Shown: one piece after another, positions 1 through 64,000 of the stretch
Position numbering within the stretch: position 1 is the first letter of the stretch
Layout of the letters: every line of letters begins with the position of its first letter
Source of the DNA: Neolewinella lacunae
Lineage (GTDB): Bacteria > Bacteroidota > Bacteroidia > Chitinophagales > Saprospiraceae
Direction of reading: 5' to 3'
DNA length: 64,000 nucleotides
Assembly (NCBI RefSeq): GCF_014349155.1
Contig: NZ_JACSIT010000154.1
Span: forward strand, 62,001 to 126,000
The notes under the pieces: model-generated
Databases searched by the model: none
Seen by the model: only the letters and a program-made list of their open reading frames with translations
Told to the model about the DNA's origin: nothing
Position numbers and translations under genes: made by a program

Positions 1-301
1 CATTCCAACTCGCCATACTGATCCACCAACCGTTAGAGCGGGCGTTCATCACCAGATCTTCCCCCAGCGCATCGTGCTGGATCATCATGGCGGAATAGCC
101 GCCTTCACCGTTGGAACCCTGGCGCTCGTACATCAGGCGGTGGATGCCGTTGACGACGAGAAAGAGGTTATCCGTAGTGGAGACGGCAGAACTGGCCGCA
201 ACGCCCGTAGTGGGTACTTCGTTGAGAAATTCTTTCTCGCAGCCCGTCAACACCAGCAGTAGCAACAGCGGAAGGCTGATAAATTTCAAGATTTGTTTCA
301 T
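1..301 (-). CDS. SusD/RagB-family outer membrane lipoprotein (N-terminal part)
   Basis: Reads leftward from an ATG at base 301 and runs off the left edge, so only about 100 N-terminal residues are visible. The start is a lipoprotein signal: MKQILKF, a hydrophobic run and lipobox LTGC with the lipidated Cys at residue 21, followed by EKEFLNEVPTTG, the usual opening of SusD proteins. The following stretch contains NGIHRLMYER, also typical of the family. SusD proteins sit on the cell surface as glycan- or peptide-binding lids over a SusC channel. The gene starts 12 bases after the SusC stop, so the two are one operon. The substrate cannot be told from this fragment. Confidence 0.9.
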   Translation of the reverse strand, partial: MKQILKFISLPLLLLLVLTGCEKEFLNEVPTTGVAASSAVSTTDNLFLVVNGIHRLMYERQGSNGEGGYSAMMIQHDALGEDLVMNARSNGWWISMASWN

Positions 302-313
302 TGTTGATTGGCT

Positions 314-3300
314 TTAAAAGGTAGTGTTAATACCAAAGGTGACGACCCGCGATGGCGTGAAGCGGTTGGAGGTGGTGCCATTGAAGTTCTGGTTCACGTC
401 CATTCCCTTCCGCGCCGTGTCCAGGAAAAGGTTTTCGGCGTTGGCGTAAATGGTGAAGTTGCTCATGCCCAGCCGGGACATCAACGCATCGGGGATGTTG
501 TAGGAGATGTTTGCCTGACGAATGGCCAGGAAATCGGATTTCACCAGGAAGCGGCTGGAAGCAGCACCGAAGTTATTGGTCTGGGAAGCGTCCAGGCGGG
601 GCACCAGCGTGACGTCCCCGGGCTGCTGCCAACGGTCGCGAATGTCTACGCTGAGGGCAGAGCCAAAGTTGCCGTTGCTCAGCAGATTGGCGTGGTTGGT
701 GTCGTAAGTCTGTCCGCCAATCTGGTAGGTGACCAGGAAGCCGAAACGGAAATTGCCGATCTGGAATTTATTGGTAATGGCACCGAATAAATCCGGAACC
801 GCCGTGCCTACGAAGTCGAATTTGGCGTTATTGAAGTTCGTGGTCAGGGTATCTCCGTTCAATATGCGGACGCTGGCATCGGTGGCACTTACCTCTGGAT
901 TGAGGCGGTAAAGTGCAGCACCATCGGCGGGGTCTACACCGTAGTAATCGCGCAGCCAGTAATCGTAGATCGAGCCGCCCACTACCAGCTTCTTCGTGCC
1001 GGTAATGATTTCCTCCTGTGGCAGTTCCGTGAACTCGTTACGGATGGTCGAGCCATTCACGTCAAGGGTCCAGGTAAATTTCGGGGTGCGGATGATGTCA
1101 CCGCTCAAGTTCAGTTCGATGCCCCGGTTGAACATCGAGCCGATGTTGGCCAGCACGTTGTCGTTGCCCGTAGACAGCGGCAGGGGTACTTCGAAGATGA
1201 GGTTATCGGTGTTGCGGTTGTAGTACTCAATGGTACCGTTGAGGCGGTAGTTGAACAGGCTGAACTCCAGGGCAACGTCCGTTTGCGCGTTCGTTTCCCA
1301 TTCCAGGTTTGGGGCACCGAGCGAGCCCACCAGGATGCCCGGCTCAGAAGCGTTGTTGAAGCCGAGGCTGAACAAGGCCTGGCTGGCGTAAGCACTCAGC
1401 GCGCCGAAGTCGAGATTGGAGTCATTGCCCACTTCCCCGTAAGAGGCCCGCAGTTTCAGCAAGTCTACCCAGGGTAAGTTGTCGATAAAAGCCTCCTGGT
1501 CCAGACGCCAGGCACCGCCGACGGAGTAGAACTGTCCCCACCGAACGTCTTCCGCAAAGCGCGAAGAGCCGTCTGCGCGGAAGGAAGCCGAAAGGAAGTA
1601 GCGGCCATCAAAGTCGTACTCCGCCCGCGCCAGGTACCCTTCGGTGGTGTAGCGCGTGGTATTGGAAGTCGCATCTTCCAGCGTAGCGAAATTGATCAGT
1701 TCGTTGTTGCCCGTAGCGATTTGGGAGGTACGGAATGCATACAGGTAGTTGTTTTCGTACTCGAAGCTTTCGTGGCCTACCAGCAAAGACAGGTTGTGGA
1801 TGCCAAAGTCTTTTTTGTAGTTCAGCAGCTGGTTAAAGCTCAGGGAGTTCGTAACTGTGTTGGTCCGGAAAGCCCGTCCGTTCGGGGCCGCGTCACCCAC
1901 GATGGTGTTGCCGTAGCCCACGTTGTTGAAGGCGCGGTTATCGTAGCCAGCGTTTACCGTCAGCGTCAGTTCCGGGAGGAAAGTGAGGTCCACAAAAGCC
2001 CGGCCGCCGATGGTGCTGTTGCGGTCGATGTCCTGGTTGAGCAGCGTTTCCTGGATGACGTGGCGGCCGCTGGTGTTGCCAACACGATTAGCGCCCAGGT
2101 CGTAGATGCGGTTGCCCGCATCGTCCAGCAGGAAGGCCCCCGTTACGGGGTCGTGCTCAAACACGGAGTAGATCGGTGCGATCGTCCGCGTAGAGAAGAA
2201 AGGGTTCACAAAACTCGTGCTCCCGCCGTCGGCCGCCTGGTTGGCCGTAGAGGTGGCCACGTTGGCGTTAAATCCGGTACGGATCCATTTGCGGGGACTG
2301 GTAGTGACGTTGAGACGGCCAGAAACCCGGCGGAAATCGGACGCCAGGATCCAGCCCTGATCGTCAATGTAGCCCAGGGAAGAGTAGTAAGAGGTTTTTT
2401 CGGTTCCCCCTTGGTAGGCAACGTTGGCTTCCGTGCGGTTGCCCAGGCGCGTCAGCGGTTCCTGCCAGTCGAGGTCATCGGGGTAAAGAAGCTCCGCATT
2501 GGGGTTGATCCGGCCATCGGTGCCCACGATTTGGTTGTTGGGGACGTTAAAGGGGTTCGTACCCAACTGGGTGAAAATCTGGTCGGTGGCTTTCTGGTTG
2601 GCCGTGGCGAGGTCGTCGTTGGCAGTCGTCAGAAAGCTGTTCCGCAGCGCTTCCCACTGCAATTCGTAGTATTCGGCTGGGCCAACCCGTTCGTACTCGG
2701 GCAGGGCGCGACCACTGAAACCCTGGCTGATGTTCACGTTCATCGTAGATCGTCCGGAGGCGCTGGTGCGGCCGGATTTGGTGGTGATCAACACGACCCC
2801 GTTGGCCGCCTTGGCACCGTAGAGTGCAGTGGAAGCTGCATCTTTAAGCACCGTAAGGCTCTCAATGTCGTTGGGGTTCAGGCTGTTGAGGTTACCAGAA
2901 AAGATGATACCGTCTACTACGTACAGTGGGTCAGCCGAAGCATTTACGGAACCGAAGCCCCGCACGCGCAGGGGAGAACTCGCCCCCGGCTGCCCGCTCC
3001 CCGGAGAGTACTGGATACCCGGTGCACCGTTGAGCGCGCTGGTGATGTTGGTCACCCCACGGTTCTGGATGTCTTCGGAGTTGATCTGCGTCGCAGAACC
3101 CGTAAAGGCACCTTTTTTTGAGGTACCGTAGGCCGTCACAATGACCTGATCCAGGGAAATATTGGAAGAGACCAGGGCCACGTCAATCTGCCGTTGCGTA
3201 CCCACCGTGATTCTTTGCGTTTCCATCCCCGTGTAGGAATAAATCAATACATCCGTCGCACTGGCCTGGATGCTGTAATTGCCGTCCAGGTCGGAAACGG

Positions 3301-3469
3301 TACCTGTCGTAGTACCTTCCACTAGGACCGTAACCCCAATGAGGGGCTCGCCGTCTTCCGCCCCGGTAATCGTACCGGTGATGGCGTTCTGGGCCTGCAC
3401 GGCCACCCCCAGGAAAAGGAGGGGCAGTAACAAGACCAGGCGGTAAATGCTGGTGATTTTTTGTTTCAT
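314..3469 (-). CDS. SusC/RagA-family TonB-linked outer membrane transporter
   Basis: 1051 residues, full length for SusC. A signal peptide (ends VAVQAQ) is followed by a carboxypeptidase-regulatory-like beta-sandwich (ITGTITGAEDGEPLIGVTV, residues ~29-105). Next come a TonB-box-like segment VIVTAYGT (~110) and a plug domain with LRVRGFGSVNASADPLYVVDG (~167-187) and TALYGAKAANGVVLITTK (~214-231). A long beta-barrel ends in the aromatic strand VVTFGINTTF. It imports oligosaccharides or peptides across the outer membrane using TonB energy, with the SusD lipoprotein encoded directly downstream. No sigma/anti-sigma pair or polysaccharide-lyase genes lie alongside on the visible side, so the substrate is open. 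Confidence 0.95.
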   Translation of the reverse strand: MKQKITSIYRLVLLLPLLFLGVAVQAQNAITGTITGAEDGEPLIGVTVLVEGTTTGTVSDLDGNYSIQASATDVLIYSYTGMETQRITVGTQRQIDVALVSSNISLDQVIVTAYGTSKKGAFTGSATQINSEDIQNRGVTNITSALNGAPGIQYSPGSGQPGASSPLRVRGFGSVNASADPLYVVDGIIFSGNLNSLNPNDIESLTVLKDAASTALYGAKAANGVVLITTKSGRTSASGRSTMNVNISQGFSGRALPEYERVGPAEYYELQWEALRNSFLTTANDDLATANQKATDQIFTQLGTNPFNVPNNQIVGTDGRINPNAELLYPDDLDWQEPLTRLGNRTEANVAYQGGTEKTSYYSSLGYIDDQGWILASDFRRVSGRLNVTTSPRKWIRTGFNANVATSTANQAADGGSTSFVNPFFSTRTIAPIYSVFEHDPVTGAFLLDDAGNRIYDLGANRVGNTSGRHVIQETLLNQDIDRNSTIGGRAFVDLTFLPELTLTVNAGYDNRAFNNVGYGNTIVGDAAPNGRAFRTNTVTNSLSFNQLLNYKKDFGIHNLSLLVGHESFEYENNYLYAFRTSQIATGNNELINFATLEDATSNTTRYTTEGYLARAEYDFDGRYFLSASFRADGSSRFAEDVRWGQFYSVGGAWRLDQEAFIDNLPWVDLLKLRASYGEVGNDSNLDFGALSAYASQALFSLGFNNASEPGILVGSLGAPNLEWETNAQTDVALEFSLFNYRLNGTIEYYNRNTDNLIFEVPLPLSTGNDNVLANIGSMFNRGIELNLSGDIIRTPKFTWTLDVNGSTIRNEFTELPQEEIITGTKKLVVGGSIYDYWLRDYYGVDPADGAALYRLNPEVSATDASVRILNGDTLTTNFNNAKFDFVGTAVPDLFGAITNKFQIGNFRFGFLVTYQIGGQTYDTNHANLLSNGNFGSALSVDIRDRWQQPGDVTLVPRLDASQTNNFGAASSRFLVKSDFLAIRQANISYNIPDALMSRLGMSNFTIYANAENLFLDTARKGMDVNQNFNGTTSNRFTPSRVVTFGINTTF

Positions 3470-3857
3470 AGATAAGTTGAGTTATGAAAAAACGTGTGGA
3501 AAAATGCTCATTTCGCCCTAAAGAGCCGCCTGAAGACAACAGTCAACTGTACCCCGGAAACCGGGGAAGAAGGAGGTAGCCAAAAGTGAAATATGGCACA
3601 ACAATGGTCAGTTCTGTTGCCCGTGGCGGATATAAGGTGAAGTGTGCCGAAAGCTCTACATTCGTCGTTAGGACTAATTCAGGAGGTAAGTGTAGCGCAT
3701 TAACGGTTGACCGTCAAAAAATGCTGCCCCCCTGATCCCGCTTTGGCAATTTTGCTTGCCAAAACGGAATTCGCAGAAAAGCCGTGCAACGTTTGCCTTT
3801 TTTTGTCGTCTCCCTCCCGCCCAACTGTGGGCGGCACCTTACCTTTATCCCCGCAAT
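3470..3857. other. Divergent intergenic region between susC and the B12 riboswitch
   Basis: About 390 bases with no convincing gene. It must hold the leftward susC promoter and the rightward promoter of the riboswitch transcript. A TACCTTTA box at 3840-3847, close to the Bacteroidota -7 consensus TAnnTTTG, lies about ten bases before the riboswitch. No clear -33 TTG lies at the right distance. A short hairpin GCCCA-ACTG-TGGGC sits at about 3819-3832. Confidence 0.5.
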
Positions 3858-4025
3858 TTGGTGCCCCGGGTTTTCGCCGGGACTTAAAAGGGAATCCGGT
3901 GCAAAACCGGAGCTGTCCCCGCAGCTGTAAACCCCCGTATTCCACGCGCCATCGTGCCACTGCGCCCTCCGGGTGTGGGAAGGCGGCGCGCCGGAGGGGT
4001 GAGCCAGAAGACCTGCCGGTTGCCA
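3858..4025 (+). promoter_or_regulatory. Cobalamin (adenosylcobalamin) riboswitch
   Basis: All conserved blocks of the cobalamin aptamer are present in order. They are TTTGGTGCCCCGG at the 5' side, AAAAGGGAATCCGGTGC (3886-3902), the B12-box-like AGCTGTCCCCGCAGCTGTAA (3911-3930), and the closing GAGCCAGAAGACCTGCCGG (4001-4019). It precedes a BtuB-like receptor gene, the classic target: binding of cobalamin should lower receptor expression. About 260 bases separate it from the ATG at 4287. That leader includes CCCGCCACCGGG followed by TCTTTTT (4111-4130), which could act as a terminator, and GCGCGGCCGCAGG (4131-4143), a partial copy of the dispersed 18-mer. Confidence 0.95.
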
Positions 4026-4286
4026 TATTCCTTCACTTTTCGGTGAGAAAGAGTGGGGTTGTTGTTGCGTTCGCGTGCCTGTGGCGCGTCCCGCAAGAAG
4101 ACGCCGTGTGCCCGCCACCGGGGTCTTTTTGCGCGGCCGCAGGCGATAGTCCCGGAGGATTTCGGGATGCCGGGGGAAGGATGCCCCCCGACCCCGAGGG
4201 GAGGAGCGAGGGAAGGCTTCGCGCCCACTCCCCTACCCGCCCGCAACAACAGCTGCCTGCGCCTGGCTCACCGGATACACCCCAAA

Positions 4287-6164
4287 ATGACCATGCGTTT
4301 CTTCCTTCTTTCGTTCATTTTTGCTCTCGCACTGCCCCTGTGGGCCCAAGACCTGCCGCCTTGGGAAGCCACTACCGAAGAGGTGGTCGTCACCGGCAGC
4401 CGCGTGCCCCGGCCTGCGGCGGAGAGCCCGCACCGCGTGACGGTCATCGACTCGGCCAGCATTGCCCGCTCCAACGACCTGGCCCAGCTGCTCAACGAAG
4501 CGGCGGGCATCGTCATCAACGGCGCGTACAGCAACCCCGGCAAAGACAAGTCCATCTTCCTCCGCAACGGCGCCAACCAGTTTACCCTCATCCTACTCGA
4601 CGGGCAGCCCTTGATTGATCCTTCTTCCCTGGGCGGCGCGGTCGATCTGCGTCTCCTTTCACTGGAAAACATTGAGCGCATCGAGATTTTGCGGGGCGCG
4701 CGGTCTTTGCTCTACGGCTCCGACGCGGTGGCGGGGGTGATCAACCTCATCAGTCGGCAAAACACTGCTCCCGATCCCCTTACCCTGCACCTGCGCGCCG
4801 CCGCCCAATCATTCGGCACCTACGAAGGCAGCCTGGCCGCATCCGGTGCCACCAACAAATTGGACTACCGGCTGGGCTACGAGCACTTTACGACGCAGGG
4901 CTTCAGCGAAGCACTGGCCCCGGCGGGGAGCACGACGGAATTTGACCGCGACGGCGCGACGCGCCGGACGCTCAACGCCCAGCTCAACTACCACCCTACC
5001 CCACAACTCAGCATCCGACCGGCCCTGCGCCTGGCCAGCTTTACGGGCGACTACGACGGCGGTTCTTTTCAGGATGCCGACAACACTTATACCAACGACC
5101 TGCTTTTGCCCAGCCTAGCTTTTGACTACCGCTACCGCAACAATACCCTCGGCGGGCGCTACAACCTGGCGGCTACCGACCGGGTGTTCAACGACGCAAC
5201 CTTTGGCCCTTCCGCCTTCCGGGGCACCGCCCACCAGGGCGAGGTCTTTCACCTCTGGGCACCGGTGGACCGTGTAGCCCTAACCCTCGGCGGGCAGCTG
5301 CGCAGGGAAGTCCTCCGCACCGAAAATGCCGCTGGCACCGGTGCCACTACGGTCAGTCCCTACCTGCTGCTGGACCTCCAGTTGGCCAACCGCCTGAACC
5401 TGGAAACGGGCCTGCGCTACAATCACCACTCTTCCTTCGGCGGGCAAGGCAACTGGTCTGGGGCATTCGCCTTCAGCGGAGGTCCGCGCTGGACTTATCG
5501 CCTATCGGCCGCCTCCGCCTTCCAAAGCCCAACGCTGGACCAACTCTTCGGGCCCTTCCTTTCCAACCCCAATTTGGATCCACAGGTATCCACCTCCCTG
5601 GAAGGCAGTGCCCAGTTTGCGACCCCGGATGGACGCTACCGCGTGGGCCTGACGGTGTTTCGACGCAACATCAAAGACCTCATCCTCTTCACCGCCACCG
5701 GATATACCAACCAGGATAGGATGCGGGACTGGGGCATGGAGCTCGACGGGCAGATCCGTGTTACCTCCCACCTGAGCGCCACGGCCAACGTGAGCTACCT
5801 GCAGGGGGCCTTGATCAGCGACGATCCTGCCATCCCCACGGTAGACGAATTCTTCCGCCGGCCACAATTTACCGGGGCCGGACAAGTGGTCTTTACCGCC
5901 AAAAGTCCTTTTCTGGCCCGCTTGGGCATGACTTATACCGCCCCCAGACCCGACATCTGGTTTGATGCCGACTTCAACAGTTTTTTGTCTACGCTCGATC
6001 CCTTCGTGCTGGTCAATGCCTACGCCGAGTACCAGTTCCTGCCCGCCCGTAATCTCACCCTCTTCGCCGAAGTGCGCAACCTGACGGACGCCGAGTTCGT
6101 GGAGGTGACGGGCTTTGGCACCCAAGGGATCAACTTCCGGGGTGGCGTGGCGCTGCGCTGGTAG
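4287..6164 (+). CDS. btuB: BtuB-like TonB-dependent cobalamin receptor
   Basis: 625 residues from the ATG at 4287, chosen because it begins a normal signal peptide (MTMRFFLLSFIFALALPLWAQ). The open frame extends further upstream only through the riboswitch leader. A TonB box EEVVVTGSRVP follows the mature N terminus. The plug domain contains LLNEAAGIVING and EILRGARSLLYGSDAVAGVINLIS, and a 22-strand-type barrel ends in GGVALRW with the terminal aromatic residue. Length matches E. coli BtuB. The upstream cobalamin riboswitch is the strongest evidence that the ligand is a corrinoid; sequence alone would only say TonB-dependent receptor. No BtuFCD ABC genes follow. Confidence 0.92.
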   Translation: MTMRFFLLSFIFALALPLWAQDLPPWEATTEEVVVTGSRVPRPAAESPHRVTVIDSASIARSNDLAQLLNEAAGIVINGAYSNPGKDKSIFLRNGANQFTLILLDGQPLIDPSSLGGAVDLRLLSLENIERIEILRGARSLLYGSDAVAGVINLISRQNTAPDPLTLHLRAAAQSFGTYEGSLAASGATNKLDYRLGYEHFTTQGFSEALAPAGSTTEFDRDGATRRTLNAQLNYHPTPQLSIRPALRLASFTGDYDGGSFQDADNTYTNDLLLPSLAFDYRYRNNTLGGRYNLAATDRVFNDATFGPSAFRGTAHQGEVFHLWAPVDRVALTLGGQLRREVLRTENAAGTGATTVSPYLLLDLQLANRLNLETGLRYNHHSSFGGQGNWSGAFAFSGGPRWTYRLSAASAFQSPTLDQLFGPFLSNPNLDPQVSTSLEGSAQFATPDGRYRVGLTVFRRNIKDLILFTATGYTNQDRMRDWGMELDGQIRVTSHLSATANVSYLQGALISDDPAIPTVDEFFRRPQFTGAGQVVFTAKSPFLARLGMTYTAPRPDIWFDADFNSFLSTLDPFVLVNAYAEYQFLPARNLTLFAEVRNLTDAEFVEVTGFGTQGINFRGGVALRW

Positions 6165-6176
6165 GGTTGCCTCCCC

Positions 6177-6671
6177 TTAATTCGTCGTATCCAGCGCCAC
6201 TCCGGCGTAAAAACCGAGGTCCCGATCCTGGAGGGCTTTGGTCCAGAAGACAATCTGCCCGGTGTGGTAACTGAGGTGTTCTACCACGTGGAGCAGGATG
6301 AAAACCCCGTCGTGGACGTACGCCTGAATCTTGCGTTCTTCCCTCAATTGGGCTTCGGTCAGGGCCAGCACGGTGCTTTTGGCGGCGGCAATTACGGCGC
6401 TGAGCCGCGCCAGTAATTCCGCCTTGCTTACTCCGCCCGTAGCGGCAAATTCTGCGTCGCGTTGGCGTACGTCATTTGCTCCGCCCAGGCCATGGACTGC
6501 CCACTGCCGGATATTGCCCTCCAGGTGCAGCACCTGGTTGCCAATGCTGTTGGAATGGCCGTTGGGCCTGGCCCAGATCTGCTCTTCGCGCAGCGTTTCA
6601 AGGCAACGGCCGATGCGTTCGAGGTTCCAGTCCAGGAAATAAACGGCGGCGTTTTTCAGCGGGTCAAGCAT
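6177..6671 (-). CDS. DinB-like / DUF1572 four-helix protein
   Basis: 164 residues from the ATG at 6671. A longer in-frame upstream extension was rejected because it reads through intergenic repeats. The protein has the DinB/YfiT pattern of three metal-ligand histidines: His49 in VLHLEGN and His132/His136 in VEHLSYHTGQ. These place a metal ion in a four-helix bundle. Members of the superfamily include thiol transferases and damage-inducible proteins, but the cellular role of this subgroup is unknown. It is convergent with btuB, with a 12-base gap, and stands alone. Confidence 0.85.
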   Translation of the reverse strand: MLDPLKNAAVYFLDWNLERIGRCLETLREEQIWARPNGHSNSIGNQVLHLEGNIRQWAVHGLGGANDVRQRDAEFAATGGVSKAELLARLSAVIAAAKSTVLALTEAQLREERKIQAYVHDGVFILLHVVEHLSYHTGQIVFWTKALQDRDLGFYAGVALDTTN

Positions 6672-6694
6672 TGGTAAAGGTTGAGGAAAATCAG

Positions 6695-6712
6695 GGGCGC
6701 GGCCGCAGGTGC
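6695..6712 (+). repeat. Dispersed 18-mer, copy 1 (GGGCGCGGCCGCAGGTGC)
   Basis: Exact match to GGGCGCGGNCGCAGGTGC, the consensus assembled from this window. It lies 23 bases upstream of the DinB-like start codon. Confidence 0.9.
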
Positions 6713-6834
6713 CACGTTCGGGATGGAGGAGCAAGGTAAGGAGAAGACGGTGTCTACTACCAATAGCCAACGTTCCATCCTCAACGGTGAGGTGGTTTTG
6801 GAAAATGGGACAACAGAATTTAACATTCTCAATT

Positions 6835-6985
6835 AGCTGCACTGCTGCCTACGGCGGTCAACATTCAACATTTAACATTTGCTGCCGCTGTTACAAGGCG
6901 CAACATCTAAAATCGCACATCTGACATCACCCATCTGACATCACACATCTGACATCGTACATCCGACATCACCCATCTAAACGTC
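6835..6985. repeat. CATCTGACATC / CAACATT short-repeat cluster
   Basis: The gap between the DinB-like gene and lysC is filled with near-tandem words. TCAACATTCAACATTTAACATT comes first as a run of CAACATT-like units. Then at least five units of the form CATCTGACATC separated by 2-4 variable bases follow (about 6900-6985). The same word recurs after ftsE and after the gene ending at 54634. Spacing is irregular and there are no unique spacers, so it is not CRISPR. No gene is visible in this 387-base gap. Confidence 0.85.
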
Positions 6986-6992
6986 CCATTCC

Positions 6993-7024
6993 TTGCACCT
7001 GCGGCCGCGCCCACGCTATCTTTG
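6993..7024 (+). promoter_or_regulatory. lysC promoter with the 18-mer filling its spacer
   Basis: TTG at 6993-6995, 21 bases of spacer and TATCTTTG at 7017-7024 match the Bacteroidota -33/-7 pattern. Transcription should begin near 7031, giving a short leader before the ATG at 7059. The spacer is almost entirely the dispersed 18-mer (6995-7012). Confidence 0.7.
6995..7012 (-). repeat. Dispersed 18-mer, copy 2
   Basis: GCACCTGCGGCCGCGCCC, the reverse complement of the consensus, exact match. It lies between the -33 and -7 elements of the lysC promoter. Confidence 0.9.
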
Positions 7025-7058
7025 CGCTCCTGATTAAGAATCCCCTCAAAAAGCCGCC

Positions 7059-8363
7059 ATGCCAACGCCCGAGCTGAACGTGTTTAAATTCGGCGGCGCG
7101 TCTCTCAAAGATGCCGCCGCCATCCGCAATGTTGCCAACATCCTCCAGGGTTACGCGGGCAAACAATTGGTGATCATCGTCTCGGCGATGGGCAAAACCA
7201 CCAACGCGCTCGAACTGGTAGCGCGTGCCTACTTCGACGGCGACGTCCCCACCGCCCGGCAGCGCCTGACGGAATTGCACAATGCGACCCTGACGACGGC
7301 CAAGGAACTCTTCGGCCAAATCCCCGAAGACCTCGTTACGTCCCTCAACGATCTCTTCGTGGCCGTAGAGTGGATTTTTGACGAAGCCCCCAGTGATCTT
7401 TACGACTACGACTACGACCAGATTGTTTCCCTTGGCGAGCTCATCAGCAGCCAGGTTGTGGCGGCCTGGCTCAACCACGAAGGCCTCCAGACCCACTGGG
7501 TGGATGCCCGCGACTGTATCCTGACCGACAACACCTACCGCGAAGGCTGGGTGCAGTGGCCCGAAACCCAGGCCCGGATCGGCCAGCATGTCCGTCCCCT
7601 GCTCGCTTCCGGTGGCTTCGTACTCACCCAGGGCTTCATCGGCTCCACGTCCGAAAACTTCACCACCACGCTGGGCCGGGAGGGCTCCGACTATTCGGCG
7701 GCCATCTTCAGCTACTGCCTGGATGCGGTGGCGATGACGATCTGGAAAGACGTTCCCGGCGTGCTTACCGCCGACCCCCGCCTGTTTGAAAACGTCACCA
7801 AGGTCGAGCGCCTCAGCTACCGCGAGGCCATTGAGATGACCTACTACGGGGCCAGCATCATTCACCCCAAAACCATCAAGCCACTTCAGAACAAAAGCAT
7901 CCCGCTGTTCGTGCGCAGCTTCGTAGACCCCACGGAGAAGGGCACGGAAATTTCCGACGAAGCCGGCGACAACTACCCGCCGATGGTAGCGGTGGAAAAA
8001 TTCCAGGCCCTGGTCAACATCAGTACCCGCGACTTCAGCTTCGTTGCCGAACACCACATTAAGCAGCTTTTCGAGCACATCACCACCACCCGCCTGCAGG
8101 TGAACATGATGCAAAATACGGCCATCAGCTTCAACATCGTCGTTAATGACATCGACGACCGCGTGGAACGTTTCTGCCAACTCGTCAATGCCGAGTTCAA
8201 AACCGCCGTGGAGCGCGACCTGGAACTCATCACCGTCCGCCACTACACCAGCGAGGTGGCCGACAGTATGCGCCGCGGGAAAGTACAGCTTCTGGAGGGC
8301 CGCATGCCGCTGACCCTGCAAATGGTGGTGAAGGAAATCCCCGTCATCCGGCGCAAGGATTGA
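7059..8363 (+). CDS. lysC: Aspartate kinase
   Basis: 434 residues, the usual size of a monofunctional aspartokinase. It phosphorylates L-aspartate with ATP, the first committed step to lysine, threonine, methionine and diaminopimelate. The N terminus carries the KFGGAS motif (residues ~7-12), then the IIVSAMGKTTNALE nucleotide/substrate region. GREGSDYSAAIFSYCLDA (~205-222) and KDVPGVLTADPR complete the kinase core. The last ~140 residues (ISTRDFSFVAEHHIKQLFEHI and on) look like paired ACT regulatory domains, so feedback inhibition by an end product is expected. The Bacteroidota-type promoter lies 35 bases upstream. It is not linked to other amino-acid genes here. Confidence 0.93.
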   Translation: MPTPELNVFKFGGASLKDAAAIRNVANILQGYAGKQLVIIVSAMGKTTNALELVARAYFDGDVPTARQRLTELHNATLTTAKELFGQIPEDLVTSLNDLFVAVEWIFDEAPSDLYDYDYDQIVSLGELISSQVVAAWLNHEGLQTHWVDARDCILTDNTYREGWVQWPETQARIGQHVRPLLASGGFVLTQGFIGSTSENFTTTLGREGSDYSAAIFSYCLDAVAMTIWKDVPGVLTADPRLFENVTKVERLSYREAIEMTYYGASIIHPKTIKPLQNKSIPLFVRSFVDPTEKGTEISDEAGDNYPPMVAVEKFQALVNISTRDFSFVAEHHIKQLFEHITTTRLQVNMMQNTAISFNIVVNDIDDRVERFCQLVNAEFKTAVERDLELITVRHYTSEVADSMRRGKVQLLEGRMPLTLQMVVKEIPVIRRKD

Positions 8364-8467
8364 GGAGAGGCAGAGTCACTCCTTGAAATAATGGTCTCTT
8401 TGGCCAAGGGAAGGCTGAGCCCCACGGTACTGCGGGAGAAGAAGTTTAGCACTCCAAGGACGTTGGG

Positions 8468-8514
8468 CCGGACGAGACGTCCGGAACCAGCACAACGCCG
8501 GACGGGACGTCCGG
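8468..8514. repeat. REP-like hairpin pair (CCGGACGAGACGTCCGG)
   Basis: Two perfect 7-base inverted repeats with 3-base loops, CCGGACG-AGA-CGTCCGG (8468-8484) and CCGGACG-GGA-CGTCCGG (8498-8514), both followed by AACCAG, 30 bases apart. Further copies lie at 19203-19219 and 54721-54770. They lie between the convergent lysC and ftsE stops. Confidence 0.85.
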
Positions 8515-8523
8515 AACCAGTGT

Positions 8524-8565
8524 CGCGGACATTGCACATCTGACATCAGGCATCAAACATCCAAA
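8524..8565. repeat. CATCTGACATC repeat reaching into the ftsE stop
   Basis: GGACATTGCACATCTGACATC followed by AGGCATCAAACATCC. On the minus strand this reads GGATGTTTGATG and supplies the last codons (Leu-Asp-Val) and the TGA stop of ftsE. Confidence 0.8.
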
Positions 8566-9236
8566 TGGGAGTTTTCCACCCGCCCGTCAGCACATTGCAC
8601 GACGCGGGCCTGGAATTGCTGGAGCAGGCTGTAATCGTGGGTTGCGAAGAGGATGGCCGCTCCGTGCCGGGTAGCCAGGCCGCGCATCAGGGAGAGCATT
8701 TCCCGGCTCGTTTCGGGATCGAGGTTGCCGGTAACTTCGTCGGCAATGAGCAGTTTGGGTTGGTTGAGCAGGGCCCGGGCGAAGGCTATGCGCTGTTGTT
8801 CGCCGCCGCTGAGGGCGTGGGGCATGGAGCGGCGGCGGTCGGGGAGCCCGACGGCGGTGAGGACTTCGTCAATCCGGCTTTCCTGGGCCGCTCCTTTACG
8901 CCAGCCGGTGGCCGCCAGGACGAAGCGGAGGTTGTCTTCGACGTTGCGGTCCATCAACAGGTTATAATCCTGAAAAATGATGCCGAGCTGGCGGCGCAGG
9001 CGGGGGATGGTACGGCGGTTAAGTTGTTGCAGCGCCATACCCGCTACGGTGCCGGTGCCGCCGCCGAGGGGCAAAGCGGCGTAGATCGTTTTGAGCAGGC
9101 TGGACTTCCCCGCGCCGGTTTTGCCGACGAGGTAGACGAATTCACCCGGCGCGATGCGCAGATCGACTTTTTCCAGGATGACGCGGTTGCCCTGCCGAAT
9201 GTTTGCGCCCCGAAGTTCTACGATTGCTTCCGCCAT
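8553..9236 (-). CDS. ftsE: FtsE-like cell-division ABC ATPase
   Basis: 227 residues, the length of FtsE. Walker A GKTGAGKSS (~38-46), Q-loop region GIIFQDYNLLMDRNV, ABC signature LSGGEQQR (~142) and Walker B LLIADEVTGNLD (~160) are all intact, and the D/H-loop FATHDYSLL follows. FtsE pairs with the membrane protein FtsX to control peptidoglycan hydrolases at the division site. FtsX is encoded 1.4 kb away on the opposite strand, with a PorV-like gene between, unlike the ftsEX operon of most bacteria. The final codons and stop fall inside an intergenic repeat. A LolD-type or MacB-type ATPase is the alternative, but the ftsX neighbourhood favours FtsE. Confidence 0.85.
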   Translation of the reverse strand: MAEAIVELRGANIRQGNRVILEKVDLRIAPGEFVYLVGKTGAGKSSLLKTIYAALPLGGGTGTVAGMALQQLNRRTIPRLRRQLGIIFQDYNLLMDRNVEDNLRFVLAATGWRKGAAQESRIDEVLTAVGLPDRRRSMPHALSGGEQQRIAFARALLNQPKLLIADEVTGNLDPETSREMLSLMRGLATRHGAAILFATHDYSLLQQFQARVVQCADGRVENSHLDV

Positions 9237-9518
9237 ACCCTGTTGTTTGTCGCTTGGGTTACCATGTGAACTGCTAAATTAAAAAGCCGTCGCGCTTCCT
9301 GAAACGTAGCTGGCCTCTAAGGTATCATTATTTTGGGCAGTGGCAAGACGGCGGTTGCCGAAGTTTTCGTTCTCCTGGCGCGGGCAATGCCCGCCCGGCG
9401 GTCCGCAATTGGCTACTTTTGCCCTGCGCGCGGTGCCAGCGCTACTCTGCAGTCGGTGCCAACGCCGGGCGGGCGGCAAAGTCGCTGCGTATTTTTCTTC
9501 CCCTCACCTACCACGGTT

Positions 9519-10619
9519 ATGTCCCTAAGATTTGTCGCTCCCCTGTTCGTACTGGCATTTTCGGCCCTGCCACAGGGAGGCTGGGCGCAAAAGTACAGCA
9601 ATGAATTTCTCAGCATTGGCGTCGGGGCCCGGGCCCACGGCATGGGTACTGCGGTGGTGGCGAGCCAGAACGATGTTTACGCCGCAGCCTGGAACCCCGC
9701 CGGCTTAGCGGGTTTGGACCCCTCCGCTGGCCTCGAGATCGGGGCGATGCACGCGGAATGGTTTGGCGGGGTGGGCAATTACGATTTCCTGGGCTTTACG
9801 CTGCCGCTGGCGGCGAAGAACCAGCGCATCGGCGTCAGCCTCATCCGCTTCGGCATTGATAATATCCCCAACACGCTTTCCCTCTACGAAGCCGATGGCA
9901 CGATCAACTTCGATAACGTCACGGAATTTTCGGCCGCCGACTACGCCTTCCTGGGCACTTACGCCCGGTCCTACCCCAAAGCCAAGGGCACCCTGCGCGT
10001 GGGGGGCAACGTCAAGGTCATCCACCGCAGCATCGGGGAATTTGCCAGCAGCTGGGGCTTTGGCCTCGACCTGGGCGCACAGTTGGAGCGGGGCGACTGG
10101 ACCTACGCCCTGCTCGCCCGCGACCTTACGACGACCTTCAACGCCTGGTCTTTCAGCTTCACCGAGGCCGAGCGGGCTACCTTGCAACTGACCAACAATA
10201 CGGTGCCCATCAACAGCGTCGAAACCACCCGCCCCACCCTGGTGCTGGCCCTGGCCCGTCAGTTCAACCTCGCCCAGAACCTCGGCCTGGCCGCTGAGCT
10301 CAACCTCATTGCCACTACCGACGGCAAGCGCAATACGCTGCTTTCTGCCGATCCCATCAGTATTGACCCCGCCTTGGGGCTGGAGGCCAACTACGGCTCC
10401 TTCATTTTCCTTCGGGCAGGGGTCTCGCAGTTGCAGCGCATTGCTGATTTCGATCAGGTGGAGCGGCTCAACTCCCGGCCCTCCATTGGGCTCGGCCTCA
10501 AGGTCGGGCAACTCAACGTTGATTATGCCTATACCGACCTGGGCGAAGACGACGGCCGCTCCACCTACAGCCACATCATCTCCTTGCGCCTCGGCATCCG
10601 GCCCCGGACGGCAGAATAA
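9519..10619 (+). CDS. PorV/PorQ-family outer membrane protein
   Basis: 366 residues from the ATG at 9519, chosen over an earlier in-frame start because it opens a clean signal peptide (MSLRFVAPLFVLAFSALPQGGWAQ). The mature start KYSNEFLSIGVGARAHGMGTAVVA and DVYAAAWNPAGLAGL are the hallmark of the PorV/PorQ/UPF0164 group, which form FadL-like 14-strand barrels. PorV shuttles type IX secretion cargo to the attachment complex. This could be PorV itself or a paralogue, since several copies per genome are common. The barrel ends with YSHIISLRLGIRP. A TACTTTTG box lies at 9414-9421. Confidence 0.82.
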   Translation: MSLRFVAPLFVLAFSALPQGGWAQKYSNEFLSIGVGARAHGMGTAVVASQNDVYAAAWNPAGLAGLDPSAGLEIGAMHAEWFGGVGNYDFLGFTLPLAAKNQRIGVSLIRFGIDNIPNTLSLYEADGTINFDNVTEFSAADYAFLGTYARSYPKAKGTLRVGGNVKVIHRSIGEFASSWGFGLDLGAQLERGDWTYALLARDLTTTFNAWSFSFTEAERATLQLTNNTVPINSVETTRPTLVLALARQFNLAQNLGLAAELNLIATTDGKRNTLLSADPISIDPALGLEANYGSFIFLRAGVSQLQRIADFDQVERLNSRPSIGLGLKVGQLNVDYAYTDLGEDDGRSTYSHIISLRLGIRPRTAE

Positions 10620-10677
10620 TTGGTAAAGCGGCCACCCAGCCGAAGAAATTCCCCTAACTTTCGGGCATTAACCCAAG

Positions 10678-11550
10678 TTGCCTCAACCGTCCGTAATCGT
10701 GCCCCGTCCCAATCAGCTTTACGTGGTGTTTTCCCTGGCGCTGGTCCTCTTCTTGCTGGGGCTGGTGGGCTGGTGGACCGTCCAGGCCACCCACCTGACC
10801 AGGGAGTTGCAGGAGAACCTCGACATCATCGTCGAGCTCGAAGCCGGCTCGACCCCGGAAGACCGGCAGGCACTGGAAGCCCACCTCGCCGCCGCCCCTT
10901 ACCTCCGCCCGGGCAGCACTCCCGCTTTTGTGGGTCGCGATGCCGCCCTGGAATCCATGGGGGAAGACCTCGGCAATGACCTGGACGACCTCGGCCTCAG
11001 CAATCCGCTGTTAGACGTGGTCACCTTCAACGTCCCGCTCCACTGGCTCAGTTCGGAGCGCCTGGGGGCCATTGCTACGGAGATCCAGGGCCTGCCCGGG
11101 GTAGCAGGAGTGTACTACCAGGAAAACTTCGTGGAGCGCATTGCCGCCAACGCCCGCAAGCTGAGCCTGCTGTTGCTCGGGCTGGCTGGCCTCTTCACTT
11201 TCGTGGCGGGGCTGCTGATCCACAATACGGTCCGTCTTTCCCTCTACGCCAACCGGTTTACCATCAAGACCCAGGAGCTGGTGGGGGCTACCTGGGGTTT
11301 CATCAGTCGGCCCTACCTGTGGTCGGCCATTTTCCAGGGGCTGGTGGCGGGCTTGCTGGCCATTGGTGGCGTGGTGGGTTTGCAGTACTGGTTGCAATCC
11401 GTCTTCCCGGAACTCAACCTGTTTACTGCTCCCCAAGAACTGCTGCTGCTTTACGCGGGGTTGCTGCTCTTGGGTGTAATGATCAATTTCCTCAGCCACT
11501 GGGTGGTGGTGCGGCGCTACCTCCGCATGCGGGTGGATGACCTGTACTGA
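10678..11550 (+). CDS. ftsX: FtsX-like permease
   Basis: 290 residues starting at a TTG (10678). The architecture is that of FtsX. TM1 lies at ~15-37 (VVFSLALVLFLLGLVGWWTV), then a periplasmic loop of about 130 residues (NLDIIVELEAGSTPEDRQ ... GVYYQENFVERIA). Three C-terminal TMs follow (LLLLGLAGLFTFVAGLLI; FQGLVAGLLAIGGVVGL; LLLLYAGLLLLGVMINFL). It works with FtsE to activate cell-wall hydrolases. Downstream DUF3098 and uppP follow in the same direction, an order conserved in Bacteroidota, which supports the assignment. Confidence 0.9.
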   Translation: MPQPSVIVPRPNQLYVVFSLALVLFLLGLVGWWTVQATHLTRELQENLDIIVELEAGSTPEDRQALEAHLAAAPYLRPGSTPAFVGRDAALESMGEDLGNDLDDLGLSNPLLDVVTFNVPLHWLSSERLGAIATEIQGLPGVAGVYYQENFVERIAANARKLSLLLLGLAGLFTFVAGLLIHNTVRLSLYANRFTIKTQELVGATWGFISRPYLWSAIFQGLVAGLLAIGGVVGLQYWLQSVFPELNLFTAPQELLLLYAGLLLLGVMINFLSHWVVVRRYLRMRVDDLY

Positions 11551-11696
11551 TGCTGATGGTGGGTCAGGACAAAATCCGGAAAAACGCTTTTCCCCAACAT
11601 TAACCTAAAATAACCCCCTACCTTTGCATTTCTCCCTAAACTTGCGGAGCGGAAGCCACTTGCTGGCGCTGCCCTCCCAAATCAAGCCACCCCCCG

Positions 11697-12029
11697 ATGA
11701 GCAAACGCAGAGATAAAAATAAAGACGTCACTACCGGCCGCGAACCCATCCGCGAAGCCGCTACGCCCCGGCCATCTACCACCAGCCGGCCGAGTACCAG
11801 CGCCAACCAGAACGCCCGCCCCCTCACTTTCGGCCCCGAAACTTACAAGTGGATGGGCATCGGCTTTGGCCTCGTCTTGCTCGGTCTGATCCTGATGGCG
11901 GGCAGTCGGGGAGCGGATTACGACACTTTTGACGTCGACCGCCTCTACGGTTTCCGCCGCATCACCCTGGCCCCGATCGTTATTCTGGCGGGCCTGGGCA
12001 CCGTGGTTTTTGCCATTTTCAAAAAGTAA
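11697..12029 (+). CDS. DUF3098 small membrane protein
   Basis: 110 residues. A basic, Ser/Thr/Pro-rich cytoplasmic N terminus (~1-45) is followed by two TM helices (~52-70 and ~90-107) joined by a short loop with YDTFDVDRLYGFRRITLAP. This is the DUF3098 family, restricted to Bacteroidota and nearly always found between ftsX and uppP, as here. The function is unknown; the neighbourhood suggests envelope synthesis or division. The stop lies 6 bases before uppP, so they are co-transcribed. A -7-like TACCTTTG lies at 11619-11626. Confidence 0.88.
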   Translation: MSKRRDKNKDVTTGREPIREAATPRPSTTSRPSTSANQNARPLTFGPETYKWMGIGFGLVLLGLILMAGSRGADYDTFDVDRLYGFRRITLAPIVILAGLGTVVFAIFKK

Positions 12030-12035
12030 GCGGGG

Positions 12036-12833
12036 GTGAGCGAAGTTTTACGCGCCTTGGTACTGGGCATCATCCAGGGCCTGACCGAGTTTCTCCCGGT
12101 CTCCAGCAGCGGCCACCTCGAATTGGCCAAGTGGTTGCTGCAAGACGATAGCCTCGCCGCCGAAAGCATGTTGATGACCGTGACGCTCCACGCAGCCACG
12201 GCCCTGGCTACGCTGGTAGTCTTTCGTCGGGCCATTGCGGAGATCCTGCGGGATTTGTTCCGCTTCGCGTGGAACGACGGTACCCGCTTTGCGGCGCTGG
12301 TGGTGGTCAGCATGGTGCCAGCCGCCATCGTCGGGGTGCTGTTTGATGAGGCTCTCGAGTCCTTGTTTGACCGGCAGATCGTCTTGGTCGCACTGATGTT
12401 GGTACTCACTGGCTTACTGCTGTTGCTGGCCGACCGGGCAAAAGACACGGGCAAGCCCGTAGGCTGGCGCGAAGCCATCCTGGTCGGCATCGCCCAGGCC
12501 ATCGCCATTCTGCCGGGCATCAGCCGCTCCGGGGCTACCATCTCCACCAGCGTAATGCTGGGCATCGACCGGGAGAAAGCCGCCCGCTTCAGCTTCCTGA
12601 TGGTCGTCCCGCTGATCTTTGGCAAAATGGCTAAAGACTTGCTCGACGGCGATTTTTCCGGCACCGCTTCACTGCCGGCCCTGGGCATTGGCTTCCTCGC
12701 GGCCTTCGCCACGGGCATCGTGGCCTGCATCTGGATGATCCGCCTGGTGAAGCAGGCAAAACTGAAGTGGTTTGCCTTCTATTGCTTTGCCGTAGCCGCA
12801 CTGGCCCTGGCGTGGTTTACGCTGGGAGACTAA
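12036..12833 (+). CDS. uppP: Undecaprenyl-diphosphatase UppP/BacA
   Basis: 265 residues from a GTG start. The integral membrane enzyme recycles C55-PP to C55-P for peptidoglycan and glycan export and gives bacitracin tolerance. Both signature motifs are present: LTEFLPVSSSGHL (~16-28) with the catalytic glutamate, and LPGISRSGATISTSVMLG (~155-172) with the phosphate-binding Arg-Ser-Gly. Multiple TM helices span the rest. It is the last gene of the ftsX-DUF3098-uppP group. The 197-base gap that follows shows no gene. Confidence 0.95.
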   Translation: MSEVLRALVLGIIQGLTEFLPVSSSGHLELAKWLLQDDSLAAESMLMTVTLHAATALATLVVFRRAIAEILRDLFRFAWNDGTRFAALVVVSMVPAAIVGVLFDEALESLFDRQIVLVALMLVLTGLLLLLADRAKDTGKPVGWREAILVGIAQAIAILPGISRSGATISTSVMLGIDREKAARFSFLMVVPLIFGKMAKDLLDGDFSGTASLPALGIGFLAAFATGIVACIWMIRLVKQAKLKWFAFYCFAVAALALAWFTLGD

Positions 12834-13030
12834 AGGCGCAAAACCGACCGTCCGAAAAAATTTATGCTTTTTTTAAGGCCAACGCAACTTTTGGTCTGGC
12901 CGATCGCATTCTCCCGGGGTAACAACCAAACGTAAACCTTACCTGCCCCACCCCGCGCGGCCAGGTAAAGCTGGTAGGCGGACATCTGAGAAGCTCCGTC
13001 ACGCCAGCACAAACCCCGCAAGGGAAATCT

Positions 13031-13609
13031 ATGGCACGCAACACCCGCGAGCGAATCTTTCAAACGGAAATGCTGCAACACTATCAGATAGTGTACAACT
13101 TCCTTTTCCGAATGTGTGGAAATGGCGCCGATGCCGCAGACCTGGTGCAAGAAACCTTTGCCCGGGCCTACGTCAAAATCGAACAGTACGAGCCCGGCAC
13201 CAACGCCCGCGCCTGGTTGTTCCGCCTGGCCCAGAACCTTTTCATCAACGACTACCGCAAGCGGAACCGTCGGGCCGAAACGGAACTGGACGAGCGCGCC
13301 GCCTACAACCGGCGCGACGAAGGCCATGCCATGGCAGGCTTCTCCGATTTGCGCATCGCCGGGGCGATGGACCAGGATTTCTCCGACCCCATCGTGAAAG
13401 CCATGACTTTCCTCAAAGACGAACAACGCGCCATCATCATCATGGCCGATTTGTACGACTTCAGCGAGAAAGACATTGCCGACGCAACGGGTCTCAACCT
13501 GAATACGGTAAAATCTACCACCCGCCGCGCCCGGATCGCGCTGATCCGCCAGCTGGCCACTTACGCTGCCGATACTTACGGTATCGTCAATACCCGTAAC
13601 CTGGGTTAA
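13031..13609 (+). CDS. ECF-type sigma-70 factor
   Basis: 192 residues with the two ECF domains. Region 2 spans ~18-85 (HYQIVYNFLFRMCGNGADAADLVQETFARAY ... ARAWLFRLAQNLFINDYRKRNRR). Region 4 spans ~122-175 (FLKDEQRAIIIMADLYDFSEKDIADATGLNLNTVKSTTRRARIAL), the helix-turn-helix that reads the -35 element. The linker is relatively long, with an EGHAMAGFSDLRI stretch. A strong terminator lies 9 bases after the stop, so the small downstream gene is probably a separate unit. No recognisable anti-sigma factor follows. Confidence 0.93.
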   Translation: MARNTRERIFQTEMLQHYQIVYNFLFRMCGNGADAADLVQETFARAYVKIEQYEPGTNARAWLFRLAQNLFINDYRKRNRRAETELDERAAYNRRDEGHAMAGFSDLRIAGAMDQDFSDPIVKAMTFLKDEQRAIIIMADLYDFSEKDIADATGLNLNTVKSTTRRARIALIRQLATYAADTYGIVNTRNLG

Positions 13610-13618
13610 ACATCCACG

Positions 13619-13657
13619 AATGCCACTCCGCGAAAAGGCTTGCGGGGTGGCATTTTT
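13619..13657 (+). terminator. Intrinsic terminator after the ECF sigma gene
   Basis: AATGCCACTCCGC and GCGGGGTGGCATT form a 13-base stem with one wobble around a 10-base loop, followed by TTT. It lies just past the sigma factor stop. Confidence 0.85.
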
Positions 13658-13707
13658 CGCATATTTTCTCTCTTCTCATTCCTTCATTGCCTTCAATACC
13701 ATTTGCC

Positions 13708-13962
13708 ATGTCCAACCGCAGTCACAAAGCCCCCCAAAACGGCCACCTCAGTCGCCAACCCCAAGTAGCTGATCAGGAATCAACCGTCCCCGTGGAAGGA
13801 AAATGTCTTGACCTATCGATCGATCCCCGCACAGAAGAGCTGATTGACCTCGGAACCTACCAGGTTTTTATGAAAAGAAACCTCAGCTGGCAAACGCCAC
13901 CGGAAAATCTTCTGGCCAGCATCCACGAACGCATTGACCGCATTAAAGCCGGCAATGATTAA
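13708..13962 (+). CDS. Small hypothetical protein
   Basis: 84 residues from the ATG at 13708; a TTG seven codons upstream is the alternative. Hydrophilic, with no signal peptide or TM segment. The first 35 residues are Gln/Asn/Ser-rich and probably disordered. The rest (DLSIDPRTEELIDLGTYQVF ... LLASIHERIDRIKAGN) is predicted helical and looks like the conserved part. Its position after an ECF sigma gene raises the idea of a regulator, but no anti-sigma zinc motif or TM is present and a terminator separates the two. Family not recognised. Confidence 0.6.
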   Translation: MSNRSHKAPQNGHLSRQPQVADQESTVPVEGKCLDLSIDPRTEELIDLGTYQVFMKRNLSWQTPPENLLASIHERIDRIKAGND

Positions 13963-14189
13963 CGCCTCTGCCGCCGCACTTTAGCGGCCGCTACCCTCTA
14001 CAACCGTCATCCCCTCCCCTGCCCCGGGTTCTTTGTACCTACGCAATAAGCGTAAGCAGGCAAAGTCTGTTCCGTTCTTCGCAGCACGGTATCCACACTA
14101 TAGTTGACCCAACTAACGGGCAATGAACAGTCCCTTTCCGTGGCAGCCTTACCTCGCAGGTAATGGAGAAAAAATGCACCGCAGTTCCC

Positions 14190-15200
14190 TTACCGACGCC
14201 CCCCGAGCCGGCTGGGTGCCCGTACCGTGGGGGCTGTATTCCGGGTGTTCGCAGCCGCTCGCGTGCGGATGTTGCGGTACTCATTGGCCTTCGCTTGATC
14301 CACCCGAGACATGGTGGCAATCACGGTATTCTGCTCGCTGCCCGGGGCCCCGCGGAAGATATCGACGATCTCGTCGCGCTTTGCATCAACAAAAGCCTGC
14401 ATATAGTCCGTATTGGGGTAGGTCTGGTTGGCTTTTCCCGCGTCTTCGATGGCTAGGGTAACGTTTCTACGGCCGGTGGTCAGGTCATCGCCCATTAAGT
14501 CCAGACCAAGGCGGTGATAGGTGTAGTAGGCGCGGCGCAGGGCCAGCATTTTGGGGTTCAGCACGTTTTCCATCAGCCAGTAGCGGTTCCGGCTACGGCC
14601 GGCGGAGACCCAACCCGGACCGTTGAGGATTTGTGCGGGCAGGCGGTTGTACAGTTCCTGGGCCTTATCGAAGTAGGGCTGGCCGCCCAGCGGGGAGAAG
14701 GTATCGTAGTCAAACCCGATCACCATGTAACAGTAAAAGGCCAGGATGTGGCCCAGGTCACTCACGTAGCTTTGCTCCGAGTACTGAATCGCTTCGCCCT
14801 GGCGGTAGGTGAAGTTGACGGACCGATCCTGGGTATTCAGCACGGGGGTTTGTTCGCTGCTCCCGAAGATCGGGCGCAAACTTTGCAGGGCCATGGTGCC
14901 CTTGTACTGGTCGGGGACGGCCACGTCACCACCATCTCCTTTGCTGGATTGCTCGAATACTTCGCTGATGGTGAGGAACAGCGTAGCATCAATGCGTTCC
15001 TCTTCAGTAAAGCGATCGTTGGTCCAGGTCTGGCTGTTCAGAAAAGTGACGAGGTCTTTTTCCAGGGTGAGGAAAATGCGCTTATCGGCCGTGGTGATCT
15101 GGTCGGTATTCAGGTTCACCGTCCAGCGGATTTCGCTTTGGGCGCTGACGCAGGTGCCAAGCAAAAACAGGGAGCAAAGGAGGGTAAGCAGTCGATTCAT
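14190..15200 (-). CDS. DUF4835 family secreted protein
   Basis: 336 residues from the ATG at 15200. The longer in-frame start at 15338 runs back towards coaBC and lacks a signal. The N terminus MNRLLTLLCSLFLLGTCVSAQ is a signal peptide. The body shows family features such as EIRWTVNLNTDQI, FLNSQTWTNDRFTEEERIDATLFL and YSEQSYVSDLGHILAFYCYMVIG. DUF4835 is Bacteroidota-specific, of unknown function, and lies after coaBC in many genomes, as here; an envelope role is inferred. The C-terminal ~35 residues are Arg/Ala/Thr-rich and low complexity. The usual downstream recN is absent. Confidence 0.88.
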   Translation of the reverse strand: MNRLLTLLCSLFLLGTCVSAQSEIRWTVNLNTDQITTADKRIFLTLEKDLVTFLNSQTWTNDRFTEEERIDATLFLTISEVFEQSSKGDGGDVAVPDQYKGTMALQSLRPIFGSSEQTPVLNTQDRSVNFTYRQGEAIQYSEQSYVSDLGHILAFYCYMVIGFDYDTFSPLGGQPYFDKAQELYNRLPAQILNGPGWVSAGRSRNRYWLMENVLNPKMLALRRAYYTYHRLGLDLMGDDLTTGRRNVTLAIEDAGKANQTYPNTDYMQAFVDAKRDEIVDIFRGAPGSEQNTVIATMSRVDQAKANEYRNIRTRAAANTRNTAPTVRAPSRLGGRR

Positions 15201-15334
15201 TTTCCGAAGATCTTGGGGCACCGGGTGCCGTGGGAGTAGTTCTGGCCGCTCCGCCGCCCGGCCAGGAGCTACGAAGGGATAAGGCAAGAACGTAAAAAGC
15301 GGGGCTTTTCGTTCGTGCCGGGTGTAGAGCTTGT

Positions 15335-16630
15335 TCAAAAGCGCCCGGCCAGTGCGTCGAGGATGTCGTCGGCTACGGCGCGCTTGGGTTTGAGCTCGAA
15401 GGCGGTTACGGTATCGCGGTCGAGCAACTGTATTTTGTTGGTGGTATGTCCGAAGGCGGCCCCTTCGTCGTTGGGGGAATTGAGCACAATCAGGTCAAGG
15501 TTCTTGCGTTCCAGTTTACCGCGCGCGTTTTCGAGGGCGTTTTCGGTTTCCAGTGCGAAGCCGACGAGGCGCTGGTGCGGTTTTTTGTCTTCGCCCAGTT
15601 CGGCGGCGATGTCGGGGTTGCGGACGAGATCGATGCGCAGGGGTTTATCTTCCTTTTTGATTTTTTGCTGGGCCATGCTGGCGGGGCGGTAGTCGGCTAC
15701 GGCGGCAGAGAGGATCGCGGCATCGGCTTTGGGCCAGAGGGCTACGCATACGGCGTGCATCTCGCGGGCGGAGCGGACGGGCACGAGGTTGATGCCCGGG
15801 TCGGTGGTAGACAGTTCGGTGGGGCCGAGAACGAGATCAACGCTGGCTCCGCGGGCGGCGGCGGCTTCGGCCAGGGCAATGCCCATGCGGCCGGTACTTT
15901 TGTTGCCCAGGTAGCGAACGGGATCGAGGTCTTCGTGGGTGGGCCCGGCGGTGATGAGGAGACGGCGGCCGGCGTAGTCGTTCCGCGTTGGGGCAACGGC
16001 TAGGGGGCGAACGACGGAGGTGGGGTCCTCCCCCTGCTCTTCCACTTTCCCTGGCACCTGCGGCAGCGCCATCTTATCATCCGCCGGGGCACGGGCAAAG
16101 AAGCGCTCGAGTTCGGCCAGGATCGTTTCCGGTTCGGCCAGCCGGCCCGCCCCGTGCAGGCCCGAAGCCAGTTCCCCCTCGGCCACGTCAATGAGGTGGT
16201 TGCCATAAGACCGGAGGCGCGCCACGTTGCGGCGGGTGGCGGGGTGGGCCCACATGTCGAGGTCCATCGCCGGCGCAAAAAAGACCGGACAGCGGGCAGA
16301 AAGGTAGACGGCCACGACGGGGTTATCGCAGATGCCGTGGGCCATTTTGGCCAGGGTGGTGGCCGTCAGCGGGGCCACCAGCAGGGCATCAGCCCAGAGG
16401 CCCAGTTCGACGTGGTTATCCCAACTCTCCCCGTCGTGCACCGAAGTGGTGACGGGCCGCCGCGAGAGGGTACTGAGCGTTAGCGGCGAAATGAAGGCGG
16501 TGGCCGACTCGGTCATGAGGACCTTCACCTGCGCACCCGCCTTGACGAGGCCCCGCACGATGAGGGCGGACTTATAGGCGGCGATGCTGCCACAAACGCC
16601 TAGGATGATTTTTTTGCCAGCTAACTGCAC
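15335..16630 (-). CDS. coaBC: CoaBC: phosphopantothenoylcysteine decarboxylase / phosphopantothenate-cysteine ligase
   Basis: 431 residues from a GTG at 16630, which immediately precedes KKIILGVCGSIAAYKS, the start of the CoaC flavin domain. Earlier in-frame codons are not protein-like. The CoaC half (~1-185) has the active-site PAMDLDMWAHPATRRN. The CoaB half (~215-430) has ITAGPTHEDLDPVRYLGNKSTG, AAVADYRPA and the KIKKEDKPL lysine motif. Together they make 4'-phosphopantetheine for coenzyme A. The linker (~186-215) carries a one-base variant of the dispersed 18-mer core at 16054-16070. Same-strand order bamD-rpoZ-coaBC-DUF4835 is conserved in Bacteroidota. Confidence 0.95.
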   Translation of the reverse strand: MQLAGKKIILGVCGSIAAYKSALIVRGLVKAGAQVKVLMTESATAFISPLTLSTLSRRPVTTSVHDGESWDNHVELGLWADALLVAPLTATTLAKMAHGICDNPVVAVYLSARCPVFFAPAMDLDMWAHPATRRNVARLRSYGNHLIDVAEGELASGLHGAGRLAEPETILAELERFFARAPADDKMALPQVPGKVEEQGEDPTSVVRPLAVAPTRNDYAGRRLLITAGPTHEDLDPVRYLGNKSTGRMGIALAEAAAARGASVDLVLGPTELSTTDPGINLVPVRSAREMHAVCVALWPKADAAILSAAVADYRPASMAQQKIKKEDKPLRIDLVRNPDIAAELGEDKKPHQRLVGFALETENALENARGKLERKNLDLIVLNSPNDEGAAFGHTTNKIQLLDRDTVTAFELKPKRAVADDILDALAGRF

Positions 16631-16794
16631 TAGAGAAGGGAGTTTGGGAGAAGCGCTAGGGTGTGGGCCGGGGAATCCGGACGCGGGGGCGTTAAGCAGG
16701 CCAACCCGAAGCAACGTCCGGTGGCTTACCAAGGTAAGGCAATGGAACGAAACTTCGGGTTGGCCAAAGAAAATCCAGAATACGGAGAGGCGCT

Positions 16795-17142
16795 TTAGAC
16801 CTCTTCCTCTTCTTCCCGCCGATCGTTGTAGCGGTAGTAGAGCTCATCGTCGAGGTATTCGCGCATGGCAATGAGGACGGGGTTAGGGAGCTTCTCGTAA
16901 AACTTGGAGATTTCGATTTGCTCCTTGTTTTCTACGACCTCCTCGATGGTATCGGTCACTTCGGCAAACTCCTCCAGTTTCTGGTCGAGCTCGTGCTTGA
17001 GATCGACGGAAAGCTGGCGGGCGCGGCGGCTGACGATGGAGAGGGTCTCGTAAATATTGTTGGTATCCCGCACCACCCGCTGGATATCGCGGGCGGCTAC
17101 GTCGGGGCTAAGACCTTGGGCCCGGGTTTTGATATCTGACAT
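16795..17142 (-). CDS. rpoZ: RNA polymerase omega subunit (RpoZ-like)
   Basis: 115 residues. It shows the omega/Rpb6 core around NNIYETLSIVSRRARQLSVDLKHELDQKLEEF, which clasps the beta' subunit C terminus. An acidic tail RREEEEEV follows, as in other Bacteroidota omegas. The start codon lies within the last 35 bases of bamD, implying translational coupling. The operon continues to coaBC. Confidence 0.88.
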   Translation of the reverse strand: MSDIKTRAQGLSPDVAARDIQRVVRDTNNIYETLSIVSRRARQLSVDLKHELDQKLEEFAEVTDTIEEVVENKEQIEISKFYEKLPNPVLIAMREYLDDELYYRYNDRREEEEEV

Positions 17143-17941
17143 CTTCGAGTTCTTTTAGACGTGCTTGTGATTTTTTGAGGTAGGTAGTGAGCTCGTTGTT
17201 TACTTCGGCATCGGGGTAGCGGCCGAGGTAATATTCAATGAGTTCGACTGCTTTATCGTAGCGCTCCTGCTGACGGGTAACGAAGCTGGCGGCGGCGTAC
17301 TCGTACTGGCTTTTGGCCATCAGGTAGCGAATTTCCTGGGCCCGGCGGGTTTCGGGATAGTCCTTGAGAACGTTCTCGAAACTCTGTTGCGCCGATTCAT
17401 AACGCTCCAGGTCCATATACAGTTTGGCGGATTCGAAGTCCTTAAGCTCCATCTTGGCCCGCATCTCGTCGATGAGGCGGTTGGCTTCGGGAATTCTTTC
17501 GCTGGCGGGGTAGCGGTTGGCAAACTCTTCAAAGCCCTCGATTGCCTTGAGGCTGTAGCTCTGGTCGAGGCGGTAGACGGGGCTGAGACGGTAGTTGGAG
17601 TAGGCAGACATGAAGTCGGCCTCTTCCCGCAGGTTGCTGCCGCCGTAGGTGGTGGCAAAGTTTTTGAAGTAGTAGCTGGCCAGGACGAACTGCTTGGTAT
17701 AGTAGTAGGTGTAGGCGTAGCGGTAGGCAATTTCCTCGGCTTCGGCGCGGCCGCGGAAGGGGCCGATGCTGAGTTCGTAGAGGGTTTGGGCCCGCTGGTA
17801 CTCCTCGGCAGCGTAGTACTCGTCGGCCTTTTTCAGGATGGCTTCGGGGTTTCCGCTGGTGCGTACCGTCTCGAACTCGGACTTACAGCCGAAGCAGACG
17901 AGACAGAGTAAAAGCAGGGATAGCTGGAGGCTGATATTCAT
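17108..17941 (-). CDS. bamD: BamD-like outer membrane assembly lipoprotein
   Basis: 277 residues. A short lipoprotein signal (MNISLQLSLLLLCLVCFGC) precedes five tetratricopeptide-like repeats, e.g. ADEYYAAEEYQRAQTLYELSIGPF, ASYYFKNFATTYGGSNLREEADFMSAY, and YESAQQSFENVLKDYPETRRAQEIRYLMAKSQY. BamD is the essential lipoprotein of the BAM complex that inserts beta-barrels such as the SusC, BtuB, PorV-like and TamB-dependent proteins encoded here. It overlaps rpoZ by 35 bases. Confidence 0.92.
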   Translation of the reverse strand: MNISLQLSLLLLCLVCFGCKSEFETVRTSGNPEAILKKADEYYAAEEYQRAQTLYELSIGPFRGRAEAEEIAYRYAYTYYYTKQFVLASYYFKNFATTYGGSNLREEADFMSAYSNYRLSPVYRLDQSYSLKAIEGFEEFANRYPASERIPEANRLIDEMRAKMELKDFESAKLYMDLERYESAQQSFENVLKDYPETRRAQEIRYLMAKSQYEYAAASFVTRQQERYDKAVELIEYYLGRYPDAEVNNELTTYLKKSQARLKELEDVRYQNPGPRS

Positions 17942-18017
17942 ATAGCGCGCAAAGATAAGGGTTTAAATCGATACGGTAAAGAGGGAAGGGACGGAGGCAG
18001 AGTTGGTTGGGAGTTCT

Positions 18018-18092
18018 GTAGTTCATAGTTCACAGTTCATAGTTCAATAGTCATGGGAGCTCCCGGCTACTGAACTATGAACTATTAGACTA
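18018..18092. repeat. TAGTTCATAGTTCA inverted-repeat cluster
   Basis: Two TAGTTCATAGTTCA-like units on the left and TGAACTATGAACTA on the right form a long hairpin, whose loop contains the palindrome GGGAGCTCCC. It occupies the gap between divergent bamD and the DUF3137 gene. The same words fill the gap at 24831-24930, and a relative lies at 35698-35747. Confidence 0.85.
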
Positions 18093-18138
18093 CCGACTAT
18101 GCACTAACTTGCGCCCCTGACCAAGACCAGTTGCTGCC

Positions 18139-19074
18139 TTGCCTGCCGTCCCCCGCATCGACGAATTAAGGGTGTACTACAACACCACCATCCGCCCGGA
18201 GCTGATCCGGATGGAACGTCTGCGGATCCGGCTGGTGCGGGGCATCTTCCTTTCGCTGTTGCTCATTGGGGCGGTAGTAGTGGTTTTTGTGGTGGCGGAG
18301 CTGGGCTTTTTGATGTTCCTGCTGGTGTTGCCGGTGGCCTTTTACATCATCTCCCTGTACTTGCGGATTGAGAAATTCCGGCAGGCCTTCAAGCCGGCCA
18401 TCGTCAAGTTGCTGCTGGAATTCCTCAATGACTCCCCGAACTACCGCTCATTGCAGTACGACGCCAAGCGGGCCATTCACCGCGACCGCTTCGTGCGCAG
18501 CGGCCTTTTCCGGCCCATGCCCGATGCGTACCGCGCCGAAGACTACATCAGTGGCATGGTGGGTGAGATGGCCTTTGAGATGGGAGAAGCCTACGTGCAG
18601 GAAATCAGTCCGGCCAGCAACCGTCTCCTGGTGGTGTTCAGTGGCCTCTTCGTCCACGCCATCTTCGGCGAGCCTACGACGGGGCAGATTGCGGTGTGGC
18701 CCCGCAAAAACCTCCGCCGTCTCAAGCGAACGATCGACGCCTACGTAGCCAGCGGTGGCAAGAATGCCGACATCGAGGTCATGAACCCAGGCTTCCGCGA
18801 GCGCTTTGCCGTCTACGCCAAGAGCGGCACCCACGTGGCGGGCATCCTCACGCCGCCGATGCAGGATGCCCTGCTGCAATTTGCCCGCACCCAGGATCAG
18901 GACCTCTTTTTCGCCGTTCACAACCAAGACCTGTTCTTTGGCATCGCCCACGACTACGACCTGCTGGAACCCAGCTTTTTCCGCTCCAACCTCTCCTTCG
19001 CCATGGTGCGGAAGTTTTATACGGACATCACGCTGATGCTCGAAACGGTGCAGGTTTTTGACCAGACGCATTAA
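18139..19074 (+). CDS. DUF3137 membrane protein
   Basis: 311 residues from a probable TTG start. Near the N terminus are two adjacent TM helices (~30-50 GIFLSLLLIGAVVVVFVVAE and ~52-72 FLMFLLVLPVAFYIISLYL). A large cytoplasmic domain follows with the DUF3137 features DYISGMVGEMAFEMGEAYVQEIS, FSGLFVHAIF and FRERFAVYAKSGTHVAGILTPPM. Function unknown. The stop codon (TAATAAAGG...) is the first unit of a tandem repeat. It stands alone between two repeat clusters. Confidence 0.85.
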   Translation: MPAVPRIDELRVYYNTTIRPELIRMERLRIRLVRGIFLSLLLIGAVVVVFVVAELGFLMFLLVLPVAFYIISLYLRIEKFRQAFKPAIVKLLLEFLNDSPNYRSLQYDAKRAIHRDRFVRSGLFRPMPDAYRAEDYISGMVGEMAFEMGEAYVQEISPASNRLLVVFSGLFVHAIFGEPTTGQIAVWPRKNLRRLKRTIDAYVASGGKNADIEVMNPGFRERFAVYAKSGTHVAGILTPPMQDALLQFARTQDQDLFFAVHNQDLFFGIAHDYDLLEPSFFRSNLSFAMVRKFYTDITLMLETVQVFDQTH

Positions 19075-19142
19075 TAAAGGGGGAAAGGAATAAAGGGGGA
19101 AAGGAATAAAGGGGGAAAGGAATAAAGGGGGAAAGGAGAAAA
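19071..19142. repeat. Tandem 16-base repeat AATAAAGGGGGAAAGG
   Basis: Four near-perfect copies of AATAAAGGGGGAAAGG run directly from the DUF3137 gene stop codon. A degenerate relative follows the ferredoxin gene stop at 34206-34262. Confidence 0.9.
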
Positions 19143-19144
19143 GG

Positions 19145-19162
19145 GGGCGCGGGCGCAGGTGC
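19145..19162 (+). repeat. Dispersed 18-mer, copy 3
   Basis: GGGCGCGGGCGCAGGTGC, exact match to the consensus. It directly follows the tandem repeat after the DUF3137 gene. Confidence 0.9.
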
Positions 19163-19202
19163 AAGGAAAAGGACTAGGAGAGAGGATGTTGGAGGGACGG
19201 TT

Positions 19203-19219
19203 CCGGACGTCTCGTCCGG
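19203..19219. repeat. REP-like hairpin CCGGACG-TCT-CGTCCGG
   Basis: Single copy of the REP-like palindrome. It runs on into GGCTAAAGCC, which resembles the second REP family of this window (see 37361-37429). Confidence 0.8.
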
Positions 19220-19234
19220 CTAAAGCCCGGTGTT

Positions 19235-19267
19235 TTTGTTTTAGTTGGTAAAGTGAAGATACCTTTA
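19235..19267 (+). promoter_or_regulatory. Bacteroidota-type promoter of the MFS gene
   Basis: TTTG at 19235-19238, 21 bases of spacer, TACCTTTA at 19260-19267. The predicted start near 19274 makes the TTG at 19282 an unlikely start codon and favours initiation at 19306 or 19315. Confidence 0.65.
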
Positions 19268-19314
19268 GCTGAACAGGCTACTTGGGCACCCGAAATTTAG
19301 CGACCTTGCGCGTT

Positions 19315-20460
19315 GTGATCCGTTATGTCCTTCCCATCATTGTGGTGGCCCAGTTTTGCTGTACCTCGGTTTGGTTTGCCGGTAATGCGGTACTGGACGA
19401 TTTGGTCCGGGCTTTTGGCTTGCCTGCCACTGCGCTGGGCCACCTGACCTCGGTCATCCAGCTCGGTTTCATTTGTGGCACCCTGTTTTTTGCTTTGTTG
19501 GCGGTAGCCGACCGCTATTCTCCGTCGCGGGTGTTTATGGTATCGGCCCTGGCGGCAGCGGTCTGCAACCTGGGGGCTACCTGGGCGGGCCATACCCTGG
19601 CCAGCCTGCTGGGGGTGCGGTTTCTGACGGGCTTTTTCCTGGCGGGCATTTACCCGGTGGGGATGAAAATTGCTGCGGATTACTACGAAAAGGGCCTGGG
19701 CAAATCCCTGGGCTACCTGGTGGGGGCGCTGGTGATGGGTACTGCTTTTCCGCACTTGCTGAAGGGTTTGGGGGGGCAGCTTCCCTGGCGATTCATCTTT
19801 TACCTGACCTCCGTGGCGGCGGCAGGGGGTGCTACGCTGGTGGGCTTGCTGGTGGCGGACGGCCCTTACCGCAAGCCGGCGGTGCAACTTCGCCTGGGAG
19901 CCATTCTGGAGGTTTTTGGCCCCAGGGATTTCCGGCGGGCGGCCTTCGGGTACTTCGGCCACATGTGGGAATTGTACACCTTTTGGGCTTTGCTGCCTTT
20001 ACTGGTGGTGGTGATTTCTGACGTGCACCCTGAGGCTGCCTGGTCTCCTTCCCTGGTGACCTTTGGGGTGATTGCGGCGGGCGGAGTGGGCTGCGTCCTG
20101 GGGGGCTACGTGGCGGAGCGGTACGGTTCTATGGGTACGGCGCGTGCAGCGCTGCTGGCGTCGGGGCTTTGCTGCCTGGCCTTGCCGCTGGCCTTAGCGT
20201 GGTTGCCGCCCGGGCTTTTTCTGGCCTACCTGCTGGGCTGGGGCGTGGTGGTGGCGGCGGATTCTCCTCAATTTTCCACCCTGGTTGCCCAGCGGGCAGA
20301 GCCGAGCCAGAAAGGCAGCGCGTTGACGCTGGTGAATTGCCTGGGTTTTGCCATTACCATTGTCAGTATCCAGTTGCTGGCGGGGGTGGATTTGCGGTAC
20401 GTCTATCCCCTGCTGGCGGTGGGGCCTTTGCTGGGGGTTTGGGCTACGCGGGGTGGATGA
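19315..20460 (+). CDS. Major facilitator superfamily transporter
   Basis: About 381 residues from the GTG at 19315, chosen from the promoter position; an upstream TTG at 19306 is equally possible. Twelve hydrophobic helices in two halves are visible. The first is YVLPIIVVAQFCCTSVWFAGNAVL, followed by the MFS loop 2-3 region ADRYSPSRVFMVSALAAAVCNLGA. The central break comes after ~190 (VLLVADGPYRKPAVQLRLGAILEVFGPRDF). The second half carries GGYVAERYGSMGTARAALLAS, the counterpart of the loop motif. The substrate cannot be inferred. It converges on the LytTR regulator gene, with a 40-base gap. Confidence 0.85.
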   Translation: MIRYVLPIIVVAQFCCTSVWFAGNAVLDDLVRAFGLPATALGHLTSVIQLGFICGTLFFALLAVADRYSPSRVFMVSALAAAVCNLGATWAGHTLASLLGVRFLTGFFLAGIYPVGMKIAADYYEKGLGKSLGYLVGALVMGTAFPHLLKGLGGQLPWRFIFYLTSVAAAGGATLVGLLVADGPYRKPAVQLRLGAILEVFGPRDFRRAAFGYFGHMWELYTFWALLPLLVVVISDVHPEAAWSPSLVTFGVIAAGGVGCVLGGYVAERYGSMGTARAALLASGLCCLALPLALAWLPPGLFLAYLLGWGVVVAADSPQFSTLVAQRAEPSQKGSALTLVNCLGFAITIVSIQLLAGVDLRYVYPLLAVGPLLGVWATRGG

Positions 20461-20500
20461 AGAACTTCCCCTGCCGCAGGGCCCTGGCGGGTCGTCCGTT

Positions 20501-21214
20501 TTATTCCTCGCCGCCGGGGTACTTTCTTTTCCGCCAGAGGATGGATTGGCTTTCGGAGACCCTTACCCGGTGCCCTTGCGGCAACTCCAGGAGAAGGCGG
20601 CCCCGACTCAACCGCCCGGTGCCCACTACTGCAGCAATACGGATGGCTTCCGAGCGGTTGGCGCGGAAGAATTCGTGCTCCGGGCAGGTAGCGAGAAAAC
20701 TGGCCAACCCGTGGTGGATCAAATCCGTCCCCCCTGGCGAATACAAACGCAGGTAATGATCGTAGGCCCGGATCAAAAACACCTCGTTAAGGGCAAGGTA
20801 GTGCCCACCTTTGGCGGTGGCGATGAAAATTTTCCGGTCCTGCCCCCGCTCGGCGTGCAGGCGCTCCCGGACTACGCGCAGGGTTTCGGCCAGGCGGGCG
20901 GGTTGGACGGGTTTCAGCAGGTAATCAAGGGCGTGTACGGAAAATGCCTGGAGGGCAAATTCTTCGTAGGCGGTTACAAAAACCACGGGTGGGCAGCTGG
21001 GCAGGTGGCTGAGCAATTCAAAGCCGTTGCATGCGGGCATGTTGATGTCCAGAAAAATAAGGTCGGGCCGCCATTGGGTGACGAGGTCGGGCACGGCGGC
21101 GGGGGTTCCGGTATCGGCCAGAACTTCTACTCCGGGATGTTCTTCCAGCAGGGCCCGCAGTTCTACCCTGGCCAGGCGCTCGTCGTCGATCAAAAGGCAG
21201 CGTAGTGGGGTCAT
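20501..21214 (-). CDS. LytTR-family response regulator
   Basis: 237 residues. The receiver domain (~1-120) has the acidic pocket IDDE (Asp10/Asp11), phospho-acceptor Asp56 in FLDINMP, the switch Thr in FVTAY and Lys in YLLKP. The C-terminal LytTR DNA-binding domain (~135-235) shows KIFIATAKGGHYLALNEVFLIRA and FFRANRSEAIRI. Its ATG overlaps the TGA of the histidine kinase by four bases, so the two form a two-component system. Targets are unknown. Confidence 0.93.
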   Translation of the reverse strand: MTPLRCLLIDDERLARVELRALLEEHPGVEVLADTGTPAAVPDLVTQWRPDLIFLDINMPACNGFELLSHLPSCPPVVFVTAYEEFALQAFSVHALDYLLKPVQPARLAETLRVVRERLHAERGQDRKIFIATAKGGHYLALNEVFLIRAYDHYLRLYSPGGTDLIHHGLASFLATCPEHEFFRANRSEAIRIAAVVGTGRLSRGRLLLELPQGHRVRVSESQSILWRKRKYPGGEE

Positions 21215-22233
21215 ACGGAAGAGGGGAAAATTAATTGGGCCACGGTGGTTTCGGGCGCTGGCCCGGGCCCGATCTCCAGACTGGCCGATTCTCCGTAGTG
21301 GAGGGTGAGGCGTTGGCGAAGGTTACGCAAACCGGTGCCCTGGTGTTGGAGGACCTGAAACCGGCCGTCGTTCTGAACCTCAAGGCTCCAGGTACTGCGC
21401 TTGTCGTGCAGGAGAATGGAGATGGTGCCTCCATCGGGCAAGTGGGTGATGCCGTGTTTGACGGCATTTTCCACCAGGGTATGCAGCGCCATGGGGGGCA
21501 GGCGGAAAGGGTCGAGGGATGGGGGAAGCGCCCAGTTTACTTGCAGGCGGTCTTCGAGGCGCATTTTTTCCAGGGCCAGATAACTTTCTACCGTGGCGAT
21601 CTCTTCGGCGAGGGGTACGGTGGGCTGGTCGCTTTGGCGGAGGGCGTAGCGGAGAAGTTCGGCAAGGCGATCGATGGCCGCGCGGCTCCGGGCCGGGTCT
21701 TCCCGCGTCAGGGCCTTGATGCCGGTCAGGGCATTAAACAAAAAGTGAGGGTTCAGTTCCGCATTGAGTTTGGCTAGCCGGGCTTCGGTGGCCAACTGGG
21801 CCTGGCGGGCGGCTTCGGCTTCGGTGGCGGCCGAATGGCGGGCGAAGTGATAGAGATGAAAGGCCAATAACCAAATCGCGTGGTACCGTACGCCCCCACT
21901 AACCACACCCAACAAAACATCTCCGCAAAAACACCCGCTGTAGCGCAGCTTAAAAACCAGGTAGGCCATCAGCAGGTACTGGGCAACCAGCAGTAACCAC
22001 GCCAGCGAGGCCACTGGCAGCAGTCGCAACACCGGCAGTTTGAGCCAGCCCCTGCGGTGGGCCAGGCGCCGGTACGCATCCGTCACCAGGATTTGACCGA
22101 CCCCTTCGAGCAGGATCAGCCACAGCATGGCGCCAGGCCCGTGGTCCCTTATTTCGTAGTAAAACCAAAACAGGACGACGGTGCCCCAGCCTCCGATTTG
22201 GCATGCCCAGTAAAGCGAGTTCTTCTGCGCCAC
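21211..22233 (-). CDS. LytS/YehU-type sensor histidine kinase
   Basis: 340 residues. Four TM helices occupy ~10-130, with essentially no periplasmic sensor domain. A short linker is followed by the His_kinase (PF06580) segment with phospho-acceptor His in ELNPHFLFNALTGIKALT (~160) and then the HATPase_c domain with HTLVENAVKHGI (N box) and GTGLRNLRQRL (G box). It phosphorylates the LytTR regulator encoded directly downstream (4-base overlap). The stimulus is unknown, probably membrane-derived. Confidence 0.92.
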   Translation of the reverse strand: MAQKNSLYWACQIGGWGTVVLFWFYYEIRDHGPGAMLWLILLEGVGQILVTDAYRRLAHRRGWLKLPVLRLLPVASLAWLLLVAQYLLMAYLVFKLRYSGCFCGDVLLGVVSGGVRYHAIWLLAFHLYHFARHSAATEAEAARQAQLATEARLAKLNAELNPHFLFNALTGIKALTREDPARSRAAIDRLAELLRYALRQSDQPTVPLAEEIATVESYLALEKMRLEDRLQVNWALPPSLDPFRLPPMALHTLVENAVKHGITHLPDGGTISILLHDKRSTWSLEVQNDGRFQVLQHQGTGLRNLRQRLTLHYGESASLEIGPGPAPETTVAQLIFPSSV

Positions 22234-22461
22234 GGCAACAAAGTTAGCCCACTACCGTGGTCCACTCGTTTTCGCTGCCTTTTCTCGCCTGAATCTCCCG
22301 TCCGCGCGGCCCCCGAAAGCTGGTCAACTTCCCGTTTCCTCCCCGCATTGCTCGGATTTTCAGCCCCTGCACCCGCGTTCGCGCCAAAAAATACCCGGGT
22401 TCACGAAAAGCAGCGCGGGGCAGGTCCACTGCCCCCCGATCTTCGCACAAACCACCTTGCC

Positions 22462-23898
22462 ATGCGACGTTTTTTCCTCTCTTTTTTGGCGCTTTTCCTC
22501 CTGGTCTCTCCCCTCACTGCCCAGGAATGGAACAATCTGGATTTCGCCCTTCCCGATTTGGCCGGGTGGAAGAGCCTCCGGATGATCAATCCTCCGCAAA
22601 CGGTGGAAAAAGAAGGCAGTAGTGGGCGCAGCCTGCACATCACCGCTCCCTTTAGCGCCTACGAAAGTGGTGCGGTATGCCAAACCGTGGCGCTGCCCCG
22701 CGTGCCGGAGGTGGCGATTTTCAGGCTCACCGGGCGCATCAGAACGCAAGGCGTGCAAGGCAACGGTGCCTCGCTGTACGCCTACGGCAGGGTGGATGGC
22801 CAAGCCCTCAACTACACCGAATCCGCTGCCATCCGGGGCGACGCGCCCTGGACCGCCGTGCGCCTGGACTTCATCGCCGATGACCGCATTGACTCCGTGC
22901 GAATTGGCTGCCAACTAACCGGCGGGGACGGCAGTGCCTGGTTCAGCGACCTGACCTGGCAAGCCCTGCCCGCTCCCGCCGACGTTTCCCTGGAGCCCGC
23001 CGCCCGGTCTTATCTGGACACCTTTTTCCACCTCGTCAGCCAACAGGTTTTGTACCGCGAGCGTTTTGACTGGACGGCCCTGCGCAGGACGGCCGATCGC
23101 CTGGCCGCCGGAGCCACCACCCCTGCGGAAACCTACCCCGCCATCCGCTACATCCTTGGCCGCGTGAATAAACACTCGGGATTCATCGACCCCGCTACGG
23201 CGGCCGCCTGGGCGGGGACCGGGGATGGCGAAGAGGAGACTTCGGAGCTGCAGCCCATTGAACAAGCCACGGGGAAACGCCTCGCAAGTGGCATCGCCTA
23301 CCTCCGCATCCCCCACGTCAACAGCGGGCATGAGCCCACCCTTCGCAACTTTGCCGATAGCGTACGCAACCTGATCGTCCGCCTGGATGGCCCGAACACC
23401 AAGGGATGGATCGTGGATCTACGGGAAAACACCGGCGGCAACTGCTGGCCGATGCTTACGGGGTTGCATCCCCTTCTGCCCGACGGCCCGCTCGGCTATT
23501 TCATGGCCCCGGACGGCAGCGAGGCCACTGCCTGGATAAAAAAGAAGGACAAAATCTTTCTGGACACCAGCGAAATGGGCCAACTCAGCAAAGGCAAATA
23601 CCGCCTGCACCGCCCTAAGCCACGGATTGCCGTGCTGACCAGCGGGCAGACGACCAGTTCAGGCGAAGTAGTCGCAGTAGCTTTCCACGGCAGAAAAAAC
23701 TTTCGGAGCTTCGGCGCACCCACGGGCGGATATTCCACCGCCAACAGCATGTTCCCGATGCCCGATGGGGCACTACTGAACCTCACCATTTCGGTGTACG
23801 CCAATCACCTGAAAAAAGCGTTCGGCGCGGAAATCACGCCGGATGAAGTGGCGGAAGATGCCTTGGCTGCGGCGGAGCGGTGGTTATTGCAACAATAA
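22462..23898 (+). CDS. S41-family (C-terminal processing type) serine peptidase, secreted
   Basis: 478 residues from the ATG at 22462, which starts a clear signal peptide (MRRFFLSFLALFLLVSPLTAQ). Upstream in-frame sequence overlaps the kinase gene and is not coding-like. Residues ~20-175 form a beta-rich N-terminal domain. The tail-specific protease domain (~190-470) includes GWIVDLRENTGGNCWPM and the nucleophile region VLTSGQTTSSGEVVAVAF, with the catalytic Ser in SSGE. No PDZ domain is obvious. Cleavage of envelope proteins or peptides is likely. Possible degraded 18-mer at 22369-22386. Confidence 0.85.
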   Translation: MRRFFLSFLALFLLVSPLTAQEWNNLDFALPDLAGWKSLRMINPPQTVEKEGSSGRSLHITAPFSAYESGAVCQTVALPRVPEVAIFRLTGRIRTQGVQGNGASLYAYGRVDGQALNYTESAAIRGDAPWTAVRLDFIADDRIDSVRIGCQLTGGDGSAWFSDLTWQALPAPADVSLEPAARSYLDTFFHLVSQQVLYRERFDWTALRRTADRLAAGATTPAETYPAIRYILGRVNKHSGFIDPATAAAWAGTGDGEEETSELQPIEQATGKRLASGIAYLRIPHVNSGHEPTLRNFADSVRNLIVRLDGPNTKGWIVDLRENTGGNCWPMLTGLHPLLPDGPLGYFMAPDGSEATAWIKKKDKIFLDTSEMGQLSKGKYRLHRPKPRIAVLTSGQTTSSGEVVAVAFHGRKNFRSFGAPTGGYSTANSMFPMPDGALLNLTISVYANHLKKAFGAEITPDEVAEDALAAAERWLLQQ

Positions 23899-23927
23899 TA
23901 GGACCGAGAAAATGCGATGGCTTGGTA

Positions 23928-24839
23928 TTAAGGATCGGGCTCAGTGATCAACACCCGGTAGCCGGGATAATGGCGGGCCAGATCGACTTCGCCAATGGAG
24001 AGCGCCGAGGCCAGTCCGTCGGCCACCATGCCGACGGGGCCAAGGACGGTGACGGTCCGCTGCTGCGTAACACCGAGGCCCGTCCGCGGATCGATCAGGT
24101 GGCTGTAGCGCACGCCTTCCCATTCCAGATAGCGGTAGGCGGCCCCGGAGGTGACTACGGCGGTATGCATGAGGGCTTCTTCGACCGTACCGTCGGGGAA
24201 AGCCACCCGCCAGCCCGGGGCATCCGTAGGTCGTTCGCCGAGGAGGAGGTCGCCGCCCCCGTCGAGGAGGAAGGACGAAAATCCGGCTTCGCGCAGTACC
24301 TGGGCCACTGCATCCAGTGCGTAGCCCTTACCCACGCCGCCAAGATCAAGCGCTACAAAAGACTGGCGCAGGCGGACGCGTGGACTTCCCCTTGCTACCC
24401 GGAGGTTTTTCCAGTGCACCTGCGACCGCGCCCGACTAATCTGTTCCTGCGCAGGAAAAACCTGCTGCCGGAAGGCCCGCCGCCACACTTTCGTCAGGGG
24501 GGCAACGGTGGGATCGAAGGCTCCCCTACTCCGCCGGGCCAGCTGCCGGCTGAACCTTAAGACGTGGTACAAATCGGGCGACACCTCCCGCCAGCCCGTA
24601 CTGCCCCGCAGCTGGTTCAATTCACTGTCCGGACGGTAATCGCTCAGGCATTGTTCCAGCGCATCGATGCGGGCAAAAGCCGCCGCTACCGCCCCCGCCA
24701 GTCCCGTGCTGTCTTCGGTACTGACGGTAAGCGCAAAGAGCGACCCCATCGCCGGGTGGGTAAAATGGTAGCGCTGGGCGGGTAGCCAGTTCAGCAGGAA
24801 ACACAGCGCGAGGGGGAGGGGGAATAGTCGGTAGTTCAT
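23928..24839 (-). CDS. apbE: FAD:protein FMN transferase (ApbE)
   Basis: 303 residues with an N-terminal signal peptide (MNYRLFPLPLALCFLLNWLPA). It transfers FMN from FAD to a Thr of target flavoproteins such as NqrB/C or RnfG, outside the cytoplasm. Family motifs: HPAMGSLFAL, LSDYRPDSELNQL, GAFDPTVAPLTKVW, VALDLGGVGKGYALDAVA, FLLDGGGDLLLG, and YSHLIDPRTGLG with the metal-binding Asp, then VADGLASALSIG. The start codon and second and third codons (ATGAACTAC) lie inside the TAGTTCATAGTTCA repeat, so the 5' end is built on repeat DNA. An 18-mer copy (24416-24433) is in frame within the gene. No Nqr/Rnf genes are nearby. Confidence 0.93.
   Translation of the reverse strand: MNYRLFPLPLALCFLLNWLPAQRYHFTHPAMGSLFALTVSTEDSTGLAGAVAAAFARIDALEQCLSDYRPDSELNQLRGSTGWREVSPDLYHVLRFSRQLARRSRGAFDPTVAPLTKVWRRAFRQQVFPAQEQISRARSQVHWKNLRVARGSPRVRLRQSFVALDLGGVGKGYALDAVAQVLREAGFSSFLLDGGGDLLLGERPTDAPGWRVAFPDGTVEEALMHTAVVTSGAAYRYLEWEGVRYSHLIDPRTGLGVTQQRTVTVLGPVGMVADGLASALSIGEVDLARHYPGYRVLITEPDP
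24416..24433 (-). repeat. Dispersed 18-mer, copy 4 (inside apbE)
   Basis: GCACCTGCGACCGCGCCC on the plus strand, exact reverse-complement match. In the apbE frame it encodes Ala-Arg-Ser-Gln-Val-His. Confidence 0.85.
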
Positions 24840-24930
24840 AGTTCAGTAGTCTAGTAGTTCATAGTTCAGTAGTTTCCGGTAACTTATGAACTATGAACTA
24901 TGAACCATGAACTAATAAACTAGTGAACTA
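24831..24930. repeat. TAGTTCATAGTTCA cluster filling the Gfo-ApbE gap
   Basis: The whole space between two minus-strand genes is TAGTTCATAGTTCAG-type units on the left and TGAACTATGAACTA-type units on the right, a long imperfect hairpin. At its right edge the repeat supplies the TAG stop of the oxidoreductase gene. At its left edge it supplies the ATG of apbE. Confidence 0.88.
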
Positions 24931-26241
24931 AAAAACCTTGGTCTCTCCGGGAACGGGAACGGGATAAAAGCCGCTGGGCAGGGGTAAAATCGGGGGCTCC
25001 GCGTTGAAGTCGAGTTGCTTTGGGGAGAGGTCGAGGCTGGAAGCCATGGCTTCGTCCCAGTTGATGACCTGCCCGCTGTAGGTGGCCATGCGGCCCATGA
25101 TGGCGGTCATAGTGCTTTTGGCCCCGTTTTCGGCGTCCGCAAATTTGTAATCGCCTTTGGCTACGGCTTCGAAGAGGACGTCGTGCTCCACCTGGTAGGG
25201 GTTGGGGTCCTTGCGGCTGTTGTGGTCGAGCAGGACGTAGCCGCTCTTGGCCATGATTTTGCCGGGTTGGGGTGCGGAGCCGTTGGTGCCCTGGAAGCCT
25301 TCGGACACTTTATCGGCGCAGCCATTCCAGTGGCGGCACTGGCTGATCATCTTGCTGCCGTCGGCGTAAGTGTATTCGACGAAGTGGTGATCGAAGATCT
25401 CGCCGTGTTCCTTTCCGTTGCGGGTGTGACGGCCACCGTAGCCGGAGGCGGTGACGGGGTAGGCCTGTTTTACCCAGTTGCCCACGTCGAGGTTATGGAT
25501 GTGCTGCTCGTTGATGTGGTCTCCGCAGAGCCAGTTGAAGTAGTACCAGTTGCGCATCTGGTACTCCATTTCAGTTTGTCCGGCCTGCCGGGGGCGGACC
25601 CATACGCCGCCGCTGTTCCAGTAGACGTAGCTGGCGGTGATGTCGCCGATGACGCCGTTCTGGAGCATATCGACCCAGCCGCCGGTGTAGAGTTTCTCGT
25701 AGTGGCGCTGGAGGCCGACGACGACGTTGAGTTTTTTGGCCTTGGCGGCTTCGGCGGCCTGGAGGACGCGGCGGACGCCGGGGGCATCAACGGCCAGGGG
25801 CTTTTCCATGAAGACGTGCTTGCCGGCATTGACGGCCGCCTCGAAGTGGGCGGGGCGGAAACCCGGCGGGGTGGCGATCAGCACGACGTCCGACAGCTCA
25901 ATCACCTTGCGGTAACCTTCGAAGCCAACGAATTTATGCTCTTCGCTGACGGCCAGGCGGCCGGCGTCCAAGTCGTTGTCGGCCAGGTGGCCCTGGATGC
26001 TGCGGTAGCTCTCGTCGAGGCGATCGCGAAAAGCATCAGACATGGCGACGAGGCGGACGTTTTGGGTGGTGCTCAGGGCCTGGGCAGCGGCACCGGTGCC
26101 CCGGCCTCCGCAGCCGATGAGGCCGACGCGGATCACGTCGGTGCCCCCAGCGTAGGCCTTGGCAGCAATTTGGGAAGAAATGGCCAGGCCGCCAGCGAGG
26201 GCGGTGGTTTTTTTGAGGAAACTGCGTCTGGATTGTGGCAT
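24928..26241 (-). CDS. Gfo/Idh/MocA-family oxidoreductase with Tat signal
   Basis: 437 residues. A twin-arginine signal SRRSFLKK and hydrophobic core (AGGLAISSQIAAKAYAGG) indicate folded export with bound cofactor. The Rossmann fold begins at VIRVGLIGCGGRGTGAAAQAL (NAD(P)-binding). The dehydrogenase signature is ATPPGFRPAHFEAAVNAGKHVFMEKPLAVD, with the catalytic Lys in EKP. The C-terminal domain follows (GDHINEQHIHNLDVGNWV, with the candidate catalytic His). The family oxidises or epimerises sugars and inositols; the substrate here is unknown. It lies 47 bases downstream of the formylglycine-enzyme-like gene on the same strand. The TAG stop belongs to a repeat. Confidence 0.93.
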   Translation of the reverse strand: MPQSRRSFLKKTTALAGGLAISSQIAAKAYAGGTDVIRVGLIGCGGRGTGAAAQALSTTQNVRLVAMSDAFRDRLDESYRSIQGHLADNDLDAGRLAVSEEHKFVGFEGYRKVIELSDVVLIATPPGFRPAHFEAAVNAGKHVFMEKPLAVDAPGVRRVLQAAEAAKAKKLNVVVGLQRHYEKLYTGGWVDMLQNGVIGDITASYVYWNSGGVWVRPRQAGQTEMEYQMRNWYYFNWLCGDHINEQHIHNLDVGNWVKQAYPVTASGYGGRHTRNGKEHGEIFDHHFVEYTYADGSKMISQCRHWNGCADKVSEGFQGTNGSAPQPGKIMAKSGYVLLDHNSRKDPNPYQVEHDVLFEAVAKGDYKFADAENGAKSTMTAIMGRMATYSGQVINWDEAMASSLDLSPKQLDFNAEPPILPLPSGFYPVPVPGETKVF

Positions 26242-26286
26242 GGTTCGACTTAAAATTTTAAACGGTGACGATGGTATATGACTCGC

Positions 26287-27189
26287 TTAATCGACGATGA
26301 AAGTAGCGAAAAAGTCCTGGATTTCCTCCTCCGAAGGTTGCGCGGCCGGACGTACCAGGCGAAAACCGACGAAAGGAGAATCGACATTCCACCACTTGCT
26401 CTTCGGGATTTGTGGGTCGCGCGCCTGCCATTTGGCCTGGGATTTTTCGCGTACGCGGCAGCCTACTTCGGCAGCCTCGGCATCGTAGTGGCCGCCGCGT
26501 ACGGTGCGGGAATGCTTGCCGGTGGGCGGGATGACGGGGTCCTGGGGCCATGCGCCGATGCGGACGAAATAATCGGCCGCGTACGCGTCGAGCGTCCACT
26601 CACTCACGTTGCCGAGCAGGTCGTAAAGTCCCCAGGCGTTGGGTTTTTTCTGGCCGACGGGATGAAAGACCTCGTCGCTGTTTTCGTAGGTCCAGGCGTA
26701 ATCTCCCAGCATTTCCGGGCTCGGGGCATCGCCACCCGCCAGGCAGGCGTATTCCCACTCGGCTTCGGTGGGCAGGCGGAAAAACTGGCCCGTTTTCTGG
26801 TACAGCCAGGCGCAGTAGCGCAGGGCGGCCTGTTGGGTGGTGTTTACCTGGGGGAAGCCGCCGCGGGTGCCCATGCCGTAGGTGAAATCCAGGTAAGGCG
26901 GGGAGGGCCGCGTTACGGCGTCAACCGCAAAATCGGGGGTGGCGGCCGCCGGACTGTCGTTGTCCCGCTGCTGAAAAATGCGGTACGCATCGTGGGTTAC
27001 CTCGTGGGTGCCGATGGCGAAGGGGGCAAGGGTGACGGACGTTCCTTCCTCGCCCATGGCGAAGGTGCCGCCTGGCAGGCTGGCGAGGGTGAAGGAGACC
27101 TCCGTCCCCGGAATCCGCACCGTATCCAGGTTTTGTGCGCCCACGGGGAGGGCGATGAGGACCAGCAGTACCCGGCAAAAATTTAGCAT
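26287..27189 (-). CDS. Formylglycine-generating-enzyme (SUMF1)-family secreted protein
   Basis: 300 residues from the ATG at 27189, favoured over 27201 because the promoter at 27214-27246 predicts transcription near 27207. Signal peptide MLNFCRVLLVLIALPVGA. The FGE-sulfatase fold motifs are present: LPGGTFAMGEEG, HEVTHDAYRIF, FFRLPTEAEWEYACLAGG, NAWGLYDLLGNVSEWTLDAYA and VRGGHYDAEAAEVGCRVRE ... VGFRLVRP. True FGEs need a Cys pair for copper; only one Cys (VGCRV) is seen in the expected C-terminal region. It may therefore be a non-catalytic, ligand-binding relative, as are many Bacteroidota members. No sulfatase gene is adjacent. Confidence 0.88.
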   Translation of the reverse strand: MLNFCRVLLVLIALPVGAQNLDTVRIPGTEVSFTLASLPGGTFAMGEEGTSVTLAPFAIGTHEVTHDAYRIFQQRDNDSPAAATPDFAVDAVTRPSPPYLDFTYGMGTRGGFPQVNTTQQAALRYCAWLYQKTGQFFRLPTEAEWEYACLAGGDAPSPEMLGDYAWTYENSDEVFHPVGQKKPNAWGLYDLLGNVSEWTLDAYAADYFVRIGAWPQDPVIPPTGKHSRTVRGGHYDAEAAEVGCRVREKSQAKWQARDPQIPKSKWWNVDSPFVGFRLVRPAAQPSEEEIQDFFATFIVD

Positions 27190-27213
27190 AAGCAGACGCA
27201 TTTTTTGCGCCTC

Positions 27214-27246
27214 CCAAGGTAGGGTAAAAAGGATGTAGTGGGCAAA
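27214..27246 (-). promoter_or_regulatory. Bacteroidota-type promoter of the SUMF1-family gene
   Basis: On the minus strand TTTG (27246-27243), 21-base spacer, TACCTTGG (27221-27214), one base off the -7 consensus. Confidence 0.6.
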
Positions 27247-27269
27247 CGCGATTTCTGTAATGTGCTACT

Positions 27270-27287
27270 GGGCGCGGCCGCAGGTGC
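27270..27287 (+). repeat. Dispersed 18-mer, copy 5
   Basis: GGGCGCGGCCGCAGGTGC, exact, followed by TCCCCCC exactly as copy 31593-31610 is. It lies in the divergent gap between the SUMF1-family and beta-barrel genes. Confidence 0.9.
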
Positions 27288-27427
27288 TCCCCCCCAACCC
27301 CCCGAAGGGGGGAGAACGGACAGGGAGAAAGGAGGAAGCACCTCCCGCCTTAACAAGCTTTAACCGGCCTTAACAATTCCCTACCTAAATTCTGGTGCCG
27401 CCCTGCGTTATACCCGGCAAACAACAA

Positions 27428-28126
27428 ATGCACTTACCCATGCGCTCATTATTTGTCTCCCTGCTTTTCCTTTTCGCCAGCGGCTTTGCACTTGCTCAGG
27501 TCAACGTCGGCTTCCGGGCCGCCTACGGGCAATCCAACCTGCGCACCGACGATCAGCTCGATCTCCTTTCCGATCAGTTCAGCAGCGCCTCCAGTACCAA
27601 CGCAGGCCTGTACGTGGAACTACCCGTCAGCGAAGTCTTCAGCCTCCGCTCCGGCCTGGAAATCAACCGCCGGGGCACCAGCCTGCGCCTGGACGAAAGC
27701 GTGGAAGTCTTTGGCTTCGACCTCCCCTTCGGCGCCACGGCCAAAACGCGCTTCACCTACGTTGATGTGCCACTGCTGGCCCAGGTCCACGTCCCTACCG
27801 GCAGTGTCCTGCGTCCCTACGCATTCGGCGGTGCCAGCCTGGGCTACGCAACGGGAGGCAACATCCGCACCACCGCGCGGGCCATCATCGATTTTAACCT
27901 GATGACCACCAACATCGACCTGGACGCCATCAACTACGAGCGTTTTCACGTAGCTGCCCTTGGTGGCGTGGGCGTGAAAGCGGAAGTCGCCCAGGGCTTC
28001 TCCGTCTTCGCCGAAGGACGCTACGAACAAAGCCTCACCCAGCCCTACGACGTGCCCGTTCTCAACGCCAAAACGGGCTTTAAAGGATTTAATTTCGGTG
28101 CGGGCGTTGCCTTCACCCTCCAATAA
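27428..28126 (+). CDS. Outer membrane beta-barrel protein (porin-like, PF13568 type)
   Basis: 232 residues from the ATG at 27428, preceded by an A-rich stretch; an ATG at 27440 is also possible. A signal peptide ends GFALAQ, and the mature part starts VNVGFRAAYGQSNLRTDD. It consists of amphipathic strands with VYVELPVSEVFSLRSGLEINRRG-like hairpins, RFTYVDVPLLAQVHVP and a C-terminal FNFGAGVAFTLQ. This is the small eight-strand barrel fold common in Bacteroidota. Function unknown. The 3' flank is a long array of terminators and repeats. Confidence 0.85.
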   Translation: MHLPMRSLFVSLLFLFASGFALAQVNVGFRAAYGQSNLRTDDQLDLLSDQFSSASSTNAGLYVELPVSEVFSLRSGLEINRRGTSLRLDESVEVFGFDLPFGATAKTRFTYVDVPLLAQVHVPTGSVLRPYAFGGASLGYATGGNIRTTARAIIDFNLMTTNIDLDAINYERFHVAALGGVGVKAEVAQGFSVFAEGRYEQSLTQPYDVPVLNAKTGFKGFNFGAGVAFTLQ

Positions 28127-28229
28127 AGGATTGCTCTCCGGCCGCTTCAGTGGCCAAACAAAGAAACGAATATCCCTGTGTAAGGATGGCTCGGCTTCTC
28201 TTGGGAGGTCGGGTCATTCGTTTTTTTGC

Positions 28230-28420
28230 CACTGGGGTTTGGGAGCTTCGCTCCTATTTTTGAACAGCTTTATGGTACGAGCTTCGCTCTTTTTTTGAAC
28301 CACTAAGTTCACTAAGGGCACTAAGATGGGGAGCTTCGCTCCTTTTTTTTGAACCACTAAGTTCACTAAGGGCACTAAGTACACTAAGATGGGGAGCTGC
28401 GCTCCTTTTTTTGAACCACT
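28230..28420 (+). terminator. Tandem UUCG-type terminators within CACTAAG repeats
   Basis: Four GGAGC-TTCG-CTCC-type hairpins each followed by a T run lie at 28241-28261, 28279-28296, 28328-28350 and 28391-28412. Between them are GAACCACTAAG, TTCACTAAG and GGCACTAAG units. The last two modules are almost identical copies of one unit of roughly 60 bases. All are oriented to stop rightward transcription from the beta-barrel gene. Confidence 0.8.
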
Positions 28421-28423
28421 AAG

Positions 28424-28672
28424 GGTAGGCTGTCTAATTAGCCAGGCCGCAGCCGTACTCACTTTGGCCAACCGGGGAGGCTCAAGCGCTTAATAGGTCG
28501 AGACCCTCTGGGTCGTAGGAGAATACGCCAATGTACTTAGCTGGATCGACACAGTGGGTCTCAACCTAGGGGGGCACCGTGATTAGCTGGATCGACCCAG
28601 AGGGTCTCAACCTAGGCGGTCCAGGCCCCTAAAGCGCGCACGGGTTAAACCCATTAGATTAGACCGCCTACC
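28424..28672. mobile_element. MITE-like element with 15-base terminal inverted repeats
   Basis: Begins GGTAGGCTGTCTAAT and ends ATTAGACCGCCTACC (one mismatch), 249 bases, no coding capacity. Both flanks read ACTAAG, either a target duplication or background repeat. Inside, GCTGGATCGAC-(A/C)CAG-(T/A)GGGTCTCAACCTAGG occurs twice as a direct repeat, and GTCGAGACCCTCTGGGTCG is an inverted relative. Confidence 0.75.
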
Positions 28673-28760
28673 ACTAAGGGCACTAAGCACGTGTCACACA
28701 ACTCTTAGTGCCCTTAGTGTACTTAGTGCCCTTAGTGGTGAAAGAAGGTGGTTCAAAAAA
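28673..28760. repeat. Inverted CACTAAG repeat block
   Basis: CTTAGTGCCCTTAGTGTACTTAGTG units and AAGGTGGTTCAAAAAA are the reverse complement of the block at 28290-28420, so the two blocks face each other around the MITE. The block ends at the stop of the leftward gene at 28761. Confidence 0.8.
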
Positions 28761-29045
28761 TCAAGTCAAGCGCAGCTTAACATCCAGCAAACTCCGCCCG
28801 TGTTCCGTGCGCCACCGCAGTTGGTCTACTTCCAGATTGGCAAGCAGGGCGGCGGGGTTGAGACCGTCTGCGCGGGCTGCTTTACCGGGGTCTGCGGCGG
28901 CGGCCGGAGGGGTGCGGAGGGAGGCGAGGAATTCCCCGATGCCGAGGTTGATCAGCTCGTCGCTCAGTGCGATGGTGCCTGCGAGGTGACTGCCGGCAAG
29001 GTCCTTGAATTGGGTGTCCTGTAAATGTTTCTGGAGAGGATGCAT
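28761..29045 (-). CDS. Hypothetical protein
   Basis: 94 residues, no signal peptide or TM helix. Features seen: an amphipathic helical N-terminal half (MHPLQKHLQDTQFKDLAG ... DELINLGIGEFLASL), an Ala/Pro-rich linker (~45-60) and a C-terminal strand-like end (LRWRTEHGRSLLDVKLRLT). It begins 5 bases after the stop of the next gene upstream, so the two form an operon and possibly a complex. Family not recognised. Confidence 0.6.
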   Translation of the reverse strand: MHPLQKHLQDTQFKDLAGSHLAGTIALSDELINLGIGEFLASLRTPPAAAADPGKAARADGLNPAALLANLEVDQLRWRTEHGRSLLDVKLRLT

Positions 29046-29050
29046 GGTGC

Positions 29051-29569
29051 TTAGGCGACGAGGTGAAGGGTAAGGATGAGCTGGTTGCTGACGCTTTGGA
29101 TCTCCAGGCGGTGCAGCAGCGGAACCAGGGGTTGGTAGCCCGCCGCCGTAAGCAAAGCCGGGATGTGGAGCCGGAGGTGCTCGGCGCTCAGTTCGATGCC
29201 CCGGGGCAGGCGCTCGTCGATTTGCCCCTGCATCAGTTTCAGGATGGGCTTATCAAAGAGCTTGAACCCGTCGGTGATGACAAATTCCAGCCAGGGTTGA
29301 TCGGGAAAGCATACGGCGGGACCAGGGCGCAGGGTGATTCTGCGGTGGACGGTCCCCAGCACCGGCACTTGTACTTCCAGGTGGAGGTGGGCCTGGCCGT
29401 CATCGGGATCCAGCAGCAATTCCTGCACGGGTGTATCGGGCGGACGGGCGGCGAGGATTTCGTTGAGCAGGTTCCGGCTCAGGTGCAGGCGCAGGGTGGC
29501 GTCCGTTCCGGCCAGGTGGACGGTCGGTTTTTCCAGAAGGGCTTGCAGCGGGGCGGGAGAGGCGGACAT
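29051..29569 (-). CDS. Hypothetical protein
   Basis: 172 residues from the ATG at 29569; the longer frame overlaps the divergent gene and was rejected. No signal peptide. Predicted alternating strands (LHLEVQVPVLGTVHRRITLRPGPAVCF) surround a helical centre (KLFDKPILKLMQGQIDERLP), ending LEIQSVSNQLILTLHLVA, which resembles the end of the partner's SLLDVKLRLT. The pattern recalls small lipid-binding sandwich proteins, but no family is recognised. It is co-transcribed with the downstream 94-residue gene. Confidence 0.65.
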   Translation of the reverse strand: MSASPAPLQALLEKPTVHLAGTDATLRLHLSRNLLNEILAARPPDTPVQELLLDPDDGQAHLHLEVQVPVLGTVHRRITLRPGPAVCFPDQPWLEFVITDGFKLFDKPILKLMQGQIDERLPRGIELSAEHLRLHIPALLTAAGYQPLVPLLHRLEIQSVSNQLILTLHLVA

Positions 29570-29683
29570 GGGTGGGTGGCTTGTGCGTGGTGGGGAACTT
29601 ACCTGAGAAAACGAGCCAAGCTCCGGCTTGTTCGCCCGGGGCGGAGGCAGTAGAGACAAAGCAGAACTTCTTACCTTGCCGGG

Positions 29684-30136
29684 GTGAAACTGCATACCCA
29701 CATCCGGCTGATCGGCCAACCTGCGTTGGCTGACGCTTTGGAGCGCTTATCCACCGCGCCCTCCCCTGCGGCCAGGCTGCTGGTGGTGTACGATGCGGAG
29801 CGGCCTTTCGTTGAGCGAATCCTCGGGGCGGCGGGGTACACCGACCTGCCCACCCAGGCCCATTTGCTGGAGTGGAGAGGTGAGGACGGGGGGCTCGACC
29901 TCGCGGCCCTGCGCCATCACCTGGGCGTTAACCGTGTGATGCTTTTCGGGCAGTCGCTGCCGGCCCTGGGCTTGCATTTTCAGGTGGCCAACTACTTTCC
30001 ATTGGAGGTAGCGGGCGTTCATTTCCTCATTGCGGAGTCGGCCGCCGCCATTTCCCGGGCCAGGGAAGCGGGCAACAACGGTCCTGCTGCCGCCCTCTGG
30101 CAAGCGATCAAGGCCTCCTTTATGTTCGCCCCCTGA
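29684..30136 (+). CDS. Hypothetical protein upstream of rdgB
   Basis: 150 residues from a GTG. Hydrophilic, cytoplasmic alpha/beta-looking: a helical start LIGQPALADALERL, strand LLVVYD, strand VNRVMLFGQSLP, and FQVANYFPLEVAGVHFLIAESAAAI. The last part (NNGPAAALWQAIKASFMF) resembles the end of clamp-loader psi-type proteins, a weak similarity I do not rely on. It is followed 40 bases later by rdgB in the same direction. A TTACCTTGCC box precedes the start. Confidence 0.65.
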   Translation: MKLHTHIRLIGQPALADALERLSTAPSPAARLLVVYDAERPFVERILGAAGYTDLPTQAHLLEWRGEDGGLDLAALRHHLGVNRVMLFGQSLPALGLHFQVANYFPLEVAGVHFLIAESAAAISRAREAGNNGPAAALWQAIKASFMFAP

Positions 30137-30175
30137 TGCGGCCTCCCGCTTTTGTCCATCCGCTAACCTTTTGCC

Positions 30176-30766
30176 ATGTCCAGCCTGGTCTTCGCCACCA
30201 ACAACGCCCATAAGATTGCCGAGATCCGCGCCCAGCTGGGCAGCGCCTACAATTTTTTCAGCCTTCAGGAGATCGGTTGCCACGAAGAACTCCCCGAAAC
30301 CACCCTTACCCTGGAAGGCAACGCCCGGCAAAAAGCCCACTTTGTGAAAGACCACTACGGTTACGACTGCTTCAGCGAAGACACGGGCCTGGAGATCGAT
30401 GCCCTCGGTGGCCGCCCGGGGGTGGATACGGCCCACTACGCCGGTCCGGAGCGCAGTGCGGCGGCCAACAATGCTAAGGTATTGGCCGAATTGGGCGACA
30501 CCGCGCTGCGCACGGCCCGCTTCCGCACCATCATTTGCCTGGTCCAGGGCGAAGAAGAACACCTTTTCGAAGGCCGTTGCGAGGGCCACATCGCCCGGGA
30601 ACCCGGCGGGGAGGGAGGCTTCGGCTACGACCCCATCTTCGTCCCCGCCGAGGGCGATGGCCGCAGCTTCGCCGATATGGGCACGCAAGAAAAAAGCCAA
30701 ATGAGCCACCGCGCCCGGGCCATGCAGCAACTCCAGGATTTCCTCACCCGCCAGGCTGATCAGTAA
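30176..30766 (+). CDS. rdgB: XTP/dITP diphosphatase (RdgB/HAM1)
   Basis: 196 residues, usual length. Hydrolyses non-canonical purine nucleotides (ITP, XTP, dITP) to monophosphates, preventing their incorporation into nucleic acid. The family opening LVFATNNAHKIAEIRAQL is intact, as are ETTLTLEGNARQKAHF, SEDTGLEIDALGGRPGVDTAHYAG, GGFGYDPIFVP and the end KSQMSHRARAMQQL. The TAA stop shares an A with the next gene's ATG (TAATG), so translation is coupled. Confidence 0.96.
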   Translation: MSSLVFATNNAHKIAEIRAQLGSAYNFFSLQEIGCHEELPETTLTLEGNARQKAHFVKDHYGYDCFSEDTGLEIDALGGRPGVDTAHYAGPERSAAANNAKVLAELGDTALRTARFRTIICLVQGEEEHLFEGRCEGHIAREPGGEGGFGYDPIFVPAEGDGRSFADMGTQEKSQMSHRARAMQQLQDFLTRQADQ

Positions 30767-31590
30767 TGCGCACCCTCGTCCCCATCCTCCTCCTGGCCTG
30801 CCTGGGCTACGCCGCCTGGTACTATTGGCAGGCCTACACCGACCGGCCGCTGCGCGAGCACGTACTGCTGGCCAGCCCGGCCGAGATCAGCAGCGTCAGC
30901 GTCCAACCCTGGTCTGCCGTTCAGCCCTTCACCGTAACGCGCAACGAAGCGGGCGGCTGGGTGGTACGGGAGGGCACCATCCAGGTGCTCGACCAGGCGG
31001 AGAAAGCCGAGGCCTTCGTAGAGGCACTGGCGGCGCTGCGGACGGACTCCGTAGCACAGCGTTTCCCCGCCGAAGAGCTGAGTCTCCTGACGGTGCATTC
31101 CGAGGCCCACGGCGCAGAGACTTTTGCCCTCGCCCGGCCGCTCGAGGGGCCGGCATTGCTGCGCGTGGAGGCCACCGGCGACGTCTTTGCCCTGCCCGAA
31201 GCCGCCCTCCGGCCTCTCCTGCCCGCCCTGGACTTTAACTACTACCGCGAACGCCGCCTGCTGCGCCTTGCTCCGGCGCGGGTGGATAGCATCGTAGCCT
31301 GGCAGCGCGACAGCTTTTTGTGGCGCATCACTGGGCCGGCCGCCGCACTACACGCGCCAACGTTCATTGCACCTGCGGACGCGCCCTACGCCGATCACTT
31401 CGATGAAATTGCCCACCAAGACCGCTACCACGCCACCATCATTTTGTACGCGGCCGGGCAGCCCCACCGCGTTACGGTCTTTCAAGACGCCCTCTGGCAG
31501 CCGCCCTGGGTACTCGTTGGGGCCGATTTCCCGCGTCGTTTCCTGGGCCTCGATAGCCTAAGTTTTCCGCAGCCCGGGGAGATAGAATAA
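30766..31590 (+). CDS. DUF4340-like membrane-anchored protein
   Basis: 274 residues. One N-terminal TM/signal anchor (LVPILLLACLGYAAWYYW) precedes an extracytoplasmic domain with repeated strand-rich segments (ISSVSVQPW, WVVREGTIQVLDQAEKAEAFVEALAAL, FNYYRERRLLRLAPARVDSIVAWQ) in the manner of DUF4340 proteins. Function unknown. Overlaps rdgB by one base. A near-copy of the 18-mer (31369-31386, one mismatch) is inside the gene, and an exact copy begins 3 bases after the stop. Confidence 0.65.
   Translation: MRTLVPILLLACLGYAAWYYWQAYTDRPLREHVLLASPAEISSVSVQPWSAVQPFTVTRNEAGGWVVREGTIQVLDQAEKAEAFVEALAALRTDSVAQRFPAEELSLLTVHSEAHGAETFALARPLEGPALLRVEATGDVFALPEAALRPLLPALDFNYYRERRLLRLAPARVDSIVAWQRDSFLWRITGPAAALHAPTFIAPADAPYADHFDEIAHQDRYHATIILYAAGQPHRVTVFQDALWQPPWVLVGADFPRRFLGLDSLSFPQPGEIE
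31369..31386 (-). repeat. Dispersed 18-mer, variant with one mismatch
   Basis: GCACCTGCGGACGCGCCC: position 11 is A instead of C. In frame it encodes Ala-Pro-Ala-Asp-Ala-Pro in the DUF4340-like protein. Confidence 0.75.
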
Positions 31591-31592
31591 GC

Positions 31593-31610
31593 GGGCGCGG
31601 ACGCAGGTGC
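31593..31610 (+). repeat. Dispersed 18-mer, copy 6
   Basis: GGGCGCGGACGCAGGTGC, exact. It starts 3 bases after the DUF4340-like stop and is followed by TCCCCCC, as is copy 27270. Confidence 0.9.
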
Positions 31611-31716
31611 TCCCCCCAGGACAATGAGCAAGGCGCGACTGCCGGCCGCCGATTTAACCCCGCCAAATGAAACATTCGCACCGGCAGGCGTTATCCCTGC
31701 CTAGCCTGATACAATA

Positions 31717-32946
31717 GTGGTGCTCCGACTGATTATTTTCCTGACGATCCTCCTGGCCCTTGATGCGTACGCCTTTCTGGCGGTCCGCAGCTGGCTGTCT
31801 CCCTACGCCAAAACGACGCGTCGCATCGGCTACGGGTTGTACTGGGGTTTTTCGCTCCTGGCCTTCACCTTCCTCTTGCTCAACGTCTTTGAGGTAGCCG
31901 ACCACTGGGGAAAATCCACGAAGCTTTTTCTGCGGGTTGGCCTTTTCCTGCACTGGATTTGCAAACTCCCCATCGTATTGGTGTTGCTGCTGGATGACCT
32001 GCGGCGGAGCATTACTTGGCTCGTCAACCGCATCAGTCCGGTTACGGAGCGCGACAGCAGCCGCTCCCGCTTCATGGCCAAGGCCGCACTGCTGGCCGGG
32101 GGCGTCCCGCTGGCCACCCTGACCTACGGCGTAGTCCGCAACGCCTACCGCTACCGCCGCATGGCCGTAGATGTGCCCATTGAGGGCTTGCCCGAGGGGC
32201 TGGACGGCTTCCGCATTGTACAGATCAGCGACATCCACTCCGGCAGCTGGACCCGCACCGCCCCCCTCTACCACGCCGTTGAGATGATCAACGCCGAGGC
32301 GGCAGACGTCGTCTGCTTCACCGGAGACCTCGTCAACAACGAAGCCAAGGAAATGCTGCCCTACGTCGATATTTTCCGGCAAATACGGGGCAAATACGGC
32401 GTCTTCAGCATCCTGGGCAACCACGATTACGGCGACTACGTGCAGTGGAAAAGCCCGGCGGAGAAAGCAGCCAACATGGAAGCGCTTTACGGCATTCACG
32501 CCGACCTGGGCTGGCAGTTGTTGCGCGATGCCAACCGCGTGCTCAGCGTCAACGGCCACAAAATCGCCATCCTGGGCGTCGAAAACTGGGGGGCGGCCCT
32601 CCGCTTTCCGCAGAAAGCCGATCTGCCGAAGGCGTACGCGGGGACGGAAGACTGCGACTGCAAAGTGCTACTGAGCCACGATCCTACGCACTGGGACGCG
32701 AAGGTGCGCCCGGAATATCCGGACATTGACCTGACGCTGAGTGGGCACACCCACGGCTTCCAGTTCGGCATCGAGATTCCCGGCTTCCGCTGGAGTCCGG
32801 CCCAGTACATTTACAAACAATGGGCGGGGCTTTACCGCGAGGGCAAGCAATTTTTGTACGTCAACCGCGGCCTGGGCTTTCTGGGTTACCCCGGCCGGGT
32901 AGGCATTCTGCCGGAAATCTCGGTACTGACCCTGCGGAAGGCTTGA
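31717..32946 (+). CDS. YaeI/YkuE-type membrane metallophosphoesterase
   Basis: 409 residues from a GTG. The N-terminal part contains about three or four TM helices (LIIFLTILLALDAYAFLA; YWGFSLLAFTFLLLNVF; LHWICKLPIVLVLLL; KAALLAGGVPLATLTYGVV). The calcineurin-like domain (~150-405) has the ligand set IVQISDIHSGSW (D-x-H), VVCFTGDLVNNEA (GD), FSILGNHDYGDY (GNHD), VLLSHDPTHWD and LTLSGHTHGFQFG (GHTH). It hydrolyses phosphoesters, in related proteins lipid-linked substrates, at the membrane. Ends 44 bases before the convergent DksA-like gene, with a hairpin between them. Confidence 0.93.
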   Translation: MVLRLIIFLTILLALDAYAFLAVRSWLSPYAKTTRRIGYGLYWGFSLLAFTFLLLNVFEVADHWGKSTKLFLRVGLFLHWICKLPIVLVLLLDDLRRSITWLVNRISPVTERDSSRSRFMAKAALLAGGVPLATLTYGVVRNAYRYRRMAVDVPIEGLPEGLDGFRIVQISDIHSGSWTRTAPLYHAVEMINAEAADVVCFTGDLVNNEAKEMLPYVDIFRQIRGKYGVFSILGNHDYGDYVQWKSPAEKAANMEALYGIHADLGWQLLRDANRVLSVNGHKIAILGVENWGAALRFPQKADLPKAYAGTEDCDCKVLLSHDPTHWDAKVRPEYPDIDLTLSGHTHGFQFGIEIPGFRWSPAQYIYKQWAGLYREGKQFLYVNRGLGFLGYPGRVGILPEISVLTLRKA

Positions 32947-32961
32947 AGGGGGAGAATAGGA

Positions 32962-32983
32962 GTGTCGGGCTAAAGCCTGACAC
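32962..32983. terminator. Bidirectional hairpin between convergent genes
   Basis: GTGTCGGGCT-AA-AGCCTGACAC, a 10-base stem with one wobble. It resembles the GGGCTNAAGCCC REP family at 37361-37429. No T run, so its role as terminator is inferred from its position. Confidence 0.6.
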
Positions 32984-32990
32984 TACCGTC

Positions 32991-33536
32991 CTACAAGTCG
33001 TCCTCTTCGTCCTCGGTTTTGCGGGACTTGCGGCCGGGTTTTTTCCGCTCCGCTGGTTCGGGTGAGCGGGGCGGGGGCAGGGGTTTTTTGATCTTGGAGA
33101 TGATCTTATTGGGCCCCTCGCGGCGTTCCTGGGCACGGCGGGCAATGTCCTGGGCAGTCATGTCAAGCTCGCCGCTGGCTTCCATGCGCATCCCTTCCAC
33201 ACTTTTGGTGGTGGTGGGTACGGCTTCCAGGCGCTGGCGGTCGATGAGCTTGCCCGTGACGCTGCAGACGCCGTAGACCTTGTTCTTGATGCGGAGCATG
33301 GCGTTTTGGAGGGCCTGAACCTGGTCGCGCTTGCGCAGTACCTGCTCGTTGAGTAGTTCCATCTGGCTGACGGAACCACTGTCTTCGCCCATATCGGCAC
33401 CAAAGCCTTCCGACATGGTCTCGCTCAAATCACTGATCTGATCGCGCAGCAGGGCGAGTTCGTTTTTGGCGAGCGCGTATTCTGTTTTTATTTTCTCGGC
33501 GAATATCGCGAGGTCTTCATCACTATATCTTTCCAT
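32991..33536 (-). CDS. TraR/DksA-family protein lacking the four-cysteine zinc finger
   Basis: 181 residues. A coiled coil (~10-85: AEKIKTEYALAKNELALLRDQISDLSE ... LLNEQVLRKRDQVQALQNAMLRI) is followed by the DksA globular segment KVYGVCSVTGKLIDRQRLEAVPTTT, which keeps a single Cys instead of the four zinc ligands. A long Lys/Arg/Pro tail (PPPRSPEPAERKKPGRKSRKT) ends in acidic residues. DksA enters the RNA polymerase secondary channel to tune transcription with ppGpp. Bacteroidota versions commonly lack the complete zinc site. The basic tail may bind nucleic acid (inference). Confidence 0.85.
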   Translation of the reverse strand: MERYSDEDLAIFAEKIKTEYALAKNELALLRDQISDLSETMSEGFGADMGEDSGSVSQMELLNEQVLRKRDQVQALQNAMLRIKNKVYGVCSVTGKLIDRQRLEAVPTTTKSVEGMRMEASGELDMTAQDIARRAQERREGPNKIISKIKKPLPPPRSPEPAERKKPGRKSRKTEDEEDDL

Positions 33537-33731
33537 GGGTCGCTACTATGGCCTTACTCGGGTCGGGTTCGGATTGCTGGGGCAACCACGTCGGCTGCCG
33601 TTTGCCAATGATACATCTTTTTTCCAGTTATGCAAATTGTCCGCTACAGAAGTAGTGGTCGATTGGCGAAATTCCGCACGTTTGGCCCTACCGAATACCG
33701 CTAACGGGGGGCGAAGAAACGCAGAAAAACG

Positions 33732-33760
33732 TTGGAAAAGCAAGGACTTGATTAATTTTG
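33732..33760 (+). promoter_or_regulatory. Promoter of the ferredoxin leader
   Basis: TTG at 33732-33734, 18-base spacer and TAATTTTG at 33753-33760, a perfect match to TAnnTTTG. Predicted transcription start near 33767. Confidence 0.65.
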
Positions 33761-33763
33761 CCG

Positions 33764-33837
33764 CTGCTTCTTACAACCGTCCGCTGCTTTCGGGGTGTTG
33801 TAAGGGCAGTATTTTGCCGCTCCGGCGGCTTTTTTTT
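33764..33837 (+). ncRNA. Structured leader ending in an intrinsic terminator (attenuator or small RNA)
   Basis: CTGC-TT-CTTACAAC (33764-33777) pairs with GTTGTAAG-G-GCAG (33797-33809), a 12-pair helix. It is followed by a second hairpin, GCCGC-TCCG-GCGGC (33816-33829), and eight Ts (33830-33837). The ferredoxin ATG is only 23 bases further on. Transcripts from the upstream promoter must pass this terminator. No ligand class is recognised. The rest of the 324-base gap shows no gene. Confidence 0.6.
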
Positions 33838-33860
33838 GAACGCTACACCGTCCATTCCCC

Positions 33861-34208
33861 ATGGCCATAATGATTACCGACGACTGTATTAACTGCGGAG
33901 CCTGCGAGCCAGAATGCCCCAACACCGCCATCTATGAGGGTGGAGTGGAGTGGAAAATGGCCGATGGCACCACCGTGGACAGCGCCTACACCATCCAAAC
34001 CGGGGACACCATTGAGCCTGATGCAGAGCAGGCTCCCATCAGCGATGAATTTTACTACATCGTCCCCGATAAATGCACCGAATGCGTCGGTTTCCACGAA
34101 GAACCCCAGTGTGCCGCTGTTTGCCCGGTAGATTGCTGCGTCCCCGACCCCGAGCGGGTAGAGGCGGAAAGCCTCCTGGCCGCCCGGCAGGCCAGATTGC
34201 ACGCTTAG
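33861..34208 (+). CDS. 2[4Fe-4S] ferredoxin
   Basis: 115 residues. Two iron-sulfur motifs are present: [18 protein letters not shown] (CxxCxxCxxxCP, residues ~8-22) and [24 protein letters not shown] (CxxC-x8-CxxxCP, ~70-91). These are separated by a ~45-residue acidic insert ([23 protein letters not shown]). The long insert and the eight-residue loop in the second motif match the Alvin-type ferredoxin group. A low-potential electron carrier. Transcription probably passes through the attenuator-like leader just upstream. The stop codon TAG is the first part of a GGAGTAAAGGAATAAAGG-type repeat. Confidence 0.93.
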
Positions 34209-34262
34209 GGAGTAAAGGAATCAAGGAATAAAGGGGTAAAGGAGCAAGGGGGTAAAGGGTGA
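34206..34262. repeat. Degenerate (AAGGAATAAAGGGGTA) purine repeat at the ferredoxin stop
   Basis: TAGGGAGTAAAGGAATCAAGG and AATAAAGGGGTAAAGGAGC units begin at the TAG stop. They are related in sequence to the tandem repeat that begins at the DUF3137 gene stop (19071-19142). Confidence 0.75.
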
Positions 34263-34446
34263 GGGAATACTGACCCTGGCGCGTGCGGCCCCCGGGTTTT
34301 TCCCTGAGCCGCCTCGCCCGCCGCCTTAGGAATCACCACCGAAGGTAGCACCGCACGCCGAATCCGGCATCCGGGGCTAGCCAAGATCATGCACCTAATC
34401 CAGGCAGCATACCGCAGGGTACGAAGTGCTAAGCCCCTACATCCCC

Positions 34447-35145
34447 TTAAATCAAACGCTTGAACACCAGGCGCAGGCCCAGTTGGTAGAAATTCCGGTT
34501 GGTCCGGTCGGGGTCTTCCAGGAAATTACCCTGAAGAAAAAACTGGAAACTGGGCTGAAGGCGGAGGCTGTAGTTATCGCCCAGCTTGCGGTCGTAGCCA
34601 ACACTGGTATTCAGGGAGATGACGGGCGAGCGGAAGACGGCGTTGGGGTCGGGGTCAATGTTTTCGCGACTTACCTCATTGCCGTCCAGGAACGAGGTAC
34701 GTTCGGTATTGGTTGCCAGGTGAAGGTGGGCGGCGAGCCCCAGGGAAAACGAGACGCGGTCTTTGGGCCGGATGTCTTGGTAGAAATTCAACTCAAAGGG
34801 TACGGAGAGGTAGTGGGCGGTGACGGTTTCGGCGAAGGTCCGGCCCGATCCCAGCCCACCGATGCTTTGTTCTTGTACGTCGTAACCCGTTTGCAGGTAG
34901 CGCAGGCCGGTGGTGAAACCAATTTTATCGACCCGGTTTTCGTAGACCAGCCCCAGGCCGTAGCCGCCGCGGCCGCTTTCGAGGCTGTCTTGCCGTTCCA
35001 GTTCGGAGAAGACAACGCCCGCGCCACCGGTGATGCGGCGGTTGCCCTGGTGGATAAAGGTTTCTACCCCGAAGCCCCGTTCCAGGGTCTGCCCCGTCAG
35101 GAAGAGCGGAAAGAGAAAAAATGCTGCCAGCACTGCACGCTGCAT
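34447..35145 (-). CDS. Outer membrane beta-barrel protein
   Basis: 232 residues with a signal peptide (MQRAVLAAFFLFPLFLTGQ). The mature protein is a run of amphipathic strands (YGLGLVYENRVDKIGFTTGLRYLQTGY, HYLSVPFELNFYQDIRPKDRVSFSLGLAAHLHL, SPVISLNTSVGYDRKLGDNYSLRLQPSFQFFL) with final strand FYQLGLRLVFKRLI. Typical small porin-like barrel of Bacteroidota, function unknown. It stands alone, with a MITE-like element upstream. The 238-base gap between it and the ferredoxin gene shows no gene beyond the repeat. Confidence 0.82.
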   Translation of the reverse strand: MQRAVLAAFFLFPLFLTGQTLERGFGVETFIHQGNRRITGGAGVVFSELERQDSLESGRGGYGLGLVYENRVDKIGFTTGLRYLQTGYDVQEQSIGGLGSGRTFAETVTAHYLSVPFELNFYQDIRPKDRVSFSLGLAAHLHLATNTERTSFLDGNEVSRENIDPDPNAVFRSPVISLNTSVGYDRKLGDNYSLRLQPSFQFFLQGNFLEDPDRTNRNFYQLGLRLVFKRLI

Positions 35146-35288
35146 AGGCCAGTTGTTGAATTGCCCTTACAACTTTGGGGCCGCCCGGATTATTGCCAGA
35201 GGAGGCCGGCGGTAACCTTAACGCAGAGGTTAGGCGCATGCAAATATCACAACTAACTGGTCTTCCACGGCCTTTAGGAGGTAGTACG

Positions 35289-35689
35289 GTATCCGTTCAA
35301 AAAGTGGTGGGTTCGCCTAGTTTTACCCCTCCCCCTTCCCCTCCCCGCAGGCGGAGGGGTGACCTTCTCTTGTCATTTTTCGTGCTTGAGGAAAATATTT
35401 TTAGTACCCAGAGTGAAGGAGGTAGGCACTATTTATGCAAAGATAGTTAACGCACAATCTGATGAAAATCAATATTTTAAACAAAATAAATCATGGCTCC
35501 TGGGCACCCCTCCCACATGGGACCGGCGAAGCCAGCCGCGTAGCGCACGGGACGGGGGAGGGGTCTTACAACCAACTGAAAACCCATAAGGAAACCCTAG
35601 AAGCCTCCATTGAAAAGTGGCTGGTCCATTCCCCACAATTTAGACACAAGTAAACATAGCCCCCGCCCCACCACTTTTTGAACGGATAC
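35289..35689. mobile_element. MITE-like element, 23-base perfect terminal inverted repeats
   Basis: Left end GTATCCGTTCAAAAAGTGG... (35289-35311) is repeated in perfect inversion at 35667-35689. AGTACG occurs next to the left end (35283-35288) and two bases beyond the right end (35692-35697), a likely target duplication. The 401-base element has no transposase; a 63-codon open frame (35462-35653) has no recognisable domain. It fills most of the 672-base gap before the hexosaminidase gene's 3' end. A GC-rich hairpin CCCGCAGGCGG lies at about 35345. Confidence 0.78.
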
Positions 35690-35697
35690 GCAGTACG

Positions 35698-35747
35698 GTA
35701 GTTTTGTAGTTCGATAGTAGGTATTGTCCACTACCGAACTAAAAAAC
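35698..35747. repeat. TAGTTCGATAGTAG...CTACCGAACTA inverted repeat
   Basis: TAGTTCGATAGTAGGTA and its partner CCACTACCGAACTA form a hairpin related to the TAGTTCATAGTTCA clusters at 18018 and 24831. Confidence 0.65.
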
Positions 35748-35817
35748 CATTACGATCCAACCCTCTGAAAATCAGCGAGTAGCTAAGTTCCACCCCTCCC
35801 CCAACCCAGGGTCAACT

Positions 35818-37302
35818 TTACTGCAAGACCCGCGTATCGTAGGTGCCGATGCCCTGGGCCTTGAGCCAGCTTTGGTGGGCGCGGAGGCGACGCAGAAAAT
35901 CGGGGTAGTTCCTTTTGCTCTGCGGGGTCCAGCCGATTTCGGCCAGGGCCAGCAGGCGGGGGAAGGTGAGGTAGTCGATGTCTTCGATGTTGCGGATGGT
36001 CTCGCCCCACAGGGGTGCCTCCACGCCGAGGATATCGGCGTCGGTGATGCCTTCGGTCAGCTCGGCGGGGTTCCAGTTGTAGGCGGAGTCAACCTCAATG
36101 TAGGCCGCCCAGTGGAGGCCGATACGGGAGGTGCTGTCGTACTGCATATCCAGGTAAGTCCGGGTGGCGGGGCTCATCAGGACCTGGTTGCCGGAGGCGC
36201 GGGCCATCTTGGCGTATTCGGCGTGGTTCCAGAGTTGGGCAATGGTGCCTGGGGCGAGTCCAGCTACGGCGACTTCATCCCAGCCCACGGGGATTTTACC
36301 GTTGTTGATGATGATTTGTTGGGCCTGGCGGACGAACTTCACATAGTCGTCGTGGGGCGTAACGGCGCTTTCGTCGCCCCCGAGATGAAAGTAAGGGCCG
36401 GGGGTGAGGTCGGAGATTTCCCGCACGACGTCTTCCACGAACTGGTAGGTGACTTCTTTATTGGCATCGAGGGTACTGAAGCCGACGCGGGTGCCGGTGT
36501 AGGGGTCGCGGGCGCGGCCGTCAAGGTTCAGCTCAGCGTAGGCGGAAAGGGCGGCGTTGGTGTGGCCGGGCATATCGATTTCGGGCACCACGGTCATGCC
36601 GCGGCTGGCGGCGTAGGCTACGAGGTCCTGGTACTGCTCCTGGGTGTAGTAGCCGCCGGGGGTGCCGTCAACTTCAAAGCGGCCGCCGATTTCGGCCAGG
36701 GCGGGCCAGGATTTGATTTCGATGCGCCAGCCCTGGTCGTCGCTCAGGTGCAAGTGCAGGTGGTTGATTTTGTAGGGGGCCAGGCGATCAATGACGGCTT
36801 TGACGGTGTCAACGCCGAAGAAAGTCCGGGCCACGTCCAGCATATAGCCGCGGTAGGCATAGCGGGGCCGGTCGGTGATGGTGCCCACGGGCAAAAAGTG
36901 ACCCACCTCCGTGCTGGGGCTGAAGGCGATGATTTGTTCCAGGGTAGTGGTGCCGTTAAAGATGCCAGCCGCGTCGGGGGCAGTAATGGAGATGGCCTTG
37001 GGCAGGATACTGAGCCGGTAGCCGCCGGCCGGGAGACCCAGCGTAGAATCGATGGCGGTGGTGAGGGGGAGGCCAGTCAGGCCCTTGCTCTTCAGGTATT
37101 CCACGGCACCTGCGTCCGCGCCCAATTCCGCTACCTCCACCGCAGGGCCAAAGTAGAGGTAACCCGCTTCAGCCGTCATTTCTACGGGCAAGGGCACCAG
37201 GGGAAGCTCCGAAAAAACGGGCATGTTTTCGGGAGCGGGCGGCACCTGCGGACCGCAGGAAAAAAGGCAGAAAGCAAGGACAAAGCCAAGGAAAAGACGC
37301 AT
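35818..37302 (-). CDS. Beta-N-acetylhexosaminidase (GH20) lipoprotein
   Basis: 494 residues. Lipoprotein signal with lipobox LFSC (MRLFLGFVLAFCLFSC). A GH20b N-terminal domain (~30-140) precedes the TIM barrel, which begins YRGYMLDVARTFFGVDTVKAVID. Barrel motifs: YKINHLHLHLSDDQGWRIEIKSWP, VVPEIDMPGHTNAALSAY and the catalytic pair in FHLGGDESAV, where Asp positions the substrate acetamido group and Glu is the acid/base; then PVGWDE. It releases terminal GlcNAc/GalNAc from chitin, glycans or peptidoglycan fragments at the surface. Near VanX-like and hydrolase genes; a glycan-scavenging role is inferred. Confidence 0.94.
   Translation of the reverse strand: MRLFLGFVLAFCLFSCGPQVPPAPENMPVFSELPLVPLPVEMTAEAGYLYFGPAVEVAELGADAGAVEYLKSKGLTGLPLTTAIDSTLGLPAGGYRLSILPKAISITAPDAAGIFNGTTTLEQIIAFSPSTEVGHFLPVGTITDRPRYAYRGYMLDVARTFFGVDTVKAVIDRLAPYKINHLHLHLSDDQGWRIEIKSWPALAEIGGRFEVDGTPGGYYTQEQYQDLVAYAASRGMTVVPEIDMPGHTNAALSAYAELNLDGRARDPYTGTRVGFSTLDANKEVTYQFVEDVVREISDLTPGPYFHLGGDESAVTPHDDYVKFVRQAQQIIINNGKIPVGWDEVAVAGLAPGTIAQLWNHAEYAKMARASGNQVLMSPATRTYLDMQYDSTSRIGLHWAAYIEVDSAYNWNPAELTEGITDADILGVEAPLWGETIRNIEDIDYLTFPRLLALAEIGWTPQSKRNYPDFLRRLRAHQSWLKAQGIGTYDTRVLQ
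37106..37123 (-). repeat. Dispersed 18-mer, copy 7 (inside the GH20 gene)
   Basis: GCACCTGCGTCCGCGCCC, exact. In frame it encodes Leu-Gly-Ala-Asp-Ala-Gly-Ala in the variable N-terminal domain. Confidence 0.85.
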
Positions 37303-37360
37303 GATGACGGGGTTTGAACGGGGCTAAAGATAGGGTTTGGGGGAGAAAATAGTTGTCGCC

Positions 37361-37429
37361 GTCGGGCTGACGCCCGAGGGGGGGGGCGGGCTGAAGCCCA
37401 ACAATACCGGGGTCGGGGTGAAGCCCGAC
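37361..37429. repeat. Three REP-like GGGCTGAAGCCC hairpins
   Basis: CGTCGGGCTGACGCCCGA-type (37361-37377), CGGGCTGAAGCCCA (37387-37400) and GTCGGGGTGAAGCCCGAC (37412-37429). A related hairpin is at 32962-32983. They occupy the divergent gap between the hexosaminidase and VanX-like genes. Confidence 0.8.
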
Positions 37430-37482
37430 ATTACCTTCCGGTGGGGGCGGGATAAATTCCTCAATGCTTTTATCTTTAGCCC

Positions 37483-38202
37483 ATGCCTTATGCTTCTCTT
37501 TTCCTTCTGCTCCTGCTGGCCGCCTGCGCGGGTCCCGGGGCGGAAGCTCCCCCCGTTTTACAGGCGGCCTTCCCGGTGCCCCTGCCGCCGCCCGCCGCCG
37601 CTCCAAAAGTGGCGGTGCCGCTCGCCTTCGATTACGACACGACGGAGTGGACGGAAATCATCCGCCTCGATTCCACGCTGCGCCTCGACCTGCGCTACGC
37701 CACGGCCAACAACTTCATGGAGCGGGTGATCTACGACTGCGGGCGCTGCTTCTACCGCCCCCCGGTGGCGCGGGCGCTGCTGGCCGTGCACCAAAGCCTC
37801 AAGGCCCAGGGCCTCGGCCTCAAGTTTTACGACTGCTACCGCCCGGGCCCCTACCAGCAGCGGCTCTGGGATGTTTTGCCCGACCCCCGCTACGTGGCCG
37901 ACCCCAAACGCGGCAGCCTCCACAGCCGCGGCGCGGCTGCTGACCTGACCATCGTTCACTTAGCCAGCGGCGAAGAGCTGGACATGGGCACGCCCTACGA
38001 TTTTTTTGGCGTCGAAGCCTACACTACTACCACTGACTTGCCAGACACCGTACTGGCCAACCGCGCCCTCCTCCAGGCCGCCATGGGCCGACAAGGCTTC
38101 CTGCCCATCCGCACCGAATGGTGGCACTTCAATTTCGGCGGTCCCCGGCTGCCGCTGGCCGACTGGGTCTGGGATTGCCCGGCGATGGATGGCGGCGAGT
38201 AA
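37483..38202 (+). CDS. VanX/DdpX-type D-Ala-D-Ala dipeptidase (M15D) lipoprotein
   Basis: 239 residues; lipobox LLAAC near residue 13. Peptidase M15D motifs: LDLRYATANNFMERVIY, the positioning Arg in FYDCYRPGPYQQRLW, zinc ligands in SLHSRGAAADLTIV (SxHxxGxAxD), and the catalytic Glu and third ligand in EWWHFNF. It splits D-alanyl-D-alanine released from or destined for peptidoglycan. In Bacteroidota such enzymes serve recycling; without VanH/VanA neighbours resistance is not implied. TATCTTTA at 37471-37478 lies only a few bases before the ATG, so the message may be nearly leaderless. Confidence 0.92.
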   Translation: MPYASLFLLLLLAACAGPGAEAPPVLQAAFPVPLPPPAAAPKVAVPLAFDYDTTEWTEIIRLDSTLRLDLRYATANNFMERVIYDCGRCFYRPPVARALLAVHQSLKAQGLGLKFYDCYRPGPYQQRLWDVLPDPRYVADPKRGSLHSRGAAADLTIVHLASGEELDMGTPYDFFGVEAYTTTTDLPDTVLANRALLQAAMGRQGFLPIRTEWWHFNFGGPRLPLADWVWDCPAMDGGE

Positions 38203-38268
38203 GGATGAACGGCTGGGCGGCGCAACCATTGGCGGCGCGCTCCGTTACGTACCCAAAAGCAGTAAACT

Positions 38269-38445
38269 ATGTTTGGCCTCTTCAAAAAAGACCCCGTAAA
38301 AGCCCTGGAAAAGGAACATAAGCAACTCATGGAAGAAGCCATGGCCATCCAGCGCAGTGGCGACCTCAAAAGCTACGCCGCCAAAATCGCCGCCGCCGAA
38401 GCCGTGATGGATAAGATTGTCGCCCTCAGCAAAGACCGCTCCTAG
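38269..38445 (+). CDS. DUF6435 small protein
   Basis: 58 residues. [17 protein letters not shown] followed by [19 protein letters not shown] and AEAVMDKI gives a short helical hairpin. The sequence matches DUF6435 (MFG-x-FKxDPxKxLEKxY type), a widespread tiny protein of unknown role. It lies 66 bases after the VanX-like gene and 19 bases before the DUF2256 gene, all same strand. Confidence 0.85.
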
Positions 38446-38464
38446 TGGGCCAAGCCCCTGCCCC

Positions 38465-38644
38465 ATGGCCCACAAAAAAACCGACCTCCCCACCAAGGTA
38501 TGCCCGGTCTGCCAGCGCCCCTTCGCATGGCGCAAAAAATGGGAACGCGTTTGGGATGAAGTGCGTTACTGTTCCGAACGTTGTAAGCGACAGCGGCCCA
38601 AAGCAGCCAACCCCTCTGCCTCCCCCGATCAAAAAAAACCATGA
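38465..38644 (+). CDS. DUF2256 zinc-ribbon protein
   Basis: 59 residues from the ATG at 38465. The pattern [20 protein letters not shown] followed by [10 protein letters not shown] gives two Cys pairs (CPVC, CSERC) and the WRKKW signature of DUF2256. A small zinc-binding protein of unknown function. The stop overlaps the start of the COX3 gene (ATGA), so they are translationally coupled. Confidence 0.9.
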
Positions 38645-39285
38645 AAGACCGCCCCTACGAGCTTCCCGCCGTGACGGATGAACAGGAAGACACCTTCGTC
38701 TTCCACCCCAAAAACGTCATCCTTACCCTGCTCTTGTCCAGCCTGACGATGCTGTTTTTGGCCATGACGGCCGCCTTCGTCTACACCCGGGTGCAGAGCG
38801 ACCTGCCGCCCATTAAGCTGCCTTTGCTGTTTCTGCTCAACACCGCCATTCTGCTGGGCAGCAGCTACACGATGATCCTGGCGCGGCGGGCTTACCTGGC
38901 CGACGATACGGCGGGCTACACGCGCATGCTGTGGTACACGCTGGGCCTGTCCTTTTTCTTCCTCGGCATGCAGTGTCTGGCCTGGTACCAGCTGTTCAAC
39001 CAGCAGATTTACATCACGTCTGATAATTCGGCGGGCTACCTCTACGTCATTTCCGGCCTGCACTTTGCCCACGTCATCGGCGGCATCCCTTTCCTGGGGG
39101 TTTTTCTGTACCGGGCGCGGAAGTACATGAAGGAGCCCGTCTCGGTGCTCGTCTACTTCTCCGATCCCGCCAAGCGGCTCAACCTGCGCCTGCTCACCAT
39201 GTACTGGCATTTCCTCGATGCGCTCTGGATTTACCTGGTGCTTTTCTTTTTCGTCAACCAGCTCATCTGGCAGTTTTGGCCGTAG
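38641..39285 (+). CDS. Cytochrome c oxidase subunit III (heme-copper oxidase)
   Basis: 214 residues with five hydrophobic helices (~25-48, ~60-78, ~98-118, ~138-158, ~185-205), the short bacterial form of subunit III. Recognisable segments: [46 protein letters not shown] and the closing [24 protein letters not shown], with the conserved HFxDxxW. No subunit I or II gene is adjacent, so this is an orphan copy or a split locus. Start overlaps the DUF2256 stop by 4 bases. An 18-mer begins 14 bases after the stop. Confidence 0.92.
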
Positions 39286-39298
39286 GGAAGGGTTAAGG

Positions 39299-39316
39299 GG
39301 GCGCGGCCGCAGGTGC
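39299..39316 (+). repeat. Dispersed 18-mer, copy 8
   Basis: GGGCGCGGCCGCAGGTGC, exact, between the COX3 stop and tamB. Confidence 0.9.
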
Positions 39317-39470
39317 CCACCCCGTTGGAGGAGCAAGGGCCGACCCAAAAAAACGCCCTCCGGCTGTTAACGCCATCCTAAAAGGCGGGGAATGCGGGCA
39401 AATGACTAACTAAAGCCCCGGCGGTCGCGTTTCCAGTAGCTGACACGTGTATTTTCGCGCCCGGAAGCGC

Positions 39471-42400
39471 ATGGACCAACAAACGCCGCAAATTGAGGAA
39501 AGCAAAAAGCCCCGCCGCTTCGGCCGGGCCTGGAAGTGGTCGCGGCGGCTCTTTCTCTGGCTCCTTACGGTCCCCATCGCCCTTTTTCTGCTTTTCCAGT
39601 GGCAGCCCGTGCAAGACTGGCTGGCGGGCCGCGTCACCAAAGCCCTCAGCGCTGCCCTGGAAACCCGCGTGGAAGTGGAGCAGGTCCGCATTTCCTGGTT
39701 GGACGAACTGACCATCAACGGGCTTTTCATTGAAGACAAATACGGCGATACGCTCCTGTACAGCCAGCACCTGGAGGCCGACTTCAGCATCTTTTCGGGG
39801 CTCAAAATTGAAGGCATCCTCATTGCGGATACCCGCTTCCAGATTCGCCGCGACCTGGGCGACGCCGAAAGCAACCTGGCGACTGCCCTGCGCAAACTCC
39901 TCCCCACCAGCGATGAACCTGCCAACCCCCTCAACCTTAAGTTGCAACGGGTTGATCTGCAACGGATCACCTTCATCCAAAACGATAGTGTCAAAGGGCA
40001 ACGCTTCGACGTCAGCCTCCTTTCCGGCATTCTGCGCATGGACGATCTCGACCTGCCCAACCGGGAGGTACGCATTGGCAGCGTAGAGTTGCGCGAACCC
40101 CTGGTGCGGCAGACTACCTTCGCCCCCAGCCCCATCCCGGAGGTGCTGCGGCAGATGGACAGCCTCGTGCAGGAGCGGGGGGACACCAATTACCTGCACA
40201 TCACGGCCAACAGCATCGAAGTAATTGACGGCAGCTACGTGCTCGATAATTTCCGCCGCGACCCCATTGACGTGGCCGATATTACGGCGGTGGACTTCGC
40301 GCGGCTGGGCACTTCCAACGTCGATCTGGAGCTGACCGAAGTCGATTTCTACAACGGTGCCTTCCAGGCGGCGCTCAAACACCTGAGTTTGGAGGAGAAG
40401 TCGGGCTTCGTGCTCGACCGCCTGAGTGTGCAGGACCTTAAAATCACCGGAACGGAATTGCAGCTTTACGACCTGGAGCTCGTTACCGCCGAAAGTTACC
40501 TTTCCGACAGTCTGCGTTTCACCTTCCGCAATGGGTGGAATGCCTGGTCGGACTTCAACGACGAGGTGCGCATGGACATCCGGGTGAAGAACAGCGACGT
40601 GGCGGTGCGGGACATTCTTTACTTTGCGCGCAACCTGCGCTTCAACCCCTTTTTCCGGGAAAACCGGGGACAAAAGATCAACATCGGCGGCTGGTTCAGT
40701 GGGCCGGTCAATAACCTGCGGGGCCGCGACGTGGTGCTTTCGCTCGATCCCTACAGCAGTCTGGCTGGCAGTTTTGGTTCGCGCAACCTGGCCAAGCGGG
40801 GTTCTGAATCGTTGAACCTCGACCTCCAGCGCCTGAGCACCAACATGCGTACGCTGCGGCGCTTGTTTCCCGACCTCGACCCGCCGGAGAACTTCGACCG
40901 TCTGGGCGGGCTGCGCTTCCGGGGCCGCTTTGACGGCTTCTTTACCGACTTTGTGGCAACGGGAGATCTGCGTACCGACATCGGGCGGGCCAACTTCAAC
41001 ATGGCCATGGTCATTGACGAACGGCAGCCAGCGCGCTATCTCGGGCAGTTGGCCTTGAATGACTTCGACCTGGGCACCTGGACCCAGAACCCGGAATTTG
41101 GCCTGGTGACCTTCAACGGCGCCATCGAAAACGGCATTGGCCTGGAGGCGGCTGCCGCCAAGGCCGACCTGACGGCTACGGTGCAGGAATTCAACTTCCG
41201 GGGCTACACCTACCACAATGCAGTGGTGGACGGACGGCTGGAGGAAAAGTTCTTCAACGGAACTTTCCAGATCGCCGATGACAACATCGACCTCAACTTC
41301 GTGGGCCAGCTGGACTTCCGGGATTCCGTACCCAGTTTCGACTTCGACGCCAACCTGCGGGAATTTGACCTGCTGGCCCTCAACCTCAGCACCCGGCCCA
41401 TCGCCCTTTCGGGCAACATCGATCTCAACCTCCTCGGCTCCAACTTCAGCCAGATGGAAGGCCGGGTGGAACTGGACAGCTTCAACGTCTTGCTCGACAC
41501 CGTCAACATTGACATCGACAGCCTGATTGCCTACTCCAACTTTAACGCGAAAGGGCAGAAGGTGGTAAAACTGGAAAGCGACATTGCTACGGGCGAAATT
41601 GTGGGCCGCTTTGACCTGGACGACGTTACGGGCAGCCTGACCAACTACCTGCTGGCCTACTATCCCAGCTGGGCCCACCGCCTGCGCATCAAAGCACCGC
41701 GCCGGGTGCCGCCGCCCAACCGCTTCAGCTTTGCTTTCAATGTCCTCAACTCCCGTGGGCTCAACCGCCTGATCAATCCCCAACTCGGCAGCTTGCAGGA
41801 CATCAGCCTGAGCGGAGAATACGACGGATTTATCGACGAGCTCAAGGCCGAACTGCTCGCGCCAGCCCTCTCTTTTGGCAACCTCCGGATGGTTGACCTC
41901 GTCTTGCGGACCCAGGGCAGTAAGGGTGAGGGGGAGCTGGACTTTTCCGTGGACTCCACCTTCTCGAACGGCAAGCACCTCCTCAACCGCGTCACCCTCA
42001 ACAGCCTCATCGACGATGAACTGATCAACTTCGGCATCACCTACGGCGGATCGGAGGAAAACGTCTTGCTGGACAAAATCAACCTCGACGGCCTGCTGAC
42101 CTTGCCCGACAGCCAGAACTACCGCCTCAGCTTTGAAGAATCCGTGCTGGAAATCTTCCAGGAACGCTGGCAGATCCGCGGGGGGAACTACCTCACCTTC
42201 GGGCCGGAGTACATCGATGCCCAAAACTTCTCCCTCCGCAGCGGCCGCCGGACCATCCGCCTCAACAAACTGGGCAACAACGGACTGAACCTGGACATCC
42301 TTAATCTGGATCTGGGCCTGATCGACTCCCTCTGGGCCTACGAAGCCCTCAACTTCAGCGGGGAGGTAGACATCAACGTGTCCGTGGCCAACGTCTTCAA

Positions 42401-44312
42401 GCAGGAAGGCATCCGGGCCAACGTTCGCTCTGATACCTTTCTGATGAACGGCGACGACTACGGCTACCTGAGCCTCGACCTGACCGCCCCCAACCCCCGC
42501 AGTAAACTCACCGCCTACCTCAACCTCAACCGGGATACGGCCCAAATCATCGCCGAGGCCACCTACAACCTGGCCGACCTGACCGAGAACCCCAGCAGCG
42601 CACGGGATCGTAAAAACTACCTCGACCTCAACGTAGGCATCAACGGCTACCCCCTCGACATCGGGCGCTACTGGGTGGGCGGATCGGTGTCAGACATCAC
42701 CGGCCTGTTCAATGCCAAACTCAACATGGTGGGCCCCACCAGCCAGCTGGACGTCAGCGGCTACATCGACGCCCTGGGCGGAGCCTTCACCATCGACTAT
42801 CTCCAGACCCGCTACCGCTTCTACCAGAGCCGGGTCAACATCACCAACACCCTCTTCGACCTGGCCAACACCCGGCTCATCGACCGCCTCGGCAACGCTG
42901 CCGTAGTTACCGGGGGCATCACCCACGACCGGCTTAAAAACCTGGGACTCAACGCCCGCATTGATACCGAACAATTTCTGGCCCTGGACCTGAAGCCGGG
43001 CTTCAATCCCCTTTTCTACGGTACGGCCCTGGGTACGGGCCGCGTGGTATTCACGGGCACTTTCCGCCAACCCGACATTTACGTAGCCGCCACCGTAGGC
43101 CGGGGTTCGCGGCTTTCCATCCCCGTCAGCTACGGCAGCGAGGCCGGCCCCATTGAAAACGTCCGCTTCGTCAACCGGGGCGTATACACCGAAGAAGTGC
43201 AGCCCACGGCGGTAGAACCCACCGGCGTCAGCCTGCGCATGGACCTTTCCGTGCGCGACGAAGCCATCGGGGAAATCATCTTCGACGAAGAGGTGGGCGA
43301 TATCCTCCGCGGCCAGGGCAACGGCAACCTCCAGCTCAACATCCCCCGCGACGGGGAACTGGAGATGTACGGCGATTACTACATCACCGAAGGGAGCTAC
43401 CTGTTTACCTTCCAGAAAATCATCAATAAGGAATTCTCCGTGCGGCCCGGCAGTAAAGTCACCTGGACGGGAGACCCTTTTGCCGCTACCCTGGACATTG
43501 AGGCCGACTACGAAAACCTCAAAACGCCCATTCTGCCCTTCATCCAGGAATACCTCATCAACGAATCGGGCACCGAAAACGCCGTCACCACCAATGCCCG
43601 CAAGGCGACCGACGTAGACCTGACCCTGAAACTCAGTGGCCTGCTGACCCAGCCCGACATCAACTTCGACCTCAACTTCCCCAACCTCGACGGTGACCTG
43701 GAGCGCTACGCCAACAACAAACGCCGCCTGTTGCTGCTCGACCAGAACGAGCTCAACCGCCAGGTCTTCGGCCTCATCGTCGCCGGGCAGTTTTTGCCTT
43801 CCGACCTCTCCTTCGGCATTTCCGACGCGGCCATCAACACGCTCTCCGAGTGGCTTTCCACCTACGTCAGCCTGCTCATCAAAGACCTGCTCAAAGACGC
43901 CTTCGGCGAAGAGGCTTTTATCTCGACCATTGATTTTGACTTGGCGTACAGCAGCTACCGGAACTCCGCCTTCAACACCACCAACGACGGCCGCAGTTCT
44001 GCCTTTGAACTCTCTTTCAGCCGCGACATCAACGACCGCCTCAAGGTGCGGGGCGACGTGAGCCTGCTCAACAACAACCAACTGAGCGGCCTGGGGAACT
44101 CGGGAACCTTCGTCGGCAACGACTTCGTTCTCGAATACATCCTCAATGATGCACGCTCGCTGAAAGTGCGGGTGTACCAGCGTTACGAGCCGGACATCAC
44201 CAGCGGGGGGCGTTTCCAGGTGGGCACCGGCCTGAGCTGGCGGCGGGAATTCGACACCTTCAAAGAATTTTTCGATGGCTTCAAAAAAGATGCCAAAACC
44301 CTGGAAAAGTAA
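39471..44312 (+). CDS. tamB: TamB-like translocation and assembly module protein (DUF490)
   Basis: 1613 residues from the ATG at 39471 (a GTG at 39447 lies in the promoter-like TATTTTCG region). A short cytoplasmic tail and one TM (RLFLWLLTVPIALFLLFQWQPV, ~24-45) are followed by AsmA-like VTKALSAALETRVEVEQVRISW. Over a thousand residues of repeating beta strands then follow, forming the long hydrophobic groove. The DUF490/TamB domain is at the C terminus (~1150-1590: LNVGINGYPLDIGRYWVGG, GNLQLNIPRDGELEMYGDYYITEGSYLFTFQ, LSEWLSTYVSLLIKDLLKDAFGEE). It spans the periplasm and carries lipids or helps outer membrane protein insertion. Bacteroidota TamB usually works with a TamA/BamA-type barrel, not encoded here. 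Confidence 0.93.
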   Translation: MDQQTPQIEESKKPRRFGRAWKWSRRLFLWLLTVPIALFLLFQWQPVQDWLAGRVTKALSAALETRVEVEQVRISWLDELTINGLFIEDKYGDTLLYSQHLEADFSIFSGLKIEGILIADTRFQIRRDLGDAESNLATALRKLLPTSDEPANPLNLKLQRVDLQRITFIQNDSVKGQRFDVSLLSGILRMDDLDLPNREVRIGSVELREPLVRQTTFAPSPIPEVLRQMDSLVQERGDTNYLHITANSIEVIDGSYVLDNFRRDPIDVADITAVDFARLGTSNVDLELTEVDFYNGAFQAALKHLSLEEKSGFVLDRLSVQDLKITGTELQLYDLELVTAESYLSDSLRFTFRNGWNAWSDFNDEVRMDIRVKNSDVAVRDILYFARNLRFNPFFRENRGQKINIGGWFSGPVNNLRGRDVVLSLDPYSSLAGSFGSRNLAKRGSESLNLDLQRLSTNMRTLRRLFPDLDPPENFDRLGGLRFRGRFDGFFTDFVATGDLRTDIGRANFNMAMVIDERQPARYLGQLALNDFDLGTWTQNPEFGLVTFNGAIENGIGLEAAAAKADLTATVQEFNFRGYTYHNAVVDGRLEEKFFNGTFQIADDNIDLNFVGQLDFRDSVPSFDFDANLREFDLLALNLSTRPIALSGNIDLNLLGSNFSQMEGRVELDSFNVLLDTVNIDIDSLIAYSNFNAKGQKVVKLESDIATGEIVGRFDLDDVTGSLTNYLLAYYPSWAHRLRIKAPRRVPPPNRFSFAFNVLNSRGLNRLINPQLGSLQDISLSGEYDGFIDELKAELLAPALSFGNLRMVDLVLRTQGSKGEGELDFSVDSTFSNGKHLLNRVTLNSLIDDELINFGITYGGSEENVLLDKINLDGLLTLPDSQNYRLSFEESVLEIFQERWQIRGGNYLTFGPEYIDAQNFSLRSGRRTIRLNKLGNNGLNLDILNLDLGLIDSLWAYEALNFSGEVDINVSVANVFKQEGIRANVRSDTFLMNGDDYGYLSLDLTAPNPRSKLTAYLNLNRDTAQIIAEATYNLADLTENPSSARDRKNYLDLNVGINGYPLDIGRYWVGGSVSDITGLFNAKLNMVGPTSQLDVSGYIDALGGAFTIDYLQTRYRFYQSRVNITNTLFDLANTRLIDRLGNAAVVTGGITHDRLKNLGLNARIDTEQFLALDLKPGFNPLFYGTALGTGRVVFTGTFRQPDIYVAATVGRGSRLSIPVSYGSEAGPIENVRFVNRGVYTEEVQPTAVEPTGVSLRMDLSVRDEAIGEIIFDEEVGDILRGQGNGNLQLNIPRDGELEMYGDYYITEGSYLFTFQKIINKEFSVRPGSKVTWTGDPFAATLDIEADYENLKTPILPFIQEYLINESGTENAVTTNARKATDVDLTLKLSGLLTQPDINFDLNFPNLDGDLERYANNKRRLLLLDQNELNRQVFGLIVAGQFLPSDLSFGISDAAINTLSEWLSTYVSLLIKDLLKDAFGEEAFISTIDFDLAYSSYRNSAFNTTNDGRSSAFELSFSRDINDRLKVRGDVSLLNNNQLSGLGNSGTFVGNDFVLEYILNDARSLKVRVYQRYEPDITSGGRFQVGTGLSWRREFDTFKEFFDGFKKDAKTLEK

Positions 44313-44319
44313 AGCTGGT

Positions 44320-44337
44320 GGGCGCGGGCGCAGGTGC
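44320..44337 (+). repeat. Dispersed 18-mer, copy 9
   Basis: GGGCGCGGGCGCAGGTGC, exact, 7 bases after the tamB stop. Confidence 0.9.
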
Positions 44338-44378
44338 CGGGAGCGGGGACGGAGGAGCGGGGCGGGGCGAACCGGCAC

Positions 44379-44409
44379 AAAAAACCCCTCGTCCGAAGGG
44401 GGCGAGGGG
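44379..44409 (-). terminator. Leftward intrinsic terminator
   Basis: On the minus strand CCCCTCG and CGAGGGG pair around an 11-base loop, followed by six Ts. Its T run points leftward, so it serves a minus-strand transcript from the tamB-phoD gap; no minus-strand protein gene is there. Confidence 0.8.
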
Positions 44410-44550
44410 CGAGAATATGGTATGTCAGAAAGCTTTCTCAAAGGGTTGCCGTCAGACGGTTCTTTGCCGACTGACAACCGCGTATCTTGAGGGAATGGAG
44501 GTGTTGGGAAGACCGGCCAGCCGGAAACCACGGATAAAAGTAAACATCCC
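44379..44550 (-). ncRNA. Candidate structured small RNA (6S-like?)
   Basis: A minus-strand unit of ~170 bases. A TACCTTGC -7-like box (44562-44555) predicts a start near 44548, and the terminator at 44409-44379 ends it. In between, a rod-like fold is possible. CTCAA/TTGAG (44491-44487 with 44441-44437) closes a long terminal hairpin GTTGTCAGTCGG...CCGTCTGACGGCAAC (44478-44445). The flanks form a large internal loop with AGAAAGCTTTCT palindrome. A long helix with a central bubble is 6S-like, and Bacteroidota have a 6S-Flavo class, but I cannot confirm membership. The -33 element is weak. The remainder of the 503-base gap shows no gene. Confidence 0.5.
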
Positions 44551-44815
44551 GGGCGCAAGGTAGGGAATGTTACGGTGATTTTTTTGGAAATAGCAACCCC
44601 ATGACCGTGGGGGGAGGGGAAGGATTGACCGCCGTAGGCAGCAGCGTAGTTAATGGGTGAATGAGCGAATGAGCTGTCGCACTGGACTGGCTGGCGCACG
44701 GTATGGGCTGATTGCGCAGGACAATTAACCTGGTGGGCGCAAAAACATAGCATAAAAAAGACGTGGACGCTGGCGGGTGCGGTATAACTTGCGGCGAAAC
44801 GAAAACTGTGAACTT

Positions 44816-46129
44816 ATGCGCACGCTTCTTACCCTGCTTTTCCTGACCTTCCTTTGCACCTGCGGCAGCGCCCAACGAGGGCTCCTGAAAGCGGGCCCCA
44901 TGCTTGGCTACTGTGAGCAACGGGAGGTGATGATTTGGGTCCAAACCACCGAGCCCGCAGCGGTGGCCATCGTCTACACCGATTCGTTGGGCAAAAGCTA
45001 CCGCACCGCTCCGGTGATGACCCTCCCCCAAACTGCGCACGTGGCTAAACTGGTGGCCGACCGCGTCTTGCCCGGCCAGCATTACACCTACCAGGTAGAG
45101 ATTAATGGCGAAGTCATTGCCCTGCCCTACCCCACTGCATTTACGGCCCAGCCGATCTGGCGCTGGCGGCAGGATCCGCCCGACTTCACCGTAGCCCTCG
45201 GCAGCTGTACCTACGTCAACGAGCCCGAGTACGACCGCCCAGGTGCCGGCTACGGCAGCGAATACGAAATCTTCACCAGCATTAACCGGGCCCAGCCCGA
45301 CCTGATGGTTTGGCTGGGCGACAACATGTACCTGCGGGAGCCCGACTGGTACACCCGCACCGGCTACTTCCACCGCTACAGCCACACCCGTGCCCTGCCC
45401 GAGATGCAAGCCCTGCTGGCCCGCACCCACCACTACGCCACCTGGGACGACCACGATTACGGCCCGAACAACTCCGACCGCACCTGGGTACAAAAGGAAC
45501 TGGCCAAAGAAACCTTCGACCTGTTCTGGGGCAACCTCACCAGCGGGCTGCCCGGCAACGGCGGCATCACCAGCACTTTCCGCTACAACGATACCGACTT
45601 TTTCCTCCTCGACAACCGCTCCTTCCGCACCCCCAACGACCAGAAACGGCCCGACAACAAGACCCTGCTCGGCGAACAACAACTCGAATGGCTCATCGAA
45701 AGCCTCATCTCCAGCGACAGCCCCTGGAAGATGGTCTGCATCGGCGGGCAGGTACTCAACACCCACCGGGGCGGCAGCGAAACCTACGTAAACCTCGCCC
45801 CGGCGGAACTGGAATACCTCCTGCGCAGAATCACCGAGGAAGACATCAGCGGCGTAGTTTTCCTGACCGGCGACCGTCACCACACCGAGATGAGCCAACT
45901 AAAACTTGCCAATGGCAAGATGGTCTACGACCTGACCATCTCCAGCCTGACGGCCGGAACGGGGAGCAGCCGCGACGAACAAAACAACAACCGCGTAGCG
46001 GGAACCCTCCAGGTGAGGCACAACTTCGGCCTGCTCAGCTTTGCCGGGCCACTCCGGGAGCGCCGCCTCACCGTAGAAGTCTTCGCTACCGACGGCAGCT
46101 TGCTCTGGAAGCGGGAATTGACCCGCTAA
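44816..46129 (+). CDS. PhoD-like alkaline phosphatase/phosphodiesterase
   Basis: 437 residues from the ATG at 44816. Signal peptide MRTLLTLLFLTFLCTCGSAQ; an 18-mer variant (44856-44873) encodes its Cys-Thr-Cys-Gly-Ser-Ala end. A PhoD N-terminal beta domain (~25-115: GPMLGYCEQREVMIWVQTTEPA) precedes the metallophosphatase domain with FTVALGSCTYVNEPEYD, PDLMVWLGDNMYLREPDWY, YATWDDHDYGPNNSD and VVFLTGDRHHTEMSQL. It releases phosphate from organic esters in the periplasm or outside the cell. A perfect hairpin terminator follows. No Pho box was recognised. Confidence 0.92.
   Translation: MRTLLTLLFLTFLCTCGSAQRGLLKAGPMLGYCEQREVMIWVQTTEPAAVAIVYTDSLGKSYRTAPVMTLPQTAHVAKLVADRVLPGQHYTYQVEINGEVIALPYPTAFTAQPIWRWRQDPPDFTVALGSCTYVNEPEYDRPGAGYGSEYEIFTSINRAQPDLMVWLGDNMYLREPDWYTRTGYFHRYSHTRALPEMQALLARTHHYATWDDHDYGPNNSDRTWVQKELAKETFDLFWGNLTSGLPGNGGITSTFRYNDTDFFLLDNRSFRTPNDQKRPDNKTLLGEQQLEWLIESLISSDSPWKMVCIGGQVLNTHRGGSETYVNLAPAELEYLLRRITEEDISGVVFLTGDRHHTEMSQLKLANGKMVYDLTISSLTAGTGSSRDEQNNNRVAGTLQVRHNFGLLSFAGPLRERRLTVEVFATDGSLLWKRELTR
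44856..44873 (-). repeat. Dispersed 18-mer, variant with one mismatch
   Basis: GCACCTGCGGCAGCGCCC within the phosphatase signal-peptide codons. The same variant core occurs at 16054-16070 in coaBC. These two may be chance or true variants. Confidence 0.5.
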
Positions 46130-46150
46130 GCGTCAGAATGCGGATTGGCG

Positions 46151-46186
46151 AATAAGTAGTGGTGCCAACAAGGGCCACTACTTATT
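46151..46186 (+). terminator. Hairpin terminator after the PhoD-like gene
   Basis: AATAAGTAGTGG and CCACTACTTATT form a perfect 12-base stem around a 12-base loop 21 bases after the stop. The A/T-rich base can terminate in both directions. Confidence 0.75.
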
Positions 46187-46198
46187 CGCGCGTCCTTA

Positions 46199-46372
46199 GA
46201 GCTTGTCTAAATTTTTACTTCCTGATAATCAAGCAGTTTGCTACGCAGTACTTCGTGCTACGAACCTGCCGTCACAAAAAATGGCTTACGTAGTGCACTA
46301 GGCGCGCAATCTTTTGTCTAGCCAGAACCGTAAGTCATTGATTATCAGTCCTTAAAAACTCCAGACAAGCTC
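46199..46372. mobile_element. MITE-like element with TTA target duplication
   Basis: Begins GAGCTTGTCT and ends AGACAAGCTC. The imperfect inverted repeat continues for ~35 bases, through TGATAATCAA and its partner TTGATTATCA. It is 174 bases with no coding capacity, flanked by TTA on both sides (46196-46198 and 46373-46375). A 3-base TNA duplication is typical of one branch of the IS5 family, so it may be mobilised by such a transposase elsewhere (inference). The right TTA is the stop codon of the HAD gene. Confidence 0.75.
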
Positions 46373-46804
46373 TTAGTCCTTAAATACCTCAACGTCGCGG
46401 TTTTTCACCACGAGGTCGGTGAACTTTCCTTTGAAGCGGGTGGCCTTCACGATGTGGTTATCGATCCAGTGGTAGTTGCCGCCGCGGGGCTTGTTCATGA
46501 GCATGGAGTGCCACTTGAAATTGTGGCGGGTGAGCCACTCTTCGGTGATTTCCCGGTGCTCTTCGGTGCGGGAGGTGAAGAAGGTGATGATGTGGCCTTC
46601 ATCGTACCATTTATTTACAATGCGGAGGGCATCGGGGTAAGGCAGGCAAGTGCCCATGCGCTCGGGTTCCTCGTTGGGGATGTCGTCGCAGATCGTTCCG
46701 TCGATGTCGATCAGGAAATTCTTGACGCCATTGGGGAGGACGGGGCTGATGAGTTCGCCTTTCTCGTTGAAGGTAGTTTCGAGGGCTTTTTCAGGACTAG
46801 CCAT
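46373..46804 (-). CDS. HAD-superfamily hydrolase-like protein
   Basis: 143 residues. Motif I of the HAD fold is complete (FLIDIDGTICDD, ~30-41), motif II FFTSRTEEHREITEEWL (Ser/Thr) follows, and a Lys-containing segment LMNKPRGGNYHWIDNHIVKA with a later acidic residue completes the pocket. Small cap-less HAD proteins of this kind dephosphorylate sugar or nucleotide phosphates; similar Bacteroidota proteins are sometimes labelled phosphoheptose isomerase without support. The last codon is followed by TAA provided by the target duplication of the adjacent MITE. Confidence 0.8.
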   Translation of the reverse strand: MASPEKALETTFNEKGELISPVLPNGVKNFLIDIDGTICDDIPNEEPERMGTCLPYPDALRIVNKWYDEGHIITFFTSRTEEHREITEEWLTRHNFKWHSMLMNKPRGGNYHWIDNHIVKATRFKGKFTDLVVKNRDVEVFKD

Positions 46805-47005
46805 AAGATTAGTTTGCTACGGAGTAATTTGGGGGAGGGGGAGATCTAAAATGCACCTGCCACAAAGGTAAGGCTTGCCCACGTCAGTAGCGCCCGTTTT
46901 CCTCCGAAAGGCCGTACGGAATTACGGCACTTTACGTTGGCCAAAGGAGCCGGGGGCCACCCATATGCCCCCGGCTGCATGGTAATTCACGGTGGAAAGC
47001 CCGGC

Positions 47006-48079
47006 TTACTCTTCCAGATAATAGGCTCCGGCCGTCACCCATTCTCCCGCCGGGACGGGCGGAGTGAAGGCGACGAAATCATCCCAAAGCCGGGCATCGG
47101 CCAGCAAGGTCTTGGTCAGCCCATCCCCGCTTTTGCGGTAGCCGAAATACTGCTCGCCCTCTCTGGTGACGGCCGAGAGGGGCAGTCCCGTCAGCGTCCG
47201 TTCGCCCGTCAGGATGGTGGCATTGAGGAAAAGGCCGGGAACGATGCCATCGGGTAATTCCCCTACGAAGTGGCAGTGGACGTTCAGCGTAGCGGTCTCC
47301 ATATCGACCATGGGGTTGAGTTGTTTGATGCTCGCTTCGCCCTCCGCCCCGTTGAAGGGCAGGCGGAAGGTGACCCGTTGCCCCTTGGCCAGTGCCGCCA
47401 CTTCGCGGGAAGGAACGCTCAACTCCAGGTGCAGGTGGTCCGTCCCAGCCAGTACGATGAGTTCGTCGTCGGGCAGTACCCGCTTGCCCTGGTTGGTTTG
47501 TACGGCGTGGACGTAGCCGCTGCTGCCGGCAAAAACCCCCACGGAAGATTGGAAGCTACCGTCTTTTTCCAGTCCGTCGACGTCCACACCGTATTGGAGC
47601 AGTTCCTGGCGCAGGCCCGTGTAAGTGGCGTTGAGCAACTCAACCTGGCTTTTGGCGTCGTCCAGGGCGGCCGCCGTGGTGGCCTCGCCCGCGTTGAGGG
47701 TGTTCTGGCGTTCCAGGGTCCGGCGTGCGGCCGCCAGCTGGACCCGGGTTTCGAGCAAAAGGCGTTGGCGGGGAATCAGTTCGGGGTTGGTGATGCGCAG
47801 CAGCTGGGTGCCCTTGCGGACGTAGTCGCCGGGCAATACCCGGAGGTCAGAGACCTGCCCCGGGGTGCGGGCGTGTACGGAAATGAGGTCGGTGGGCGGC
47901 ACTTCGACGGTACCGGTGCAGGCGATTTCGTGGCTGATTTGGCGTTCGGGGAGGGGACCGGTTTGCACCAGTCCGGGAGTGGGTTCAGCGGCGGTGGCAG
48001 CGGCCTCGGCTGGCGGCTCCGGGCTGGTCCCGCAGGCCACGCAGAGCGCGAGCAGGAAGAGGGAAAAGAGCACTTTCAT
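47006..48079 (-). CDS. RND efflux periplasmic adaptor (CusB/CzcB-like) lipoprotein
   Basis: 357 residues. Lipobox VACG (MKVLFSLFLLALCVAC). A membrane-fusion layout follows: VEVPPTDLISVHARTPGQVSDLRVLPGDYVRKGTQLLRI (lipoyl half), a helical hairpin (RQRLLLETRVQLAAARRTLERQNTL ... DDAKSQVELLNATYTGLR), the second lipoyl half GYVHAVQTNQGKRVLPDDELIVLAG, then beta-barrel and membrane-proximal domains. It bridges the RND pump and outer membrane channel for metal-ion efflux. The pump gene stop lies one base before this gene's ATG, so they are one operon. No His/Met-rich metal tail is seen. Confidence 0.92.
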   Translation of the reverse strand: MKVLFSLFLLALCVACGTSPEPPAEAAATAAEPTPGLVQTGPLPERQISHEIACTGTVEVPPTDLISVHARTPGQVSDLRVLPGDYVRKGTQLLRITNPELIPRQRLLLETRVQLAAARRTLERQNTLNAGEATTAAALDDAKSQVELLNATYTGLRQELLQYGVDVDGLEKDGSFQSSVGVFAGSSGYVHAVQTNQGKRVLPDDELIVLAGTDHLHLELSVPSREVAALAKGQRVTFRLPFNGAEGEASIKQLNPMVDMETATLNVHCHFVGELPDGIVPGLFLNATILTGERTLTGLPLSAVTREGEQYFGYRKSGDGLTKTLLADARLWDDFVAFTPPVPAGEWVTAGAYYLEE

Positions 48080-48080
48080 C

Positions 48081-51000
48081 TTAAAATTGGGTATTGGTCA
48101 GGAACTGTTGTTCCCGGATGAGTTGATGGAGTTGGTGGAGTTGCGCGAGGCGCTCCTGGCGGTCCGTCAGCAGCGTATCACTGAGTTGGCGGAAGGTCAG
48201 AAAATCGATGGCCCCCTCGGCAAATTGGAGGCTGGCGATGCGCAGGAGGCGGTCTTCGCTGGCGGTGGCTCCCGCGTCGGTACCTTCGGTGGCGCTGCGC
48301 AGGGTGCGGATGTTGCGGTCCAGTTCTTCCAGACGCTGCTGGCGTTGTGTGGACAGGCTGCGGCGCAGGGTGCTGAGTTGCTCGTCTTGCAGGCGGCGTT
48401 GTTCGGTGCGGACTTTGCTTTCCCGGCGGTCGAGGGGCAGGGCCAGGCCTACGAAGAGGCCCTGGAAGGCCAGTTCTTTCTCCAGCGTCTGCACGAAATA
48501 GCCGGCGGAGAGCTGGGGCTGGCGGCTCAGGGTGCGGTCCAGTTCGCCCTCCCGGCGCAGCGTTTCCTGGCGGGCCCGCAGCTGTTGTTCCCGGGCGCTG
48601 GTATCGGCGGGTAGGGCCGTGCTTACGGGCAGGGGCAGGGCCAGGGGGCGCGGTCGCAGGTGCTGGGTAGAGGACAATTGAGCGAGGCGACGCACTTCGC
48701 TCTCCGCCGCCAGGGCCCGGCTGGCGGCCAGGTCGCGGTTGCGCCGGGCGGAGCGGAGGCGCTGGCGAAACAGTTCTTCCTCCACCACCCCGAGCGTTCC
48801 GGCCCGCTGCCGGGTAAGGAGCTGGCCCTCCAGCTCGGCGTAGCGCTGCAAGACCGTATCCTGCAGGGCAACCTGGGCCAGCTCGTAGCGCCAGGCGTCG
48901 TAGGCCGTGGCCAGCTGGTAGGCCAGGTTGCGGCGCAAGGATTGGCCGCTGGCGACCACTTCGGCCACCTGGGCATCCACCAGCGCGGCGCGGGGAGCCC
49001 GGCTGAAGAGGTGGTTGAAATTTTGCCGCGCACTGATGAGGTGGTCAAAGTCCCGGGCGTTGATCTGCCCGCCCTGGTAGTCGATTTCCAGCGGTGCCCA
49101 CTGCCCGATGGCCTGGCGGTTCAGTCCCACGGCAGCCTCTTCCCGGCGCAGGTTGGCCAGCTCAGGGTTTTGGCCGATGGCGAGGTCAAGCAGCTGGGGA
49201 AAGTCTTCGATGGGCTGGGCGTGGAGACCGGTATTGCCCCCCATTGCTCCTAACAACAAGACCATGGCACCTGCGGCCGCGCCCCGGAAACTACGGCCGT
49301 TGACTACCCGGTAAAGCGCCGGCAACACCACCAGCGTCAGCAAGGTAGAAGAGAGCAAGCCACCGATGACGACCGTCGCCAGGGGCCGCTGCACCTCCGC
49401 TCCGCTGCCCGTAGACAGCGCCATGGGCAAGAAGCCGAAGGCCGCCACCGCCGCCGTCATCAACACCGGCCGCAGGCGGGTGGTGGCGGCTTCGGTGATG
49501 GTTTCGATGACGCCCAAGGCCCGCTCCTGCCGCAACTGGCGAATGGCACTGATGAGTACGATGCCATTGAGCACCGCAATGCCAAACAAAGCAATGAAAC
49601 CAATGCCCGAGGAGATGCTGAAAGGCATGCCCCGCAGCCACAGCGCCAGGATGCCCCCGATGGCCGAAAGCGGCACCGCCACCAAAATCATCAGCGCATC
49701 GCGGGCCGACGAAAAAGCCAGGTAGAGCAACAGAAAGATCAGGCCCAGGGCAATGGGCACGGCGATGAGCAGGCGCTGCCGGGCGCTGCGCAGGTTCTCG
49801 AAAGTGCCACCGTACTGGATCTCGTAGCCGGGGGGCAGGTCGAGCCCCTCCGCCAACCGGGCCTGGATGTCTTCCACCAGCCCTGCCACATCGCGGTTGC
49901 GGACGTTGACACCGATGTTGATGAAGCGCCGGGCCTGCTCGCGGGAGATCAGCATGGGGCTGAGGCGTTCTTCCACGGTAGCCACTTCGCTTAAGGGGAG
50001 GAGGCGGCCGTGGTGGTCCGCCAGCGTCAGCTGGGCCAGGTCCAGGTCCTCCCGGTACGCTTTATCCAGACGCACTACGAGGTCGAACTTCCGTTCTTCT
50101 TCGTAGACGGCGCCCACGACCTCGCCGGCGTAGGCGGCCCGGACGAGCTGGTTGGCCGCGCGCACATCGATGCCGAACTGGGCCAGGCGGTCGTGATCGT
50201 AGCGGACGTTGAGCTGGCGCAGGCCATCGGTTTGGTCAACCTTTACGTCGCCCGCCCCGTCAATTCGCCGGATGATGTCGGCGGCCAACTCCGCCTGGGC
50301 CTTGAGGACGGTGGGGCTTTCCCCGAAAATTTTCACGGATACGTCGGACTTCGACCCCGTCATCAACTCGTTGAAGCGAAGTTGGATGGGCTGCGTGAAT
50401 TCGAAGGCCGCCCAGGTGAGGGGAGCGAGTTTTTCCTTCATGAGGGCCATGAGGTCTTCGGTGTTGTCGGCTGACGTCCATTCCTCTTTGTCTTTGAGGA
50501 TGATCATGATGTCGGCATCTTCGATGGCCATGGGGTCGGTGGGCACTTCGGCGGTACCGATTTTGGAGACGACGTGCCTGACCTCGGGAAAATTATCGAG
50601 CAAAATCCGCTCCGCCAGCGTGGAGGTGTGAATGCTTTCCTGCAGGGAACTGCCGGGCTTGATGGATTGCTGCATGGCGATATCGCCTTCCTCCAGGGTG
50701 GGGATGAACTCGCCACCCATGCGACTGAAGAGCAGTAGCGACAGGGCAAGTGCCAGGCCTGCCAGAACGAGTGTGAAGGTGGCCCTGTGCAGCGCGACGC
50801 GGAGTACGGGCCGGTAAAGCCGTCCGAAAAAATCCATGATCCGGTGGGCAAGCCCTCCTTCCGGCCGGATTTCTTTTTTGATGAACAGCGAAGCCATGAC
50901 GGGGACGTAGGTTACCGAAAGCAGCAGGGAGCCGAGGATGGCCAGGCTGACCACCTGGGCCATGGGGCGGAAAGTTTTGCCCTCCACCCCTTCGAGGGCC

Positions 51001-52385
51001 AGGATCGGCAGGAACACCACCAGGATGATGAGGACACCGAAGGCAGCAGCCCGGTAAATCTTCCCCGTCGCCGCCAGTACAACCCCATCGAAGGCCGGCT
51101 GGCTCAGCTTTTGCCCGACGTAACTGACGGCCAGCACGTGCAGCAAGCCTTCCATGATGATGACTGCTCCGTCGATGACGATGCCGAAATCGATGGCCCC
51201 CAAAGACATCAGGTTGGCCGAGATGCCGAAGTAGCGCATGAGGATGAGGGCGAAGAGCATCGACAGTGGGATGACAGAGGCGACGATGAGGCCCGCCCGT
51301 AAATTGCCCAGCAACAACAGTAGTACGAAAATGACGATGAGGCCGCCTTCGATGAGGTTAGTCCGGACGGTATCGATGGTCCGGCCAATGAGTGCCGCGC
51401 GGTCGAGGTAGGGGTAGATGCTGACGCCTGCGGGCAGGGCACTCTGGATGGTTTTCATGCGTTCCTCGACGTTGGCCAGGGCTTCGGAGGAGTTGGCCCC
51501 TTTGAGCATCAGGGTGATGCCGCCGACGACCTCGCCTTTGCCGTCCATCGTCATGGCCCCGTAGCGCTTGGCGCTGCCGGTGGTGACGGTGGCTACGTCG
51601 CGCACGCGCAGGGGTGGGCCGGTGGTATTGCCCAGGGGGATGGCCCCGATGGACGCTGGCGTGGTGACCCGCCCATCGGTACGGATGTAGTAGGAGTAGC
51701 TGCCGCGCTCCAGGTAGCTGCCGCCGCTGTTTTCGTTGTTGTCTTGCAGGGCGGTGATGACTTCGGCCAGGCTGATGCCCGTGGCGCGGAGCTGGTCCGG
51801 CAAAATGGCTACCTCGTACTGCTTGAGGTAGCCGCCGAAGCTGCTCACCTCGATGATGCCGGGCGTACCGTTGAGCTGGCGTTTGACGATCCAGTCCTGG
51901 ATGGTACGCAGCTCCGTAGCGTCGTACTGGTGGGCGTGGGCGGCATCGACGGTCAAGACGTACTGGTAGATTTCGCCAAGGCCGGTGGTGATGGGCATCA
52001 GCTCGGTGTCTACCCCTTCGGGTAATTCACCGGCGGCTACGTTGAGTTGCTCCTGGACGTACTGCCGGGCGCGGAGCACCTCCACCGTTTCCTCGAAAAC
52101 GATGGTGATGACGGAAAGCCCGTAACGGGAGATGGAGCGGACCTCGAGCACGTCGGGGATATTGGTCATGGCCGCCTCCAGGGGGTAGGTGATGAGTTGT
52201 TCGACCTCCTCGGGGGCGAAGGTGGGGGCAACGCTGACGATCTGCACCTGGTTGTTGGTGATGTCGGGGACGGCATCGAGCGGGATGCGCGTAGCGGAGA
52301 AAATGCCGAGGGCGGCCATGGCAGCAACGCCCAGCAACACGATCAGCTTATTCCCCAGGGAAAACCTGATGATACTTTCGAACAT
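48081..52385 (-). CDS. CzcA/CusA heavy-metal RND pump fused to a TolC-like outer membrane factor
   Basis: 1434 residues from the ATG at 52385 (MFESIIRFSLGNKLIVLL). Residues 1 to ~1030 are an HME-RND transporter. They have TM1, porter domains (APTFAPEEVEQLITYPLEAAM), TM4 motif SLGAIDFGIVIDGAVIIMEG with the proton-relay acids, and TM7-12 with FGIAVLNGIVLIS and FGFLPMALSTGSGAEVQRPLATVVIGG. At ~1033-1060 comes a signal-peptide-like remnant (MVLLLGAMGGNTGLHAQ). Then ~380 residues of TolC-type helices (LLDLAIGQNPELANLRREE ...). Such CzcA-CzcC fusions are known in Bacteroidota. Expected cargo is Cu, Ag, Zn, Co or Cd. Two exact 18-mers lie inside. Confidence 0.94.
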   Translation of the reverse strand: MFESIIRFSLGNKLIVLLGVAAMAALGIFSATRIPLDAVPDITNNQVQIVSVAPTFAPEEVEQLITYPLEAAMTNIPDVLEVRSISRYGLSVITIVFEETVEVLRARQYVQEQLNVAAGELPEGVDTELMPITTGLGEIYQYVLTVDAAHAHQYDATELRTIQDWIVKRQLNGTPGIIEVSSFGGYLKQYEVAILPDQLRATGISLAEVITALQDNNENSGGSYLERGSYSYYIRTDGRVTTPASIGAIPLGNTTGPPLRVRDVATVTTGSAKRYGAMTMDGKGEVVGGITLMLKGANSSEALANVEERMKTIQSALPAGVSIYPYLDRAALIGRTIDTVRTNLIEGGLIVIFVLLLLLGNLRAGLIVASVIPLSMLFALILMRYFGISANLMSLGAIDFGIVIDGAVIIMEGLLHVLAVSYVGQKLSQPAFDGVVLAATGKIYRAAAFGVLIILVVFLPILALEGVEGKTFRPMAQVVSLAILGSLLLSVTYVPVMASLFIKKEIRPEGGLAHRIMDFFGRLYRPVLRVALHRATFTLVLAGLALALSLLLFSRMGGEFIPTLEEGDIAMQQSIKPGSSLQESIHTSTLAERILLDNFPEVRHVVSKIGTAEVPTDPMAIEDADIMIILKDKEEWTSADNTEDLMALMKEKLAPLTWAAFEFTQPIQLRFNELMTGSKSDVSVKIFGESPTVLKAQAELAADIIRRIDGAGDVKVDQTDGLRQLNVRYDHDRLAQFGIDVRAANQLVRAAYAGEVVGAVYEEERKFDLVVRLDKAYREDLDLAQLTLADHHGRLLPLSEVATVEERLSPMLISREQARRFINIGVNVRNRDVAGLVEDIQARLAEGLDLPPGYEIQYGGTFENLRSARQRLLIAVPIALGLIFLLLYLAFSSARDALMILVAVPLSAIGGILALWLRGMPFSISSGIGFIALFGIAVLNGIVLISAIRQLRQERALGVIETITEAATTRLRPVLMTAAVAAFGFLPMALSTGSGAEVQRPLATVVIGGLLSSTLLTLVVLPALYRVVNGRSFRGAAAGAMVLLLGAMGGNTGLHAQPIEDFPQLLDLAIGQNPELANLRREEAAVGLNRQAIGQWAPLEIDYQGGQINARDFDHLISARQNFNHLFSRAPRAALVDAQVAEVVASGQSLRRNLAYQLATAYDAWRYELAQVALQDTVLQRYAELEGQLLTRQRAGTLGVVEEELFRQRLRSARRNRDLAASRALAAESEVRRLAQLSSTQHLRPRPLALPLPVSTALPADTSAREQQLRARQETLRREGELDRTLSRQPQLSAGYFVQTLEKELAFQGLFVGLALPLDRRESKVRTEQRRLQDEQLSTLRRSLSTQRQQRLEELDRNIRTLRSATEGTDAGATASEDRLLRIASLQFAEGAIDFLTFRQLSDTLLTDRQERLAQLHQLHQLIREQQFLTNTQF
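48646..48663 (+). repeat. Dispersed 18-mer, copy 10 (inside the pump-TolC fusion)
   Basis: GGGCGCGGTCGCAGGTGC, exact. In the gene frame it encodes His-Leu-Arg-Pro-Arg-Pro in a Pro/Leu-rich linker of the TolC-like part. Confidence 0.85.
49267..49284 (-). repeat. Dispersed 18-mer, copy 11 (at the RND/TolC joint)
   Basis: GCACCTGCGGCCGCGCCC, exact. It encodes Arg-Gly-Ala-Ala-Ala-Gly between the pump's last helix and the remnant signal peptide of the TolC-like part. Confidence 0.85.
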
Positions 52386-52509
52386 AAAAACTTGGGAATG
52401 GCGGGAGGGCAAGGGGTGCTGGACGAAAATCCAGCAGCGCGCCGACCCGGGGTAGCACGATCGCTGGCCGGAGCCAGCGCAGAGGGTGCGCTAAGTGCGC
52501 GAAAGTGGG

Positions 52510-52923
52510 CTACCCGACGGTGGGTGGACCGCGCGGCGAGGCCTGGCGGCGGCTTCCCGCTTGCAGTGGCCACGTACGCTGTTCCGAATGGCGTACGCGA
52601 TCGGGTACAAACCCGGCGGCTACTTCGCTGACGAAGCAGCTGGGAATGGGAGGCAAAGCGGCCGAAAAAGCGGGGGCTGCCAGGGAAAAACCGGGGGCTT
52701 TTTCCGGAGAAAAGTACTCCAGGTGATCTTCTCCCATATCCGCTTCCACCAAGCCCGCCAACACGCCCAGCCAATTGGCGTGGGCATTTTGGCGGGAGCA
52801 TAAAGTGGGCACGCCGCGTTCGGTGATGTGGTCCGTATGGACGTGCGGCACCAGGGTGTGGACCAGCAGGATCAGGCCCGACAGCAACAGAAAGTTCCGC
52901 AGTGAATTGGCGGTGTGACGCAT
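52510..52923 (-). CDS. Small exported His-rich-start protein upstream of the metal pump
   Basis: 137 residues. The N terminus MRHTANSLRNFLLLSGLILLVHTLVPHVHTDH is a signal peptide or anchor followed at once by HVHTDH and later HAN and DHLEYF. Clustered His/Asp/Cys residues could bind metal outside the cytoplasm. It lies 124 bases upstream of the efflux pump on the same strand, the usual place in Bacteroidota cus/czc loci for a small unannotated protein. The C-terminal third is Arg/Pro-rich and less convincing, so the true 3' end is uncertain. No known family. Confidence 0.6.
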   Translation of the reverse strand: MRHTANSLRNFLLLSGLILLVHTLVPHVHTDHITERGVPTLCSRQNAHANWLGVLAGLVEADMGEDHLEYFSPEKAPGFSLAAPAFSAALPPIPSCFVSEVAAGFVPDRVRHSEQRTWPLQAGSRRQASPRGPPTVG

Positions 52924-53084
52924 TACAGCGGCAATTTAGGCCGATTTCTGTGGCTTAAGCGTGTCTGAACCTCCAATGCTGGTTATTTATCATCAGTCTA
53001 GTTGACGATAAGCGTGCCTGCACGGGCCCTTCCCCGGTGCAAGCCGCCCGAAATTCCTTTACTTTACCGCCACAATTGCAGAAA

Positions 53085-53888
53085 ATGGGCTTACAGGAAG
53101 TAGTATTGGTAACGGGGGCCTCCTCGGGGGTTGGCGAAGCACTAGCGCCATTGCTGGCCAAGCGGGGTTACCGCGTATATGGCATGAGCCGGCGGAGCGT
53201 GGCGCTGGCGGGGGTGACGGCCTTGCCGGCGGACGTAGGCGATGCCGCAGCCGTGAACGCCGCAGTGGCCCAACTCATCGAGGCCGAAGGAAGGCTCGAC
53301 ATCGTCCTGCACTGCGCGGGCATCGGCGGTGCTGGCCCCGTCGAACACATGCCCACGGCGGAAGCGCGGCGGATCATGGACACCAACTTCTGGGGCAGCT
53401 GGAACCTCTGCCAGGCTACCCTGCCCCACCTGCGGCAGAGCCCCCGCGGCCGCCTCTTGCTGGTGGGCAGCATCGCTGGCTTCATGGGCATCCCCTACCG
53501 CTCGGCCTACTGCGCCAGCAAGGCCGCCCTGAAGACCCTGGGCGATAGCCTGCGCATGGAACTCAAAGACAGCAACCTGCAGGTGGCCACCGTCTGCCCC
53601 GGAGACATCGCCACCAACTCCATCGCCACGCAGTACCGCCAACCCGCCGAAGACCTCGACCCGCTCTACCAGGGCCGCTACCGCAAGGCCGACGACGGCA
53701 TGGCCGCCAACGTAGACCACGGCATGGCCGCCAGCACCGTCGCCGAGCGGATGTACACCATCATGAACTACGAAGTGCTCAAGCCCTACTACGTCATCGG
53801 CGAACCCCTCCAAAAAGCCAGTACCGTAGCCAGCCGCCTGCTGCCCGGCCGGGTGTGGGAATGGGTGTTGGGGAAGTATTACAGTTGA
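53085..53888 (+). CDS. Short-chain dehydrogenase/reductase
   Basis: 267 residues from the ATG at 53085. Classical SDR: cofactor motif VTGASSGVGEALAPLL (TGxxxGxG, ~9-24), LHCAGIGGAG (NAG variant, His for Asn), catalytic Ser in LLVGSIAGFMGIPYRS, YCASKAALKTL with the YxxxK pair, and CPGDIAT. It oxidises or reduces an alcohol/ketone with NAD(P); the substrate is unknown. A TACTTTAC box (53060-53067) lies just upstream. Monocistronic. Confidence 0.92.
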   Translation: MGLQEVVLVTGASSGVGEALAPLLAKRGYRVYGMSRRSVALAGVTALPADVGDAAAVNAAVAQLIEAEGRLDIVLHCAGIGGAGPVEHMPTAEARRIMDTNFWGSWNLCQATLPHLRQSPRGRLLLVGSIAGFMGIPYRSAYCASKAALKTLGDSLRMELKDSNLQVATVCPGDIATNSIATQYRQPAEDLDPLYQGRYRKADDGMAANVDHGMAASTVAERMYTIMNYEVLKPYYVIGEPLQKASTVASRLLPGRVWEWVLGKYYS

Positions 53889-53968
53889 TCTTACCGGCAA
53901 CTGCGCGGCTGACGAGGGTCCGGTAGTCGGAAAAAACCCTTTACTTTGGTCGCCCAGTTTTTACATCC

Positions 53969-54634
53969 ATGACCAACGATACTTTCACGCTCGAACGTAC
54001 GGGAGGGGCCCGCATCGGCTTTACCAACGGTTCCTGGCCTTTCGGCAGATTGCGCCTGCGGACGGGGCAGTTGGAAATCAGCAATGGCCTGCGGCGGGTC
54101 CGTTTTGGGCCGGAAGACGTAGTGATGGTGCGCAGCTACCGGCAGTTCCCCGTCTTGACGCCGGGCGTGCAGGTGGTCCACCGCCGGGAGGATGTGCCGC
54201 TGATGGTGATCTTTTGGGGTTTTTCCGGGGTGGAAGAATTGGTGGAGGCAATTGGTCGGGGGGGCTTTCCGCTCAGCTCGGAAAAAACGCTATCCGCTGC
54301 CGATCGCCTCATTGTGGAGCGCACGGAACAAGTGCCCTTCCGGTGGGAGCGGCTGCTGGCCACGTTGCTGTTGCCAGTACTGGCGTTCGGGCTGGGCTAC
54401 CAGCTGGGCGACCCCGACCCGACCTCCCCGCAACGATTGCTGCTGGGGATGGCGCTGGCCAGCGCGGGGGTGGCTGTTTTGGGCCTCGTGGTACTGTTTT
54501 CGGGGCTGGTGCAGCGCTTTGTCCTCCGGCCCAATTTCACGGTAAAAGACGTGGCGGGCTGGCTGTGGTGGGTGGTGGCGTTGGCGGCTTTGCAGGCGGG
54601 GGGGATGGGCGTTTTGTTGATGTTGGATGTGTGA
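53969..54634 (+). CDS. Hypothetical membrane protein
   Basis: 221 residues, no signal peptide. A cytoplasmic N-terminal part (~1-118) is strand-rich (FTLERTGGARIGFTNGSWPFGRLRLRTGQLEIS ... VRFGPEDVVMVRSYRQFPVLTPGVQVVH) and has the look of a PH-like domain. Three TM helices follow (LLATLLLPVLAFGLGYQL; LLLGMALASAGVAVLGLVVLFSGLV; GWLWWVVALAALQAGGMGVLLML). Family not recognised. The last codons Leu-Asp-Val and the TGA stop are the first unit of a GATGTGTGATG repeat. TTTACTTTGG (53941-53950) is a candidate -7 region. Confidence 0.65.
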   Translation: MTNDTFTLERTGGARIGFTNGSWPFGRLRLRTGQLEISNGLRRVRFGPEDVVMVRSYRQFPVLTPGVQVVHRREDVPLMVIFWGFSGVEELVEAIGRGGFPLSSEKTLSAADRLIVERTEQVPFRWERLLATLLLPVLAFGLGYQLGDPDPTSPQRLLLGMALASAGVAVLGLVVLFSGLVQRFVLRPNFTVKDVAGWLWWVVALAALQAGGMGVLLMLDV

Positions 54635-54842
54635 TGTGTGATGTGTGATGTCAGATGTGTGATGTCAGATGTACAATGTTGTGCCGCAAGATCTGACATC
54701 GCAAATTGCGAGGAAGCGAGCCGGATGAGACGTCCGGATCCGACAAGATTTCGCCGGACGAGACGTCCGGAGCCGGGCCTGCCGCAACATCTGACATTGT
54801 ACATCTGACATCAGACATCACACATCTGACATCGCCCATTCA
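54627..54842. repeat. GATGTCAGATG / CATCTGACATC cluster with embedded REP hairpins
   Basis: GATGTGTGATGTCAGATG units run rightward from inside the last codons of the upstream gene. After two REP-like palindromes (CCGGATGAGACGTCCGG 54721-54737; CCGGACGAGACGTCCGG 54754-54770) the units return in inverted orientation (CATCTGACATTG, CATCTGACATC). The whole block is a large imperfect inverted repeat. Confidence 0.88.
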
Positions 54843-54852
54843 AGCTCCCCTT

Positions 54853-54869
54853 GCACCTGCGGCCGCGCA
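54853..54869 (-). repeat. Dispersed 18-mer, end-degenerate copy
   Basis: GCACCTGCGGCCGCGC then AA instead of CC. It directly follows the repeat block and lies upstream of the M20 dipeptidase gene. Confidence 0.8.
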
Positions 54870-55001
54870 ATAATCTGCCCCACGTAAATTTTCCGCCCCC
54901 CACCCCGCCAAACAAGGACGAAAACCGGAATCCGAACAGCACAATCCCCCCGGCACCTTACCTTGTGCCTCCAATTGCCCAACGCGCAGCTGCCCAAGAC
55001 C

Positions 55002-56393
55002 ATGACTACCCACCAGTACATCGACGCCCACCGCGAACGCTTCCTCGAAGAACTGTTCAGCCTCCTCCGCACCCCGAGCGTGAGCACCGACCCCGCCCGC
55101 AAGGACGACACCCACTACTGCGCCACCCAGGTGCAGGAGTACCTGCTCAAGGCCGGGATGGACGAAGTGAGCCTCTACCCCACGGCCGGCCACCCCATCG
55201 TCTACGCCGAAAAAATCATCGACCCCGCCCTGCCCACCGTCCTGGTCTACGGCCACTACGACGTGCAGCCCGCCGCCCCCCTCGAGCAGTGGGAAAGCGC
55301 CCCCTTCGAGCCCGTCATCAAAAAAACGGCCCTTCACCCCGAAGGTGCCATCTTTGCCCGGGGCGCGACTGATGACAAAGGACAGATGTTCATCCACGTC
55401 AAAGCCGTGGAAGCGATGATCCAGACGGGCAACCTGCCCTGCAACGTCAAATTCATGATCGAGGGCGAGGAAGAAATCGGCAGCCCCAACCTGACGCCCT
55501 TCATCCAGCAGTACCACGAAATGTTGGCCGCCGACGTCATCCTCGTGTCCGACACCAGCCTGCTGGCCAACGACGTGCCCAGCATCACCGTGGGCCTGCG
55601 CGGACTGAGCTACCTGGACGTAAAAGTGACCGCCGCCAGCAAAGACATGCACTCCGGCACCTACGGCGCGGGCGTCGCCAACCCCATCAATACCCTCTGC
55701 GAAATGGTGGCCAAGCTCAAAGACGAGCGCAAACACATCACCATCCCCGGTTTTTACGACGACGTGGTGTTTCCTTCCGATGAGGTCCGGGACATGATCC
55801 GCAACGCCCCCTTCGATGCGGCAGCGAAGATGGAAGGCCCCGGCCTGTTCGGGCTCGAAGGCGAAGAAGGCTACCACTTCTACGAGCGCACGGGCATTTT
55901 GCCTTCGCTGGATTGCAACGGCATCTGGGGCGGCTTCATGGAAAAAGGTTCCAAAACGATCATCCCCGCCGTGGCCAACGCCAAAATCAGCATGCGCCTG
56001 GTGAGCCAGCAAAACCACGAAAAAGCCGCGCAGCAGTTTGCGGACTACTTCAAATCCCTGGCCCCGGATACCGTGCGCGTGGAAGTCACGCCCCACCACG
56101 GCGGCAATCCCTACGTGACGCCAACCGACACCGTGGAGTACCAAGCCGCCTCCGCCGCCATGGAAGAAAGCTTCGGCCGCGTGCCCGTGCCGATGTACGG
56201 CGGTGGCTCCATCCCCATCATCGCTGCGTTCAAGGAAATTCTCAAAATCGAAACCATCCTCATGGGCTTTGGCCTCGATTCCGACGGCCTGCACAGCCCC
56301 AACGAGCACTTCGGCGTGGTCAACTTCTTCAAAGGCATCGAAACGGTTCCGCTCTTCTTCCGGGCCTACGCCAGCCGCAAAGCGGGCGCCTAG
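55002..56393 (+). CDS. M20-family dipeptidase
   Basis: 463 residues from the ATG at 55002. Zinc-dependent exopeptidase: first metal ligands in VLVYGHYDVQPA (H-x-D), FARGATDDKGQMFIHVKA with bridging Asp, the catalytic and ligand pair in IEGEEEIGSPN, a dimerisation domain (~200-350: GLRGLSYLDVKVTAASKDMHSGTYGAG), and the last ligand His in LHSPNEHFGV. It resembles carnosinase/cytosolic dipeptidases, cleaving dipeptides. No signal peptide. The stop TAG shares a G with the next gene's GTG. Confidence 0.95.
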   Translation: MTTHQYIDAHRERFLEELFSLLRTPSVSTDPARKDDTHYCATQVQEYLLKAGMDEVSLYPTAGHPIVYAEKIIDPALPTVLVYGHYDVQPAAPLEQWESAPFEPVIKKTALHPEGAIFARGATDDKGQMFIHVKAVEAMIQTGNLPCNVKFMIEGEEEIGSPNLTPFIQQYHEMLAADVILVSDTSLLANDVPSITVGLRGLSYLDVKVTAASKDMHSGTYGAGVANPINTLCEMVAKLKDERKHITIPGFYDDVVFPSDEVRDMIRNAPFDAAAKMEGPGLFGLEGEEGYHFYERTGILPSLDCNGIWGGFMEKGSKTIIPAVANAKISMRLVSQQNHEKAAQQFADYFKSLAPDTVRVEVTPHHGGNPYVTPTDTVEYQAASAAMEESFGRVPVPMYGGGSIPIIAAFKEILKIETILMGFGLDSDGLHSPNEHFGVVNFFKGIETVPLFFRAYASRKAGA

Positions 56394-56980
56394 TGCAGGA
56401 GGCAGAAGAGACCAATGCGGCAGCCAAGCCACGCAGCAAACGCCAAAAGCAGGCAGCCGTGCTGCGCATCGCCCGGAAACTCCACCGCCTGGCGGGCGTC
56501 GCCCTGTTTGTCTTCTTCTTCGTCATGGCCATCACCGGCGGACTCCTGGGCTGGAAAAAACACGCGGGGGAAATGCTGATGCCCAAAACTTACGCGGGTG
56601 CAAGTGCAGACCCGGGCAGCTGGCTGCCTATGGATAGCCTCAGTTTCCTGGCCATCGAGGCGCTTTACCAGTCCACCGGCCAACTCCTGGAGGTGGACCG
56701 CATTGACGTCCGGCCCGACAAAGGCAGCATGAAATTTCTCTTCCCCCGCCGCAACTTCGAGGTGCAGCTCGACGCCGCAACGGGGCGGGTCCTCAGCGTC
56801 GGCCGCCGCCACAACGACTGGATCGAGCAGGTCCACGATGGCTCCATCGTCGACGACTGGCTCGGCATCCCCAACGGGCTTTTCAAGGTGTTTTACAACA
56901 CGGTCATGGGCGCGGCACTCGTGCTCTTCACCGTAACCGGTTTCTGGTTGTGGTACGGGCCCCGGCGCATGCGCAGGTAG
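56393..56980 (+). CDS. PepSY-domain membrane protein
   Basis: 195 residues from a GTG that overlaps the M20 stop by one base (TAGTG). A Lys/Arg-rich cytoplasmic start leads to TM1 (LHRLAGVALFVFFFVMAITGGLLGW, ~40-63). An extracytoplasmic PepSY-like domain follows (~75-165: LSFLAIEALYQSTGQLLEVDRIDVRPDKGSMKFLFPRRNFEVQLDAATGRVLSVGRR), then TM2 (VFYNTVMGAALVLFTVTGFWLWYG, ~165-188). This is the layout of short PepSY-associated TM proteins, linked in other genomes to siderophore uptake or reductases. Function here unknown. An 18-mer follows 31 bases after the stop. Confidence 0.82.
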   Translation: MQEAEETNAAAKPRSKRQKQAAVLRIARKLHRLAGVALFVFFFVMAITGGLLGWKKHAGEMLMPKTYAGASADPGSWLPMDSLSFLAIEALYQSTGQLLEVDRIDVRPDKGSMKFLFPRRNFEVQLDAATGRVLSVGRRHNDWIEQVHDGSIVDDWLGIPNGLFKVFYNTVMGAALVLFTVTGFWLWYGPRRMRR

Positions 56981-57011
56981 TTGATCTTTTCGTGGGGCGG
57001 TGTTTTACGTT

Positions 57012-57029
57012 GGGCGCGGTCGCAGGTGC
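57012..57029 (+). repeat. Dispersed 18-mer, copy 12
   Basis: GGGCGCGGTCGCAGGTGC, exact, downstream of the PepSY gene and just before the AT-rich island. Confidence 0.9.
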
Positions 57030-57121
57030 AGGCTGCGTCGCCCCAGGGGAAGAGCGGGGGGAGGTTATTGAACCAGCCCGCTTAGCTATGCTCTTGGGGC
57101 GTCACTTCTATGAGTGAAAAG

Positions 57122-57649
57122 TCAAAATATCGGGCAGCCTGCAGATATAAATTTGTAAGAAATATCCAGAATTTTTCCACCTTTTTTAAGCTTTTTAAGT
57201 TCGTTTTCTACTTCTTGATTATAAAACTCTTTGACAAGAATTTGTTCATTTTGGGGCGAAAAATATTTCCTAGGGGCTGCTAGAAAATACTCGTAAACCC
57301 TGACTACTTTTTGCCCTCTTCTAACTTTCCCCTTTTTAATTTTTTCGAACATATCAATGCACGGGGCTTTCAGGAACGCCATTATGGTATTTTCGCCTAT
57401 TTTGGATTCAAATTCGATTCCATTTTGATTGAAGGCTACAAGTTCTCCTTTTTTTAAATAAAGTGTTACCACTAATTTTTTCACAAGAAAATCACGGCCT
57501 TCGATAGGAAGGTCAAAATCTTGAGGCGTAGCTCTAACATAAGCATCAAGACAATAAATATAACTTTGAATCATATCTTCATTAGCTTCAGATTGGCATA
57601 TCACTGGCAATGAGTATATTGAAATGAAAATTATAAATAGTAGCTTCAT
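57122..57649 (-). CDS. Secreted AT-rich hypothetical protein, candidate immunity partner
   Basis: 175 residues. Signal peptide MKLLFIIFISIYSLPVICQ. The mature part is Lys/Glu-rich and alpha/beta (FLVKKLVVTLYLKKGELVAF, NTIMAFLKAPCIDMFEKIKKG, VVRVYEYFLAAPRKYFS). Family not recognised. It starts 5 bases after the stop of the HExxH-domain fragment, the place of an immunity gene in polymorphic toxin loci. A periplasmic location would suit neutralising a toxin delivered from outside (inference). Base composition is strongly AT-rich compared with all neighbours, a sign of horizontal acquisition. Confidence 0.65.
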   Translation of the reverse strand: MKLLFIIFISIYSLPVICQSEANEDMIQSYIYCLDAYVRATPQDFDLPIEGRDFLVKKLVVTLYLKKGELVAFNQNGIEFESKIGENTIMAFLKAPCIDMFEKIKKGKVRRGQKVVRVYEYFLAAPRKYFSPQNEQILVKEFYNQEVENELKKLKKGGKILDISYKFISAGCPIF

Positions 57650-57654
57650 TATTC

Positions 57655-58080
57655 TTAGTTGCAGGGTTCAAAATTAAAGTCTCCAAGGCTATCGCCATCT
57701 GGAAGGCCATTGCCGCAATTGTCACTTGCTGCGTGTAAAAAGGTATTCATTGATGCCTGTATATCTTCTGATGATAAGCCATATGGCATACTATTCCTCC
57801 AGGCTCCGTATGCTGCAGTTTCTTGAAGTCCAGACCAGGCCATTAAATCTACCATGAAATCAGCAATTGAGTCGTTTTGACCTTCTATCACTGCGCGAAG
57901 ATTATTTATATAGTTATTAGCCATAGTTTCATGTTCTGCATCTAATATGCCACCAGGGGCAAATAAGGGAAATTTAATTTGAAATTCACTCTGGCTTAAA
58001 GTTGCTCTGAAATAGTCGATATAACCATGGATAGCTTCATGCATAATTAATCCACGAGTGAATTCTTTAGTACAACCGAT
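57655..58080 (-). pseudogene. C-terminal HExxH metallopeptidase toxin-like domain, 5' end lost
   Basis: About 141 residues open at the 5' end. The frame reads GCTKEFTRGLIMHEAIHGYIDYF, with zinc motif HEAIH, then AEHETMANNYINNL and DLMAWSGLQETAAY. These occur in C-terminal domains of large secreted Bacteroidota proteins (Rhs-like or repeat-rich polymorphic toxins). The frame runs straight into the left end of an IS1-type element at 58081 and no matching upstream part exists on the other side. So this is the tail of a gene cut by insertion and deletion. The Met at 58044 lies within the motif region and is not a natural start. Confidence 0.72.
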
Positions 58081-58669
58081 GGCGGTGTATCATTAGTAAT
58101 GGCACTCTGTAAAGGAAGATGGCAGCTGGGCAAGTTCACTATCTTAGTGGCGACAAAACTCAGAAAGAATGCTTACCTGCCCAAGCTGCACGAGCTGCAA
58201 GATAATCATGTACGGCAAAACTCACCACCAAAAGCAACGTTTTCGTTGTAAGGATTGTAACAGACAGTTTGTCGTAGATAATGGCCACTTGATCAGCAAA
58301 GAGAAACGTGGATACATTGAGCGACTGCTTAGCGAAAGGGTAAGCTTACGTGGAATTTGTCGTTCCATGGAAGTGAGCATGACTTGGCTGATGAACTTTG
58401 CGGCTTCAATCTGGGAGCAAACGCTGGACAATTTGGGAGTAGATTACGAGCTCCTAGAGAATCTGAGTGATGAAGAGCTACAATCCGTTGAAATTCAATT
58501 AGATGAAATGTGGTCCTTCGTCGGCTGCAAGAAAAACAAGCGTTGGATCTGGGTAGTCTATTGCCCAGCGATCAAGCAGGTTTTGGCCTTTCATGTTGGA
58601 GGTCGAGGTGTTTCGCCCCCCCCACCTTTCCCACTTCATTCAACGATAGGCCAGTACCATCTCACCGCC
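58081..58669 (+). mobile_element. Truncated IS1-family insertion sequence
   Basis: Left end starts GGCGGTGTATCATTAG; the right end reads, inverted, GGCGGTGAGATGGTACTGGC, a partial match. The element contains only the first ~145 codons of the transposase and is missing most of its 3' half. No target duplication is seen at the outer junctions, consistent with a deletion that also removed the front of the HExxH gene. A run of C residues marks the broken point near 58610. Confidence 0.75.
58169..58608 (+). pseudogene. IS1-family transposase, truncated
   Basis: N-terminal ~146 residues of a single-frame InsAB-type transposase. Zinc-ribbon LTCPSCTSCKIIMYGKTHHQKQRFRCKDCNRQFV, HTH region (ERVSLRGICRSMEVSMTWLMNF), and first DDE-type acid in QLDEMWSFVGCKKNKRWIW. 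Family similarity ends after VLAFHVGGRG; the following ~38 residues are Pro-rich noise, and the remaining catalytic residues are absent. It cannot be active. Confidence 0.88.
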
Positions 58670-58800
58670 CAAAAACCACAAATTGTTTTGCTTGTTTCAT
58701 TTTTCTTCGTACATTTGTGCGACTAGCGGACTAATGCAGAAGTTGAATCAGCTCACTAGTAACTCGCCTTTCCTCCCCAACCTTGCTACTACCTACATCC

Positions 58801-60711
58801 ATGGCCGAAGCGCAATACACCGAAGACAATATCCGCTCGCTCGACTGGCGGGAGCACATCCGCCTCCGCCCCGGCATGTACATTGGTAAACTGGGCGACG
58901 GCGCCAGCCCCGACGATGGCATTTACATCCTGCTCAAAGAAGTCATTGACAACTCCATCGACGAGTACGTGATGGGCCACGGGCGGGAGATTGACGTCCG
59001 CATTGAAGATGGCGTGGCCTCCGTGCGCGACTTTGGCCGCGGCATCCCCCTGGGCAAAGTCATCGACGTCGTCTCCAAGATCAACACTGGCGGCAAGTAC
59101 GACAGCAAAGCCTTCAAAAAATCGGTGGGCCTTAACGGCGTCGGTTTGAAGGCCACCAACGCACTCTCGGAAGCTTTCACCGTCTACGCCGTCCGCGAAG
59201 GCAAACTCAAGCAGGCCGACTTCGCCTTCGGGGAACTCGTCAAAGACCATAAGCCCGTGAAAACCAATGAGGCCGACGGAACTTTCGTCAGTTTCCGGGC
59301 CGACCACAGCATCTTCAAAAAGTACAAGTACCGGCCCGACTACATCGAGAACCAGCTCTGGAACTACGCCTACCTGAACGCCGGCCTGAAACTGAACTAC
59401 AACGGTAAGACGCTGGTGAGCAAAAACGGCCTGAAGGACCTGCTGGAGCGTCGCGTGGGTGAAGAGTTGCAGCGCTACCCCGTAATCCACCTCAAGGAAG
59501 AGGACGTGGAAGTGGCCATCACCCACGGCAATGCCTACGGCGAGACCTACTACAGTTTCGTCAACGGCCAGCACACCACCCAGGGCGGTACCCACCTCAA
59601 CGCCTTCAAGCAGGCCTTTGTGGATGCGGTGCAGAAGCACTTCAATAAGAGCTACGACCGCAAAGACATCCTGGCCAGCATCGTGGCCGCCGTGGCCGTC
59701 AAGGTAGAAGACCCCATCTTTGAATCCCAGACCAAAACGAAGTTGGGATCAACGGAAATGGGGCCGGGTTCGCCGACGGTGCAGACCTTCATGCGCAACT
59801 TCCTGCTGGAGAAGCTCGACAACTACCTGCACAAGAACCCCACCGTTGCCCAAGACCTTGAAAAGCGAATCAAGCAGTCGGAGCGGGAGCGCAAGGAAAT
59901 CGCCGGCATCAAAAAACTGGCCAACGCCCGGGCCAAAAAGGCCAACCTCCACAACAAAAAGCTGCGCGAATGCCGCGTCCAGTACAACTCCACGGATAAA
60001 AAGCACAGCGAAGAGCAGAAGCTGGCGACGACCATCTTCATCACCGAGGGAGACTCCGCCAGTGGATCGATTACGGTGGCGCGGGACGTACAGACCCAGG
60101 CCGTCTTTTCCCTCCGCGGCAAGCCCCTCAACTGCTTCGGACAAACCAAAAAGGTAGTCTACGAAAACGAGGAGTTCAACCTCCTCCAGCACGCCCTCAA
60201 CATTGAAGATGGGGTAGACGAGTTGCGCTACAACCGCGTCGTAATTGCGACTGACGCCGACGTGGACGGCATGCACATCCGCCTGCTGCTCCTCACCTTC
60301 TTCCTGCAATTTTTCCCGGATATGGTCGGGGCGGGCCACCTCTTCATCCTCGAAACGCCCCTGTTCCGGGTGCGTGATAAGCAGAAGACCTACTACTGCT
60401 ACAGCGAGGCGGAAAAACAGGAAGCCATTGAGAAACTGCGCGGCAAAGCGGAGATTACCCGCTTCAAAGGCCTGGGCGAAATCAGCCCGAATGAATTCAA
60501 GGACTTTATTGGTCCGGACATCCGCCTGGAACCCGTTGTGTTGGGCGAAGCGACCAACATCGACGACCTGCTGACCTACTACATGGGCAAAAACACCCCC
60601 GAGCGCCAGAACTTCATCATTGACAACCTCCGCATTGAACGGGACGCCGACCTGGACGAAGACGGCACCGCAGACGTCGAACAACTGGAAGAGGCGGAAG
60701 CTTTGGGATAA
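58801..60711 (+). CDS. parE: DNA topoisomerase IV subunit B
   Basis: 636 residues from the ATG at 58801. GHKL ATPase ([51 protein letters not shown]), transducer with [13 protein letters not shown] and the switch Lys in SQTKTKLGS. The TOPRIM domain has [40 protein letters not shown] and [13 protein letters not shown]. Size and TOPRIM details fit ParE rather than GyrB, which is longer. It decatenates chromosomes with ParC; no parC gene follows and the next gene is convergent. The upstream gap is the broken IS element. Confidence 0.93.
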
Positions 60712-60784
60712 AATCGGGTGGGAGGCTGGCTGTGCCTGTTTCTGATCCGGCGGTGGTGCTTGGGTGGGGCCTTGCGGGTAGCCA

Positions 60785-60871
60785 TCAACATTCGAACATG
60801 TTCGAAAGTACGGGGGCAACCTCCGCGCGGGGAGGGGGCGAAATCAACATTTGAACATGTTCGAAAGTACG
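60785..60871. repeat. Direct repeat carrying the palindrome TTCGAACATGTTCGAA
   Basis: TCAACATTYGAACATGTTCG followed by AAAGTACG occurs at 60785-60812 and 60844-60871. Each contains a 16-base palindrome (60791-60806 perfect; 60850-60865 one base off). They lie in the gap between the convergent parE and stress-protein genes. Confidence 0.85.
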
Positions 60872-60929
60872 AGGGGCCGTACAATACCCCATCCCCCCGC
60901 TCGGGTTGCTAAAGCTCCTACCGACGTGC

Positions 60930-61751
60930 TTAGCCCTCCAATTGCAACACCAGCAAGGGAATGGAAGGATGGAGCACCATCTGACGGGTACTGCTCTTAT
61001 TGAACAGCCGATTCCAGAAGCCACGTTGCTGGGTGACCATTACGGCCAGGTCGATGGGGAATTCGCTGAGGTAGTTTTTCAGCCCTTCCTGCACACTATC
61101 GGCCTCCACCTCCTGGATCTCAAAGGTGAATTCCGGTTCGGGTTGCTGGAACAGGGGGGCGAAAAGTTGCTCGCGGGTGCCGGGATGGGCACCTTCCTCG
61201 TCGTTGACGTGCACGAAATGGACGCGGGCGTGGAAGAGCTCGTTGAAGTCCATGAAAAGAAGGACCGCCCGCCGGCTCAGGGAAATGCTGTTGCTGGCGT
61301 ACAGGATGTTCTGGTATTCGGCAAAGGTTGCCTGCTTGGGGACGAGCAGGACGGGACATTCCGCCCGGCTTACTACGGAGGTGGAAACGGTACCGAAGAG
61401 GTTTTCCAGCAAGTCCGTCTCGCCGGTAGCGCCCATAACGATGAGGTCGTGCTGCTTGCTTTCTTCGACGATTTTATCGGCAGCGAAGCCGAGGAGCAAT
61501 TCCGCTTTGCGGGTTATCCCCGCAGTGGTGGGGATGGTGTCCAGAAACTGGTGCATCCTGTTTTCGCGCTCGTCCATCAATTCGCCAACGGGGGGAATGA
61601 CGAGGGCATCAGCCGTAGCCGTTTGCGGCGTAAAGACGTGAATCGCTTTCACGGAAGTGGCACCAACGAAAGCGCCCAGGGCCTCGGCGTAACGCAGGGC
61701 TGCGGCGGAGCCTACGCTGAAATCGACCGGAACAAGGATGCGAGCAATCAT
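60930..61751 (-). CDS. Tandem-domain universal stress protein
   Basis: 273 residues, two UspA folds. Domain 1 (~1-145) starts ILVPVDFSVGSAAALRYAEAL and contains the ATP-binding-type LIVMGATGETDLLENLFGTVSTSVVSRAECPVLLVP. Domain 2 (~150-272) starts NILYASNSISLSRRAVLLF and ends DLAVMVTQQRGFWNRLFNKSSTRQMVLHPSIPLLVLQ, lacking the G-x2-G-x9-G-S/T signature. So only domain 1 should bind ATP. Role in stress survival, molecular partners unknown. Monocistronic and convergent with parE. Confidence 0.92.
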   Translation of the reverse strand: MIARILVPVDFSVGSAAALRYAEALGAFVGATSVKAIHVFTPQTATADALVIPPVGELMDERENRMHQFLDTIPTTAGITRKAELLLGFAADKIVEESKQHDLIVMGATGETDLLENLFGTVSTSVVSRAECPVLLVPKQATFAEYQNILYASNSISLSRRAVLLFMDFNELFHARVHFVHVNDEEGAHPGTREQLFAPLFQQPEPEFTFEIQEVEADSVQEGLKNYLSEFPIDLAVMVTQQRGFWNRLFNKSSTRQMVLHPSIPLLVLQLEG

Positions 61752-61937
61752 GGAGAAGAGACTTTAAGGTGAGGAAGGGCCAAGATAAGCCGCCCGTTCG
61801 TTAGCGTAACACGCCTTCGTTGAATAAGGGTCGGTACCACCCTGAGGAAACCCGATTTAACGCGATTCTGCTTTTTCTATCCATCCATTTTATCATTCAT
61901 ACGTTACCACTGGGTACTGCCAACGTCGGATTGATTC

Positions 61938-63185
61938 ATGCTGACTACTTTCCTCTATCATCCTTGTGCCCCTGCGGTAAATTCTGCACCGACGGCTGCC
62001 CCACTGCGGGGAGCGGCGGGTTGGAGCATGCGTCGGTTTAGGACGGCGGAAGAAATCTGCCAGCACTGGCCGGAGGGTGAGCGTGCTGACGGTTTTTGGC
62101 TGCGGGCAGAGACTTTGGCTTTTCTCAGGAATCATCCGCAGGGGATCACCACGGAGGCGCTGTTGCTGGAGCACGCCCACGATGGCCGCCGGGTATGGCT
62201 GAGTGCTCAACCTTTCTCGTTCAGTGCAGCGGGGCAGGTCAGTGACCAAGCCAAGGGAAAAACTTCTTCCTACGACTTTCGGCGTCGGCTCCTCGCGCCC
62301 TTTTCCTTTCGGGTGCTCTGCATTGGGCAGTTTCTGGTGTCCGGGCCCTACGCCCAGGATGGCCTCCAAAATCTGGGGGCGGCGGAAGCCACGGACCTCC
62401 TGAGCGCCACCGCCGATGCCCTGATGGACAGCTGCCGCGGCTACACGGCTGTACTGCTTAAGGACCTTTACCCGACCGAGCACCCGGTCTCCTGCGCACT
62501 GGAACAACGGGGCTACCACGCCTTGCCCGCCGACCCCGTTATGGGTCTCCACATCCCTGCGCACTGGAACAATCTGGAAGACTACCTGCTGGACCTAAGC
62601 AGCAAGTACCGGGTTCGCTACCGCCGCGCCCGGGGAAAAATGGAGGGCCTGGAGCGCCGCCGCCTCTCCGCCGCTGAAGTCGATCGCTACCAAGACCGCA
62701 TTTACCACCTGTACCAGCAAACCAGCGCCGGGGCCGATTACAATGCGGCCACTTTGTCCGCTGCTTATTTCCCGTGGTTGGCCACGACGGGTTCACCCAG
62801 TAAGGGGCACCGTTCGGCTGCGCTGAGTTACTTCCACGGCTACTTCACGGCTAGCGGAGAAATGGTGGGCTTCACCTCCGGCATCGGCAACGGAAAGGTT
62901 TTTCACGCCCATTTCCTCGGCCTGGAAGATACCTACAAACGCAGCCACCATCTCTACCATAATATGCTCTACGACCTTTTGGCCACGGCCATCGAGGAAG
63001 GCTACGAAGAACTGGATTACGGCAGGACTGCCCTGGAGATCAAAAGCTCAGTAGGAGCCACCCCCGAGCGTTTCGCCTGCCAGCTCAAGGCCCGGCCGCG
63101 GCTGCTTAACCAACTGGTCCCTATCTTTACTCCTGCGGTTTATCAAGCCACCCCCTGGGAGGAGCGCAATCCTTTTCGAAATTAA
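61938..63185 (+). CDS. GNAT-superfamily (BioF2/FemAB-like) acyltransferase
   Basis: 415 residues, no signal peptide. The C-terminal half has the acyltransferase pattern of lipid II or BioF2-type GNATs: YLLDLSSKYRVRYRRARGKME, YHLYQQTSAGADYNAATLSAAYF, LSYFHGYFTASGEMVGFTSGIG and HLYHNMLYDLLATAIEEGYEELDYGRTALEIKSSVGATP (acyl-CoA fold). The first ~150 residues form a second, degenerate GNAT-like unit. It may add an amino acid or acyl group to a peptidoglycan or lipid precursor; the substrate is not known. The N terminus could start at the Met near residue 31. Confidence 0.7.
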   Translation: MLTTFLYHPCAPAVNSAPTAAPLRGAAGWSMRRFRTAEEICQHWPEGERADGFWLRAETLAFLRNHPQGITTEALLLEHAHDGRRVWLSAQPFSFSAAGQVSDQAKGKTSSYDFRRRLLAPFSFRVLCIGQFLVSGPYAQDGLQNLGAAEATDLLSATADALMDSCRGYTAVLLKDLYPTEHPVSCALEQRGYHALPADPVMGLHIPAHWNNLEDYLLDLSSKYRVRYRRARGKMEGLERRRLSAAEVDRYQDRIYHLYQQTSAGADYNAATLSAAYFPWLATTGSPSKGHRSAALSYFHGYFTASGEMVGFTSGIGNGKVFHAHFLGLEDTYKRSHHLYHNMLYDLLATAIEEGYEELDYGRTALEIKSSVGATPERFACQLKARPRLLNQLVPIFTPAVYQATPWEERNPFRN

Positions 63186-63371
63186 GCGTTTATTCGTTGG
63201 CTTCGAAAGGGTAAAAAGTTGGCCCTCTGGCCAGGTAAATTTTCTACTTGTCGGCTTTCGCCACAAATTTGTCAAAACGAACGGAAGTAACAAACCCCGG
63301 TGCTTTCCGGGAGGTTCTTTGGACAACACATCCTTTGAGAAAATTTATGTACGATTTTCCGCAGTTAAACC

Positions 63372-63402
63372 TTGGATAAACGGCAATATCGCCGTACTTT
63401 TC
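63372..63402 (+). promoter_or_regulatory. Promoter of the 75-residue gene
   Basis: TTG at 63372-63374, 20-base spacer, TACTTTTC at 63395-63402, near the Bacteroidota consensus. Leader of about 45 bases. Confidence 0.5.
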
Positions 63403-63456
63403 ATCGTACCTAATCCCGGCTGTTTTTACTACCACTAAAATCAAAACCAAGAGCTT

Positions 63457-63684
63457 ATGTCTACCCGTCGTAATATCAAGTACCGCTACCTGAAAACCAA
63501 AATGGCCCTCAGTCAAACCGTACAGGCGATCCTCGATATTAACCGAAAGCGGCGATTCTTCCGCCAGGACGACGGTAAACAGGAAGAGCTCAACGAGGAG
63601 CTCAAAGTTTTGAACGCCGTAGCCGAAAACCAGGCCCGCTCCCTGAAGTCTTTTGAACTGCAGCTCAAAAACGAAGTAGCGTAA
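63457..63684 (+). CDS. Small basic hypothetical protein
   Basis: 75 residues. Lys/Arg-rich start (MSTRRNIKYRYLKTKM), then a long amphipathic helix region (VQAILDINRKRRFF) and a Glu/Leu/Asn-rich C-terminal helix (KQEELNEELKVLNAVAENQARSLKSFELQLKNEV) likely to form a coiled coil. No known family. The codon pattern and the promoter support it as a real gene; the overlapping minus-strand frame is less protein-like. Confidence 0.6.
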   Translation: MSTRRNIKYRYLKTKMALSQTVQAILDINRKRRFFRQDDGKQEELNEELKVLNAVAENQARSLKSFELQLKNEVA

Positions 63685-63809
63685 ATCAGACAACATTGCC
63701 GGATGTCATGGCCTTCCTCGTTGCCTACGAGGACTGGGACTGGCGGCCAGTGGGTAAAGTTCAACAAAAGTACCCGGCAACCTTTCCGCCCGGGCTCTCA
63801 CATTCGCGT

Positions 63810-63817
63810 TACCTTTG
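63810..63817 (+). promoter_or_regulatory. -7 box of the last gene
   Basis: TACCTTTG, a perfect match to TAnnTTTG, 26 bases before the ATG at 63843. TTTCC at 63783-63787 is a weak -33. Confidence 0.55.
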
Positions 63818-63842
63818 CGTGGCATACCAAACTGCGCATAAT

Positions 63843-64000
63843 ATGTCTACTGCCCTCGACCACCTTGCTTCCGATAGCCGCATCTGGATCTACGGAGCCG
63901 AACGTGCCCTTACCCCCGATGAGGTTACGACCATCCGTACCCGCCTGCAGGATTTTGTTGCCAACTGGGTGAGCCACCGCCAGGAACTGACGGCCGCCGC
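63843..64000 (+). CDS. Conserved Bacteroidota protein often labelled 'ABC transporter ATPase' (partial)
   Basis: The first 52 residues are visible before the right edge. SDSRIWIYGAERALTPDEVTTIRTRLQDFVANWVSHRQELTA matches the start of a ~150-residue family conserved across Bacteroidota and commonly misnamed ABC transporter ATPase. No Walker motifs are present in this type of protein. Function unknown. Confidence 0.7.
   Translation, partial: MSTALDHLASDSRIWIYGAERALTPDEVTTIRTRLQDFVANWVSHRQELTAA

Follow-up and report, generated by a model that had tools for sequence, protein, structure and literature searches.

DNA uptake sequences (DUS) occur as inverted pairs near gene ends. In the accessible text of the cited reports, those of the Neisseriaceae are described as present at high copy number, in species dialects that follow phylogeny (PMC3630211), and as continuous words of up to about 13 nucleotides with ComP as their receptor (PMC12616744). 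The accessible part of the latter source also gives two dialects for the uptake signal sequence (USS) of the Pasteurellaceae, with a 9-base core, an inner core GCGG and a T-rich tail; the family words are the 9-mers AAGTGCGGT or ACAAGCGGT, and DUS have the core CTG (PMC12616744). In the Bacteroidota, Riemerella columbina preferred its own DNA in a competition test of transformation; the accessible part of that study reports only short A-rich k-mers, whose role was left open, and no long word or dialects (PMC7965970). In a literature search that covered few subscription papers and no preprints, the Neisseriaceae and Pasteurellaceae were the only families for which dialectal uptake words spread over the genome were found. 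The words of these two families are not those of the genus Neolewinella, whose words differ.

The DNA read here was from Neolewinella lacunae (GCF_014349155.1, NZ_JACSIT010000154.1, forward strand, 62,001-126,000). This whole stretch of 64,000 nt is referred to as the window, and positions are counted from its first letter.

Copies of the core word in the window

All 12 exact copies of an 18-mer that the first-pass annotation had reported were recovered, each at its coordinates and on its strand (dinucleotide shuffles, 0/100), and at up to three mismatches 20 copies were found against 1.14 expected. Genes were called with a home-made hexamer-based gene caller and not taken from annotation. As had been claimed, most exact copies (8/12) were intergenic. 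Two of them, 6695..6712 (+) and 6995..7012 (-), form a convergent inverted pair with 282 bases between; the others are 19145..19162, 27270..27287, 39299..39316 and 57012..57029, together with 31593..31610 and 44320..44337, which begin 2 and 7 bases past a called gene end, respectively (all +). The four copies in genes fall in three genes, not the five claimed, because two of them share one. These are 24416..24433 (-, sense); 37106..37123 (-, sense in gene 35818-37302), which encodes GADAGA, aligned in relatives; and, both in gene 48081-52412, 48646..48663 (+, antisense) and 49267..49284 (-, sense), the latter encoding GAAAGA, likewise aligned in relatives.

Among the near-copies, 31369..31386 (-, 1 mismatch) is antisense in a gene and forms a divergent inverted pair with 31593, 44856..44873 (-, 1 mismatch) has T at position 7 and is antisense in a gene start, where it encodes TCGSAQ, and two further copies with 2 mismatches each lie in a gene (16054..16071, -) and between genes (54853..54870, -). 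These four were all listed before. A copy with one mismatch at 15140..15157 (+) had been overlooked; it too has T at position 7 and is antisense in a gene start, encoding TCVSAQ, a likely signal-peptide end. The partial copy proposed at 4131 had no match at up to three mismatches. The ninth base, described as free, does occur as A, C, G and T but is not fully free: in 75 exact copies of the N. lacunae genome with complete flanks it was C in 68%, A in 16%, G in 8% and T in 8%. An Rfam search of the window returned a cobalamin riboswitch only.

Architecture of the element

The first-pass annotation had recognized the 18-mer but not the longer element, of about 45 bp in all, to which it belongs. 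Its core, GGGCGCGGNCGCAGGTGC, is followed by purine-rich sequence and then by a second block that approximates GGAGCAAGG. In the flank of the 6695 copy the second block, GGAGCAAGG, was located at 6728..6736 (+), and that of the 37106 copy, GAGCAAGGG, at 37082..37090 (-), where it is in frame (K-S-K-G). A C-rich hairpin module follows the core in 27/120 copies of the N. lacunae genome, as at 27288..27314 (+), directly 3' of the 27270 core. When the hairpin lies between the two blocks, the distance from block to block shifts by about two helical turns.

Abundance and dialects in the genus

The word is not absent outside the window. The whole genome holds 879 exact copies (448 and 431 by strand; reversed control, 0), and the relaxed core gave 1133 matches. 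The exact word was found in this genome and in 18/20 other members of the genus, and in 0/79 other genomes. Every Neolewinella genome searched (21/21) contains some dispersed word in at least 140 copies, and in 18 of the 21 this word is a dialect of the relaxed core, with 140-1407 copies. A form with a longer centre was present in 324 copies in G001 and 404 in G006, and G010 carries a different word, with 257 copies, which is absent from the other 20 genomes of the genus. Among family genomes of other genera, 5/117 had 1-2 matches each, and a de novo 11-mer count in five other genera revealed no such word in G021, G022 (30 kb), G033 and G042; in G021, only GC-rich words at counts of 5-6 were seen. 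In G045, the 11-mer count brought up TTTTTGCGCAAGC.

According to an rpoB tree built on codons, in which 7/17 inner branches are open, the dialects broadly follow phylogeny across the genus. The sister pairs G001/G006 and G011/G008 share word forms, but the sisters G013/G019 have different dialects. The dialect is not strict: in the second form of an efflux-like gene, G013 has GGGCGCGGGCGCAGGTGC instead of the T that it normally shows at position 7. A long-centre word stands there in G016.

A candidate self-DNA uptake signal

Four roles had been offered for the word: a DNA uptake signal, a protein-binding site, a modification site and a mobile repeat. The first is best supported by the pattern, although unproven, and the last is disfavoured for most copies. 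We propose, with a probability of roughly 0.6, that the core word belongs to a candidate self-DNA uptake signal of Neolewinella that resembles DUS and USS, a function suggested by the pattern of its sites: high abundance, restriction to the genus, dialects, substitution in place between orthologs, regular spacing, inversion of close pairs and agreement with reading frames. The species would be competent, and a receptor of their natural-transformation machinery, probably one for both blocks, would prefer fragments carrying the word. Recombination of such fragments would keep swapping poorer sites for better ones, and sites would thus accumulate by base substitution on both strands, chromosome-wide, wherever the local sequence tolerates them, with DNA uptake as the driver. 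If the receptor preference shifted in a lineage, the sites would follow and a new dialect would arise.

ComEC was present in 21/21 genomes of the genus and also in 10/14 control genomes; being so widespread, its presence proves little. The PF00437 profile gave no clear hit to a type IV pilus ATPase in the 21 genomes; the matches were partial (positions 139-222 of 370), and in 11/21 genomes they lay just above the 24.9-bit cut-off, at 25.5 bits at best. The known receptor route of DUS and USS, a type IV pilus with a minor-pilin receptor, was therefore not seen with this profile. A transposon screen in Riemerella, in the accessible part of its report, describes essential transformation genes without homology to well-characterized machinery (PMC8459023).

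At about even odds, we further suggest that self-DNA recognition evolved independently in a third bacterial lineage, the Bacteroidota, through a word some 45 bp long, made of two blocks that would be kept in helical phase, and with a receptor that is probably not of the known pilus type. The dialects would shift by base preference and by centre length, G010 would have exchanged the whole word, perhaps with AGCAATG left over from the second block, and the word would also be carried by phages of the genus, which would thereby use the same route. If true, this would be a third case, found in Bacteroidota, with 21 genomes in which the word has been remodelled in place, a natural series for the co-change of receptor and signal and for the rise of sexual isolation among bacteria, and it would suggest that a DNA receptor is still to be found. 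The uptake-signal reading is testable in cultured type strains.

Spacing, strand and gene context

The copies are spaced more evenly than expected by chance (0/3000 under a gene-aware null; P 0.0044 in a simpler test without genes). This evenness, the genome-wide occurrence of the word and the shift of about two helical turns between blocks with a hairpin between them would also suit a site for a chromosome-organizing, recombination or repair protein (a nucleoid protein, a Chi-like hotspot or a nuclease-sparing mark), placed evenly by selection, with dialects that co-evolve with the protein. We regard this explanation as unlikely. The strands show no local preference, the exact copies in the examined parts of three contigs being 8+/12-, 9+/9- and 10+/12-, and copies sit in genes and in signal peptides: of those near gene starts, 7/7 fit the reading frame of a signal peptide, as judged by eye from the sequence and without a predictor. 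Moreover, a change of word as in G010 would mean the re-tuning of hundreds of sites by direct selection, which a drive by uptake would accomplish by itself. A Chi-like oriented motif was rejected on the same mixed strands, in which no strand skew was found, with the origin unmapped.

Change at orthologous sites

Spread of a minimal mobile or duplicating repeat of the REP or MITE type would account for hundreds of mainly intergenic copies (87/120 in the N. lacunae genome) and for inverted pairs, which include 15/15 neighbours less than 400 bases apart. It would also account for an upstream word found in 7/20 matches at one fixed distance 5' of the core, and for nested hairpin modules. Hairpin modules do lie nested within the element. 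In the orthologous comparisons, 80/142 spanned alignments were gap-free and gaps of at least 18 were found in 3/142; in a separate comparison gaps of at least 10 were found in 3/129, although many of these alignments reach only 64-72% identity and are uncertain where the site falls. Split alignments were also counted because alignments across a site are biased against insertions, and 3/7 were insertion-like, with 54-57 bases; the spanned and split comparisons were run in both directions and are hence not independent. No ortholog was present in the compared pieces for 1530 site-by-locus pairs, and the relatives are 64-88% identical, so that recent insertion events would not show. At orthologous places in genes the word was present without a gap in the core, and G013 and G019 each showed it once in their own dialect. 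Orthologous sites thus change mostly by substitution in place, in genes too, and a few insertion-like cases remain. Given these cases and the upstream word at a fixed distance, part of the copies may have been dispersed within a larger unit.

The flanks of 117 copies were unrelated, with only 34/6786 pairs sharing at least 20 of 40 upstream bases. PF01797 was detected in 20/21 genomes of the genus, with two matches over the cut-off in N. lacunae and none in G018, which nevertheless has 429 exact copies; around the PF01797 matches (30 surroundings) word density was ordinary, at 14 in 95 kb. A mobile repeat is therefore very unlikely, being disfavoured by the substitutions at orthologous sites, the reading-frame fit in signal peptides, the species dialects, the even spacing and the consistent inversion of close pairs. 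REP/RAYT or MITE elements were rejected as the source of most copies, given how few cases were insertion-like and the ordinary word density around the RAYT genes (PF01797).

Phage-like contig and gene ends

A phage-like contig of 44.6 kb carried 7 exact copies, about the density of the host. This would fit a drive from another step of DNA transfer, such as the packaging of DNA by phages or a gene transfer agent, or its sequence-specific release, with the word as the start of packaging or export, and any self-biased transfer with recombination would yield the same pattern. A headful packaging start would, however, require few sites, and we give this explanation a very small chance of being correct.

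Near gene 3' ends, 34/38 same-strand copies lie within 50 bases of the end, compared with 8/23 opposite-strand copies, and hairpins are possible from inverted pairs. That the word serves at the ends of genes as a transcription terminator or an RNA element is nonetheless hardly probable at all: 33/120 copies are inside genes (16 sense, 17 antisense), the hairpin-bearing 27270 copy folds no better than its shuffles (z 0.46, DNA parameters), Rfam gave no match at any site of the window, and dialects would not be expected. A modification site is unlikely, as the word would be too long and too degenerate.

Comparison with known systems

REP elements with RAYT transposases are short and mostly intergenic, with hundreds of copies that are often inverted pairs; the Neolewinella sites differ in that they substitute in place, sit in frame in genes and are unlinked to PF01797. 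Chi and similar oriented motifs are species-specific words that are over-represented genome-wide, whereas the Neolewinella word is much longer and its strands are mixed locally. With R. columbina the genus shares the phylum. Like DUS, the element has many copies on both strands, in and between genes, with inverted pairs and species dialects; unlike DUS, it belongs to another phylum and comprises an unrelated word whose two blocks together span about 45 bp, with no clear pilus ATPase and a putative function. The USS inner core GCGG is present within GGGCGCGG, probably by chance. As in USS, a GC-rich core is followed by further conserved positions downstream; the Neolewinella core, however, has 18 bases against 9, its tail is purine-rich instead of T-rich, a separate second block is present, hairpin modules are optional, and one genus has many more dialects.

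Copy Number and Architecture of the Element

All 12 exact copies of the 18-mer GGGCGCGGNCGCAGGTGC that the first-pass annotation had claimed were found in the window at the positions it had given (12/12), and 20 copies were present when up to three mismatches to the core were allowed, vs. 1.14 expected. A genome-wide count, which it had proposed as a check, bore out the repetition: in the own genome (5.8 Mb, 154 contigs), the exact word occurs 448 times on the forward strand and 431 times on the reverse strand, and the reversed control does not occur. Among the matches listed by a record scan were also single ones from unrelated phyla, apparently coincidental. The commonest 10- to 16-mers of the window include other repeated words (GATGTCAGATG, GTTCATAGTTCA, and CACTAAGGGCACTAAG). 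Two dispersed repeats, at 35289-35693 (∼400 bases) and 46180-46376 (180-200 bases), have further copies at several loci of the own genome (86-96% identity), and a cobalamin riboswitch (RF00174, 117 bits) lies at 3842-4034 on the + strand.

The element was analyzed in 453 kb of the own genome (the window plus an extra 389 kb), which contained 120 copies with at most two mismatches, 76 of them exact. The core is followed on its 3' side by a purine-rich stretch and then by a second block near GGAGCAAGG. Where no C-run followed the core (n = 93 copies), 44 [GA]AGC[AG] starts were located 14-17 bases past the core, and where one did (n = 27), 19 such starts were located at 37-38 bases, a shift of the second block by 21-22 bases, or about two helix turns. 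C-rich hairpins numbered 34 in the 453 kb, with 24 directly 3' of GGTGC; by reading, nine of the remaining ten were inside the element and one was shortly upstream of a core. Such hairpin modules, at 27288-27314 of the window and in 26 other copies of the element in the own genome, are inside the element and mostly right after the core. The flanks were mostly unrelated, with at least 20 of 40 upstream bases common to 34 of 6786 copy pairs. Seven of 20 matches to an upstream word, TTTTGCGGTGCAGTATTT, had the same spacing to the core that follows (on L037, L046, L048, L050, and other sequence pieces); this subset is composite, and given the equal spacing, propagation within a larger unit may account for a minority of copies.

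Placement of the Word Relative to Genes

A home-made gene caller gave 339 genes in the 453 kb (79% coding), according to which 87 of the 120 copies were intergenic and 33 were in genes (16 sense and 17 antisense). Near gene 3' ends, copies lay within 50 bases of the end in 34/38 cases on the same strand and in 8/23 on the opposite strand. Neighboring copies less than 400 bases apart were always inverted (15/15; 11 convergent and 4 divergent), and the strand of exact copies was mixed in three contigs (8/12, 9/9, and 10/12). The spacing of clusters was more even (CV 0.694) than in a null preserving gene and intergenic shares (0.937, sd 0.091), with 0 of 3000 runs as low.

Seven copies inside genes lay no more than 100 bases from a called gene start, and all were antisense (15140 and 44856 in the window; L032:4543, L034:9697, L038:8163, L042:2558, and L047:9278 on other own-genome pieces). 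By reading, the peptides encoded there are putative signal-peptide ends (TCVSAQ, TCVRAQ, and the like), so the word fits working reading frames. Five of the seven copies, including both in the window, carry T at position 7, which yields serine, where the usual G yields arginine.

Distribution and Dialects in the Genus

Within the genus (Neolewinella, Saprospiraceae), the exact word was present in the own genome and 18 of the 20 other members; none of 79 other relatives had it. Of the 21 genus genomes, 18 contained the relaxed core GGCGNNGNCGCNGGTGC 140-1407 times each, and it was scarce in three (G006, 29; G010, 6; G001, 5), with reversed controls of 0-18 summed per genome. Outside the genus, a pattern slightly stricter than the relaxed core had 1-2 matches in 5 of 117 family genomes. 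Local consensus words, derived from 20-110 kb per genome and in some cases resting on few sites, were GGGCGCTGCCGC(A/G)GGTGC in G013, NGGCGCGGNCGCGGGTGC in G019, GGGCGGGGCCGCAGGTGC in G011, and GGGCGGGGACGCAGGTGC in G017, and G005 had A as the first base; in seven other genus genomes, the 5-100 kb used were too little or too site-poor to move the consensus off the seed. A de novo 11-mer count in ten genomes yielded words in the three that are poor in the relaxed core. Those of G001 (GGGCGGCGGAGCGCAGGT) and G006 (GGGCGCCGGAGCGCGGG) have a center two bases longer, a form present 324 and 404 times genome-wide, respectively, and 0-148 times in each of the other 19 genus genomes (reversed controls 0-1). 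G010 contained GGCTAACAAAGTAGCAATG-like words (123 + 134 = 257 copies; reversed 0), which were absent from the other 20 genus genomes. A different word, TTTTTGCGCAAGC, is dense in G045, which belongs to another genus of the family (up to 13 occurrences within 80 kb; L370-L373); it could represent terminators or another dispersed signal.

A codon tree of rpoB, built for 20 genomes (G009, without a match, was left out), placed G001 and G006 as sisters (87/97), and likewise G011 and G008 (96/99), which have GGGCGGGG forms in common. G013 and G019 were also sisters (100/100), yet their dialects differ. G010 sat on a long branch; of the 17 inner branches, 7 were open.

Substitution at Orthologous Sites

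In the gene at 35818-37302, the motif encodes GADAGA and six relatives align without a gap in the core: G005 and G003 have the exact word, G002, G014, and G007 have 1-2 changes, and G013 has GGGCGCTGACGCGGGTGC, its own dialect. Other residues occupy the site in G015, G016, G001, and G012. In the gene at 48081-52412, by reading a putative efflux-like fusion, the motif is at the aligned place in G018 and G002, follows a 19-residue insertion in G005, and is represented in G019 by that genome's dialect, GGGCGCGGTCGCGGGTGC, beside a 3-residue insertion. In another form of this gene, the same codons hold the core in G013 (not in its own dialect), G014, and G015, and in G001 that genome's long-center word; G016 has a long-center word.

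Bulk alignment of the available pieces covered 44 sites with 142 spanned comparisons, 80 gap-free and 3 with a gap of at least 18, which are neither independent nor recent, because they were bidirectional and the relatives are just 64-88% identical. Three of seven split alignments were longer by 54-57 bases. A separate count with species consensus words gave at least 10 gap columns in 3 of 129 comparisons.

Candidate Machinery Genes and a Phage-Like Contig

PF01797 (RAYT-type) matched in 20 of 21 genus genomes; the own genome had two matches above the cut-off, and none was found in G018, which has 429 exact copies of the word. The surroundings of 30 PF01797 matches contained 14 words in 95 kb, an ordinary density. 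ComEC (PF03772) was found in 21/21 genus genomes and 10/14 control genomes. PF00437 matches were partial and just above the cut-off in 11 of 21 genus genomes (best 25.5 bits), so a clear type IV pilus ATPase was not seen.

The phage-like contig IMGVR_UViG_3300009467_000002 from the viral collection (44.6 kb; L165, L179, L194, L223, and L228) carries seven exact copies with second blocks, at about the density of the own genome. Of nine open frames searched, two matched phage anti-repressors, one matched tail fibers (collagen-like), one matched an uncharacterized phage family, and five had no match. One exact copy lies in antisense orientation at the beginning of an open frame that encodes a product starting with MKHLLTLLFILTLCTCVRAQ, by reading a putative signal peptide. 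The phage may ride on the putative uptake signal of its host.

Discussion

We propose, with a probability of roughly 60%, that the word is a putative self-DNA uptake signal, a reading of the sequence data that accounts for the observed facts jointly. Under self-preferring DNA uptake and recombination, sites would accumulate by substitution, arise on both strands with even spacing, and be tolerated within genes wherever the code permits; a shift of the receptor would move them to a new dialect. Even spacing would also be expected from the main rival explanation, a chromosomal protein with selection for evenly placed sites, which we consider unlikely. Uptake drive would explain substitution, both strands, even spacing, the fit within genes, and dialects together. 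Against the uptake reading we count the equidistant TTTTGCGGTGCAGTATTT matches, with the possible spread of a minority as a larger unit, and the C-rich hairpin modules, for which it does not account.

Among the papers listed by our literature searches, none was on such a word in Saprospiraceae. Riemerella anatipestifer is reported to have unusual transformation genes (PMC8459023), and Riemerella columbina to prefer its own DNA, with short A-rich k-mers whose role was left open (PMC7965970). The Neolewinella word is likened here to the uptake words of Neisseriaceae (DUS) and Pasteurellaceae (USS), which are described together with their receptors in PMC12616744, and dialects of DUS are likewise documented (PMC3630211).
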